From positions 20,414,824 through 20,478,823 of the forward strand of contig OX422184.1 in the NCBI GenBank assembly GCA_949130485.1: DNA of 64,000 bases, written 5' to 3'. The notes beneath the pieces were generated by a model. It did not search any database and had not been told where the DNA came from. It saw nothing but the letters and a program-made list of their open reading frames with translations. Position numbers and translations under genes: made by a program. Source of the DNA: Agelas oroides (lineage: Eukaryota; Porifera; Demospongiae; Agelasida; Agelasidae). Numbering within the stretch: position 1 is the first letter of the stretch; every line of letters begins with the position of its first letter. Below are positions 1-64,000 of the stretch, piece after piece.

Positions 1-1
1 C

Positions 2-187
2 CAAAAACACGAACCACCTAACACCACATTAGAGGATGACAGTGAAGATGCATCAAAACAAACAATCTTAGTGCCACTCCGACCAATTCTTTTCTTCAGC
101 TATGAAGGTCATCCAGCTATTGAAGGGATTCTAGCGGCTATCCCTTCCGAAAGTAAGTGGATGAATATAGTGATGAACTACAAGTAG
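2..187 (+). CDS. 3' end of an unrecognised protein-coding gene (partial)
   Basis: The frame starting at base 2 is open from the window edge to a TAG at 185-187 and gives an acidic stretch (LEDDSEDASKQ) followed by PLRPILFFSYEGHPAIEGI and a short end KWMNIVMNYK. An AATAAA polyadenylation signal lies at 211-216, only 24 bases past the stop, which supports a true gene end. A good splice donor (AAGTAAGT, intron starting at 153) sits inside the last codons, so the exon could instead end at 152 and the gene continue. I do not recognise the family. The 5' part is outside the window. Confidence 0.45.
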   Translation, partial: QKHEPPNTTLEDDSEDASKQTILVPLRPILFFSYEGHPAIEGILAAIPSESKWMNIVMNYK

Positions 188-2390
188 TTAACTGATGGTG
201 AGTCTGTTAAAATAAAAGTAAATGTGACTCACTACAATCCCCCCATCCTCCTAAACTAATGGTACAGGTGCTCTAGTATCATGGTCATGGTACATGGTAA
301 GAGTTTGCACACTATCTTTTATTAATTCATGCCTTGTAGCTTCATAATTATAAGTACTGCTTATTAACTTTTGAAGACACAATGGTGCATGTGTGTGAAA
401 GCTAGGTCTATATGTACCTACTTACTGTCAGACCTAACACAATCATTGGATAATTATAGGTAGTCACCCTGTAAATTTTCTTAAAAAGAGCACTTGAAAC
501 TAATAGTCTACGTGTGCATGTGATACCTGAGATGGACGTGATCAAGCTTCACTTGCAGTCTTGTTCTCGGGAAATGGGCAAAATTCAGGAAGTAGAAGGA
601 GGCTGAGACTCTTTGATTGTCCAAGTCGACATGTATTTAACATGCATGGTATAAGAATGAACTATGCATGACAAGCCAGGCAGTGTGTTCACAGCCAACA
701 GAGGTCGTGTAGGAGGCAGGACAGATGCTCCATCATGTGTGTAAGGACTTGAGCATGAGTTGCTCATAGACAGAGAGTGACATGGTCTGCATGCATACTG
801 TGCCTTGGTAATGACCTGGTGAAGCCTTTGCTAACCAAACAATGCTGCTCTGTATTGCTCACTTAGGCTCAATATTCTACATTTGACTTAGTTACTGTTA
901 TTAGGCAAAAATGCAAATCACATTACTTATCCTTTTTTTTAGCAAAAAGTTAAACAAAAAATGCAGAAAGGAGTTAACTATGGGGTGAAAGAGGTGTGAC
1001 CACACTTTGAAATGCATTATAATGTCTTCTACCTTCAAGACTTGGCTGCTTACCAACATAGCCTCAGTGTCTCATTTCTCTTTTTACATGCAGATTGATG
1101 ACTTTATCTGTAGGGGACCCAGAGAGGTGGTCAGATGAAGATACTTGTACTAGTACCATAATGTTGAGCCTTTTGATATTTTGATTATGTGCCTTTTTAT
1201 GAGGTGCACTGTACTAGACTACTAGGATTGCTCTCCACACTATTGTTGTGACTGTAGAACATATTTGCACCAACATACAAGCACAACATCAAAATAAATT
1301 AGTGCTCTAATTATTGATTGACAGTGATTTATCGTATCAGTAAGTCGGTAGAGTATGTATGGATGACTTATAATTACACACTAGTCTTGGTACCAGCAGG
1401 GTCTGGTACCCAGAATACACATATACACAGAAAGTAAGTTATTTGCCAGTGTGCAAATTTCTGGAATATTAATTTTAGTGCTCATAATCACTCCTGTCTG
1501 AAAATGACGTACATAAAGACTTGTTGATAGTAGTAGGGTGGAAGCATAGCATAATTAAGAGAAAGTTAGTTTGGTTCTCAGATTTCCTCTACAGAATGGT
1601 CTGGGAACCAAACTATTTCGTTATGTGGGGCATGTGCTCATGAATAATGTTATAAATAAACAATGCCAGGATATATTCCTGGAAGCATAATTAAACCAGT
1701 TAGCAGCGTTGGAACAGGACATTATAGTAGGACATTTTTTCAAATGCAAGTCTTCAAGGCCTAAACATTTATGAACAGCTAGTTTATATTCATGAGCATG
1801 TGTAGAACTCACTTCCCTGGAACCAGTAATATGATGACTCTATATCATGTCACCAGCCATGCATTTTTTCTGTGAACTTGGTATATTCTAAGCCCCATGA
1901 CAAACTCATGTAGCTACATAAATAGTTTTCAGTTTGGTTTGATACATATCTGCCACGCATTGCACACAGCCTTGTTTCTTCATTTTTGTTTGCCTTGTTT
2001 TTGTTGGCTTACAGCAAACGAAAACAGAAGGGAAAGACTGAGAGAATAGGTTGAATTCTCTCCTTGTCCTATTAATGACAGAAATGATCGAACTGTTCAT
2101 CTAATATATGGTAGCATCAAAAGTACTATTAGAAATTCATTTATTTTCGCAGACCTATTATATGTAGTAAGCTTAGCTAACTACGTAATCATTCAGATGC
2201 TAGTCAGGTATAGTCATACCCATGCAAGACACACTCAGGGATTAAATTTCACGTAACCGCAATGTGAAGGTCACGTAACTAACAAAGTGGACGTATCGTG
2301 GCATCGTGCTCCGCGACTGTTGTCATATCCCCGTGAATGAGTTCTGCGGCCTGTAATCTGTACGTAGGATACGGAAGCGTAGTCTTTATA
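188..2390. other. Gene-free stretch
   Basis: AT-rich non-coding DNA. I see the polyadenylation signal at 211-216 belonging to the gene on the left and no exon with convincing splice sites on either strand. Short open frames here start in low-complexity AT sequence and have no codon character. Confidence 0.5.
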
Positions 2391-2450
2391 CGCCGGGATT
2401 CACTTTGTTCACCGATTCTGAGGTCAGGCACGTGCGCTGTGATTACGTAA
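2391..2450 (-). repeat. Promoter-like sequence, inverted partner of 4727-4785
   Basis: The stretch containing GGGATTCACTTTGTTCACCG recurs as its reverse complement near 4735-4780 with the same following motif (GATTCTGAGG / GACTCTGAGG). The surrounding 2230-2530 is CpG-richer than its neighbours, with many CACGT and ACGTA words. It may be a shared regulatory element or an old inverted duplication of a promoter. Confidence 0.4.
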
Positions 2451-2583
2451 TGCATTACTCGAGTGTACGTAAGAGGCGTGTCCGAAACACAAGGTGAGAC
2501 CGAAATTTATGTAAAGCTAGTCTAAAACGCCCTGCAAAGTGATAGTCTGATACGTTGAGGTATAAATATGGGATCTGTGCCTT

Positions 2584-2910
2584 CCAGTGGCACACATGTA
2601 TGTACAATGATTTATATAAGTTGGGCTATTCCATTTATTAGTCATACACCCCCATACGGAAGAGCATTAATTGCATCTTGAGGGTAATCTTGAACTTAAT
2701 TGCATCTGAGGGGTCGAGAGTCAAATTTAATGATGTCTAGGGGGTATTTTGAGCATTTTTAATGATGTCTAGAGCGTATTTTTTCCAATTTTAATTACGT
2801 CTAGAGGTAAGGCAAAGTCTTAATGATGTCTTGAGGGTATTTTAAAATTCACTCTTCTATGGGGGTGTACGATTAATTAATGGAATAGCCCGTTACATGT
2901 GTGCCACTGG
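2584..2910. mobile_element. Non-autonomous inverted-repeat element (MITE)
   Basis: Two nested pairs of inverted repeats bracket this element. The outer pair is CCAGTGGCACACATGT at 2584-2599 and its complement at 2895-2910. The inner pair is GGGCTATTCCATTTATTAGT at 2623 and its complement ending at 2891, continuing into an ACACCCCCAT block. Between them are four degenerate repeats of TAATGATGTCTAGGGGGTATTT. There is no coding capacity. The family is not recognised. Confidence 0.75.
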
Positions 2911-3432
2911 CAGGCTATACATACTCTTGATGACACCCCAGCTTGAAGTGCTCAAGCATCTTGGCCTTGCAAACTTTGATGACAACAGATCAGCAGAATT
3001 GAAGCGATTTTACCATTTATCGCTGTTTGGGATGATGTTCAAATGAAGTATGGCCACCAAATTGTTTATCAACAATGCTGAGTTTGTTGGGATTGCCATT
3101 TTCTCCCCAAGGAGCTGGAATAACTCCATGGTGGGTGTCATTAACTTTATACTTTGGCTGATGATCATGTAAGCCAGACCAAACCAACCACAGCACAGAT
3201 TGCGTTTAGTGTCATGCACAGGGAAGGGTCAGGTGGCTTCTCAGAGGGTTTGTGTGTTTGTGGAATGCACTCAGAGGAAAAGCTGATTGCTAGCTTTTGA
3301 AAGAGAACTCAAGTTTAAAATTGGTACCTGCTCACTCTTTAGTTAAACCCACCCTTTCACCAAAAAGTGTCTGCTGACACAAGACAAATACCTAATTGGG
3401 CTTACTCCAGATTTTTAATCAGTAATATAATG

Positions 3433-3816
3433 TAGTCTCGCAGGCCCGACCCACTTCCGCAAAAGAAGGGAAGGGTCTGGTGAACTGCGTATACAAGCCA
3501 TGTCCCACTGGAATGCAATTAGCTGGATGACGTAACCAGATATCAAATAATGCACTCTTGAATCACCTGTTGTGGAGTAAGCACGCTCCCTGAGAAGTAT
3601 AGTCCGAAGTGTTTTTACAGTTTCTGCAGTAGTGGAAAAGATGTCCTAGCTCTCTTTCACCATTTTCAAGACTGCTATTGCTACTCAAACAGTCATGTAA
3701 TGCATCAATACTGCAATGTGATTGTACTGCACTGTACAGTGAGGCGGGACACAGCTTGCATACGCATTTCACCAGACCCTTCCTTTTTGCGGAAGTGGGT
3801 CTGGCTTATGAGACTA
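3433..3816. mobile_element. Non-autonomous inverted-repeat element (MITE)
   Basis: The ends read TAGTCTCGCAGGCCCGACCC at the left and, on the other strand from 3816, TAGTCTCATAAGCCAGACCC. The inverted similarity runs for about 80 bases, through GGGTCTGGTGAACTGCGTAT. The terminal TA could be a TA target duplication of Tc1/mariner type. A short related piece lies at 9060-9098. No transposase is present. Confidence 0.75.
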
Positions 3817-4679
3817 AATATAAGTAACCCTGGTCCTGACTGTAACCCAAGTTTATGATTTCGTTAACCTCCGCTGAAAAACTTCACCCCCACCTTAATG
3901 GTCGGTTGTTCATGAGAAGCAATTTTTTCTAGCCAGGCGGCTTCACTTTTGCTGATAAATCCATGTGCCCACATTGACTTCATCCATAGAGCACTAGTTG
4001 TAGCTTGTATTCATGGTTGTTGCTCTTGGAATATCGTACAGCACATTGTCAATGCCACATGTGTAGTATTATTGACAACTGGATTCTGGGTAAATACTCA
4101 TCAGACTGACAGAACAACAGAGCTCGTATTTATACAAAAACGGTCTGTTACCAAATATGGCATGATCAAACCACTGGGAAACGTAGATGCAACGTATATG
4201 CTAATGATAGTGGTAAATAGGTGAATAGGGGTGATAAAGAACAACATAAATAGTCCAAGGGAATAGTATTCATTCCACAAAATGGTCACCATGGGCCAGT
4301 GTGGCAGTGTGTATTGTCATTGCTGAATGCTAGGAATTTCATTCTCACTAATCCATTAATGTGATGTTTACTATTGCCATTGTTCTCTTTAGATGCAAAA
4401 CACAAAGATCCAAGTTTCCGAGACTGTCACAGATCTCTACCAAATTTGCAGACACAGTAGCACTTTGCTTGTGTCACTGTTCTCATCTTCAGCTAGATAA
4501 TAAAATTTTGCACGGTTTCATTTCAGTGAATCTTGTGTATATTAGAGAGTTCAGTACTTTTCTTCTAAATTGGCTGTGATTTCCATTTGTTTTAGCTAGC
4601 ATGAAGACTTCATTCTGCAAAGCTAAACCCTACATATTGGCATGCGTAGCCTGTATACTGCCCGTGCCAGCATAAGTTT

Positions 4680-4876
4680 AGTTCGGCGCGCGAATGCGCG
4701 CATCAGCGTATTCTGTCACGTGGTAATCATGTGCCTTCTGTCCTCAGAGTCGGTGAACAAAGTGAATCCCTTATACGCCGTTCTGCGGTCAAAAGTGACC
4801 TTTGTACTCTGTACTGCCGACCGTGCGCGCGTGAGAACTGTTTGTGTCGAGGCGGAGCAGAAGAACGCAATTGGAC
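4680..4876 (+). promoter_or_regulatory. CpG-containing promoter-like patch
   Basis: A local CpG-rich island in otherwise AT-rich DNA (GGCGCGCGAATGCGCGCATC, then GCGCGCGTGAGAAC), directly upstream of a good start codon followed by a strong splice donor. It contains the inverted partner of 2391-2450. A promoter and 5' UTR are inferred from composition and position only. Confidence 0.35.
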
Positions 4877-4929
4877 ATGGCTCGAAGGATTGCTTACCAT
4901 CAGAGAATACCAAAACTTTCTGGAAGAAG
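4877..4929 (+). CDS. Possible first coding exon of an unidentified gene
   Basis: An ATG in good context (TTGGACATGGCT) opens MARRIAYHQRIPKLSGRR and runs into a strong donor, AGAAGGTAAGC, at 4930. The basic peptide and the CpG-rich upstream patch suggest a genuine gene start. I could not identify the following exon, so the gene product is unknown. The longer overlapping open frames here lack splice support. Confidence 0.35.
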
Positions 4930-6985
4930 GTAAGCTTGTTGTTGGTGTTGCTTCTGTAGCGTGCGTAGTGTCTCGCCGCTATCCAATTTTGGCATCATGA
5001 GGAATACTGTAGGAGACTGCTGGTTCTTCCAGATACTTCAGTTGAATTAGTATAGCAAGTTTGGGTAGCGAGCAATCGTCGTCTTCTGTTCCGCCTTTGA
5101 CGATAAATTTTCAAACATTAGCATAATTGAGGTATTGATAGCCACGCCCACAATTGCGGTTTCCATGGTACCGAGCGTATAGCTTAGGGCTTCATGTATA
5201 CACAAATCAAGTTTCATCTGGCTTTTTAGATTTACATACACATTATTGATTTTTATCAATACCTGTGTATTTAGTGCAAAACTACATGTTCCATGCCTTA
5301 ATTCACCTGAGCATGCATTACTGTGTGTTAGACACATCATGTGTCTGGACGGGGGTGTTCAAAGAAACACTATTGGATTTGGTTACCTGAAAAATGCTGC
5401 AGATCTGCAGCGGGCTTCAAGTTAACCAAACACTCTGAAAACAGGAAGAAGCTGTTGTACGTAATCTTTTTCAATCTCGCCAACATTAATCACAAACTTT
5501 ATTATACCATACGTTACCCCACCATAAAATTCTAGATGCCACTCCAGAGTGGGGTAATTGCCACAGGTGGCATCATTTATCCCAGACATGCATGAAGTTT
5601 ATTTTGTTTGAAATCATTCAATGATGTCAGAAAGTGTTAGGCCATCATGATGTCCTCCTATTTCAGCCAGCATGTGGTTGGGCAATGAGAGAGTGAAATG
5701 TGTCCACAGAAAAAAAAAATTGTCATTATTTAGAAACACACAGCTAGCAGTTATTTACTCATTGAGCAACTGTACAGGTGCTAATGTTTACCATTCTTAC
5801 ATTCTTGGGTGTGACCTGAAGCCTTCGTACTTTTTGGCAACCATGCAAGTAACAACAATGCAGTAGACTATATATACTCTTGGTATCAGAGGGAAATTCT
5901 TGAGGATTAGTTTAGCTGACAGAGCATTGACTGCAACAACAATGCAGAATGTTTTGGTCACGTAGACCTTACGTGACTGAAGCATTCTGTGCTATGTTAA
6001 ACAAAAGCTCAAGAACTTCCCTCCGATATATCATCTGACAACATAGCAATAAGCCTCTATTCCATCACTTCTCTTGTCAAATTATCACAATCAAGACACA
6101 CACTTGTTTATTGAAAACAGAAGCAGAAATAGAACTCCCTGAGGCCAGTCTATAGCTATTAGAATAAAAAAGCAATCATGCAGGAATGTCAACATGCAAC
6201 TTTAAGAAAGTCGTGCACCAAAGCTGCATTTCAAAGCTTGCATGCTTGTAGGCCTTATAATGAGTCCCTCACAGATGTTGAATGGTATAAGGCAGCCAAG
6301 ATCTTAGCCGCTTCCTTAGCTTCCTATCCATAGCTTTCTATCTATGCATGACTCCCTCATATAGCTTCAATCTGGTTATCTGGCACATATAACAACGTAC
6401 TATCTCTGATGTTTGTTTGCAATGTCACTGTATTTAATAGTCCAGAGTATAGCTAAACAAAGTTGAAACTGTGCTAAAACATACTTTATGTTTGGGGCAA
6501 GCAATGCAATGTGACATTCCCACCCTATAGCTGAAGTGGCAAACAGAATGCTGAGATAATATTGTTAGTAGGTAACTAACAGACACAATATTATGAAGAG
6601 AAATTTTTGTACAACTTCTTTTCACCCAAGGTTTAAAGTATTTTGGAAGGAACTCACAGACGAAACATTTGGTAGGGTTAGTACTGCTGGCATTACTCTG
6701 AGAAGGAGTATATATTTAAGATGCTGATGTTTCTGTTTTGTTGGTTAACTTGTAGTACAGGCTGAAACAGACGCTTCTTAATGTGAGCGTCTGGTTGTAG
6801 CTGGAAGTCTTTTGATTGCATACTTTATTTTTGGATCCCACACAGATTGATTTTGTTGCTGGAGAGATTGGTAAGTTGTTAATTTTAGTATAGATGAGGC
6901 TGCAGACGTCACTGTAAAATATGTAGTTTGACCAGGACATGCAAATGCAGTTAAACTTGTGAATTGCATGCAGAAAGATAACATT
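4930..6985. other. Non-coding stretch with one hairpin
   Basis: This may be intron of the gene starting at 4877. I see no convincing exon. An imperfect hairpin at 5945-5989 pairs CAGAATG with CATTCTG and TCACGTA with TACGTGA. Two overlapping minus-strand open frames at 6716-6984 have no decisive codon or splice evidence. Confidence 0.4.
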
Positions 6986-7334
6986 TTACGAAGAGTGCAG
7001 CTCAGTCACTGAAATAGGCTGCAGGCTGTCACATCACCATTGGGTTGGCCAAGCTGCATTGTTCGTGGAAACTTACTTGTGGTTTCTCTCTGCCACCCTC
7101 CACTGGATGTTGACTTCAAGTCTGGACCAGCCACATCAATCATCAAGGACCTTTTGTCCTGCAGGCCTATCACGTGATCCACATGGGATTGGGTGAAAAG
7201 ACAGCCTCCCGTTCTGCAATCCTCACACCAAATCAGATCTGTCCGTGGATAGTGTCTGCCCATTGTGTAGCAGGTAAATAGTTTTGCCCTGCTACAAGAG
7301 TATGGATTGTGCATGGTATGTTCTTTTTCAAAGC
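6986..7334 (-). CDS. Possible two-exon gene end, Cys/His-bearing, unrecognised
   Basis: On the minus strand the acceptor TTGTGTTTTTAG precedes an open exon 7077-7334 (86 codons, phase 1 on both sides) that ends at a consensus donor AAGTAAGT. The peptide includes KLFTCYTMGRHYPRTD and LIWCEDCRTGGCLFTQSHVD, with closely spaced Cys and His that could bind zinc. A 68-base intron leads to a candidate last exon 6986-7008 ending in TAA. Upstream exons were not resolved: an open stretch near 7480-7610 on the same strand lacks an AG acceptor. The family is unknown. Confidence 0.35.
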
Positions 7335-8258
7335 CTAAAAACACAAGAAGGACTGTATAAGGTGGTTGGTAAGTAATCCACACACCACTTATAAAATGTC
7401 AGTCGTGCAATCACATATACCTATAGCCAAACTTGGTATTGAGTGTTGACTACTACTTGCATGCATGTGCTTGATACATGCAGAAAGTAACATGGAGACC
7501 ATTTGATTGTATTGACAACAGGAGCACTATCACTGCCTGAACCATTTGCTCGTTCACCCACAGAGAGATTTACTAACAACTCAAGTGCCTCATTACGTTT
7601 CCCAAAAGCATATTGCAGAAGTTAGTTGCATGCAGTGGTCACTCTTATATGTTATATAATGTACAACAGCTATTCACGTTTGCAACTGGAATCAAAATTT
7701 ATGATGGTGTAACTTCGGTAAGTAATTTTAATGTGACTCGCGTACATATTACCGCAATCTCCTGAAAATAGGCCCACCTTCGAATATAAGCCCACTCCTT
7801 TCTTTTTGAATGAAGCTATTGCAATGGGTGCTTTTCTCTCGAAAGTACGCCCACCTATTTAGGCTGTAGTACAAGCGGTTACGTTAAGCGAGACAAGCCG
7901 TTAACGACAGAATGTTAGTATCCGTATGCTATACGGTATTTATATCAGCCCTAACCCAACCCTAACCCCACCCTAACCGTATAAATCACTGTATAGCTAA
8001 CGTTCTGCTATTAATGGAAATCCAAGCGAGAAGCATCAAAGAAGTGGCGCTATGCAAGAGGAGGGACTAACAAATGCCCAGACTACTTTTCACCGAGCGG
8101 GAAAATAGTCTGGTAAACTGCCTATATATACTGTTTGCGAATTTTTATCTGACGCAACTTTTTGGATTTAGTCTCTGCACGACTTCAAACTGGCAAACTG
8201 CGCATGCGCGAATGGGTGGAGTTGAACCTTTGAACCTTGAAGAAAACTAGGAGATGGC
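7335..8258. other. Non-coding stretch with short telomere-like tract
   Basis: No supported exon. At 7949-7978 there are four imperfect CCCTAA-type units (CCCTAACCCAACCCTAACCC), the metazoan telomere motif, flanked by short inverted words around ATACGG and CCGTAT. A stem of CAGACTA with TAGTCTG lies near 8080-8122. Confidence 0.45.
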
Positions 8259-8267
8259 TCTATTTGG

Positions 8268-8881
8268 TAGCCTCGTTCACAGGCCTTCCCTGGCTCCAGT
8301 TTTTGATCGCTTGCAGTATGCAAAAACGGAGGGAGAAGGCCTGGTGATTCTTACCACGTGATCCGCGGCACTGGCGTCACAGGTCGTCACGCTTATATGT
8401 ACAGCCATGCTAGGGAGAAGACCGATCTTGCGTTCTGTACTAGCTACGAAGACGAGACAAGCGCTGACGGAGAACAACATCAAGCGTAAAAAAAATATCC
8501 CAGCTAGAAGGAATAACTCCGAAGGGTTGCCGAACGACATGTGTGAAATATCTGCAGTGACAAAATTTAGCTCAGCTAACGTAGCGAAAAAGCAGCCGCT
8601 TTTGGATTTGCAACGCTTGCAGGGGAACCATCCTTCAGCGGTTCTGCTTCAGACTCGGGTATGTTCTAGAGGTCGGACTTGTCTTTCGGCTGGAACTTGT
8701 CTTGTTTCTCTAGCTTCTCTGCAGCTGGAGATATAAATGTGAATATGTCTTCGTGTCTAGGACCTGTGACGTCATGTGTGCTGCGGATCACGTGGTAAGA
8801 TTCACCAGGCTTTCTCCCTCCGTTTTTGCATACTGCAAGCGATCAAAAACGGGAGCCGGGGAAGGCCTGGGAACGAGGCTA
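8268..8881. mobile_element. Mutator-like (MULE-type) non-autonomous element
   Basis: The inverted ends are about 120 bases each and roughly 90 percent identical by eye: 8268 begins TAGCCTCGTTCACAGGCCTT and the other strand from 8881 begins TAGCCTCGTTCCCAGGCCTT. Both end near GTCACAGGTC. The element is flanked by a perfect 9-base direct repeat, TCTATTTGG, at 8259-8267 and 8882-8890. Long inverted ends with a 9-base duplication are the hallmark of Mutator-like elements. The interior (8400-8740) carries a 109-codon open frame from 8407 with no recognised domain; it could be captured host sequence or chance. Confidence 0.85.
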
Positions 8882-9250
8882 TCTATTTGGAGTAAGAACT
8901 TACGCAACTTTGAACAGCAAGCAGCCAGGCACATGCCAGATACAGTAGAGGCCTTTACAATGTTAACTATAACCTTGCTCCCATGAGGCTAAGTTTGTGT
9001 TACAACTGCTATGTATGCTGTACTATAATGATATGCGCGCGATGAACTGTATGTAGCTACAAGCTGTGTTCCACTGGAATGCTGTTAGTTGGATGATACA
9101 AATAATGTGGTTGAAATACCTTTGGTGAAGTGTGAACACTCAATGCATGAGAAGTTAAATATTTCAAAGCTGCAGAACCAACCACAAATACCAGTTTCTC
9201 AGCAGCTCAGGGTGGCAGCAGGCAAGTCCGGTTCCTTAATTATTAGCGTT

Positions 9251-9460
9251 AGATAAAAATGGAGAAAGATATAGGGATGGCGTGCCAGAAAGTATAGAAA
9301 CAAGACAGGGATGATATTAAAGTGAAAGTGAAGGTAAATATATATACATCACTATGTTTGTTTTGGACTACAGTTCCTTTAGTGTGAAAGTGTACCATCC
9401 CTCTCTTGTATCTATACTTTCTGGCATGCCTGGCATCCCTGTATCTTTTTCCATTTTCAA
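9251..9460. mobile_element. Long-hairpin element related to those at 38211 and 48466
   Basis: The left arm (GATATAGGGATGGCGTGCCAGAAAGTATAG) pairs with the right arm (reverse complement GATACAGGGATGCC...ATGCCAGAAAGTATAG). The core words GTGCC-AAAGTA and AAGTGAAGGTAAAT also occur in the hairpins of the FN3 gene spacers, so these are one family of foldback elements. Confidence 0.6.
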
Positions 9461-10146
9461 TGTCTTTGATTCTTATTCATAACCTCTGATGGTCATAACA
9501 ATATTCTGTCATTTTGACCATGCCTCGATCTTGATGGGATAAAACTACATATTTCACTCTATTGGAATAGACAAGTTTGTAGCAGAAACCAAGGAACTGG
9601 TGGCTATTTTGGGAAGTTCTCTCTACTAGCTAACAGTGTAAACTACCTTACCTACTTTTTGAGCCTTCCTGAACAGGGTTCAACTACCGCATCATATCCA
9701 TAGAGCTCAATACAGTCTATCCCACCAAGGTGCGTGGCCAAAATGGCTGGATATTTGCCATGTAAAAGGTCTATTAAAGGAACTGGACTTCACATGATAC
9801 AGTCAGATCAGCTGCAGTCTGTAGACAGTCATTGGTCGACGAAGCTCACATGGCACTTCTTGCAGTCCGCAGACACTCATTGGTCAACTTTACATCACTG
9901 TATATATGTAGTTTATGTAATAGATAATGCATGGTAGCTGGTGGCTTTTGGTCAATAACCACCCGACTCTGAGGGTAGATCCCAAGGACGAGGGTAGTTA
10001 TTGATTTGTTCATTCTTCTTGTTATTGGAAAACATAAAGGTATTTTACACTGCACACAACGTAGTTTATTAGAAAACATTATTTTGTAACTTCCTGTTGG
10101 GTACATACTGTTAGAAACAAGGGTAAAGTGGACATTATAGACATAG

Positions 10147-10246
10147 TTGATAAAGTAGCATTGTAGTTTATAAAGTAGCATCACACCTTATAAAGTAGCA
10201 TCATACTTAATCAAGTAGCATCACAGTTTATAATTTATAAAGCAGC
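10147..10246. repeat. Short tandem repeat, 20-base period
   Basis: Four to five units of TTATAAAGTAGCATCACACC with one or two changes each; the last unit is degraded. Confidence 0.75.
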
Positions 10247-11178
10247 CCTGAAAACACAATTTAGTTACAGGCGGCACCCCAAATACCATAGTATGAAATC
10301 ATTTGCAATTTTTTGTATGCACAGATTCAAATATATCCTCTTGCAAACTGTACAAGTATGAAACTTGAAAATTGAGGTGTTGTAATAGGTGGTTGTAGTC
10401 TTTGTTCATTTTTTTTTTAAAGTTTCTTCAACCTTAGTAACCACTAAGCAGAGTAGTCATTGAGTACATTCAGCATGCACAATTTATGCAGGATAGACCA
10501 CTCTGGTTCCAAACCCTTAATTACTGTTCCGTGTGACAGAACAACTACATGCAGTATACTGTAATGCTACAATTTTACGCACAAATTTTATATATATATA
10601 TATGCGTATTGGCTACTACAAAGCTAGCCGGCTAATTCATGACACTACACAATAGCAAGTCAATGAATTCACATGCTACACTCTCCTAGCTAGCTAGCCT
10701 GCAAATCCGCAACAGTACGTACATGCTACTACTAGCTAGCCACCAAATCCACAGCACTACACAATGCTAGCTAGGTACCTTTTGGTGCTTGGGATAGTCC
10801 TCCTGATGTCTTGAGCATGAAATTGGCTCTGTCTTGACATGCATATGCCAGCATTCACAGTCTCCATCCAATGCAAGAAGGAAGTATGCAGAAGCATCTA
10901 TAGACAACTAGTGAGAAATCTAATTTGCTGATGATGTCATCAAAGTTGCCGTAGTAATGCATTTTTCAATCTGCCCAATGATGGCTAGAAACTAGTTATA
11001 GCATAGCTTCTTCTGGCTCAGGCTCAGGCATTGTACGTTGTGCAGCCCTTGAACCACTATAACTGTCACATATTTCTTTGTTGGAGTGTGGTCGGTTTAC
11101 ACATTGGTGTAGCCAGGGAGAGGATTGTCATTTTAGAAATTGGTGTTTGGTGTTTTGGTGTAGCATGTGCAAGAGCAA

Positions 11179-11212
11179 CCCCCCCCCCCCCCTCCCCACC
11201 ACCACCACCACC
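11179..11212. repeat. Simple repeat: C-run followed by CCA triplets
   Basis: About fourteen C, then TCCCC, then five ACC triplets. The open frames across it (poly-Pro on plus, poly-Gly on minus) are artefacts of the repeat. Confidence 0.8.
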
Positions 11213-12786
11213 GGGGGAAGGGGAAAGAGGGAGATGAGAGTGTGAGAGTGTGAGGCCGAGGCTCATTTGTAAACATGTTCCTGACCTTAACCTGGTCAAA
11301 GTCGGAAAGAAGGTGGAAAATCACAATGACTCAGGGAGGGACCTGGCAAGTGGCCTACCCCATGCTTTAGCCAAATGAGGTATCGAGTCATTCATCAATG
11401 CATATGCTGAGTTCAAGCACTTACAGCTGAGCTGCTAGGGATCCAGCTGAAGTGAATACCAAGCTGGCATGGTGAATAGATGGTCTGTGACAAGCAAAGG
11501 GGAAGGAAGGTTAGGGGGATATAACTATTGTATAACCAGTTATCTAGGCAACACTGCATACAGAAGAGATACATGTATGAACAAAACTCTTATGTGTTGC
11601 CTAGTTAATGGTTTATAATTGGGTAATAAATGCACCCATGTGTAACCAACTAGTTAAGCACTAGCTAGGCCCATGTGGTACGTACACTGGGGTACTCACT
11701 TGCATGTTTAAGTATAGCACCTCTATGTGTATTTACAGTATTTGGGCATGGTTAGAAATATATACTAGGCAAGTAAATTATGTACGTAGAAACTGCTTCA
11801 TGCTTGAGTATATACCAGCAACCAAACCAAAGGGCCAGGAGTTTCCACACTTATCCTGATTGTGGAAACCCGATAACTCATAGATTTCCATTCCACCACA
11901 TGAGACAAAATTTAGGGGCAATTTGTTACTATTAACTTGAAGTGCAAAACATTTGCCTAAATGTTTACAAGTTAATTACCTATGTATGACTCTTACTGTC
12001 TTTGGGATAAGAATGATATGCCTATAATTGAGCATTTTGTTTTCTTACTATAGACGTAGGCATATACTAGTAAATTATTGGGTATTTTATTACTAAGAAG
12101 TATATGTACTTGCAACACGATGCCTTTAAACATGTGTATGTATCATAAGGCTATAGAGTTTCCCTAATTAGGAGAAATATGGGAATTCAGTATAGCCCTA
12201 TATATGGTGTACTTATTTAAGTTGCTAGTATGTTAAGCATGTAGTAGTTCTACAACGTATGATTTTCTGGCCTATCCAGTTGTCTACTTGCCTAATATGT
12301 ATTCCTGAATGTCATACTGACTTTGCATAACAGCTAAACCTTCCATTTTTTTCAGGGAGATGTGGTTTATTGATTGTTCGTACATATAACTACAAAACAC
12401 TCAGTGTTATATTTAAACATGATGGTGAACACCCCATTTTTGATAGTGGCATATGCCATACAGCATGCACCGAAAGGTATAACTTAGAAGCCAGCTGACA
12501 CAGCAGAACCATGTATAGTACAAACCAGATAACTTCAAGCTAGCACTTGCATGGTGCTAATGCTTGCAGGATAACACAAGGATATTAGAGGCGGCAACTT
12601 CATTTACTATAATTATATCTGACGCTTCACAAACATGACCAAATAATCTTGTTGGCAATCATATTGTATAAACCAACCTATTCGGTTGAAATAGCATGTT
12701 CACATTTATCATTGTGCATGGTCCAGGATAATTACTGTGCCCATAAATAAAAGCCTTACCTTTTCTGCAGGCACTCCTCCCAACAC

Positions 12787-15700
12787 ATGATGGTTCACTC
12801 AGGAGCATTCGCTGTTGTCTTGGCTCTACTTCTTAACACCTTCTCATACTGCTCTGCTGAAAATGTGTACTGTGTCACACCAACCCAACCCCTCACATCA
12901 TGCTCATCCTGTCCGCATGATTCAGCCAACTGCACCATTCTTTCCAAGTACGTACAAGAAGTTGAACTGTACTTTACCTCCAACACTACTATGGTGTTCT
13001 TGCCAGGAGACCATGTTCTTGATGCAGATATCACAGTTACTAATGTTGCCAGGTTTATCATGCATGGAAAGTCTTCCTCAGACAGTGTAGCAACAATTGT
13101 TTGCAATGAGTCACTTGGTCTCAGCTTCACAAGAATGGTGGAGTTCAAAATATTTTCTTTAGCTTTTACATCTTGCAGCAGGAAATATGATCTTTTCCCA
13201 GCTATTACCTATGCTCTTCTCTTGCAATCTACACAATTGGCTGAACTAGTTCATTGTTCCTTCCATGACAACCCTGGTAGTGCACTTGTAGTGATCAACA
13301 CCAACATCACTGTGACAGGAAACAATGCATTCACACATAACCGCTGTGAGTCGACCTCCTGTATCCAAGGAGGGGGTATTGTAGCTCTCAATAGTAACCT
13401 AATATTCACTGGGAACACGACCTTTCATGAAAATTTTGCAGTGTGCTGTGGTGGTGCAATCTATGCATCATACAAAACTTCACTTAATTTCAATGGAGCC
13501 ACCAATTTTATCACCAACTCAGCCCATGGTCTTGGTGGTGCAATCTACACCTCGACCAATACTGTATTGAACTTCAACGGAACCAGCAACTTTATCCGCA
13601 ACTCTGCAGAAAATGGCGGTGGTGCAATCTGTACATCTGACAATACCGTACTCAAGTTCAGTGGAGCTAGCAACTTCATCAGCAATAAAGCATATGATGG
13701 TGGTGCAATCTGTGCATCAACCACTTCACTTCACTTCACTGGAACCACCAACTTCAGCAACAACGTAGTATACGATGGTGGTGGAGCTATCTTCGTAAAT
13801 ATGAACACTAACCTGACATTCAATGGAACCATTCGTTTTAATAACAATGGCGACAGTGAAAACATTAATAAAGTTTGTAATGGAGGTGGACTGTTTATGG
13901 GGCTGGGTTGCACTTTCCATATTTTGCCTAACACAACTGTGTATTGGGAGAACAACCAGGCAAGGTTAGGAGGAGCCATCTTTGTCCTTGACTCTAGCCC
14001 CTTAAGTTATTGCGGGTTTAAAAAGGATATACCAATAGAAAATTGCTTCTTTCAAATTCCTGACAAGAATCTGTCCAATATAGATGTCCAACTCATTTTT
14101 ACTAACAACTCTGCTGATGTTGCAGGAAGTGTGTTATATGGTGGTGCAATAGATAACTGCAAACTTACTGGTCTGAACTCATACAGCTCTAGTGAGTTAT
14201 TTGACATGATATTCTACATTGAAGATATCAATGCAACTTCAAGTATTTCTTCGGAGGCACTTTACATATGCCCATGTGAAAACAACTATCTAAACTGTAG
14301 TAAAAATCGATACTCATTTCGACACGTGTATCCTGGTGAAAAATTCCAAGTTTCTGTGATTGCAGTTGGACAAAGAAATGGAACAGTTCCTAAAGCAGTG
14401 AGAAGTATTGCTAGTGCAGGTAACCTTGCAGATAATCAGTACCTCCAACAAGCGAGCAACACCTGCACCACACTCAATTACACTGTGTCTTCATTATCTC
14501 ATGAAATGTCCATATCCTTGTACGCAGAAGATAGCCCATGTTTTAGATTTGGTTATAAACTGACTATTCCACTGGTGATAAACCAACCCTGCCCACCTGG
14601 ATTTAACCTTTCTGTATCTGAAAAGTTGTGTGGCTGTGAGCCACGACTCAAAAAGTATACAAAAAACTGCAATATAACAAATGGATTAGCACAAATAACA
14701 CGTGATTCAAGCCAACATTTTTGGGTTGGATATGATAATCGATCTCATGAACTCATTCTCCACCCACACTGCCCCTTTGACTACTGTGTTAATGGTACAG
14801 TGGTCTTTCCTCTAAACAATACAGACATCCAGTGTAGGTATAATAGATCAGGCCTATTGTGTGGAGCTTGCAAGAAAGGTTACAGTCTGGTGCTGGGATC
14901 TCATCACTGCAGGAAGTGCACCAACTTGTATCTTGCCTTGCTTGTCCCTTTTGCTCTGATGGGAATAGCATTGGTCCTATTGCTTTTTGTCTGCAAACTA
15001 ACAGTGGCAACAGGAGTACTCAGTGGCTTAGTGTTCTATTCCAATATTGTTGGTGCCAATTGTACCATCTTTCTACCAGTGGAATCTATTAATCCTTTTT
15101 CAGTTTTCATTGCATGGCTCAACCTAGATTTTGGCATTGAAACATGTTTTTACGATGGATTGGATGCCTACACCAAAACATGGTTGCAGTTTGCATTTCC
15201 CCTATACATTTGGGTAATAGTAGGATTCATGATCCTTGTTAGCCACTACTCACACAGATTTGCAAACCTGTTGGGCAACAACCCAGTTTCTGTGTTAGCA
15301 ACGCTCATCCTCCTTTCATATACAAAGATCATCCGCTCATTGATTATTTCAGTATATACCACCTACCTTGAATATCCAACATACAACTGTACGGTGTGGC
15401 TGTATGATGCCAATGTTAACTTTCTAGATGGCAAACACATTCCACTCTTCCTAGTAGCAGTGCTTGTCTTCCTCTTTCTCTTTCTTCCTTACACTCTCTT
15501 GCTTTTCTTTGGTCAGTGGCTGCAGGCCATGTCACACTGGAGGCTCTTCTCATGGGTCAACAGTGCCAAGCTGAAACCATTCATGGATTCCTACCATGCT
15601 CCTTACAAAGCAAAACATCACTACTGGCCTGGACTCTTGCTTTTGCTTCGCTTTGTTCTTCTGCTAGTGTTTGCCTTTGAATTCAATCCTCAGCAAGATA

Positions 15701-16197
15701 GGACAAGTATTAATCTGTTAACAATTCTAGTTGCAACTGGAATCCTTGTAGTATGGGGCTGGCTCAATGGTGGAGTTTATAGGAACTGGTGTCTTGATGC
15801 CCTAGAAGGTTCATTTGCTCTGAACTTGATCATTCTAGTTGGGGCTACCTTTTATGTCAAACTCTCAGGAGGAAATCAGCTTGCAGTTGGGTACACCTCG
15901 GTCTCCATCGCGTTTGCAACATTTATTGGGATCCTTGCTTTTCAGCTGGCAAATGTGACTGGCATTGGCCAGTACCTGAAAAGGAGGTGTGCAGCAGTAG
16001 CAACCAGAAATGTACATCAAGCTGAAGCAGAAGTGGAGCCTCAAGATATCGACTCCCTGCCAGACCGACTATTAAACCCAGGGCAGTATGAGCCGCCACT
16101 ATACACTCCACCACAATATGCCACTGCCGAGCCAACAGAAAAAGGATTGCTACAGAAAGAGCTTACCCCTGTGTATACTTATGGTTCTACAGACTAG
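12787..16197 (+). CDS. Beta-helix ectodomain, multi-pass membrane protein (intronless)
   Basis: A single exon of 1136 codons. Residues 1-24 form a signal peptide. Residues 30-110 are a Cys-containing N-terminal module (PTQPLTSCSSCPHD...VFLPGDHVLDADI). From about 180 to 400 a right-handed beta-helix type repeat recurs every 25-30 residues (LNFNGTSNFIRNSA, GGGAIYTS), with many N-glycosylation sites. A Cys-rich stretch (LLCGACKKGYSLVLGSHHCRKC, about 690-711) leads into eight or nine hydrophobic segments starting near 714, 742, 799, 834, 884, 946, 975, 1008 and 1035. The tail from about 1060 is cytoplasmic if the segment count is right; it ends with two PPxY motifs, PPLY 1103-1106 and PPQY 1108-1111, which bind WW domains such as those of Nedd4-type ubiquitin ligases. 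ATG-ATG at 12787 follows a likely 5' UTR acceptor (TTTTCTGCAG, 12761-12770). The family is known to me only as uncharacterised invertebrate beta-helix membrane proteins; ligand and function are unknown. Confidence 0.9.
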   Translation: MMVHSGAFAVVLALLLNTFSYCSAENVYCVTPTQPLTSCSSCPHDSANCTILSKYVQEVELYFTSNTTMVFLPGDHVLDADITVTNVARFIMHGKSSSDSVATIVCNESLGLSFTRMVEFKIFSLAFTSCSRKYDLFPAITYALLLQSTQLAELVHCSFHDNPGSALVVINTNITVTGNNAFTHNRCESTSCIQGGGIVALNSNLIFTGNTTFHENFAVCCGGAIYASYKTSLNFNGATNFITNSAHGLGGAIYTSTNTVLNFNGTSNFIRNSAENGGGAICTSDNTVLKFSGASNFISNKAYDGGAICASTTSLHFTGTTNFSNNVVYDGGGAIFVNMNTNLTFNGTIRFNNNGDSENINKVCNGGGLFMGLGCTFHILPNTTVYWENNQARLGGAIFVLDSSPLSYCGFKKDIPIENCFFQIPDKNLSNIDVQLIFTNNSADVAGSVLYGGAIDNCKLTGLNSYSSSELFDMIFYIEDINATSSISSEALYICPCENNYLNCSKNRYSFRHVYPGEKFQVSVIAVGQRNGTVPKAVRSIASAGNLADNQYLQQASNTCTTLNYTVSSLSHEMSISLYAEDSPCFRFGYKLTIPLVINQPCPPGFNLSVSEKLCGCEPRLKKYTKNCNITNGLAQITRDSSQHFWVGYDNRSHELILHPHCPFDYCVNGTVVFPLNNTDIQCRYNRSGLLCGACKKGYSLVLGSHHCRKCTNLYLALLVPFALMGIALVLLLFVCKLTVATGVLSGLVFYSNIVGANCTIFLPVESINPFSVFIAWLNLDFGIETCFYDGLDAYTKTWLQFAFPLYIWVIVGFMILVSHYSHRFANLLGNNPVSVLATLILLSYTKIIRSLIISVYTTYLEYPTYNCTVWLYDANVNFLDGKHIPLFLVAVLVFLFLFLPYTLLLFFGQWLQAMSHWRLFSWVNSAKLKPFMDSYHAPYKAKHHYWPGLLLLLRFVLLLVFAFEFNPQQDRTSINLLTILVATGILVVWGWLNGGVYRNWCLDALEGSFALNLIILVGATFYVKLSGGNQLAVGYTSVSIAFATFIGILAFQLANVTGIGQYLKRRCAAVATRNVHQAEAEVEPQDIDSLPDRLLNPGQYEPPLYTPPQYATAEPTEKGLLQKELTPVYTYGSTD

Positions 16198-16703
16198 TTT
16201 TGTAGCTTCTTTGTGCTATAAGAACAGTTTCATACAGCATACAATATTAATGTACTGTCACTGCAGTACATCAGTCTGTCTTATGTACGTACAATCTTTG
16301 TTTGCCATTGATTATGCTTTAGCATGTATAGATATATAATTATGCCTTAGCATGTCTTGACCAACTAATTTCTTTCAGTGAACATGGGAGCAAGCCAAGA
16401 ATGGATGAGACCAAGCTGCAATACTTAATTCACTTGCTGATTGTGTACAGACCAACTGCACTTTCATCACACAATTATGTACATAATTATGCAGAAGCTG
16501 CCAATTAATTTATACATCCTGCAATGACAGAACAGACTACCATAGCTACCTGAACTGTATAATTGAAATCTGATGCACAAGTTCAAAAACTCAATCAACC
16601 TTCTATAGAACTACTAAAACTACAATAGCACAAATTAATGCAGCCGAGCAAATGCAGGATAGGTAATAACATGTAGGGAAAATAATAGCATAAGCAAAAC
16701 TTG
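16198..16703. other. Intergenic space between two convergent genes
   Basis: About 500 bases hold the 3' UTR of the beta-helix gene and the region past the end of the FN3 gene. I see no canonical AATAAA for the plus-strand gene; only variants such as AATATT near 16242. Confidence 0.5.
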
Positions 16704-16709
16704 TTTATT
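16704..16709 (-). terminator. Polyadenylation signal of the giant FN3 gene
   Basis: TTTATT on the plus strand, AATAAA on the minus, about 125 bases beyond the proposed stop codon at 16835. This spacing is normal for a compact 3' UTR. Confidence 0.55.
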
Positions 16710-16834
16710 CTGGGATGAGAGGGCACACTACACTATAGCCCTCAGTATCTGCTACACAACAATACCAACATAATATAACAAACCATGACATTGTATAAGT
16801 ACACAATTAAATTAGTATTTGATGTTCTGTCAAG

Positions 16835-17403
16835 TCAGAGGTAACTTGTTTCACTTGTTTCACTTTCTTTGGCATCAAATTCTTCACTTTCCAAGAATGA
16901 GGTTTCTACAAAGAGCAGAAATTGTGGATAGGATAATTTATAAGGGTATAGTTTTTGTAAAACTTTGTTATGCTTCAAAAGTGTGCGGCATTAAACTGAG
17001 TGAATAAAATTGCTGCTTGGTTGAGTGAAATTTCAATGAGTCTACATCATGAAAGTGAGGCTGTGTGGCACAACCTTTTTATACTTCAAACAGTTGATCA
17101 CAAGATGTAGCACTTGCGGAAATGTACTCACACAGTACACAACTGTTTGACACTTCAGACATACATTTATAGACTCTGTAATACTTACCTGGAGAACTGG
17201 CAGATGACAATTCATCAAATACACCCTGTATGAGTTGTAAATGCTTATTAATGTACTGAAGTATTCGTCATCAATAATTATTGACACATACACACAGTTG
17301 TCAGTAACTGCAAACCTTTTCATTCTCAAGTGCAGCCTTATTTGAAAAGACATTTTCTGTTAGAGTACCTCTGAGTTCAAGAGTATTGGAGTAGTTCTCC
17401 CTT
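16835..17403 (-). CDS. Cytoplasmic tail exons (three) and stop
   Basis: The best phase-consistent reading is exon 17316-17403 (RENYSNTLELRG...NKAALENEK; acceptor TTTTATAG, weak donor GTTTGC), exon 17189-17225 (GVFDELSSASSP; acceptor ATACAG, donor GTAAGT) and exon 16835-16905 (TSFLESEEFDAKESETSETS, then YL and TGA; acceptor CTTTGTAG). The phases fit: 2 to 0, 0 to 1, 1 to stop. The tail is short and acidic/Ser-rich with Tyr residues and no kinase or phosphatase domain. The weak first donor makes the middle part uncertain. Confidence 0.55.
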
Positions 17404-20400
17404 CTATAAAAGATAAAGCTTGCAGTAAACTTTCAAGTAACCCACATAAACCTAACCCATTGCAAATCAACTCACACAGTGTACTCCTTGAACTTGTGTT
17501 GTCTTCGATGGTAAACCAGAGCTACCACAGTGAGGACTACTATTATAATAACTGCTACTACTAATATGACAACGGCAACAGCTGCTGTAGTTGAAGGGCT
17601 TCCAAATCCTCCTGAAAAGAATCAGTTGAAGATGAATAAAATGGATGGAGTACACAATTATTTGTATCTAGCCTCATTCAAAGCCTATTCTGTTTGTTTG
17701 CTCATCAGTTTACATTGTTCTTTGCCACCTCCATGCATTGTGTGTTGCAAACTGAAGACTAACAAATGTGATAGGTTGAAGAATCAGACTATTAGAAACA
17801 TATTTTTACCAGTTTGTCCTTCAGCAGAAAGAGTTATATTCAATGGTGTGGAATTCTCTCCATATCCTACTGATGTTCTGGTACGGACCTGTGAACATGC
17901 AGAAATTTGCATGAAGCATTCAACAAGGTTTGTCCGATGTCTACTACTACTGTATTGTCCCGTGGGTGCTTGCCCTGGACAATACGGTAACAGAAATTCC
18001 ACAAATATTTGCATTCTCCTTTCCTTGTACATCTCAATAAAATAGGTACAGTGGTGCATATACCACGAACTTGAAAATCTAGGGCTGCATTGAACCAACA
18101 GCAACTGAGGAACATGGAAGATTAGTGGGAGGGACTGGGAGCAGCAGAAGCTTTTACTAAGCTAAGTAGTGTTAGTAAAGGGTTCTTTGCTGAAAGCGGA
18201 AAGTATGTGGTACTGACATTTTCATGACCTAGCTAGACACTACTTCATACCTTGAAGATGTAGGTTAATCCTGGACTAAGGTTGGTCAGTACAATTGAAT
18301 ACTCCAATGTTTGCTCATGATGAGGACCATCAACAATCTGAATCATTCCATCCTGAACCTACACAGATTAGAAAAGTGGTAACCAACCAAAGAGCTATGA
18401 TATAGTGTACATGTGGTAACCAACGTGATGTTCAAATGTACACTATATCATAGCTCTGTCACTTATTAGAATCAGCATCTACTGGTAATATGGTAATATG
18501 TACACATCACAATGTGAATGTTCAGTGTGGACTAGATGGGTGTAAACAGCAGTGAAAAGATGAGCAGGCATTCAATTTGTAATCACAACACTCATTCTGC
18601 CTTTTCAGCGCAAGAAATACACCTGGTGAACTTGAACAGTTGTTCTGTATCCATAATAAGTCACTTGATACCCGGTGATGATACCATTAGGACTCTCAGG
18701 TGGATCCCAGTGAAGTCTAACCGCAGCGGCATTCAGCTGTTCACCAGTTACGTCTTGGGGAGCACTAGGTACTGGAAACACACAACAGTATAATTATTGT
18801 GGTTGCAATACATGACAATAAAAGTGATCATATTAGTCATATAGTTGACAGTAGCATGCAGTACATGTTTCCACAGAAAACACCATGTCAGTGCATTAGG
18901 TTCAACTTGTCAAGGAATCATTGAACACAGTTCACATTGCTACCACAGCAATTTATTGCTGAAGCATTTGTCAGTTTAGAAAGAAGACAGCTAGCTAACA
19001 TTAGCTACTACGCTTGGGGTACAGTCTTGTCATGTGGAGGTTTGCAAATAATATTATATGTAAACTCTATCACGTGGCCTGGGTACGAGGCTAATGTAAA
19101 CTCTGACTACCTATTGGGTGCATGCTTTTATCCTGGTCCACAGCATCATTTATTAAGTGCATGTGCATTAGAGTACACATGACGGCAAGAACCCCACTCC
19201 ATCCACACCATTGTGTATTCAAGGTGATGTGCAAGGGCTCCACACATAGGAGAAATTCTAGTCTCATAAGCAGTGCAGGATGTGGCTTGTGAGCTTTGTA
19301 TTAGCCAGAAGTGGGGAAACCTACGAAGCTCTTCTTTTTTGACCTCAGGATGACCATCGACTGTGTCACAATCTACTCCACAGTACTCCATGGTGCTGTA
19401 ATAACTGTTGGCTGTAGTTTTAATTCGATCCGTTATTTAGTGCATATCCTCTATTAGGCGCATGTTTGCTTACCACTGACACTCATATGCTTATCAACCA
19501 GAGCCTACGGTAGTTACCAATATAATGCTGTACACATAAACAAATTGTGATCATGCTTATATATATTTTGATTTCTAAATCACTCAGATGTGGTCTTATC
19601 TGGTAGAAAGTGCTTACAGTCTTCATTTGTTCGCACCAACACAGTAGGGGAAGGTGGACCACTTCCATGTGATGAAACAGCAGTAATCTGTATTCCATAC
19701 TGGCTGTACTTTTCCAGATCTGTTCATAAAAGAAGTTAAATTAATAATCAATAACTTATGACACTACATCAGTACATTACCTTCAATTTCACGAGATAAT
19801 ATGCTTGCTGACACATCATGTACTTGTGTCTCTCCAGAGTCACTGATGACTAGTAATCTGTATTGTGTAATGACACCATTGCGCTGAGAAGGAGCTGGAG
19901 GTTCCCAAGTAATCAACAATGAAGTTGAGGAAAGTGCTTCCACAGTGATATTAGTTGGAGCTCCAGAGGGAACTGTAATCAGGGACATACACACATTAGA
20001 GAACATGCATCAAAAATACAAGCAACTATGCATTTTGCTCGATTCAAAGTTATCTGGCCTTAATGACTATCTAAATTTAATGATAACCTATACATGTCCA
20101 TGCAGAATGTGCACTTGGTGTTTTTGCAGTGCCTATAATATTTCTACACAAACGTTATCTCCTACACAATGTGCTGTAGACAGGAATTATACTGGCTAGG
20201 GATAAAATAAAACTAAAGATCCTTTCATACCATCTCCAAAAGTTCTGATTGTGATAGAGCCAGTAAATGGACCATTTCCAACCTGTGTTGCTGCAACCAT
20301 GGAACACTTGTATTCATAGTATGGGTGCAGTTCATCAACAGTTAGTTCAGAAATATTTGCTTCTTGTTTATATGTCAGTGTTGTGTTGGAAAGCAGTTCA

Positions 20401-23400
20401 ACAAGTACAATGGTGTAAGTTACGATGAATCCATTTTGTTTCCCAACAGAAGGTGGCCTCCATGACACTAAAACTGCTCTGGAACCAATGACTTGCACAG
20501 TAAAATTTTGAGGAGGACCTGTGGGAACTGTTGAACAGAAACACATCACTAGGGAAACACTACTACTTTACTATAATAAACCTGAGAATGGAGCTTTTTC
20601 AACACCCTTACCATCTTCAGGGGTCTGTATGCTGAGCACTAGTCCGTAAGGTCCTGGGCCAATGGTCACCGCAGCCACAGTCAGAGTGTATGTGTAGAAT
20701 GGGTGTAAACCTGATATGTTTCGTGCAGTGGTTTGTGATGTCAGTTGCAAAAGTGTTCCAGTCTCAACCACACTAATATCGATGAGATAACTTCGGATCA
20801 CTCCATTCTGATCAGTTAACAGAGGAGGCTGCCACTGGAGATAGATGGTTGTTGAATTAACTGCACTGCCTTGGAGGTGCATTGGTGCACTGCTTGGAAC
20901 TGTAGCGGGGAATGTTCACGGTTGGCAAAAGACAAGGTAACTATAACTCTTTTGTTAGAAATATAAAGGTATCATATGGGTATTTAATATTGCTTGTGCA
21001 TAAAGTGAAATATGAGAATTACAACTATCCATACCATCTTCAGGCATCTGTACAGTGAGCACTAGTCCGTAAGGTCCTGGGCCAATGGTTACAGCAGCCA
21101 CAGTCAGAGCGTATGTGTAGAATGGGTGCAAATTCGATATGCTCAATGCAGTGGTTTCTGACGTTTGTTGAAAACTTGATCCAGGCTCAGCCACGCTAAT
21201 GTTTATGTTGTAACTGCGGATAACTCCATTCTGATCAGCTGATGGAGGAGGTTCCCACTGGAGTTGGATGTTTGTTGAATTAACTGCACTGCCTTGGAGG
21301 TGTACTGGTGCACTGCTTGGAACTGCAGTGGGACAGTGTGAAACAAAATCACAGTCAAATTTATGCACAAAAAGGAAGCTAGTAGTTAAATTACAATCTG
21401 TACCATCTTCAGGCATCTGTACAGTGAGCACTAGTCCGTAAGGTCCTGGGCCAATGGTTACAGCAGCAACAGTCAGAGTGTATGTGTAGAATGGATGTAA
21501 ACCTGATATGTTTCGTGCATTGGTTTGTGATGTTAGTTGCAAAAGTGTTCCTGTCTCAACCACACTAATATTGATGAGATAACTCCGGATCACTCCATTC
21601 TGATCAGTTAAAAGAGGAGGCTGCCACTGGAGATAGATGGTTGTTGAATTAACTGCACTGCCTTGGAGGTGCACTGGTGCACTGCTTGGAACTGCAGGGG
21701 GGATGTTCATGGTTGGCGAAAGACAATTATAACTCTTTTGTTAGAAATATAAAGGTATCATATGGGTATGTAATAATCACTGGTGCATAAAGTAAAATGA
21801 GAGTTACTACTATCCATACCATCTTCAGGCATCTGCACAGTGAGCATTACTCCGTAAGGTCCCGGGCCAATGGTTACAGCAGCAACAGTCAGAGTGTATG
21901 TGTAGAATGGATGTAAACTTGATATGTAAAGTGCAGTGGTTTCTGATGTTAGTTGAAAAACTGATCTAGTCTCAGCCACACTAATGTTTACGATGTAACT
22001 GCGGATTACTCCATTCTGATCAGATAATGGAGGTGGTTCCCACTGCAGTTGGATGGTTGTTGAGTTAACTGCACTACCTTGGAGGCGAACGGGTGCCCTG
22101 CTTGGAACTGCAGTGGGACAGTGTGAAACGCAAAGTTGTCATTAAATAGATTTAAGTGTTCAATATACATTAGTACTCCAGTGAAGAATGGGATGTTTTT
22201 CACTGTGAATAGCTACCAAAACACAGCCTAGAATACAGTAATCCTTATCCTCAAGCTCTTTATTCTTCACACTATTAACTTCACTCATGCATGCATGCAT
22301 AGCTCATACAGTAATATGATATGTCATTCATTTGCCTTACCATCTTCAGCAGTTCTGATTATGACTAAATCAGAGGATGGACTAGCTCCAACTCGTGTTG
22401 CAGCAACAATTGAACACCTGTACTCATAATAAGGGTGTAACTCTTCAACAATTAGTTCAGTATGGTTTCCTTCCGTCTGGTAGATCAGTGTTGTGTTTGT
22501 AGGCAACTCAACAAGCACAATTGTGTAGCTTATAATGACTCCATTCCGCTCCTCAAAGGGAGGTTGTTTCCAAGACACCAGAACTGCTCTGGAACCAACA
22601 ACTTGCAAAGTAACATTTTCAGGAGGAGCCGTGGGAGCTGTTGTGAACAGTTACAAATAAAAGACATACACTTAATTGTAGGAGACACAAATATGTGCAA
22701 AGTTTGCAGCAACTAAGGGACTAACCATCCTCAGGCATCTGTATAGTGTATGCTTCACTGTAGGGACCAGGGCCAATGGTCACAGCACTGATAATGAAGC
22801 TGTACGTATAGTGTGGATGAAGGTCTTCAATTATGAGTGTAGTGTTGGTTGATCGATGCTGAAACTTGCCACCAATCTCAGCTACTGAGATATTGATGAA
22901 GTATTCTCGAATAACTCCATTCTGTTCTTCTGCTAGAGGGGATTCCCATGCAAGAAGCAGAGATCTGGAATTGATTGGCCGTGCCTCAATGCTTCCTGGA
23001 GTGCCACTAGGTACTGTAGAAAGAGAATGTAGTACAATGTAAATTGTTACGTATCTCTTCCAGAGTTATACTATGGTCTTTCCTGTAATTTTTATTCCAA
23101 ACCTAGGCAGAGGTAAACAGTATAGGTACATGTCAATGACTCTGTTGTACTTGTGATTATCACTGTTGTACATTACAGCCAGAGTAGTACTTACCATCTT
23201 CAAGTGTTTGTAAGGCATACTCATATGTAAAGGGTCCCTGGGAGATGGTTACTGCTGCTACAGCAAAATGATAGGTATAGAACGGGTGCAAGTTTCCAAT
23301 GCTAAGCTCAGTATTGGTTGAGTTCACACTGAAGCTCCACCCAGTCACTTCTTCCCTAACATTCACAATGTAAGAACGAATGACACCATTTTGTTGAGAT

Positions 23401-26400
23401 GTTTCAGGAGGGTTCCAGCTGAGAGTCACAGATGTTGATGTGACTTCAAGGTGGTTTACACCAACAGGAGGTCCACTTGGAGCTACCAAGGCAAAATCAG
23501 AAGAAAAACAGTGACACAAGGTCTACATTGCTGATTAGCTCCTAGCCAGCCATCAGTGGCTACTATTTAGCACATAGTGTGTCAACTATGGCAAGCTTTG
23601 ACACAATTCCAAATGTAACCATCATGAGAAGAATGTTCTTTTCTGAACTAAGAATATATTCATTGGCATGAAAGAGCTTGTAAAAAATATGTTTTTCTTT
23701 ATACCATTAACAAACTTGCAATACCAAATAGGTGACTATATATAGTCTTACCATCTTCCATCGTTATCTGAGATAGACCTATGCTGTATGGTCCAGCACC
23801 CACTGCTGTTTGTGCGGCTATGGTAATAGCATACACAGTAAACGGTTCCAGTGAATCCACAATCAAGCTTGTCGACGAGGTGAAGTGCTGCATTGTGATG
23901 CCATTTTCAACATTTGTCACATTCACATAATATCCTGTGATAGCTCCATTGCGATCTGCTGCCATTGGTGGCTCCCATGTAGCTATCAGTGCACTAGAAT
24001 TTAGGCTGCTAACATTGATGTTGACAGGTGGGCTTGAAGGAGCTGTGGAAATGTAATAGCAAGTACATGACTATTACATAGCAGTAATTAACAATCAGAT
24101 TATACCTGCTTCTAGTGTTGTCACAGTGAGCGGTGGGGAATAAGGACCAATATCTACAGTTGATGCAGCAACAGTACACATGTAGGTATTGAATGGTCGA
24201 AGAAACTCCACCAGAATGTGAGGAGCTGAAGTTATAAGTTGGAACTTTCTCCCAGTCTCCTCTTCTGTGATGTTAATAAAGTAGAGACGAATTATTCCAT
24301 TCTGATCTGCAAGTGGAGGATTCTGCCACACTAGAGAGAATTTTGAGCCTGTGATATTGCTGAGAGCCAACATCACTGGAGAACTGGATGGTGCTGTGAG
24401 AGAAAAAAGGAAAGAAAGAAACTTGTCTCAGATTTAAAACAATGCACTATATATTTGCTTACCATCTTCTGGCAATTTCACTTCAACAGTAGCTGAATAA
24501 GGTCCAATGCCTACTGTTACTGCTGCAACTATGCAGGTGTATGTGTAGAATGGATGTAGTGTAGGGACACTAAGAGTAGTCGTGTTCACAGCAGTGAATG
24601 ACAACAGCCTCCCAGTCTCCATTTCAGTGACGTTGACTATGTAATGTACAATTATTCCATTCTGATTCTTGGGTGCTGGTGGTTGCCAGCCCAGCACAAG
24701 TGTAGTTGATGTCTGTGATTGTACTTTCACTCCTTGCGGTGGTCCTGTTGGTGCTATAGGACAGAAATGTGAAAGCAACATACATCAGCTATCTTACTTG
24801 TATGTTGTGAAGAGCAATACAGTTAATACAGGGCTACGCACGCAACATGGTCGAGTCGCAGTTTCAACCGACTAAACCGTTTAACTTTCCAAAGTGACAG
24901 TTTGGTACAAAGGGCGAGGAGAGGAGTTCCGGGCTGAATGGTGTGACACGTTCAGCTGGCTGCACTATGATGTCAAAACAGATGCTACCTTTGTATGCGC
25001 TGTGAGGCTGAGAAAAAGTTCTTAGCAAGTACGAAGGGGGAGCCAGCGTTTATCTCCAAAGGTTTTACATACTGGAAAGAGGGCCCTAAGGCATTCAAGA
25101 AACATCATCAAGGAAGTGATTGTCGTGCACTGTGAGGCCGTAGACGCTTTGATTGGTGCACGAAGGATGTTGGTGAGCTGCAGCTGAGTCAATTCCAATT
25201 GCCATTATTACTATGGGAGTGAAGTGGAGTCACTGAATGCGCAAATGTTAAGGCTTCGAGCACATTTCTATGTTTGGCTGCAGGTTGGGCAACTCTTGCT
25301 CTTTCTCCCCAACATTGCACCAGAAGCGATCTTAGAATTTATGAAATCCAAAATTTTCCTGGGGAAGCATGCCCCCAGACCCCCCTAGAGGCAACAGTTT
25401 ATCGCCTGACCAACTAACTAATGCCTCCTACGGGCCTGTAATATAACATTCGCTATCTGCTGTCTTTCAGATCAACACTTACCATCCTGTGGTGTCACAA
25501 GTTGAACAGGTAAAGTTGAAGGACCAACTGCAATAGTTTCAGCAGCAACAGTACAGGTATACATTGTGAATGGGTTTAGTGCAGTAACATTCACACTGGT
25601 TGCAGTTGTATTAATGACTCTTGCTTCACCAGCAATGTCCAGTATTGTAACTCTGTACTGTCGGACTATTCCATTCTGTAGTGCTGAAGGTAGGGGGTCC
25701 CATGACAACTGAATTGATCTGGAGTCTAGTGCTCTTGGCTTGAAATTAGCTGGTGAGCCAGATGGTGCTGGAAAGAAAGTTGTAACCACAAACTGAAACA
25801 TGTCAGCTAACTATTACAACTCTGTGTCAACTATGCCTTAATTAACTATGTATTGGCTATGTAATTTTGCATGTGTGAAATTTTGTTTACAATAATCAAA
25901 CCTACCATCTTCTGCAGTTCTCACTGTAATTACAGTGCTGAAAGGCCCTGGGCCAATGGTCACTGCAACCACTGTGCAATTGTATGTGTAGTACGGATGG
26001 AGAGAACCAATGGTGATGCTGGTGGTGTTAGTGGTCAGTTGAAACATTCTTCCAGTTTCCTCCTCAGTGACATTCACTCTGTATTCACGGATGTCTCCAT
26101 TTGGGTCTTCTGGTGGCTCCCACATCAGGTATATGTGGGTAGAGTTCAGTGTTGTTCCTGTAGTGTTACTTGGGTGTGTACCTGGGACTGTGAAATAATA
26201 AGTGTATTAAGTGGAGATTGCATCTAGTATCAAATCATGCTCAAGCATAACAATGCGGTATCACAATGTTGTATATTTATACCTGCTTCTGGTGTTTGGA
26301 TGATAATCTGTATACTGAATGGTCCAGGTCCTATTGCAGTAGATGCAGCAACAATACAAAGGTAGGTAGTATATGGTGTCAATCCTGTCACATTTACTGA

Positions 26401-29400
26401 TTGCGACTGAGATGTAAGTTGTAGTCGCTCTCCAGTCTCTACACCAGTAATATTCACAATGTAGCTGATAATGATTCCATTTTGTTCTGCTGCTGCTGGA
26501 GGATTCCAAGTAATGTAAAGCCTTCTGGCCCTGCTTGCTTGGGCTATAATATTTTGTGGAGGACCACTTGGAGCTACACAATGAGGGGAAAATGAAAAGC
26601 AATAACTTCCTGATTTTTACAGAGTTCCATGCATTTGTGACCATTCCAGTCATTGATGACACACACAAGCTTACCATCTTGAAGAGTCATGATGGTGATG
26701 GATGTTGTGTAAGGACCATCTCCAACTATTGTTACAGCTGCTATAGTGAAATTGTATGTATAGTATGGGTGTAGTGATGTCACATTCACAGAAGTAGCAG
26801 CTGAGAATAGCGAAAATGATGTGCCTGTTTCAACTTCAGTTATACTAATCATGTATCGTGTTATGATGCCATTTTGTGTATCAGCAGGTGGTGGATCCCA
26901 AAACAGCGAAATCCCAGTTGAGCCCATAGCATTTCCATGTAGGGACTGGGGAGGGGTTGATGGTGCTGGATAAAAAAGAAGAATATTGCAGTATAAGAAA
27001 TACTCTAATAAATGAGGGGGTAGGTATGACTTCTTACCATCCTGAGGGGTTAGCAGTGTAATAACAGCACTAAATGGGCCAGTGCCAACACTTGTTTGTG
27101 CAGCAACAATGCAGTAGTAGGTTGTGTAGGGGAACAATGTGGATAGTGTTAAAGCAGTTGTATTGGATGTGTACTGCAAGGTCTCACTCCTTCGAGTGTT
27201 TGTTACATTGATTATATAACCAATGATAACTCCATTTCTATCCTCATAGTTGGGTGGATCCCATGACAGAGTAGACATCCTTGAAGACACTGCTCTAGCT
27301 TCAATGTTTCGAGGGTTTCCACTTGGCACTGTGTAACAAAACAATAATAAGGGTGTAACTGCCCAAAATAAACACACTTGCAAATAACCTTTCTTGATTA
27401 CACAACAGTGTTGTAGGTGATAATCAGTAGAACTGGCAAGGAATTGTGTAAGTTAAATTGTGAATTAGTAGATTCGACAATGCATTGGCAAACAATACAT
27501 ACGCAACTTTATAGTCCAGACAGTACAGTTCACAAGCATCTAGAAAGCTACATTTCGTCAAAGTACTTGCATTTAGTAAGCCGACACAGATGAGTGAGAA
27601 ACAAAAGAAGGTGTAACATACCATCCTCTGAAGTTGTTATAGTGAACACCTCACTGTATGGTCCACTTCCAACAGTATATGCACTGACTACACACTTGTA
27701 AGTGTAGTATGGGTGCAGGGAAAGCACTGATACAGATGTGCTGGTTGAATTGAGTATGATAGTGGTGCCTGTTTGGAGTTCCGTTATATTGACAGTATAT
27801 TCCCTGATAATACCGTTCTGCTGGCTGGTGGGAGGTGGCATCCAAGAAAGGACAAAGGAAGTTGAACTTACACTTGGAGCAACAAGCTCTTCAGGTGGAG
27901 CACTTGGAGCTGAAAAGAAGATAATAATAGACCTGATGTTATCACAATCCCACAGTATGCATCTTGTTTGTATATCAGTCAAACGTAATGAAAGCTACTA
28001 AAATGTACTTGTTTAGAACATCTTGCCTCACGCCGAAAATAAAGTGATTTAGATGTTCCAAGGTGAAAATAGAGAAAAGGCGGCAGCTATTGGGAATTGA
28101 ACCTAGAACACCGGGCTCGAGCCACAAGTGCTCTGTAACTGACCTACAACAACTGGACAACCACCAGCCATCACTGTCCTCTATGATTATGTAGTATATA
28201 TACTACTTTTTATTGCTACTAAAATCACTCAGAACAGGCATTACAATAGCCTGGATGTTTTGGTCAATTGTCGCAGGCAATGTAATGTACCTGATTCATT
28301 TGTTTGCACAATGAGAGAGATGCTAAACGGTCCAGTTCCAGCAGTGGTCTCTGCTGCTATCACACAAATGTACATAGTGAATGGTCTCAGTGACTGTATG
28401 ACAAGGTTGGTAGTGACTGAAGACAGTTGGAAAGTCTCTCCAGTTCTAATTGCAGTCACATTTATGAGGTAACCGGTTATGATGCCATTATGTGATTGCA
28501 TGTCTGGGGGACTCCAGCTGAGGGTAATGGACTCTGATGTTGTTGCTTCCACATTTAAATTCTCTGGTGGCATGCTGGGAGCTGCAGTCAGAAATTGCAA
28601 AAGGAGAATACTTTATGATCTAATATAAGCAGGAAACACGTGAAGTGTAAATGACAATGCTTGACTGCAATTCGAACACTAAAAACACAACATTTCCGAT
28701 AATCACAATAGTAAATTATGAGCTCAATACTTCCTATCTTCCCATGCAAATAAGATTGATCTTAATCTTATCCACACCAGTTCCAGTGTGTACTACAATT
28801 GCTAAAACTTTCCCAACTAAAAAATAACACCATGCACACTACTTTGAAATGAGGAAAAAAAGTATTAACATGGTCCAAGTTGAACAAAAACCCACCATCC
28901 TCTCTTGTCTGAACTGTGAATACAATTGTGGCAGGACCTGGTCCTACAGTTACAGCAGTAACAGTGACTGAGTATCTGTAGAAAGGATGCAGATTGTGCA
29001 AAGAGATAGAAGTTGTGAGTGACACACGGCTGAAAGTAATCCCTGTTTCCAATTCTGTGATGTTGATGACATAATGCCTGAGGATGCCATTCTGGTCTTC
29101 AAATGGTGGAGGGCTCCAAGAAATTGAAATACTGGTGGAATCAACTGCATATCCAGAAATATTGGCTGGAGCAGAAGTTGGTGCTATGGAATCAAAATGA
29201 GAACAAAAAAATTGTGGAACACATCTAAAGTCAGCTTCTTTAGTCATTATAACTAAGTCATCTTACCTTGTTCACCAAGCCTTACAGATATTGCACTACT
29301 GTATGGTCCAAGTGCAACAGTTTGTGCTGCTACAGCACTTATGTACATATAGAAAGGGTGAAGTGCATTTAGTTCCAAGAGAGTGGCATTTGTGGTAACG

Positions 29401-32400
29401 TAGAATGTTCTGCCAGTCTCAACTTCAGTCACTCTTATCACGTAATTTCTGATGACGCCATTAATGTCTTCAACTGGGGGTGGGTCCCATGACAGGTGAA
29501 ACAAGTCAGAGCTTGCATTGGTTACTGCAGCATTAGTGGGAGGACTGCTTGGAGCTGCAAGAAATATTACATAGGTAAGTTTCATGCTACAGATAGCTGT
29601 GCAATGTTTTAGTTACCTGCTTCCATGGTTTGTACACTGACAGGATCTGTGTATGGACCAGTAGCAATTGTGTGAGCAGCAACTTCACATTCATAGTTGT
29701 AATAAGGGTGCAGTGATGTGATGTTAATGTGATAATTTGTTGCTTGAAAGATCCACACCCGACTGGTTTCCCTTTCCCTAATTCTGATCACATAGTTACG
29801 AATGATCCCATTGATCTCAATCAAGGGAGGTGAAGACCAAGTCAACGTAACCACTGTTGAGCTTACTGCTATGCCTGACAGAGACCGAGGAGGTGCAGAG
29901 GGAGCTACAGAATGAGATGTATGTGTGTGTACGGGAGAATTAAGACAGTGTTATTATTGTACACAAACATTACAAGCAATAGTATGAAACAATCACAGCA
30001 CAGCGCACATCACTGTAGTAACAAGCCTTAATACGATAGTTGTAGACCAAAAAGATAGTACATAATGCACTATTGCAATACGATAGCATTAAGGGGAAAT
30101 GTTCATGATTAGCAAAAAAAACAAGGTAACTGTAACTCTTTTGTTAGAATATACAAATATCATATGGGTATGTGATGTAAAAAGTGAAATGAGAGTTACT
30201 ACTATCCATACCATCTTCAGTCATCTGCACAGTGAGCGCTAGTCCATAAGGTCCCGGGCCAATGGTTACAGCAGCAACTGTCAGAGTGTATGTGTAGAAT
30301 GGATGTAAATTTGATATGTAAAGTGCCGTGGTTTCTGATGTTTGTTGAAAACTTGATCCAGTCTCAGCCACACTGATGTTTATGATGTAGCTGTGAATCA
30401 CTCCATTCTGATCAGCTAATGTAGGTGGTTCCCACTGGAGTCGGATGGTTGTTGAATTAACTACATTGCCTTGGAGGTGTACTGGTGCACTGCTTGGAAC
30501 TGCAGTTGGACAGTGTGAAACACAAAGCAGTCATCAAATAGATGTAAGTGTTCAATATACATTAGCACTCCAGTGAAGAATGGGATGTTTTCGAATAACT
30601 ACCAAAACACAACCTAGAACACAATATTTTGTTATGTTCACAAGTTTTTCATACTATTCATTTCACTACCTTATACAGTAAAACCATATAATGTCAGTTC
30701 ATTTGCCTTACCGTCTTCAGCAGTTCTGATTGTGACTAAATCAGAGGATGGACTAGCTCCAACTTGTGTTGCTGCGACAATTGAACACCTGTACTCATAA
30801 TAAGGGTGTAACTCTTCAACAATTAGTTCAGTATGGTTTCCTTCCCTCTGGTAGATCAGTGTTCTGTTTGTAGGCAACTCATCAAGCACAATTGTGTAGC
30901 TTATAATGACTCCATTCCGCTCCTCAAAGGGAGGTAGTCTCCAAGACACTAGAACTGCTCTGGAACTAACAACTTGCAAATTAACATTTTCAGGAGGAGC
31001 CGTGGGAGCTGTTGTGAACAGTTACAAATAAAAGACACACACTTAATTGTAGGAGACACAAAACAAAGTAACTATGTGCAAAGTTTGCAGCAACTAAGGG
31101 ACTAACCGTCCTCAGGCATCTGTATTGTGTACGCTTCACTGTAGGGACCAGGGCCAATGGTCACAGCACTGATAACCAAACTGTAGGTGTAGTGTGGATG
31201 AAGATCTTCAATTATGAGTGTAGTGTTGGTTGATTGATGCTGAAACTTGCCACCAGTCTCAGCTACTGAGATATTGATGAGGTATTCTTGAATGATTCCA
31301 TTCTGTTCTTCTTCTGCAGGGGGTTCCCATGCAAGAAGCAGAGATCTGGCGTCAATTGGTCGTGCCTCAATGCTTCCTGGGGCGCCACTAGGTACTGTAG
31401 AAAGAGAATATGGCCAATGTATCCAATTTGAAGTTATGCCAAATAAGTTATCTCTTCCAGAGTTATAATATGGTTCTTCCTCTATTCGTTATTCCATTGT
31501 GTGGGGATCACTATAAATAGAACCCAGGCAGAGGTACACAGAAGTAGCAAAGCTGCATGTCAATGACATAAAAATACTTGTGATTATAACTGCTATACAT
31601 TATGGCCAGAGTACTTACCATCTTCAAGTGTTTGTAAGGCATACTCATATGTAAAGGGTCCCTGGGAGATGGTTACTGCTGCTACAGCAAAATGATAGGT
31701 ATAAAACGGGTGCAAGTTTCCAATACTTAGCTCAGTATTGGTTGAGTTCACACTGAAGCTCCTCCCAGTCTCTTCTTCCTGAACATTCACAATGTAAGAA
31801 CGAATGACACCATTTCGTTGAGATGTTTCAGGAGGGTTCCAGCTGAGAGTCACAGATGTTGATGTGACTTCAAGGTGGCTTACACCAACAGGAGGTCCAC
31901 TTGGAGCTACCAAGGCAAAATCAGATGAAAAACAGTAACACAAGATCTACAGTGCTGATTAGCTAATAGCCAGCCATCAGTGGCTATAATTTAGCACACA
32001 GTGTCTCAACTGTGACAAGCTTTGACACTAGTCCATACGTAACCATACTGAGAAGGATGTTGTTTATGCTAAGACATTCAATGGACTGAAAGAGCTTGGA
32101 AGCATCAATCAAATATATCAGTAACAAAACTTGCAATGCTAAAGCAGAATATTATAGTCTTACCATCTTCCATCGTAATCTGTGATAGACCTATGCTGTA
32201 AGGCCCAGCACCTACTGCTGTTTGTGCGGCTATGGTAACATAATACACAGTGAATGGTTCCAGTGAATCTACAATCAAGCTCGTAGATGAAGTGAAGAGC
32301 TGCACTGTGATGCCATTTTCAACATTTTTCACATTCACAAAATATCCTGTGATAGCTCCGTTGCGATCTGCTGCCATTGGGGGGTCCCATGTAGCTATGA

Positions 32401-35400
32401 GTGCACTAGAGTTTAGGCTGCTAACACTGATGTTGACAGGTGGGCTTGTAGGAGCTGTGAAAATGTTGTAGCAAGTACATTAAAATAATAATACATGGCA
32501 GTAATTAACAATCAGATCATACCTGCTTCCAGTGTTGTCACAGTGAGAGGTGGAGAATAAGGACCAATATCTACAGTTGATGCAGCAACAGTACACACAT
32601 AAGTGTAGAATGGATGAAGAGACCCCACAAGAATATGAGGAGTTGAAGATGTAAGTTGGAACTGTCTCCCACTCTCCTCCTCTGAGATGTTGATAAAGTA
32701 GAGACGAATTATTCCATTCTGATCCTCAGGTGGAGGATTCTGCCACACCAGAGAGAAGCTCGAGTGTGTAATATTGCTGAAAGTCAGCATTACTGGAGAA
32801 CTGGATGGTGCTGTGAGAAAAGAAAAACTTCAGTACTCCCAACTAACATGGTATATTTGGAATAAAAAACAATGCACTACGGTAAAAACCTCTCTTATCT
32901 GGGCAGCATGGGACCAGGGGGTGCCCATAACTTAGAAAATGCCTGTAACTTAGAAATATGTATGTTGTGTACAGTATAGTGTCCCAAACCCAGTTGTATG
33001 CATCCTTAGAGAAGCCAGAAGGGGGTGAAACTACTGAGTGCAGACTGTGTAAACACTGTGGTTGTATGCTGAATACTGAGTTTACACAAGTCACTCGCCC
33101 AACCAGCACGCGCGGCTGACTAAGGACAGGAAACTTGTTTAATTTTGTGTGGCTAAAGATAGTGCCCGGTAGAAGGAGGTGCCCGTAAGTTTGAAGTCCG
33201 GATAAGGGAGGTTCTACTGTATATACTTGCTTACCATCTTCTGGCAATTCGACTTCAACAGTTGCTGAATAAGGTCCTATGCCTACTGTTACTGCTGCAA
33301 CTATGCAGGTGTATGTGTAGAATGGATGTAGCATGGGGACGCTAAGAGTAGTCATGTTCACAGCAGTGAATGACAACAGCCTCCCAGTCTCCATTTCAGT
33401 GATGTTGACTATGTAATGTACAATTATTCCATTCTGATTCTCGGGTGCTGGTGGTTGCCAGCTCAGCACAAGTGTAGTTGATGTCTCTGATTGTACTTCC
33501 ACTCCTTGTGGTGGCCCTGTTGGTAGTATAGGACAGAAATGTGATAGTAACATGTATCAGCTATCTTACGTGCATGTTGTGAAGAGCAATACAGTTAATA
33601 TAACATTCGCTACCGGCTGTCCTTCAGATCAATACTTACCATCCTGTGGTGTCACAATTTGAACCGCTAAGGATGAAGGACCAACAGCAATAGTTTCAGC
33701 AGCAACAGTACAGGTATACATTGTGAATGGGTTTAGTGCAGCAACATTCACAATGGTTGCAGTCGTAGTAATGACTCTTGCTTCACCAGCAATGTCCAGT
33801 ATTGTAACTCTGTACTGTCGGACTATTCCATTCTGTAGTGCTGAAGGTAGGGGGTCCCATGACAACTGAATTGTTCTGGAGTGTAGTGCTCTTGCTTGGA
33901 AATTAGCTGGTGAGCCAGATGGTGCTGGAAAGTAAATTGTAACCACAAACAAACATGTCAGATAATTATTACAACTCAGTGTCAACTATGCCTAAACTAT
34001 GTCCTGGCTACGTAATTTTGGATGTGTGAAGAAATGTGTTATTTACATTAATCAAACCTACCATCCTCTGCAGTTCTCACGGCAATTAAAGTGCTGAAAG
34101 GCCCTGGGCCAATGGTCACTGCAACGACCGTGCAATTGTATGTGTAGTATGGATGGAGGGAACCAATGATAATGCTGGTGGTGTTAGTGCTCAGTTGAAA
34201 TGTTCTTCCAGTTTCCTCCTCAGTGACATTCACTCTGTATTCACGGATGTTTCCATTTGGGTCCTCTGGTGGCTCCCACATCAGGTATATGTGGGTAGAG
34301 TTCAGTGTTGTTCCTGTAGTGTTACTTGGGTGGGAGCCTGGGACTGTGAAAATTATAAGTGCATTAAATGCCGATTGCATCCAGTATCAAAATCATGCTC
34401 AAGCATAACAATGCTGTATCACATCAATTTATACCTGCTTCTGGTGTTTGGATGACAATCTGTATACTGAATGGGCCAGGTCCTATTGCAGTAGATGCAG
34501 CAACAATACAAAGGTAGGTAGTATATGGTGTCAATCCTGTCACATTTACTGATTGTGACTGAGATGTAAGTTGTAGTCGCTCTCCAGTCTCTACACCAGT
34601 AATATTCACAATGTAGCTGATAATGAGTCCATTTTGTTCTGCTGCTACTGGAGGATTCCAAGTAATGTAAAGGCTTCTGGTACTGCTGGTTTGGGCCATA
34701 ATGGCTTGTGGAGGACCACTCGGAGCTACACAATGAGGAAAAATAAAAAGCAAACACTTTCTGATTTTCACAGACAGGGTTCTATTTGTGACCATTCCAG
34801 TCAAGGTATACAACATTAATGTAACACACACAAGCTTACCATCTTGAAGAGTCACGATGGTGATGGATGTTGTGTAAGGACTGTCTCCAACAATTGTTAC
34901 AGCTGCTATAGTGAAATTGTATGCATAGTATGGGTGTAGTGATGTCACATTCAAAGAAGTAGTAGCTGAGAATAGCGAAAATGATGTGCCTGTTTCAACT
35001 TCAGTTATACTGATCATGTATTGTGTTATGATGCCATTTTGTGCATCAGCAGGTGGTGGTTCCCAAAACAGTGAAATCCCAGTTGAGTCCATTGCATTTC
35101 CATGAAAGGACTGGGGAGGACTTGATGGTACTGAATAAAATAGAAGATTATTGCAGTATAAGGAACACTCTAATAACAGAGGGGGTAGGCATGACTTCTT
35201 ACCATCCTGAGGGGTTAGCAGTGTAATGACAACACTAAATGGGCCAGTGCCAACACTTGTTTGTGCAGCAACAGTGCAGTAGTAGGTTGTGAAGGGGGAC
35301 AGTGTGGATAGTGTTATAGTTGTTGTATTGGATGCGTACTGCAAGGTCTCACTCCTTCGAGTGTTTGTTACATTGATTACATAACCAATGATAATTCCAT

Positions 35401-38400
35401 TTCTATCCTCATAGTTGGGTGGATCCCATGACAGAGTTGACATCCTTGAAGACACAGCTCTAGCTTCAATGTTTTGGGGGTATCCACTTGGCACTGTGCA
35501 ACAAAACAATAATGAGGTTGTAACTGCAAAAAATAAACACACTTGCATTTCACCTTTCTTGATTACACAACATTGTTGCAGATGATAATCAGTAGAACTG
35601 GCAAGGAATTGTGTAAGTTAAAATTGTGAATTGGTAGATGTGACAATAAATTGGCAAAACGTTTATAGTCCAGACAGTACAGTTCACAAGTATCTAGAAA
35701 GTTACATTTCGTTACAATACTTGTATTTAGTTTATAAACAGACACAGATGAGTGAGAAACAAAAGAAAGTGTAACGTACCATCCTCTGAAGTTGTTATAG
35801 TGAACACCTCACTGTATGGTCCACTTCCAACAGTATATGCACTGACTACACACTCGTAAGTGTAGTATGGGTGCAGGGACAACACTGATACATATGTGCT
35901 GGTTGAATTGAGTATGATAGAGGTGCCTGTTTGGAGTTCAGTTATATTGACAGTATATTCCCTGATGATACCATTCTGCTGGCTGGTGGGAGGTGGAGAC
36001 CAAGAGAGGACAAAGGAAGTTGAACTTACAGTTGGAGCAACAAGCTCTTCAGGAGGAGCACTTGGAGCTGAAAAGAAGATCACATTTCCTGATGTGATTT
36101 TTATCACAAATCCACACTCAAACATGTATGCAGCTTGTTTGTGTCAATCACACCTACTGAAAGCTACTAAAGTGTGCATCCTTAGAACATCTTGCCTCAC
36201 ACTGTAAATAAAGACATTTAGATGTTTTCAAGTGAAATAGATAAAAGGGAAAAGCCGGCAGCTGCCGGGAATTAAACTTAGAACACCTGGCTTGAGCAGT
36301 GCTCTGCCACTAAGCTACAACAACTGGACAACCATCAGCCCTCACTGACCTGTATTATTATGACATTGTAGTACATATATTCTAGTTTTGCCTCAAAACA
36401 TTTAAATCTCTTTATTGCTACTAAAACCACTCGGAACAGGCATTACAATAGCCTCCATTTTTTGTAGGTAGTTTTCGATTGTCGCAGGCAATGTAATGTA
36501 CCTGATTCACTTGTTTGCACAGAGAGAGAGATGCTAAATGGTCCGGTTCCAGCACTGGTCTCTGCTGCTATCACACAAATGTACATAGTGAATGGTCTCA
36601 GTGACTGTATGACAAGGTTGGTAGTGGTTGAAGACAGCTGGAAAGTCTCTCCAGTTCCAATTGCCGTCACATTTATGAGGTAACCAATTATGATCCCATT
36701 CTGTGATTGCATGTCTGGGGGACTCCAGCTCAGGGTAATGGACTCTGATGTTGTTGCTTCCACATTTAAATTCTCTGGTGGCATGTTGGGAGCTGCAGTC
36801 AGAAATTGCAAAAGGAGAATACTTATGATCTAATATAAGCAGGAAACACGTGAAGTGTAAATGACAATGCTTAATTGACTGCAATTCGAACACTAAAAAC
36901 ACAACATTTCCGATACTCACAATTGTAAATTACGAGCTCAACACTTCCTATCTTCCCATGTAATCTTATCCACACCAGTTCCAGTGTATACTACAATTGC
37001 TAAAACTTTCCCAACTAGAAAATAACACCATACACACTACTTTGAAATGAGGGGGAAAAATGTATTAACATGGTCCAAGTTGAATAAAAACCTACCATCC
37101 TCTCTTGTCTGAACTGTGAATACAATTGTGGCAGGACCTGGTCCTACAGTTACAGCAGTGACAGTGACTGAGTATCTGTAGAAAGGATGCAGATTGTACA
37201 AAGAGATAGAAGTTGTGAGTGACACTCGGCTGAAAGTAATCCCTGTTTCCAGTTCTGTGATGTTAATGACATAATGCCTGATGATGCCATTCTGGTCTTC
37301 AAATGGTGGAGAGCTCCAAGAAATTGAAATAATGTTGGAATCAACTGCATATCCAGAAATATTGGCTGGAGCAGAAGTTGGTGCTATGGAATCAAAATGA
37401 GAATGAAAAATCAGTGTGGAACATATTGCTAAGTCAGCTTCTTTATCATCTTACCTTGTTCACCAAGCCTCACAGATATTGCACTACTGTGTGGTCCAAG
37501 TGCAACAGTTTGTGCCGCTACAGCACTTGTGTACATGTAGAAAGGGTGAAGTCCATTTAGCTCCAGGAGAGTGATGTTTGTGGTAACGTAGAATGTTCTG
37601 CCAGTCTCAACTTCAGTTACTCTTATCATGTAATATCTGATGACACCATTAATGTCTTCAACTGGAGGTGGGTCCCATGACAGGAGAAACGAGTCAGAGC
37701 TTGCATTGGTTACTGCAATATTTGTGGGAGGACTGCTTGGAGCTGCAAGAAATATTACGTAGGTAAGTTTCATGTTATAGATAGCTGTGCAATGTTTTAG
37801 TTACCTGCTTCCATGGTTTGTACACTGACAGGATTTGTGTATGGACCAGTAGCAATTGTGTGAGCAGCAACTTCACATTCATAGTTGTAGTAAGGGTGCA
37901 GTGATGTGATGTTAATGTGAGAATTTGTTGTTTGAAAGATCCACACGCGACTGGTTTCCCTTTCCCTAATTCTGATCACATAGTTACGAATGATCCCATT
38001 GATGTCAATCAAGGGAGGTGAAGACCAAGTCAAGGTGACCACTGTTGAGCTTACTGCTATACCTGACAGAGACCGGGGAGGTGCAGAGGGAGCTTCAGAA
38101 TGTGTGTATGTGTGTGTATGGGAGAATTAAGGCAGTGTTATTAAACGTAATGAGCAATAGTATGAAACAATCACAGCCTGCGTTACTGTAGAAACAAGCC
38201 TTAATATGAAAGACAGAAAAAAGATGTAGGAATTCCGTGCCAAAAAGTACACAAACAAGGAAGGATATAAAAGTGAAGGTAAATACACAAAGCCTCATCC
38301 ATCCCTACATCTTTTCACAATAGAGTGAAGATGTAGGGACGGGGCTTTGTATATTTACCTTCACTTTTATATCCTTCCTTGTTTGTGTACTTTATGGCAC

Positions 38401-41400
38401 GCCATTCCTACATCTCTTTTCTGTACTTTTTTGGTAATGTTCTCAGTTATGTTGTGAAGTAAACACTATAGTGCAACCAATTGAACTCTACACCTTGAAA
38501 CAATACTGACAGTTTAGAAATTGTTCAGGTAAGCGCAAGCATGCAAGCACATACAGGTAGTCTGGACCCCAGGTCTCTTGTAGCTTACAACGCAGGTTTT
38601 AGTCTACCTTGCTTTTATGCCCCAGACTTTCATTCTAGCTTTTCAGAGCTTGGAGTACATTATTCATGTAAGCTGTCAAGGCCGGCATGGACTAGTCTGC
38701 GGACCATGACATGAGGGCCTGTAAGCTGTCAAGGCCTGTATATGACGCTTTATAGTGAAACAAAAACAGCTAAGTGGGACCGTGCATGTTAACAGCGTCT
38801 TACCTACGTGTTGTCAATAGCGTTGCTTAGCATCCTGTGGCCTGGGACAGGCAGAGACTGTGACTCGTACTCGTGCTCGCAGAGATCGCGTGTGTTAGTC
38901 TTGTTCCCAGACCAACTGCAGTAAATCGTGGTCTCAGAATGAGAGTACTTGTACGCATGCGCACATAATTAAAACGGCGTCCTACGCAACGGGCAACAGT
39001 GGTGTGCTGGAAGAGCTCACCGTGGGTTCAGATTAACTTACGAAGACGCTAAGTGTCCGTGGACCTGCGCTCCGAAATAAACAGCAGTTTTGTGCTAAAA
39101 ACATGGTGAGTACTCGAACCATTCTCGAGTTATTGTTGTTAAACTAAGAAGAAAGAATAACAAAAATGGCATTTTCGCTATCGCACACTTTTGCGTTGAG
39201 CTGTTTTCCGTGAGGCTTTTTGGCAACTCGAAGAGTCTTGCTGGTCATAAAAGCCCTGAAAGAGGAAGGCTGGGCGCTTAAATAAGCTTTTAGCGTATTT
39301 GTGGTGAAGTTATACGGCTTTTGCTTAAGTACTGTATATATTGTGCGTCCGTGCCAATCCTACATAGAGAGTTTACCGACTCTCTGATACTTGCATACTA
39401 AAAAGATAGTACATAATGCACTACTGCAATATGATAGCATTAAGGGGGAATGTTCATGGTTAGTAAAAGGCAAGGTAATTATAACACTTTTGTTAGAAGT
39501 ACTAGAAAATGTAGAACATTGTGGGGGCGAGCCTGAGCAAGCTGATACAGGATATTCATGATAAGTGATGTAACACATCAAGTCAATCATCCTCCTACAT
39601 GCACATCCATTTAGGCATTTACCATTCACAGGGGGCTTTAAGTGTTTTTGCTTTGTTTTAAATGTCAAATGTTAACTTGTCATGGCACACAGCAGGATTT
39701 GTCACTGTCTACTGTTACATGAGCGTAATAAGCCAAACCTGATGACGCATAAGTATCCTATATGATCAGCCGTACAGCTAGGTATCACATATGCCAACAA
39801 GTTGCAGCCATTTCTCCAGCCTGGGCTACACATGCATCGACTAAGATTTACACTGAAATCATGAGCTGAACTTCATGGCGTTTATGAGTGCCATTGCCCT
39901 GACCTGAAACCGAGATAAATATAAATATCACATATACCAGCCATTTCTCCAGCCAGGGCAGCTAACATGGCTACACATGCATGGACTAACCTTTACACCG
40001 AAATCATGGGCTAAATTTCTGGCGTTTCTGAGTGCCGTTTATGAATGGCCCTACCAGAAGCGACCCAGTCAACCACTGTCCATATTAAATTTGTTCCACC
40101 TGTGAGCGGCCTGCCATCGTCGATAGAAGCACAAACCAGAATTAAGTTGCCACGCGTGCTTCAACTTCAGTCGTCTTCGCTCCGGGTCACCGATGCTGCA
40201 CTCTGATATGTCTGACAGTCAGACCTTCACTGGCCTTCACATGTTTCACGATATCGATCTTCGTGAAATATTTGAATGCGCTCATTTAAAATTTACGGTA
40301 AGTGGTCGGTCCGACGTCCATAGATAGACACATGCGTGCGCAATGCAGTCACGCTAGTGTGGGGCTCGCTCAGGCTCGCCCCAATAAAAGTATCATAGGG
40401 GTATGTAATAATTGCTGATGCAAAAAGTGAAATGAGAGTTACTACTATCCATACCATCTTCAGGCATCTGCACAGTGAGCACTAGTCCATAAGGTCCTGG
40501 GCCGATGGTTACAGCAGCAACAGTCAGAGTGTATGTGTAGAATGGATGTAAATTTGATATGTAAAGTGCAGTGGTTTCTGATGTTCGTTGAAAACGTGAT
40601 CCAGTCTCAGCCACACTGATGTTTATGATGTAGCTGTGGATCACTCCATTCTGGTCAGATAATGGAGGTGGTTCCCACTGCAGTTGGATGGTTGTTGAGT
40701 TAACTACATTGCCTTGGAGGCGTACTGGTGCCCTGCTTGGAACTGCAGTTGGACAGTGTGAAACACAAAGTAGTCATCAAATAGATGTAAGTGTTCAATA
40801 TACATTAGCACTCCAGTGAAGAAGGGGATGTTTTTGAATAACTACCAAAACACAACCTAGAACACAATATTATGTTACGTTCACAAGTTTTTCATACTAT
40901 TCATTTCACTACCTTATACAAAAACCATACTAGTAATGTCAGTTCATTTGCCTTACCGTCTTCAGCAGTTGTGATTGTGACTAAATCAGAGGATGGACCA
41001 GCTCCAACTTGTGTTGCTGCAACAATTGAACACCTGTACTCATAATAAGGGTGTAAGTCTTCAACAATTAGTTCAGTATGGTTTCCTTCCCTCTGGTAGA
41101 TCAGTGTTGTGTTTGTAGGCAACTCAACAAGCACAATTGTGTAGCTTATAATGATTCCATTCCGCTCCTCAAAGGGAGGTTGTCTCCAAGACACTAGAAC
41201 TGCTCTGGAACTAACAACTTGCAAATTAACACTTTCCGGAGGAGCCGTGGGAGCTGTTGTGAAAAGTTACAAGTAAAAGACACACACTTAATTGTAGGAG
41301 ACACAAAACAAAGTAACTATGTGCAAAGTTTTCAGCAACTAAGGGACTAACCGTCCTCAGGCATCCGTATAGTGTATGCTTCACTGTAGGGACCAGGGCC

Positions 41401-44400
41401 AATGGTCACAGCACTGATAATGAAGCTGTATGTATAGTGTGGATGAAGGTCTTCAATTATGAGTGTAGTGTTGGTTGATTGATGCTGAACCTTGCCACCA
41501 GTCTCAGCTACTGAGATATTGATGAAGTATTCTCGAATGATTCCATTCTGTTCTTCTTCTGCAGGGGGTTCCCATGCAAGAAGCAGAGATCTGGAGTCAA
41601 TTGGTCGTGCCTCAATGCTTCCTGGGGCGCCACTAGGTACTGTAGAAAGAGAATTTGGTCAATGTATCCAATTTGAAGTTATGACAAATAAGTTATCCCT
41701 TCCAGAGTGGTTCTTCCTCTAATTGTTATTCCATTGTGTGGGGATCACTATAAATAGAAACCCAGGCAGAGGTACCCAGATGTAGCAAAGCTGCATGTCA
41801 ATGACATAAAAATACTTGTGAATATCACTGTTATACATTATGGCCAGAGTACTTACCATCTTCAAGTGTTTGTAAGGCGTACTCATATGTAAACGGTCCT
41901 TGGGAGATGGTTACTGCTGCTACAGCAAAATGATAGGTATAGAACGGGTGCAAGTTTCCAATGCTTAGCTCAGTATTGGTTGAGTTCACACTGAAGCTCC
42001 TCCCAGTCTCTTCTTCCCGAACATTCACAATATAAGAGCGAATGACACCATTTTGTTGAGATGTTTCAGGAGGGTTCCAGCTGAGAGTCACAGATGTTGA
42101 TGTGACTTCAAGGTGGCTTACACCAACAGGAGGTCCAGTTGGAGCTACCAAGGCAAAATCATAAGAAAAAGAGTAACACAAAATCTACATTGCTGATTAG
42201 CTAATAGCCAGCCATCAGTGGCTATTATTTAGCACACAGTGTCTCAACTGTGACAAGCTTTGACACTAATCCATATGTAACCATACTGAGAAGGATGTTC
42301 TTTTCCTTGTTTATGCTAAGACATTCAATGGACTGAAAGAGCTTGGAAGCATCAATCAAATATACCAGTAACAAAACTTGCAGTGCTAAAGCAGAATATT
42401 ATAGTCTTACCATCTTCCATCGTAATCTGTGATAGACCTATGCTGTAAGGCCCAGCACCTACTGTTGTTTGTGCGGCTATGGTAACATAATACACAGTGA
42501 ATGGTTCCAGTGAATCCACAATCAAGCTTGTAGATGAAGTGAAGAGCTGCACTGTGATGCCATTTTCAACATTTTTCACATTCACAAAATATCCTGAGAT
42601 AGCTCCATTGCGATCTGCTGCCATTGGGGGCTCCCATGTAGCTATGAGTGCACTAGAATTTAGGCTGCTAACACTGATGTTGACAGGTGGGCTTGAAGGA
42701 GCTGTGAAAATGTTGTAGCAAGTACATTAAAATAATATGTGACTATAATAGTACATGGCAGTGATTAACAATCTGATTATACCTGCTTCCAGTGTTGTCA
42801 CAGTGAGAGGTGGGGAATAAGGACCAATATCTACAGTTGATGCAGCAACAGTACAGACATAAGTGTAGAATGGATGAAGGAACTCCACAAGAATGTGGGG
42901 AGTTGAAGATGTAAGTTGGAACTGTCTCCCACTCTCCTCCGAGATGTTAATAAAGTAGAGACGAATTATTCCATTCTGATCCTCAGGTGGAGGATTCTGC
43001 CACATCAGAGAGAAGCTCGAGTGTGTAATATTGCTGAAAGTCAGCATTACTGGAGAACTGGATGGTGCTGTGAGAAAAGAAAACTTCAAATATGCAATAC
43101 TCCCAACTAACATGGTATACTTGTATATTTGGAATACAAACAATGCACTACAGTAAAACCTCTCTTATCTGGGCAGCATGGGACCAGGGGGTGCCCATAA
43201 CTTAGAAAATGCCCGTAACTTAGAAATATGTATGTTGTGTACAGTATAGTGTCCCAAACCCAGTTGTACGCATCCTTAGAGAAGCCAGAAGGGGGTGAAA
43301 CCACTGAGTGCAGACTGTGTGGTTGTATGCTGAATACTGAGTTTACACAAGTCACTCGCCCGACCAGTGCACGCAGCTGACTAAGGACAGGAAACTTGTT
43401 TAATTTTGTGTGGCTAAAGATAGTGCCCGGTAGAAGGAGGTGCCCGTAAGTTTGAAGTCCGGATAAGGGAGGTTCTACTGTATATACTTGCTTACCATCT
43501 TCTGGCAATTCCACTTCAACAGTAGCTGAATAAGGTCCTATGCCTACTGTTACTGCTGCAACTATGCAGGTGTATGTGTAGAATGGATGCAGTGTGGGGA
43601 TGCTAAGAGTAGTCATGTTCACAGCAGTGAATGACAACAGCCTCCCAGTCTCCATTTCAGTAATGTTGATTATGTAATGTACAATTATTCCATTCTGATT
43701 CTCGGGTGCTGGTGGTTGCCAGCTCAGCACAAGTGTAGTTGATGTCTCTGATTGTACTTCCACTCCTTGTGGTGGTCCTGTTGGTACTACAGGACAGAAA
43801 TGTAATAGTAACATGCATCAACTATTTTACTTGTATGCTGTGAAGAGCAATAGAGTTAATATGACATTCACTATCTGCTGTCTTTCAGATCAGTGCTTAC
43901 CATCCTGTGGTGTCACAAGTTGAACTGCTAAGGATGAAGGACCAACAGCAATAGTTTCAGCAGCAACAGTACAGGTATACATAGTGAATGGGTTTAGTGC
44001 AGCTACATTCACACTGGTTGCAGTCGTAGTAATGACTTTTGCTTCACCAGCAATGTCCAGTATTGTAACTATGTACTGTCGGACTATTCCATTCTGTAGT
44101 GCTGAAGGTAGGGGGTCCCATGACAACTGAATTGATCTGGAGTCTAGTGCTCTTGCTTGGAAATTAGCTGGTGAGCCAGATGGTGCTGGAAAGTAAATTG
44201 TAACCACAAACTGAAACATGTCAGCTAATTATTACAACTCAGTGTCAACTATGTCCTGGCTACGTAATTTTGGATGTGTGAAGAAATGTGTTATTTACAT
44301 TAATCAAACCTACCATCCTCTGCAGTTCTCACTGCAATTAAAGTGCTGAAAGGCCCTGGGCCAATGGTCACTGCAACGACCGTGCAATTGTATGTGTAGT

Positions 44401-47400
44401 ATGGGTGGAGGGAACCAATGATAATGCTGGTGGTGTTAGTGCTCAGTTGAAACATTCTTCTAGTTTCCTCCTCAGTGACATTCACTCTGTATTCACGGAT
44501 GTTTCCATTTGGGTCCTCTGGTGGCTCCCACATCAGGTATATGTGGGTAGAGTTCAGTGTTGTTCCTGTAGTGTTACTTGGGTGGGAGCCTGGGACTGTG
44601 AAAATTATGAGTGCATTAAATGCCGATTGCATCCAGTATCAAATCATGCTCAAGCATAACAATGCTGTATCACACGCTGCTTATTTATACCTGCTTCTGG
44701 TGTTCGGATGATAATCTGTATACTAAATGGTCCAGGTCCTATTGCAGTAGATGCAGCAACAATACAAAGGTAGGTAGTATATGGTGTCAATCCTGTCACA
44801 TTTACTGATTGTGACTGAGATGTAAGTTGTAGTCGCTCTCCAGTCTCTACACCAGTAATATTCACAATGTAGCCGGTAATGATTCCATTTCGTTCTGCTG
44901 CTACTGGAGGATTCCAAGTAATGTAAAGGCTTCTGGTACTGCTGGTTTGGGCCATAATGGCTTGTGGAGGACCACTCGGAGCTACACAATGAGGAAAAAT
45001 AAAAAGCAAACACTTTCTGATTTTCACAGACAGGGTTCTATTTGTGACCATTCCAGTCAAGGTATACAACATTAATGTAACACACACAAGCTTACCATCT
45101 TGAAGAGTCATGATGGTGATGGATGTTGTGTAAGGACCATCTCCAACAATTGTTACAGCTGCTATAGTGAAATTGTATGTATAGTATGGGTGTAGTGATG
45201 TCACATTCAAAGAAGTAGTAGCTGAGAATAGTGAAAATGATCTGCCTGTTTCAACTTCAGTTATACTGATCATGTATCGTGTTATGATGCCATTTTGTGC
45301 ATCAGCAGGTGGTGGATCCCAAAACAGTGAAATCCCAGTTGAGTCCATTGCATTTCCATGAAAGGACTGGGGAGGACTTGATGGTACTGAATAAAATAGA
45401 AGATTATTGCAGTATAAGGAACACTCTAATAACAGAGGGGGTAGGCATGACTTCTTACCATCCTGAGGGGTTAGCAGTGTAATGACAACACTAAATGGGC
45501 CAGTGCCAACACTTGTTTGTGCAGCAACAGTGCAGTAGTAGGTTGTGAAGGGGGACAGTGTGGATAGTGTTAAAGTTGTTGTATTGGATGCGTACTGCAA
45601 GGTCTCACTCCTTCGAGTGTTTGTTACATTGATTACATAACCAATGATAATTCCATTTCTATCCTCATAGTTGGGTGGATCCCATGACAGAGTTGACATC
45701 CTTGAAGACACAGCTCTAGCTTCAATGTTTTGGGGGTATCCACTTGGCACTGTGCAACAAAACAATAATGAGGTTGTAACTGCAAAAAATAAACACACTT
45801 GCATTTCACCTTTCTTGATTACACAACATTGTTGCAGATGATAATCAGTAGAACTGGCAAGGAATTGTGTAAGTTAAAATTGTGAATTGGTAGATGTGAC
45901 AATAAATTGGCAAAACGTTTATAGTCCAGACAGTACAGTTCACAAGTATCTAGAAAGTTACATTTCGTTACAATACTTGTATTTAGTTTATAAACAGACA
46001 CAGATGAGTGAGAAACAAAAGAAAGTGTAACGTACCATCCTCTGAAGTTGTTATAGTGAACACCTCACTGTATGGTCCACTTCCAACAGTATATGCACTG
46101 ACTACACACTCGTAAGTGTAGTATGGGTGCAGGGACAACACTGATACATATGTGCTGGTTGAATTGAGTATGATAGAGGTGCCTGTTTGGAGTTCAGTTA
46201 TATTGACAGTATATTCCCTGATGATACCATTCTGCTGGCTGGTGGGAGGTGGAGACCAAGAGAGGACAAAGGAAGTTGAACTTACAGTTGGAGCAACAAG
46301 CTCTTCAGGAGGAGCACTTGGAGCTGAAAAGAAGATCACATTTCCTGATGTGATTTTTATCACAAATCCACACTCAAACATGTATGCAGCTTGTTTGTGT
46401 CAATCAAACCTACTGAAAGCTACTAAAGTGTGCATCCTTAGAACATCTTGCCTCACACTGTAAATAAAGACATTTAGATGTTTTCAAGTGAAATAGATAA
46501 AAGGGAAAAGCCGGCAGCTGCCGGGAATTAAACTTAGAACACCTGGCTTGAGCAGTGCTCTGCCACTAAGCTACAACAACTGGACAACCATCAGCCCTCA
46601 CTGACCTGTATTATTATGACATTGTAGTACATATATTCTAGTTTTGCCTCAAAACATTTAAATCTCTTTATTGCTACTAAAACCACTCGGAACAGGCATT
46701 ACAATAGCCTCCATTTTTTGTAGGTAGTTTTCGATTGTCGCAGGCAATGTAATGTACCTGATTCACTTGTTTGCACAGAGAGAGAGATGCTAAATGGTCC
46801 GGTTCCAGCACTGGTCTCTGCTGCTATCACACAAATGTACATAGTGAATGGTCTCAGTGACTGTATGACAAGGTTGGTAGTGGTTGAAGACAGCTGGAAA
46901 GTCTCTCCAGTTCCAATTGCCGTCACATTTATGAGGTAACCAATTATGATACCATTCTGTGATTGCATGTCTGGGGGACTCCAGCTCAGGGTAATGGACT
47001 CTGATGTTGTTGCTTCCACATTTAAATTCTCTGGTGGCATGCTGGGAGCTGCAGTCAGAAATTGCAAAAGGAGAATACTTATGATCTAATATAAGCAGGA
47101 AACACGTGAAGTGTAAATGACAATGCTTAATTGACTGCAATTCGAACACTAAAAACACAACATTTCCGATACTCACAATTGTAAATTACGAGCTCAACAC
47201 TTCCTATCTTCCCATGTAATCTTATCCACACCAGTTCCAGTGTATACTACAATTGCTAAAACTTTCCCAACTAGAAAATAACACCATACACACTACTTTG
47301 AAATGAGGGGAAAAAATGTATTAACATGGTCCAAGTTGAATAAAAACCTACCATCCTCTCTTGTCTGAACTGTGAATACAATTGTGGCAGGACCTGGTCC

Positions 47401-50400
47401 TACAGTTACAGCAGTGACAGTGACTGAGTATCTGTAGAAAGGATGCAGATTGTACAAAGAGATAGAAGTTGTGAGTGACACACGGCTGAAAGTAATCCCT
47501 GTTTCCAGTTCTGTGATGTTAATGACATAATGCCTGATGATGCCATTCTGGTCTTCAAATGGTGGAGAGCTCCAAGAAATTGAAATAATGTTGGAATCAA
47601 CTGCATATCCAGAAATATTGGCTGGAGCAGAAGTTGGTGCTATGGAATCAAAATGAGAATGAAAAATCAGTGTGGAACATATTGCTAAGTCAGCTTCTTT
47701 ATCATCTTACCTTGTTCACCAAGCCTCACAGATATTGCACTACTGTGTGGTCCAAGTGCAACAGTTTGTGCTGCTACAGCACTTGTGTACATGTAGAAAG
47801 GGTGAAGTCCATTTAGCTCCAGGAGAGTGATGTTTGTGGTAACGTAGAATGTTCTGCCAGTCTCAACTTCAGTTACTCTTATCATGTAATATCTGATGAC
47901 ACCATTAATGTCTTCAACTGGAGGTGGGTCCCATGACAGGAGAAACGAGTCAGAGCTTGCATTGGTTACTGCAATATTTGTGGGAGGACTGCTTGGAGCT
48001 GCAAGAAATATTACGTAGGTAAGTTTCATGTTATAGATAGCTGTGCAATGTTTTAGTTACCTGCTTCCATGGTTTGTACACTGACAGGATTTGTGTATGG
48101 ACCAGTAGCAATTGTGTGAGCAGCAACTTCACATTCATAGTTGTAGTAAGGGTGCAGTGATGTGATGTTAATGTGAGAATTTGTTGTTTGAAAGATCCAC
48201 ACGCGACTGGTTTCCCTTTCCCTAATTCTGATCACATAGTTACGAATGATCCCATTGATGTCAATCAAGGGAGGTGAAGACCAAGTCAAGGTGACCACTG
48301 TTGAGCTTACTGCTATACCTGACAGAGACCGGGGAGGTGCAGAGGGAGCTTCAGAATGTGTGTATGTGTGTGTATGGGAGAATTAAGGCAGTGTTATTAA
48401 ACGTAATGAGCAATAGTAGGAAACAATCACAGCCTGCGTTAGTGTAGAAACAAGCCTTAATATGAAAGACAGAAAAATCATTGAAAATGAAAAAAAATGT
48501 AGGAATTCCGTGCCAAAAAGTACACAAACAAGGAAGGATATAAAAGTGAAGGTAAATACACAAAGCCTCATCCATCCCTACATCTTTTCACAATAGAGTG
48601 AAGATGTAGGGACGGGGCTTTGTATATTTACCTTAACTTTTATATCCTTCCTTGTTTGTGTACTTTATGGCACGCCATTCCTACATCTCTTTTCTGTACT
48701 TTTTTGGTAATGTTCTCAGTTATGTTGTGAAGTAAACACTATAGTGCAACCAATTGAACTCTACACCTTGAAACAATACTGACAGTTTAGAAATTGTTCA
48801 GGTAAGCGCAAGCATGCAAGCACATACAGGTAGTCTGGACCCCAGGTCTCTTGTAGCTTACAACGCAGGTTTTAGTCTATCTTGCTTTTATGCCCCAGAC
48901 TTTCATTCTAGCTTTTCAGAGCTTGGAGTACATTATTCATGTAAGCTGTCAAGGCCGGCATGGACTAGTCTGTGGACCATGACATCATTGAGGGCCTGTA
49001 AGCTGTCAAGGCCTGTATATGACGCTTTATAGTGAAACAAAAACAGCTAAGTGGGACCGTGCATGTTAACAGCGTCTTACCTATGTGTTGTCAATAGCGT
49101 TGCTTAGCATCCTGTGGCCTGGGACAGGCAGAGACTGTGACTCGTACTCGTGCTCGCAGAGATTGCGTGTGTTAGTCTTGTTCCCAGACCAACTGCAGTA
49201 AATTGTGGTCTCGGAATGAGAGTACTTGTACGCATGCGCACATAATGAAAACGGTGTCCTACGCAACGGGCAACAGCGGTGTGCTGGAAGAGCTCACCGT
49301 GGGTTCAGATTAACTTACGAAGACGCTAAGTGTCCGTGGACCTGCGCTCCGAAATAAACAGCATTTTGGTGCTAAAAACATGGTGAGTACTCTCGAGTTA
49401 TTGTTGTTAAACTAAGAAGAAAGAATAACAAAAATGGCATTTTTGCTATCGCACACTTTTGCGTTGAGCTGTTTTCCGTGAGGCTTTTTGGCAACTCGAA
49501 GAGTCTTGCTGGTCATAAAAGCCCTGAAAGAGGAAGGCTGGGCGCTTAAATAAGCTTTTAGCGTATTTGTGGTGAAGTTATACGGCTTTTGCTTAAGTAT
49601 TGCATATATTGCGCGTCCGCGCCAATCCTACATAGAGAGTCTACCGACTCTCTGATACTTGCATACTAAAATGATAGTACATAATGCACCACTGCAATAT
49701 GATAGCATTAAGGGGGAATGTTCATGGTTAGTAAAAGGCAAGGTAATTATAACACTTTTGTTAGAAGTATAAAAGTATCATAGGGGTATGTAATAATTGC
49801 TGATGCAAAAAGTGAAATGAGAGTTACTACTATCCATACCATCTTCAGGCATCTGCACAGTCAGCATTAGTCCATAAGGTCCTGGGCCAATGGTTACAGC
49901 AGCAACAGTCAGAGTGTATGTGTAGAATGGATGTAAATTTGATATGTAAAGTGCAGTGGTTTCTGATGTTCGTTGAAAACATGATCCAGTCTCAGCCACA
50001 CTAATGTTTATGATGTAACTGCGGATCACTCCATTCTGATCGGCTGATGGAGGTGGTTCCCACTGCAGTTGGATGGTTGTTGAGTTAACTGCACTGCCTT
50101 GGAAGCGTACTGGTGCACTGCTTGGAACTGCAGTGGACAGTGTGAAACACAAAGTAGTCATCAAATAGATGTAAGTGTTCAATATACATTAGTACTCCAG
50201 TGAAGAATGGGATGTTTTCGACAAAACACAACCTAGAACACAATATTTTGTTATGTTCACAAGTTTTTCATACTATTCATTTCACTACCTTATACAGTAA
50301 AACCATATAATGTCAGTTCATGTGCCTTACCGTCTTCAGCAGTTCTGATTGTGACTAAATCAGAGGATGGACCAGCTCCAACTTGTGTTGCTGCAACAAT

Positions 50401-53400
50401 TGAACATCTGTACTCATAATAAGGGTGTAAGTCTTCAACAATTAGTTCAGTATGGTTTCCTTCCCTCTGGTAAACCAGTGTTGTGTTTGTAGGCAACTCG
50501 AAAAGCACAATTGTGTAGCTTATAATGACTCCATTCCGCTCCTCAAAGGGAGGTAGTCTCCAAGACACTAGAACTGCTCTGGAACTAACAACTTCCAAAT
50601 TAACACTTTCCGGAGGAGCCGTGGGAGCTGTTGTGAAAAGTTACAAGTAAAAGACACACACTTAATTGTAGGAGACACAAAACAAAGTAACTATGTGCAA
50701 AGTTTTCAGCAACTAAGGGACTTACCATCCTCAGGCATCTGTATTGTGTATGCTTCACTGTAGGGACCAGGGCCAATGGTCACAGCACTGATAATGAAGC
50801 TGTATGTGTAGTGGGGATGAAGGTCTTCAATTATGAGTGTAGTGTTGGTTGATTGATGCTGAAACCTGCCACCAGTCTCAGCTACTGAGATATTGATGAA
50901 GTATTCTCGAATGATTCCATTCTGTTCTTCTTCTGCAGGGGGTTCCCATGCAAGAAGCAGAGATCTGGAGTCAATTGGTCGTGTCTCAATGCTTCCTGGG
51001 GCGCCACTAGGTACTGTAGAAAGAGAATTTGGTCAATGTATCCAATTTGAAGTTATGACAAATAAGTTATCCCTATGGTTCTTCCTCTAATTGTTATTCC
51101 ATTGTGTGGGGATCACTATAAATAGAAACCCAGGCAGAGGTACCCAGATGTAGCAAAGCTGCATGTCAATGACATAAAAATACTTGTGAATATCACTGTT
51201 ATACATTATGGCCAGAGTACTTACCATCTTCAAGTGTTTGTAAGGCGTACTCATATGTAAACGGTCCTTGGGAGATGGTTACTGCTGCTACAGCAAAATG
51301 ATAGGTATAGAACGGGTGCAAGTTTCCAATGCTTAGCTCAGTATTGGTTGAGTTCACACTGAAGCTCCTCCCAGTCTCTTCTTCCCGAACATTCACAATA
51401 TAAGAGCGAATGACACCATTTTGTTGAGATGTTTCAGGAGGGTTCCAGCTGAGAGTCACAGATGTTGATGTGACTTCAAGGTGGCTTACACCAACAGGAG
51501 GTCCAGTTGGAGCTACCAAGGCAAAATCATAAGAAAAAGAGTAACACAAAATCTACATTGCTGATTAGCTAATAGCCAGCCATCAGTGGCTATTATTTAG
51601 CACACAGTGTCTCAACTGTGACAAGCTTTGACACTAATCCATATGTAACCATACTGAGAAGGATGTTCTTTTCCTTGTTTATGCTAAGACATTCAATGGA
51701 CTGAAAGAGCTTGGAAGCATCAATCAAATATACCAGTAACAAAACTTGCAGTGCTAAAGCAGAATATTATAGTCTTACCATCTTCCATCGTAATCTGTGA
51801 TAGACCTATGCTGTAAGGCCCAGCACCTACTGTTGTTTGTGCGGCTATGGTAACATAATACACAGTGAATGGTTCCAGTGAATCCACAATCAAGCTTGTA
51901 GATGAAGTGAAGAGCTGCACTGTGATGCCATTTTCAACATTTTTCACATTCACAAAATATCCTGAGATAGCTCCATTGCGATCTGCTGCCATTGGGGGCT
52001 CCCATGTAGCTATGAGTGCACTAGAATTTAGGCTGCTAACACTGATGTTGACAGGTGGGCTTGAAGGAGCTGTGAAAATGTTGTAGCAAGTACATTAAAA
52101 TAATATGTGACTATAATAGTACATGGCAGTGATTAACAATCTGATTATACCTGCTTCCAGTGTTGTCACAGTGAGAGGTGGGGAATAAGGACCAATATCT
52201 ACAGTTGATGCAGCAACAGTACAGACATAAGTGTAGAATGGATGAAGGAACTCCACAAGAATGTGGGGAGTTGAAGATGTAAGTTGGAACTGTCTCCCAC
52301 TCTCCTCCGAGATGTTAATAAAGTAGAGACGAATTATTCCATTCTGATCCTCAGGTGGAGGATTCTGCCACATCAGAGAGAAGCTCGAGTGTGTAATATT
52401 GCTGAAAGTCAGCATTACTGGAGAACTGGATGGTGCTGTGAGAAAAGAAAACTTCAAATATGCAATACTCCCAACTAACATGGTATACTTGTATATTTGA
52501 AATACAAACAATGCACTACAGTAAAACCTCTCTTATCTGGGCAGCATGGGACCAGGGGGTGCCCATAACTTAGAAAATGCCCGTAACTTAGAAATATGTA
52601 TGTTGTGTACAGTATAGCGTCCCAAACCCAGTTGTACGCATCCTTAGAGAAGCCAGAAGGGGGTGAAACCACTGAGTGCAGACTGTGTGGTTGTATGCTG
52701 AATACTGAGTTTACACAAGTCACTCGCCCGACCAGCACGCGCAGCTGACTAAGGACAGGAAACTTGTTTAATTTTGTGTGGCTAAAGATAGTGCCCGGTA
52801 GAAGGAGGTGCCCGTAAGTTTGAAGGCCGGATAAGGGAGGTTCTACTGTATATACTTGCTTACCATCTTCTGGCAATTCCACTTCAACAGTAGCTGAGTA
52901 AGGTCCTATGCCTACTGTTACTGCTGCAACTATGCAGGTGTATGTGTAGAATGGATGCAGTGTGGGGATGCTAAGAGTAGTCATGTTCACAGCAGTGAAT
53001 GACAACAGCCTCCCAGTCTCCATTTCAGTAATGTTGATTATGTAATGTACAATTATTCCATTCTGATTCTCGGGTGCTGGTGGTTGCCAGCTCAGCACAA
53101 GTGTAGTTGATGTCTCTGATTGTACTTCCACTCCTTGTGGTGGTCCTGTTGGTACTACAGGACAGAAATGTAATAGTAACATGCATCAACTATTTTACTT
53201 GTATGCTGTGAAGAGCAATAGAGTTAATATGACATTCACTATCTGCTGTCTTTCAGATCAGTGCTTACCATCCTGTGGTGTCACAAGTTGAACTGCTAAG
53301 GATGAAGGACCAACAGCAATAGTTTCAGCAGCAGCAGTACAGGTGTACATAGTGAATGGGTTTAGTGCAGCTACATTCACACTGGTTGCAGTCGTAGTAA

Positions 53401-56400
53401 TGACTTTTGCTTCACCAGCAATGTCCAGTATTGTAACTATGTACTGTCGGACTATTCCATTCTGTAGTGCTGAAGGTAGGGGGTCCCATGACAACTGAAT
53501 TGATCTGGAGTCTAGTGCTCTTGCTTGGAAATTAGCTGGTGAGCCAGATGGTGCTGGAAAGGAAATTGTAACCACAAACTGAAACATGTCAGCTAATTAT
53601 TGCAACTCAGTGTCAACTATGTCCTGGCTATGTAATTTTGGATGTGTGAAGAAATGTGTTATTTACATTAATCAAACCTACCATCCTCTGCAGTTCTCAC
53701 TGCAATTAAAGTGCTGAAAGGCCCTGGGCCAATGGTCACTGCAACGACCGTGCAATTGTATGTGTAGTATGGATGGAGGGAACCAATGATAATGCTGGTG
53801 GTGTTAGTGCTCAGTTGAAACATTCTTCTAGTTTCTTCCTCAGTGACATTCACTCTGTATTCACGGATGTTTCCATTTGGGTCCTCTGGTGGCTCCCACA
53901 TCAGGTATATGTGGGTAGAGTTCAGTGTTGTTCCTGTAGTGTTACTTGGGTGGGAGCCTGGGACTGTGAAAATTATAAGTGCATTAAATGCCGATTGCAT
54001 CCAGTATCAAATCATGCTCAAGCATAACAATGCTGTATCACATGCTGCTTATTTATACCTGCTTCTGGTGTTCGGATGATAATCTGTATACCAAATGGGC
54101 CAGGTCCTATTGCAGTAGATGCAGCAACAATACAAAGGTAGGTAGTATATGGTGTCAATCCTGTCACATTTACTGATTGTGACTGAGATGTAAGTTGTAG
54201 TCGCTCTCCAGTCTCTACACCAGTAATATTCACAATGTAGCTGATAATGATTCCATTTTGTTCTGCTGCTACTGGAGGATTCCAAGTAATGTAAAGCCTT
54301 CTTGCACTGCTGGTTTGGGCCATAATGGTTTGTGGAGGACCACTCGGAGCTACACAATGAGGAAAAATAAAAAGCAAACACTTTCTGATTTTCACAGACA
54401 GGGTTCTATTTGTGACCATTCCAGTCAAGGTATACAACATTAATGTAACACACACAAGCTTACCATCTTGAAGAGTCACGATGGTGATGGATGTTGTGTA
54501 AGGACTGTCTCCAACAATTGTTACAGCTGCTATAGTGAAATTGTATGCATAGTATGGGTGTAGTGATGTCACATTCAAAGAAGTAGTAGCTGAGAATAGT
54601 GAAAACGATCTGCCTGTTTCAACTTCAGTTATACTGATCATGTATCGTGTTATGATGCCATTTTGTGCATCAGCAGGTGGTGGATCCCAAAACAGTGAAA
54701 TCCCAGTTGAGTCCATTGCATTTCCATGAAAGGACTGGGGAGGACTTGATGGTACTGAATAAAATAGAAGATTATTGCAGTATAAGAAATGCTCTAATAA
54801 CGGACTAAGCATGACGTCTTACCATCCTGAGGGGTTAGCAGTGTAATGACAGCACTAAATGGGCCAGTGCCAACACTTGTTTGTGCAGCAACAATGCAGT
54901 AGTAGGTTGTGTATGGGGACAATGTAGATAGTGTTAAAGCAGTTGTATTGGATGTGTACTGCAAGGTCTCACTCCTTCGAGTGTTTGTTACATTGATTAC
55001 ATAACCAATGATAATTCCATTTCTATCCTCATAGTTGGGTAGATCCCATGACAGAGTAGACATCCTTGAAGACACAGCTCTAGCTTCAATGTTTTGGGGG
55101 TATCCACTTGGCACTGTGTAACAAAACAATAATGAGGTTGTAACTGCAAAAAATGAACACACTCGCATATAACCTTTCTTGATTACACAACATTGTTGCA
55201 GATGATAATCAGTAGAACTGGCAAGGAATTGTGTAAGTTAAAATTGTGAATTGGTGGATGTGACAATGAACTGACAAAACGTTTATAGTCCAGTCAGTTG
55301 TACAGTTCACAAAGTAAATAGAAAGCTACATTTCGTCACAGTACTTGCATTTAGTAAGAAGACACAGATGAGTGAGAAACAAAAGAAAGTGTAACATACC
55401 ATCCTCTGAAGTTGTTATGGTGAACACCTCACTGTATGGCCCACTTCCAACAGTATATGCACTGACTACACACTCGTAAGTGTAGTATGGGTGCAGGGAA
55501 AGCACTGATACAGATGTGATGGTTGAATTCAGTACGACAGAGATGCCTGTTTGGAGTTCACTTATATTGACAGTATACTTCCTGATGATACCATTCTGCT
55601 GGCTGGTAGGAGGTGGAGACCAAGAAAGGACAAATGAAGTTGAACTTACAGTTGCAGCAACAAGCTCTTCAGGAGGGGCACTTGGAGCTGAAAAGGTGAT
55701 GAAATTTCTTGATGTGATTTTTATCACAAATCCATACTCCCACAGTATGCAGCTTGTTTGTATCAATCACACCTACTGAAAGCTACAAAATTAGATAGTC
55801 ATGCCTCACACTGGAAATAAAGATTCCAGACGTTATGAGTGAAAAGATAAAAGGGAAAAGCCGGCAGCTGCTGGGAATTAAACTTAGAACACCTGGCTTG
55901 AGCAGTGCTCTGCCACTGAGCTACAACAACTGGACAACCATCAGCCCTCACTGTCCTCTATTATTATGTACTACATGTACATATATTCTAGTTTTGCCTC
56001 AAAACATTTAAATCTCTTTATTGCTACTAAAACCACTTGGAACAGGCATTACAATAGCCTCCATTTTTTGTAGGTAGTTTTTGTCACAGGCAATGTAATG
56101 TACCTGATTCACTTGTTTTCACAGTGATAGAGATGCTAAATGGTCCAGTTCCAGCACTGGTCTCTGCTGCTATCACACACATGTACATAGTGAAGGGTCT
56201 CAGTGACGGTATCACAAGGTTGGTAGTGGCTGAAGACACCTGGAAAGTCTCCCCAGTTCCAATTGCCGTCACATTTATGAGGTAACCAGTTATCATCCCA
56301 TTGTGTGATTGCATGTCTGGGGGACTCCAGCTCACGGCAATGGATTCTGATGTTGTTGCTTCCACTATTAAATTCTCCGGTGGCATGCTGGGAGCTGCAG

Positions 56401-59400
56401 TCAGAAATTGCAGTCAGAAATTTCAAAAGGAGAGTATTTTGTGATCTAGTATAAGCAGGAAACACGTAAGTGTATGTATCTGATAATGACATTTCTAAGT
56501 TATGACTTGTTATCTTCCCATGGAAATAACACTCTTATCCACACCAGTTGCAGTGTGTACTACAATTGATAAAATCTGAACTTAAAAACAGTACCATACA
56601 CACTACTTTGAAATGTTAATATGAGGGGAAAAATTGTTAACAGGGTCCAAGTCAAACAAAAACCTACCATCCTCTCTTGTCTGAACTGTGAATACAATTG
56701 TGGCAGGACCTGGTTCTACAGTCACTGCAGTAACAGTGACAGAGTATCTGTAGAAAGGATGCAGATTGTACAAAGAGATAGAAGTTGTGAGTGACACTCG
56801 GCTGAAAGTAATCCCTGTTTCCAGTTCTGTGATGTTGATGACATAATTCCTGAGGATGCCATTCTGGTCTTCAAACGGTGGAGGGGTCCAAGAAATTGAA
56901 ATACTGGTGGAGTCAACTGCATATCCAGAAATATTGACTGGAGCAGAAGTTGGTGCTAATGAATCAAAATGAGAACCAAAAAATTGTGGAACAGTTGCTA
57001 AAGTCAGTTTCTTCAGTCATAATGGTTGAGTCGCCTTACCTTCTTCACCAAGCCTCACAGATATTGCACTACTGTATGGTCCAAGTGCAACAGTTTGTGC
57101 CGCTACAGCACTAGTGTACATGTAGAAAGGGTGAAGTCCATTTAGCTCCAGGAGAGTGATGTTTGAGGTAACAATGAATGTTCTGCCAGTCTCAACTTCA
57201 GTCACTCTTGTCATGTAATATCTGATGACGCCATTAATGTCTTCAACTGGAGGTGGGTCCCATGACAGGAGAAACGAGTCAGAGCTTGCATTAGCCACTG
57301 CAATATTTGTGGGAGGACTGCTTGGAGCTGTAAGAAATATTACGTAGGTAAGTTTCATGTTATAGATAGCTGTGCAATGTTTTAGTTACCTGCTTCCATT
57401 GTTTGTACACTGACAGGATCTGTGTATGGACCAGTAGCAATTGTGTGAGCAGCAACTTCACATTCATAGTTGTGATAGGGTTGCAGTGATGTGATGTTAA
57501 TGTGAGAATTTGTTGCTTGAAAGATCCACACGCGACTGGTTTCCCTTTCCCTAATTCTGATCACATAGTTACGAATGATCCCATTGATGTCAATCAAGGG
57601 AGGTGAAGACCAAGTCAAGGTGACCACTGTTGAGCTTACTGCTATGCCTGACAGAGACCGGGGGGGTGCAGAAGGAGCTTCAGAGATGTGTGTGTGTGTG
57701 GGAGAATTAAGGCAGTGTATTATTGTACACAAACGTTACAAGCAATAGTATGAAACAACCACAGCACAGCCTACATTACTGTAGTAATGTGATGTACATA
57801 TATGTATACTAAAAACATAGCACATAATGGTTACAGACTAGACTTTCATTATGCAATGGTGTCACTACAATACAGATAGTTACTTTACCATCTTGGAGTG
57901 TAGTGAACATGATAGGCAGACTGTATGGGCCAAGACCAACTGTGGTTGCAGCAGCCACTATGCAGCTATAATTATTAAACTCCTGCAAATTGGTTGCGAT
58001 AGCATTCATCCCAGTTGAGTTCAAAATGACATCATTGGTACCAAATCCAAGATCAGTGATGATCAGAATGTAATACACAATTCGTCCATTTTGATGTTCA
58101 TCTGGCGGAGGGAGCCAGCTTATTGTAGCCCTTGTGCTGCTTGTTGCAAGAGTTTGCACATTCTGAGGTGGTGCATGAGGATCTGAAGCAAAAATAGTGT
58201 CCAGTTAACCTATCTACCGTAATTTACATACATGCATGGATGTCGATTAATCTTACATGATGGGTTGGTTGTAACTGTCAATGATGCAGAAGGTCCAGAA
58301 CCTACTCTGGTTGAGGCACGAATAAATACATTATACATAGTAAATTCATCAAGTCCGGATATCAAGAAACTGTTTGTATCTCTGGCATTCACTGTGACTG
58401 AAATCTGTCCTCCAGTAGAGTTGTATGTAATCTTGTATGATATGATTATGCCATGTGGAAGTAGCGGCTCAGACCACGTCAGGGAGACAGCAGTAGAGTT
58501 AACAACTGCTCCTCTGAAATCACTTGGTGGGTCACCTGGCACTAAAGATCAAAGAAAAATATCAAGTTGTTTCAAGATTATTAAATGAATAAATTAAAGT
58601 TATTCACCAGACTCATCAGTTGTTGCTGAACGTGCAAAGCTAGGATTGCCAGCACCAGCAGATGTATTCGCTACAACATAGCAGTTGTAGGTTGTGTAGG
58701 ACTGTAAGCCAGTTACAGCTGCTTGTGTTTCATTTCCAGGTACAATGGTATGTGGATGCATACTCTCATCACCAACATCTGGTTGCTGCATCCCACTACC
58801 ATCTCCAGAATATTGCTGTGTTCCATTACCAGAGTCAGGTGTTGGTTTGTAACAGTAAACAGTGTAGGACTCAATGATACCATTTGGTTCAGAAGGAGAG
58901 GTCCATGTGACAAAGAGATCAAGAGGTGAACCGACGACACGAGATACCACAGGCTGTTCTGGTGCAGATGGAACTATAATATATAAACAAACAAACAAAC
59001 ACAATAAAACAAAAGTTGTCTCATCAGTTGTACTCCTGAGTTTATTCTTCCTGTGCACAGCTTTCGAGTTATTTACACATTATGTCAAGTCAAGAGCGCA
59101 TAAGAACGGGCGGCTTGAGTAAGGGCGTGTAACTCACATAGTGTGATCAAAATTATTGAACCGTACTAAAAATAGAACACCCGGTCACATGCTTAGCAAC
59201 AGTGGCATATATCTACGCATGTACGGGCAGCTGCACAGTATAGGTTAGTATTTTTAGTACTGGTGGTAAATTCCGACCGGTTTCAAATTTTATGGAATTA
59301 CACACTTTTACTCAAGCCCCTCCGTTCTTTGTCTACTTTAAGTCAAGTTAATCAAGGTAAGCGTGTTTCTTACCATCTGTAGCTGTCATCACTGTATAGG

Positions 59401-62400
59401 CTCCACTGAAGGGACCTACACCTACAGCTGTCTCAGCTGCAATGGTAAAGATGTAAGTAGTGTAGGGCCTGAGAGACAAAACTGTTATACTGCCATTGAC
59501 AGACAATAGCTGGTACATTTCCATAGTGCCAAGTACAGTAATATTAACTCTGTAGCGGATAACGACTCCATTTTGGTCCTCTGGTGGTAGTGGATTCCAG
59601 GACACTGAGAGAGTGTGTGTTGCCACCACAGATGCACTGAAATTGTGAGGAAAGCCACTGGGAGCTGCAGTAAAAGAACAAACAAACAAGCGATCAAAAA
59701 CAAACCAAAAGCATTCAACACTAATTCCTACCTGCTTCAGCTGTCTGGAGTGTCAATGCTGGTGAAAATGGTCCTGGTCCAATGGTAGCTGCAGATACAG
59801 TAATCTCATATGTGTATGCAGGATGCAGTGATGTAATGCTGAGGCCTGTGGCATTTGCTGTGAACTCAAAGACATTTGCAGTTTGGACTTCAGTTACATT
59901 CACAACATAGTATCTCACAATGCCATTCTGATCCTCAACATCAGGAGGGTTCCAGTTTAGCACAATACTGGAAGAGTTGAGTACAGTGCCACTAACATTC
60001 AGTGGTGGAGTCCTTGGCACTATAGAAATGTTAACAGCAGAATCTAATGCCATAAGTATCTCATGCTAGATGTATCTACATAAGTGATTATCAGTTCCTT
60101 AGTAATTGTACAATGATGTAAAGAAGACAAAAGAACTAGAGTCAATATGCTCCAAATAGTAACAGAATATTGCTACTACTGTATACACTATTGCTCAGCA
60201 AGCTCAGTTAATAGCAATTTATGCATGCGTAAGTAAGTATTGTGACTTGGTTGTTGAGCATACATTTTGCTTGTATTTGAAAAAGATTATGATGAAAAGG
60301 ATGAAAAATCTCTGAGTACGAGACAGATTATAAAACAGTTTCCACATACCATCTTCAGGTAACCTGACAGTAATACCCTCAGTAAATGGCCCAACATCTA
60401 TGGTCTCTGCAGCAACAGCAATGATGTATGTAGAAAATGGGTGGACACTTTGGATGGTTGTTTCTGTTGCATTTGAAGTCTGTTGAAAGCTCATTTCAGT
60501 GTCATTTCGAGTAATGGTAATGAAATACTGTCGAATTAACCCATTTTGTTCTTCAAATGGTGGTGGATTCCATGACAGTGATATTGAGTCAGATGTAAAT
60601 TCCTCAACAGTCAGGTTAGTTGGAGGTGATGTGGGAGCTGAAAAGTGTAGCCAGCGGAAAGCATGCACAAATATCATGAAAACAACTTGATATAACTAGA
60701 GATATCAAGTCTTACCATCTTCTCCAGAGACTACTTGCAAGGGAGGTGTGAAAGGGCCTTGTACGAAGGTGAAGGCTGCAACTTGGCACTCATAGATATA
60801 GTAGGGGTGCAGTGAGCTGATGTTGATGTGTGGGTCAGTGGCTTGAAATGTCCACGACCTTCCAGTATGAATCTCATTCACTTCAACCACATAATAGTCA
60901 ATGATACCATTAATGTCCATTGTTGGTGGGGGTGACCAGATAAGGCTGATGATGGTTGCACCATAGGTATATCCAGACAATCCCCTTGGTGGCGAGCTGG
61001 GTGCTATTTGTAGAGACATAATGCCATTTAACTACACTCAGGTATCTAAACTATCTGTTCATTACCCATGTTCACTTAAGTTTCCTAAGGATATTGGTAG
61101 TGTGTAAAATAACAAAGCTTCGTAGTGTGACATAAAATTAAGATTTTGAAATGTTATGACTAAAAATGGTAGTTATAGATCATAGGTATGTAACACATAC
61201 CACGAGAAGCTACCTTCTTTGGCTATAGCCAAACTTACCTTCAACAGCAAAGAAACTCATACTGGACCTTGTCAGTAGCATATTCCCAGTAGCAATTGAA
61301 AACAGTGTGACTTCACAAGAGTAGTTACCACTGTCACTGATCTGAAGTGGGACAAAGGTCACATTTGTCTCAAAACTTGAACCATTTGAAATTGTGTCTG
61401 AGATATTGGTGCGGTTATTGTTGATGAGTCGGAGATTTTCTTTCATCCAGGCTGCCACAGTAGTAATCTCCCTCAGCACTTGTAAAGAAGCATTGACTCT
61501 GATAGTACAAGTGAGTGTGGCACCACGTCCAACATACAAAGGACCACTGACCATCACAGATGCTTCAACAGCTGGATTTGGAAAGCAGAAAATATATACA
61601 CACTCAGATTCACTCTGTTGACCAAAAGAGCCAGTAATGTTATAGAACTCCAATGCCAAACGCACAGTCTAGTTTTAGTAGCTACCACTCTGGAAGCACC
61701 ACTCACGCAGGCTCCCTCATTACGCATAATGAAACATCATGCATTGCACATACGTAAACACAGTCAGTGACCACAATAATACACTGTCTAAGTATACTGG
61801 CAAATGTCATTATCATCACTAATAAATCTGCTTACCTTTATTATTATAGAATCAACAAACAACAAAAACATAAAATAGGAGGACAGGGAACATCTCTGGC
61901 TCACCTTCCACAACAATGGAAACAAGGCTGGAATTTGATGACACAATGTTACTTGTAGCAATCAAAACCAATGTTGTCTCACAGGTGTAGTTACCACTGT
62001 CAGCAGCCTCAATTGAGTTGATTGTTAGATTGGATTCAAACAATGAAGCTCTTCCAGTTGAGACTGGCTCTGAAACATTGATTTGGCTGTTGTTAGAGAG
62101 CTGGGTAGTCCCTCTTCTCCACACTGCCACAGGTCTGGTGGTGCTCAGTATGGATACACTAACTTCAACACTGCAAGTGAATGTAACTCTATTTCCAGTG
62201 AACAAAGAGCCACTGACTCCAACAGAAACCAATGGTGCTGGATCTGTATGGTTAAAATTATGTTTGTAATTTCCATTTATGTAAGAATTGGTTTGTATAA
62301 GATTGCAGGGCTGGAGGCGGCTTGTTTAGACTGGTACAACCATGTACATGGCGATGACTGATGCATACATAAGCATGCACAATCTTTGGGGCCATGCTCC

Positions 62401-63794
62401 CCCAGGAAAATGTTTCAATTAGGTGCTTTGAGATCGCTTTTGAGGCCATGTTTGGGCCAAAATGCTGTACTGAAGTTCCTGCAGCTACGTAGGCATGTGA
62501 AGCCAAGCTACCTAAAATGTTCGTCTCACTGCCCTGAGAACTTTTTCTAAAGTATTGACATTGAAATGTGAAGTGGGTTGGCTGAAAGATTCGATTTGGC
62601 CATTATTTTAGAAAGTTGTCCTCATACTCAGGCCTGTGCAACCTTGAATTTTGTACATGTTAGCCCCACCCTCATTTTGTGCGCTTGAGTCATTTGAAAA
62701 TTGAGAAAACCTTGTGTTTTCTTGTCATGGCTTTGGATGCTTGAAACCTCGAAAAAGTTCGGAGAAAGCCTAGCTCATCATGCTTTCGACGTTAGAAGCT
62801 AGGTAGCCTCGTATCCAGCTAAGGCTACTCATGCATAAAATTCGAGCAACATCATCTTTTCTCTCCCAAAAACCGGGTATGGGCATGGCCGTACCAGCCA
62901 TACCAGCCGTACCAGTGCATCCGGCCCTGCATAGTACACCTTGGCAGCAATTGTGTTATATACTATATAATGGTATGCAGAATCATTCAAGAGGAAACAA
63001 GGTGTTAGTCTTCCAAAATTACTACCCAGATTCAAAAAAAGGAAAAAGAAAGCGAAGAAAAGAAACAAATGAAAAGGATGATAGTGGTTAGTTGCTTAAA
63101 TATAGCTCTTTCTTCACATTCCTTTGTTGTTATGGTTAACTACACCACACAATACATATGTGCCAGTCCTGATAATATCCATCGTATTGTCATTGTCATC
63201 CAGTTCAATGCGCTGCATTGTACTGAACTTTCACTAAGGGTGGGTCTCATATGCTTTAGACACACATGAATACCTGATGCATCTATAAAGTACATATGAT
63301 CCATGCCCTTAATGCAAACTCAGGGCTACAGCATGTTGAACTTGGTGGCATGCTCAAAATACGTGATGGACCAATTTCTATCCAAGACTGTCACATATAA
63401 AATATGGAATAATCGATGCTGCGTATGTAGCCAAATCTTAAATGATCGGTCTTCTGTTTAGCAGTGCATGATTCATGGTAACACGAATAATGTTCAACTC
63501 AAAAAGTGGTAGTAGTGGATGAAAATTTAGGGGACTTACAGCAGAATTTTTCAGGAGTACATAGTTGAATACAAAGCTATGTGATCTCTTCTTTCATCTC
63601 AAATGAGACAACCTAACCAGGCTTACACATATCGCAGGTAACTCCCGCAGCTCGTTGAGAGAGAGTGCAGTCACCAAGATTGCTGTCATATGGACAACTA
63701 GTCAGCAGGCCTTCTGAGCCAACACACCTGACATTGCTGAACAGTAGAGGAACAATGTTTCCAGCTCCAGGACTTGCTGTGTAGGCAGTGGCAC
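16835..63794 (-). CDS. Giant SRCR-Ig-FN3 array receptor (5' end off window)
   Basis: One minus-strand gene, read from high to low coordinates: half SRCR domain, two Ig domains, 81 FN3 domains, one transmembrane helix and a cytoplasmic tail. The reading frame is continuous through the exons I mapped. From SRCR to TM every domain boundary is a phase-1 intron, with exons starting on two bases of a split codon (CT CCC, TT CCC, CA CCA) and usually ending GAA-GAT-G before GT. All mapped exons keep the frame and none has an internal stop. Sixty-eight FN3 exons belong to four copies of a 17-exon cassette, described in the unit entries. FN3 repeats form elastic rods used in adhesion and recognition; Ig and SRCR tips usually bind ligands. 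A very long cell-surface adhesion or self/non-self receptor is therefore inferred. The window encodes more than 8,000 residues and the N-terminus is missing. Alternatives are several genes merged in my reading or an assembly-inflated copy number. Confidence 0.85.
17476..17611 (-). CDS. Transmembrane helix exon
   Basis: The acceptor CTTTTCAG opens GGFGSPSTTAAVAVVILVV, which continues as AVIIIVVLTVVALVYHRRQH and KFKEYT. This is one hydrophobic helix of about 23 residues, with a basic stop-transfer run (HRRQHK) on the cytoplasmic side: a type I single-pass membrane anchor. The exon enters in phase 1 and leaves in phase 2 at GTGAGT. Confidence 0.85.
17810..18771 (-). CDS. Membrane-proximal FN3 domain encoded by three exons
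   Basis: Exons 18623-18771 (PSAPQDVTGEQLNAAAVRLH...RTTVQVHQ), 18251-18358 (QDGMIQIVDGPHHEQ...LSPGLTYIFK) and 17810-17888 (VRTRTSVGYGENSTPLNITL...GQT). They join at phase 0 and together give a standard FN3 fold with LHWDPPESPNGIITGYQVTYYG, LSPGLTYIFKV and SVGYGENS motifs. The canonical sequence resembles adhesion-receptor FN3 domains more than the array type. Confidence 0.8.
18391..18457. repeat. Perfect 22-base inverted repeat in an intron
   Basis: AGAGCTATGATATAGTGTAC plus AT at 18391-18412 is exactly complementary to 18436-18457, with a 23-base loop. The word GTGGTAACCAAC occurs just before the left arm and again in the loop. It lies about 30 bases from the acceptor of exon 18251-18358, so in pre-mRNA it could form a stem near the splice site. 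Confidence 0.85.
18772..19617. other. Long intron with a transposon-end relic
   Basis: I see no exon. At 19058-19104 an 11-base direct repeat (ATGTAAACTCT) flanks 25 bases ending CTGGGTACGAGGCTA, which match the terminal bases of the 8268-8881 Mutator-like element (CTGGGAACGAGGCTA). Confidence 0.45.
19618..19972 (-). CDS. FN3 domain encoded by two exons
   Basis: Exon 19781-19972 encodes VPSGAPTNITVEALSSTSLL through SGETQVHDVSASILSREIE. After a 61-base intron, exon 19618-19719 encodes DLEKYSQYGIQITAVSSHGS through VRTNED. Together they make one FN3 domain (LITWEPPAPSQRNGVITQYR; YGIQITAVSSHGSGPPS). Both exons are multiples of three with phase-1 borders. The split architecture differs from the one-exon array domains. 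Confidence 0.8.
20231..21691 (-). CDS. Four FN3 exons after the array (three position-17 type, one position-16 type)
   Basis: Exons in transcript order: 21404-21691, 21035-21322, 20612-20899, 20231-20527. The first three share VPSSAP, HLQGSAVNST and TIGPGPYGLVL with cassette position 17, so with unit D position 17 there are four such domains in a row from local single-exon duplication. The last (SRAVLVSWRPP...HPYYEYKCSMVAAT) resembles cassette position 16. All are phase 1 to phase 1. Confidence 0.85.
21820..29904 (-). CDS. FN3 cassette unit D (17 exons, C-terminal and most diverged copy)
   Basis: Exons in transcript order, positions 1-17: 29617-29904, 29267-29554, 28896-29183, 28291-28581, 27622-27909, 27038-27328, 26675-26965, 26283-26573, 25906-26187, 25483-25767, 24463-24753, 24106-24393, 23752-24042, 23195-23482, 22726-23013, 22341-22637, 21820-22107. 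It is the most different of the four copies. It lacks the pogo-like insert found in A-C and alone carries the hAT remnant between positions 10 and 11. Many domains carry a sequon in the same strand (VNITE, INVTE, INISV followed by ETG). Confidence 0.85.
24829..25438 (+). mobile_element. hAT-superfamily remnant (ZMYM1-like transposase fragment)
   Basis: Lies in the intron between positions 10 and 11 of unit D; units A-C have the uninterrupted site. The ends are CAGGGCTACGCA and, on the opposite strand, CAGGCCCGTAGG. A 5-base TAATA flanks both sides (24824-24828 and 25439-25443). The plus strand retains broken coding sequence: AEWCDTFSWLHYDVKTDATF, then after a frameshift FLASTKGEPAFISKGFTYWK and EGPKAFKKHHQGSDC. 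This is the TTF-type zinc-finger region of ZMYM1-like hAT transposases. The frame is disrupted and most of the transposase is missing. Confidence 0.75.
28080..28165 (-). mobile_element. tRNA-derived SINE-like element, unit D
   Basis: The minus strand shows a B-box GGTTCAATTCC (plus 28093-28103) and a degraded A-box TAGGTCAGTTACAGAGCAC upstream at tRNA spacing. Lies in the intron between cassette positions 4 and 5. The orthologous copies in other units have the A-box intact instead, so this is one ancient insertion. Confidence 0.6.
30212..38092 (-). CDS. FN3 cassette unit C (17 exons)
   Basis: Exons in transcript order, positions 1-17: 37805-38092, 37455-37742, 37096-37383, 36502-36792, 35780-36067, 35203-35493, 34840-35130, 34435-34725, 34062-34343, 33640-33924, 33235-33525, 32523-32810, 32164-32454, 31619-31906, 31107-31394, 30712-31008, 30212-30499. 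Position 11 has lost its usual acceptor: the homologous intron end reads TATAC instead of TATAG. An in-frame AG nine bases downstream (CCAACAG) could give exon 33235-33516. All other exons have intact sites and open frames. Confidence 0.85.
32880..33219. mobile_element. pogo/Tc1-like MITE, unit C copy
   Basis: The ends are CGGTAAAAACCTCTCTTATC and, on the opposite strand, CAGTAGAACCTCCCTTATCC, an end type typical of pogo/Tigger elements. It is flanked by TA on both sides (32878-32879, 33220-33221). It sits in the intron between positions 11 and 12, about ten bases from the donor of exon 33235-33525. No transposase. Confidence 0.85.
36254..36333 (-). mobile_element. tRNA-derived SINE-like element, unit C
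   Basis: Same intron as in unit D. The minus strand reads GTAGCTTAGTGGCAGAGCAC (a canonical tRNA A-box) and a decayed B-box AGTTTAATTCC. It is flanked by the same CCGGCAGCTGCCGG palindrome and shared intron sequence as in units A and B. Confidence 0.6.
38207..39397. other. Spacer insert between units B and C, with hairpin and promoter-like core
   Basis: About 1.2 kb not found in the C-D spacer (29905-30211), inserted between conserved words ACAAGCCTTAATA and AAAAAGATAGTAC. Its left part (38211-38427) is a foldback element with arms of about 100 bases (GATGTAGGAAT...AAGTGAAGGTAAAT). The rest is CpG-richer than the introns. It holds a plus-strand ATG followed at once by donor GTGAGT (39103-39105) and, in the other direction, a CTACGTAG-type exon end with donor GTAAGA at 38804. 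This resembles a bidirectional promoter with two short first exons. Transcription is inferred only. Confidence 0.5.
39502..40384. mobile_element. 0.86-kb terminal-inverted-repeat element, only in the B-C spacer
   Basis: GGGGCGAGCCTGAGC at 39524-39538 is matched by its complement at 40368-40382. The A-B spacer reads straight through the site (AGAAGTATAAAAGTATC, near 49765), which defines the insertion; the target duplication is not clear. Inside, two similar blocks of about 100 bases (GCCATTTCTCCAGCC...TGAGTGCC, near 39805-39895 and 39939-40035) are tandem sub-repeats. No transposase is seen. Confidence 0.75.
40455..48348 (-). CDS. FN3 cassette unit B (17 exons)
   Basis: Exons in transcript order, positions 1-17: 48061-48348, 47711-47998, 47352-47639, 46758-47048, 46036-46323, 45459-45749, 45096-45386, 44691-44981, 44314-44595, 43901-44185, 43496-43786, 42783-43067, 42411-42701, 41857-42144, 41352-41639, 40957-41253, 40455-40742. 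Positions 1-5 with their introns are nearly identical to unit C; positions 9-14 are nearly identical to unit A. This switch of closest relative inside one unit points to unequal exchange or gene conversion. No stops or broken splice sites were seen. Confidence 0.85.
43151..43480. mobile_element. pogo/Tc1-like MITE, unit B copy
   Basis: Begins CAGTAAAACCTCTCTTATCT and ends with the complement of CAGTAGAACCTCCCTTATCC, flanked by TA on both sides. Same intron as in units A and C. The unit C copy carries a small extra AAACACTGTG duplication absent here. Confidence 0.85.
46510..46589 (-). mobile_element. tRNA-derived SINE-like element, unit B
   Basis: Practically identical to the unit C copy: A-box TAGCTTAGTGG, decayed B-box and CCGGCAGCTGCCGG palindrome, in the same position 4-5 intron. 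Confidence 0.6.
48466..49666. other. Spacer insert between units A and B, sister of 38207-39397
   Basis: Nearly identical copy of the B-C spacer insert, including the foldback element (48466-48697), the CpG-richer core and the ATG-GTGAGT pair (ATG 49380-49382). It differs by small indels such as an extra TCATTGAAAATG near 48479. It was amplified together with the cassette. Confidence 0.5.
49840..57677 (-). CDS. FN3 cassette unit A (17 exons, N-terminal copy)
   Basis: Exons in transcript order, positions 1-17: 57390-57677, 57040-57327, 56668-56955, 56104-56394, 55400-55687, 54823-55113, 54464-54754, 54059-54349, 53682-53963, 53269-53553, 52864-53154, 52151-52435, 51779-52069, 51225-51512, 50726-51013, 50331-50627, 49840-50127. 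All are open with GT-AG sites and phase 1 ends. Positions 9-14 are almost identical to unit B, including introns, while positions 1-6 are clearly more diverged and share several residues with unit D. Position 12 lacks one Glu (ISEESGRQ) also missing in B. Position 7 is a B/C mosaic. Confidence 0.85.
52519..52848. mobile_element. pogo/Tc1-like MITE, unit A copy
   Basis: Nearly identical to the unit B copy, with the same TA flanks and intron. One end base differs (AAGGCCGG for AAGTCCGG). Confidence 0.85.
55860..55939 (-). mobile_element. tRNA-derived SINE-like element, unit A
   Basis: Orthologous to the copies in units B, C and D, with a few differences (CTGCTGGGAATT; CCACTGAGCTAC). Same intron position. 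Confidence 0.6.
57889..61003 (-). CDS. Seven N-terminal FN3 exons before the cassette array
   Basis: Single-exon FN3 domains in transcript order: 60716-61003, 60350-60637, 59732-60019, 59374-59664, 58608-58973, 58257-58541, 57889-58182. Each shows the FN3 core: Trp in strand B (LSWNPP type), QNG or equivalent loop, Y in strand C and LHPYYTYE.. in strands E/F. The first (SGYTYG...DINGIIDYYVVEVNE...HPYYIYECQVAAFT) closely resembles cassette position 1. The exon 58608-58973 is 366 bases because a Gly/Ser/Gln-rich loop of about 30 residues (DSGNGTQQYSGDGSGMQQ) interrupts the domain. The 58257-58541 domain is the most divergent and ends TNPS rather than EDG. Confidence 0.85.
59084..59349. mobile_element. 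Inverted-repeat element (MITE) in an FN3-gene intron
   Basis: The left part (AAGAACGGGCGGCTTGAGTA, AGGGCGTGTAACTCA) matches the complement of the right part (AAGAACGGAGGGGCTTGAGT, AAAAGTGTGTAATTCC). GTCAAGT occurs at both borders (59084 and 59342) and may be the target duplication. It lies between exons 59374-59664 and 58608-58973. Confidence 0.6.
61239..61571 (-). CDS. Immunoglobulin domain 2 exon
   Basis: A 111-codon exon, phase 1 to phase 1. The Cys pair is in ATLTCTIRV and SDSGNYSCE; the Trp is in VAAWMKEN. It is followed by the FN3 array after a 235-base intron. The acceptor is AAATCCAG and the donor GTAAGT. Confidence 0.85.
61905..62237 (-). CDS. Immunoglobulin domain 1 exon
   Basis: A 111-codon exon, phase 1 to phase 1, between GGATCCAG and GTGAGC. 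It has the Ig Cys pair: VTFTCSVEV on the B strand and ADSGNYTCE on the F strand (D.G.Y.C motif), with the conserved Trp in VAVWRRG. Several N-glycosylation sites (NNS, NVS, NLT, NYT) are present. The same length and layout as the next Ig exon suggest duplication. Confidence 0.85.
62238..63626. other. Long intron between SRCR and first Ig exon
   Basis: I see no exon. The minus strand at 62380-62440 has ATTTTCCTGGGGGAGCATGG, resembling the tail of the hAT remnant (ATTTTCCTGGGGAAGCATGC at 25352), so a small hAT relic is likely. At 62804 TAGCCTCGTATCCAG resembles the end of the Mutator-like element. Small open frames here are not supported. Confidence 0.45.
63627..63794 (-). CDS. SRCR domain, second half (first exon seen of the giant gene)
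   Basis: The acceptor CTTCTTCAG opens a 56-codon exon: a short lead, then GNIVPLLFSNVRCVGSEGLL, LTSCPYDSNLGDC and RAAGVTCDM. This is the classic C-terminal half of a scavenger receptor cysteine-rich domain (V.C.G.E..L..C, then AGV.C). It ends phase 1 at GTAAGC. The first half must lie in an exon beyond the right edge. Confidence 0.8.
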
Positions 63795-64000
63795 CTGAAG
63801 AAGTTAGGGTATGACAATAATACAACTTCTTTATTATTTTGATTGACTACCAGCCAATGATGTGGCTTGACTAGAGGCTATATAAGGAGTTTTCCATTTT
63901 GGATTCTGTATTTCCAGTAATGCAAGCAGAAACAAAACAAAGGCGGTATAACTGAGCAGAACAAGGCTGTGGTAAGCTTTAAATCCTCAAGAAAAGCATG
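63795..64000. other. Intron of the giant gene up to the window edge
   Basis: No exon seen; the missing first half of the SRCR domain is expected further right. Confidence 0.5.

Follow-up and report, generated by a model that had tools for sequence, protein, structure and literature searches.

Four 17-exon fibronectin type III units, one a hybrid of its two neighbours, in a predicted sponge surface protein gene

A predicted gene of the sponge Agelas oroides contains 68 fibronectin type III (FN3) exons arranged as four consecutive units of 17, and the second of these, unit B, is a recombinant of its two neighbours, units A and C. The array lies on the minus strand of the window (the whole 64,000-nucleotide stretch of DNA analyzed), running from 57677 down to 21820. 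The repeat is ordered, with same-position domains most alike and introns included, and fits intragenic block (super-repeat) amplification. At this locus a giant extracellular protein has grown by blocks, and some of the steps are still readable; insertions reveal the shared history of the units, and one unit is a young hybrid.

The best match of each array exon in any other unit was the exon at the identical position (204 of 204), and self-comparison of the DNA revealed the blocks as DNA-level repeats that extend through the introns. Successive position-17 (p17) exons are 8,392, 10,243 and 9,385 bp apart (exon coordinates), each unit encodes 1,631–1,637 residues, and the units differ from each other by 2.3–6.6% in their exons. 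These values agree with the initial annotation, which had described four copies of a 17-exon FN3 cassette between 21820 and 57677, with spacings of 8.4, 10.2 and 9.4 kb and about 1,600 residues added per step, and had suggested the self-comparison as a check. All array exons are 282–297 nt in length, a multiple of 3, and in an open frame. The exon finder allowed only AG/GT borders in phase 1, so that border type and phase were fixed by the method for these exons; the real test is that such borders are present in an open frame at 68 of 68 domains. In unit B, scored position by position with Pfam, 17 of 17 exons passed the fn3 cut-off, and the 51 exons of units A, C and D were scored with a profile built from the window's own domains. 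We also considered a shorter sub-period within the 17-domain unit, however the positions of unit B are 28–52% alike, ruling out a recent sub-block.

A 92-exon model, with its end exons joined by eye, runs from 65899, outside the window, to a stop at 16835, overshooting the reported interval at both ends, and encodes 8,596 residues with no internal stop. The model predicts a single, very large gene whose product is a type I membrane protein, comprised of an IgGFc_binding domain, two Ig domains, 81 FN3 domains, a transmembrane segment and a short tail of approximately 75 residues (Table 1). One of the N-terminal FN3 domains is split across two exons (58958-58830 and 58778-58608). A scan for a signal-peptide exon identified none, with one weak candidate (77111-77030) 11 kb upstream. 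A single mRNA would span the array, and the protein may act in adhesion or as a receptor, as a long stalk keeping the Ig and IgGFc_binding head off the cell; the domain architecture by itself makes such a role plausible. That the units lie inside one gene, as had been proposed, is read from the genomic DNA, through a continuous open splice model that crosses the unit borders (introns of 1,491, 2,362 and 307 nt) and through head and transmembrane exons that do not recur. Several separate genes, in which each unit or pair of units has its own ends, are barely credible, since the IgGFc, Ig, transmembrane and tail exons, searched in their correct frames, are not repeated between units and the splice model is unbroken at the unit borders. 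The predicted transmembrane exon occurs once within the 184 kb examined.

Table 1 Features of the predicted gene and its FN3 array, in the order of the protein.
Feature	Position	Strand	Description
IgGFc_binding (PF17517) exon	64559-65899 (L014:559-1899), outside the window	-	Pfam match, 9.9e-58
Intron in the model exiting the window	62244..64000	-	joins the IgGFc_binding (PF17517) exon
Ig domain 1 exon	61905..62243	-	
Ig domain 2 exon	61239..61571	-	
Seven N-terminal FN3 domains, before the array	57889..61003	-	8 exons
Unit A	49840..57677	-	FN3 p1-p17; first in protein order
Intron after A p11	52436..52863	-	MITE-like insertion: inverted ends, TA on both sides, by eye
Spacer A-B	48349..49839	-	transposon-like insertion of ~1,185 bp
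Unit B	40455..48348	-	FN3 p1-p17; recombinant: C-type p1-p6, mixed p7-p9, A-type from p10 with A's spacer
Best single break in unit B	45316..45419	-	by maximum chi-square; from the last part of the p6-p7 intron into p7
Spacer B-C	38093..40454	-	~1,185-bp insertion and ~875-bp insertion found in B only
Unit C	30212..38092	-	FN3 p1-p17
Unit D	21820..29904	-	FN3 p1-p17; overall most diverged unit
Intron after D p10	24754..25482	-	729 nt (114-123 nt in units A, B and C); D-specific insertion
Four FN3 exons past unit D	20231..21691	-	three p17-like (single-domain duplicates), one p16-like
Final two FN3 domains	17810..19972	-	split across 5 exons; first part of each above the Pfam cut-off
Transmembrane exon	17476..17611	-	136 nt; long hydrophobic run, by eye
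Cytoplasmic tail exons	16835..17403	-	end ETSYL, then stop

Comparison of unit B with its neighbours, introns included, reveals two different affinities. Across p1–p6, B differs from C at 7 of 2952 sites (0.24%) and from A at 212 of 2866 (7.4%), whereas across p10–p14 it differs from A at 12 of 2457 sites (0.49%) and from C at 95 of 2419 (3.9%). Between these regions, in p7–p9, B is equidistant from A and C (2.19% each). The maximum chi-square of 283.7 at the break was reached by 0 of 2000 permutations, a procedure that ignores linkage between neighbouring sites. To the left of the break, 2 sites group A with B and 214 group B with C; to the right, the numbers are 174 and 42. The site labels are mixed from the break down to approximately 44200, and A groups with C at 35 of 467 three-unit sites. 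When rooted on a related locus, trees placed B with C for p4–p6 and A with B for p9–p12, both with support of 100. The hybrid unit is young, with synonymous divergences of 0.007 from C (p1–p6) and 0.010 from A (p9–p14). In the p4–p6 tree D joins B and C, not A, at only 63, and together with the synonymous divergences across p1–p6 (A–D 0.145, C–D 0.100, A–C 0.100) this speaks against a simple outermost position for D.

To the right of the break, the divergence between A and B is uneven, with 0 differences in 1211 sites of p12–p14, 2.82% beyond p14 through p17, and 1.63% over the spacer. A single recent crossover predicts even divergence here. Thus, further exchanges are needed, or a donor allele unlike the assembled A.

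The insertions give the order of array growth, and are shared by A, B and C, by A and B, or confined to B or to D. The MITE-like insertion in the p11 intron of A is also present in B (43068-43495, from length and alignment) and in C (32811-33234), while the D intron at p11 is 69 nt (24394-24462). The ~1,185-bp transposon-like insertion, which has many related copies in the genome, occupies the same place in the spacers after A and B and is missing in C and D. Amplification of a 17-exon block with its introns and transposon-like insertions, much as the initial annotation had suggested, is apparent in the repeats and the shared insertions, with the hybrid unit still readable.

We propose that the FN3 stalk probably grew by blocks, with unit B arising from unequal crossing over, single p17 duplications alongside, and further exchanges. 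Each array exon encodes a single complete FN3 domain and its length is a multiple of 3, so that blocks of whatever size can be added or removed with the reading frame intact. Duplication of a 17-exon block would be the first step. Unit C of one chromatid would then pair with unit A on the other chromatid, where an exchange near p7 would give the product A – (C left, A right) – C – D, in which the second unit is the hybrid B. Duplication of the single p17 domain would accompany the formation of the hybrid, and further exchanges between units would precede or follow it. One crossover predicts both the location of B between its parents and the presence of A's spacer insertion in B, and both are seen.

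The trace of exchange between units is visible, although crossing over and conversion are not separable for certain; we infer that crossing over, not conversion, made B. Under gene conversion, four units would have already existed and B would have been overwritten by C on the left and by A on the right, leaving the copy number constant. The patchy A–B divergence would suit such a process, and p7–p9 and p15–p17 need an additional exchange in any case. However, two long tracts (~3 kb and ~2.5 kb) would have to meet at one place, and the A-type insertion in the spacer of B would also have to be accounted for, whereas a single crossover covers the two halves of B, its place between its parents and its spacer. 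We regard conversion as unlikely. An assembly artefact, in which joined haplotypes or repeat copies created B as a false extra unit, is quite improbable. The array is known from the assembly alone, and B is near-identical to C over ~3 kb and to A over ~2.5 kb, as such an error might produce, but B possesses its own ~875-bp insertion, its p15–p17 region differs by 2.8% from A and 4.2% from C, and every frame is open. Furthermore, among the 37 of 3584 candidates scored, which do not list the window's own place, array exons elsewhere in the assembly match at no more than 88% identity, and the closer genome matches are to the transposon-like insertion.

Alongside block amplification, single-domain duplication has also occurred in the gene. 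Three extra p17-like domains follow unit D, a related locus has five in a row, and related loci hold part of the 17-domain block, present once. Tandem FN3 genes had been said to grow normally by single-domain duplication, in contrast to this array; the block amplification is upheld, and both modes have operated in this gene.

Block amplification inside a gene has precedents, to which the sponge gene adds a new example, and its earlier description as unusual was overstated, since intragenic blocks are documented in titin, nebulin and complement receptor 1 (CR1). Titin is reported to carry intragenic multi-domain blocks that include FN3, with central repeats more alike than those at the ends (PMC10665226). 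The A-band super-repeats of titin (Ig/FN3) likewise repeat an ordered, FN3-containing multi-domain block within one gene, however titin is a filament protein of muscle whose blocks mix Ig with FN3 (C4 block A76-A86), while the sponge unit has 17 FN3 domains in a predicted membrane protein. Two further reports describe segmental duplications in titin and nebulin, in which an exon block is repeated within the gene with variable copy number (PMC9142044) and eight exons are repeated three times (PMC9109913). These regions share within-gene repetition of an exon block with the sponge array, but the genes and proteins differ, and copy-number variation is a feature of titin and nebulin, whereas the sponge units have the exon differences given above and come from one assembly. 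For CR1, repeat blocks multiplied by unequal crossing over are reported to give alleles of 3–6 blocks (PMC4842007). The CR1 long homologous repeats likewise belong to a membrane protein with multiplied blocks; length alleles are documented for CR1, whereas the sponge array is known from one assembly. The CR1 blocks consist of complement-control domains, not FN3. A mode of growth recognized in human genes of muscle and complement may extend to a predicted sponge surface protein.

The exons are maintained as protein. Against D, they are approximately half as divergent as the introns (C–D, 6.3% vs 12.9%), and the dN/dS between units, averaged over units and not site by site, is 0.33–0.39. Copy-number variation between individuals is plausible; the analysis covered one assembly. 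It is improbable that the locus is live and length-variable, with the number of 17-domain units differing among individuals through continuing unequal exchange and stalk length mattering for cell-cell or self/non-self recognition. The initial annotation had suggested that copy number could vary, making a length-polymorphic surface molecule of the kind expected in allorecognition or adhesion systems. An allorecognition role, which would be additional to any reading of the array's origin, is in our view very improbable: the predicted surface protein, an exon structure that allows gain or loss of units, and the youth of the hybrid would be compatible with it, but the average dN/dS points the other way and we found nothing specific to allorecognition. 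The available part of a Botryllus review yielded no text about length polymorphism, variation in copy number or fibronectin. The unit-specific insertions could be used as markers of copy number in individuals, and if unit number varies, the gene would be a clear-cut instance, from an early-branching animal, of a surface molecule polymorphic in length.

The sponge aggregation factor contains Calx-beta and Wreath domains. No Calx-beta domain was present among the Pfam matches of 30 stretches, which had been selected because they were frames of FN3, Ig or head exons or of neighbours. Literature searches for the sponge aggregation factor, and for sponge, FN3 and IgGFc-binding combined, returned no match. 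A protein search with p1–p9 of unit B (7990 candidates scored) gave only distant FN3 proteins among the 120 of 205 matches listed, of which the first ten share 29–35% identity over 71–100% of the query and the top identity is 37%, over 45% of the query. PTPRQ and LAR are receptor tyrosine phosphatases, whereas the predicted sponge tail, in which we sought a cytoplasmic phosphatase domain, has no Pfam match at E 0.1. FN3 arrays are shared by the sponge protein, PTPRQ, LAR and FN3 proteins of the sponge Geodia barretti.

A profile search of the window, seeded with eight of its Pfam hits and rebuilt over four rounds, returned 82 FN3 matches, partial ones counted, all on the minus strand. Exon prediction across the array gave 68 exons in four sets of 17, here called units A to D in protein order, with FN3 domain positions p1 to p17, and every position matched best its own position in each other unit (204/204). 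The four tandem 17-exon FN3 units proposed in the initial annotation are thus borne out. The exon finder was restricted to AG/GT borders and phase 1, so neither property counts as separate proof; what does count is that usable borders flanking an open frame exist at 68/68 domains. Seven exon starts were shifted upstream by hand to an acceptor preserving the full domain, five from the sequence and two by analogy. All 17 unit B exons scored above the Pfam fn3 cut-off, as did the three flanking ones submitted alongside. At p11 of unit C the acceptor AG of the other units is lost and the next in-frame AG lies 9 nt further downstream, so the modeled exon is 9 nt shorter.

Features of the FN3 gene and its surroundings (window-relative, or within the named stretch of the same assembly)
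Feature	Position	Strand	Evidence
IgGFc_binding exon, 5'-most exon found	beyond window edge, L014:559-1899	-	Pfam 9.9e-58
Model order to array: head (IgGFc_binding, two Ig exons), seven FN3 domains, 68-domain array		-	
Units A to D (array)	57677-21820	-	68 predicted exons
Model order after array: four FN3 exons, two split FN3 domains, transmembrane (TM) exon, three tail exons		-	
Weak candidate for first exon	77111-77030		
Lost acceptor, p11 of unit C	33516-33525	-	
Best single break in unit B	between 45419 and 45316		chi-square 283.7
Further IgGFc_binding loci	L018:3375-4886; L019:3091-5301; 123900-125219	-	72-76% identity to head exon
SRCR-coding frames	L035:108-2266		
1,148-residue open frame	12751-16194	+	Chlam_PMP repeat, 5e-11

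The minus-strand gene model extends beyond the array at both ends. Once joined, its 92 exons encode 8,596 residues without an internal stop, and 87 of its 91 introns are in phase 1, the only phase that the finder admitted for predicted FN3 exons. Compared in their correct frames, the head, TM and tail exons are single-copy in the 184 kb examined, with two exceptions: the Ig exons resemble one another, and relatives of the IgGFc exon lie upstream of the gene. Three further IgGFc_binding loci lie there on the same strand, matching the head exon over long stretches, one of them with two domains; genome-wide, there are 26 matches on 7 contigs. A first exon with a signal peptide was not found beyond the weak candidate tabulated. 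The model holds 180 N-glycosylation sequons. The tail had no match in Pfam, and its terminus ETSYL resembles a PDZ-binding end. Directly downstream of the gene, on the opposite strand, the 1,148-residue single open frame carries a Chlam_PMP repeat over the Pfam cut-off and a hydrophobic stretch close to its start.

Comparison of the units shows that D is the most diverged overall (exons 5.8–6.6%, introns and spacers 12.9–14.7% from A, B and C), and that the left part of unit B is nearly C and its right part nearly A. With introns included, B differs over p1-p6 at 7/2952 positions from C and 212/2866 from A, over p7-p9 at 25/1140 and 25/1141, respectively, and over p10-p14 at 95/2419 from C and 12/2457 from A. 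Among 467 three-unit sites, 256 group B with C, 176 A with B and 35 A with C. None of 2000 permutations reached the chi-square of the best single break (largest permuted value 18.7), and trees rooted with a related locus change from (B,C) to (A,B), both with support of 100.

Unequal crossing over between C of one chromatid and A of the other would generate such a hybrid, and would have to place it between A and C with a spacer from A. Both predictions agree with the locus: B lies between A and C, and the spacers of A and B have in common an insertion of ~1,185 bp that C and D lack. Right of the break, A-B divergence is uneven, with 0/1211 differences in p12-p14, 39/1381 from that point through p17 and 23/1408 in the spacer. 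To the left, over p1-p6, dS places D nearer to B (0.095) and C (0.100) than A is to D (0.145), and the p4-p6 tree joins D with B and C at a support of only 63. Neither result fits a single simple event; additional exchanges among the units are required, or donors that differ from the assembled alleles. Gene conversion between units, with their number unchanged, is a less likely alternative source of the hybrid. The insertions are further, second-line evidence: besides the ~1,185-bp element of A and B, a MITE-like element in intron 11 is present in A, B and C and absent from D, an 875-bp element occurs in B only and ~600 bp in intron 10 in D only. Together the insertions fit growth from a D-like and an ABC-like unit to A and C, with B last.

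The initial annotation held single-domain duplication to be the normal mode and block growth unusual. Single-domain growth is seen here, alongside block growth, as three p17-like domains (76–89% to p17) and one p16-like domain downstream of unit D. Block growth inside genes was already known: recursive duplication of super-repeats is described as the origin of the titin A-band (PMC10665226, in part), segmental duplications within the titin and nebulin genes vary in copy number (PMC9142044; PMC9109913, both in part), and CR1 alleles with 3–6 long homologous repeats are products of unequal crossing over (PMC4842007, in part). Given these precedents the mode is known, and the present gene, built from units of 17 domains, adds a new example of it. 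Among the literature matches listed, as titles and abstract starts with most subscription journals outside coverage, none concerned the present gene.

A related locus at 18.46 Mb of contig C2 has p4-p12 once, followed by five p17-like domains and one resembling the p16-like domain. Two more related loci, at 20.02 and 20.14 Mb, contain p4, a split p5, p9-p12 and two p17-like domains, and are without p6-p8; they look alike and may be decaying copies from a recent duplication. Nowhere in the three related stretches (20, 20 and 10 kb) are p1-p3 or p13-p16 the best match, and none of the exons for head, TM or tail finds a match there at E 0.01, the 18.46-Mb stretch stopping before the tail region. 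The SRCR-coding frames lie ~9–11 kb upstream of the 18.46-Mb array, and a common FN3 core may sit behind different heads through head-domain exchange. Combinations of SRCR and FN3 are reported from sponges (PMC4772301, in part).

Mean dN/dS between units is 0.33–0.39 (six pairs), and exon divergence from D is roughly half that of introns, so the units are conserved as protein. The stalk of 81 FN3 domains and the Ig/IgGFc_binding head of the predicted membrane protein fit a putative role in adhesion or ligand capture far from the cell. The predicted surface location is all that speaks here for the allorecognition role suggested initially. In an Amphimedon graft paper, a word search finds neither fibronectin nor immunoglobulin, and aggregation-factor-mediated adhesion is reported as not significantly enriched (PMC5450542).

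Elsewhere in the assembly, the 22-kb contig C141 carries a mitochondrial cox1, with TGA read as tryptophan, interrupted by an insert whose open frame is presumably of the LAGLIDADG endonuclease type. Among the 120 of 7999 hits listed for this cox1, the highest named one is a Demospongiae cluster at 89%, entries without a name go up to 98%, and the highest named cnidarian stands at 85%; the animal is therefore probably a demosponge. A further COX1 match, without TGA codons, lies on the 16.8-kb contig C107 and is possibly from a symbiont or contaminant.
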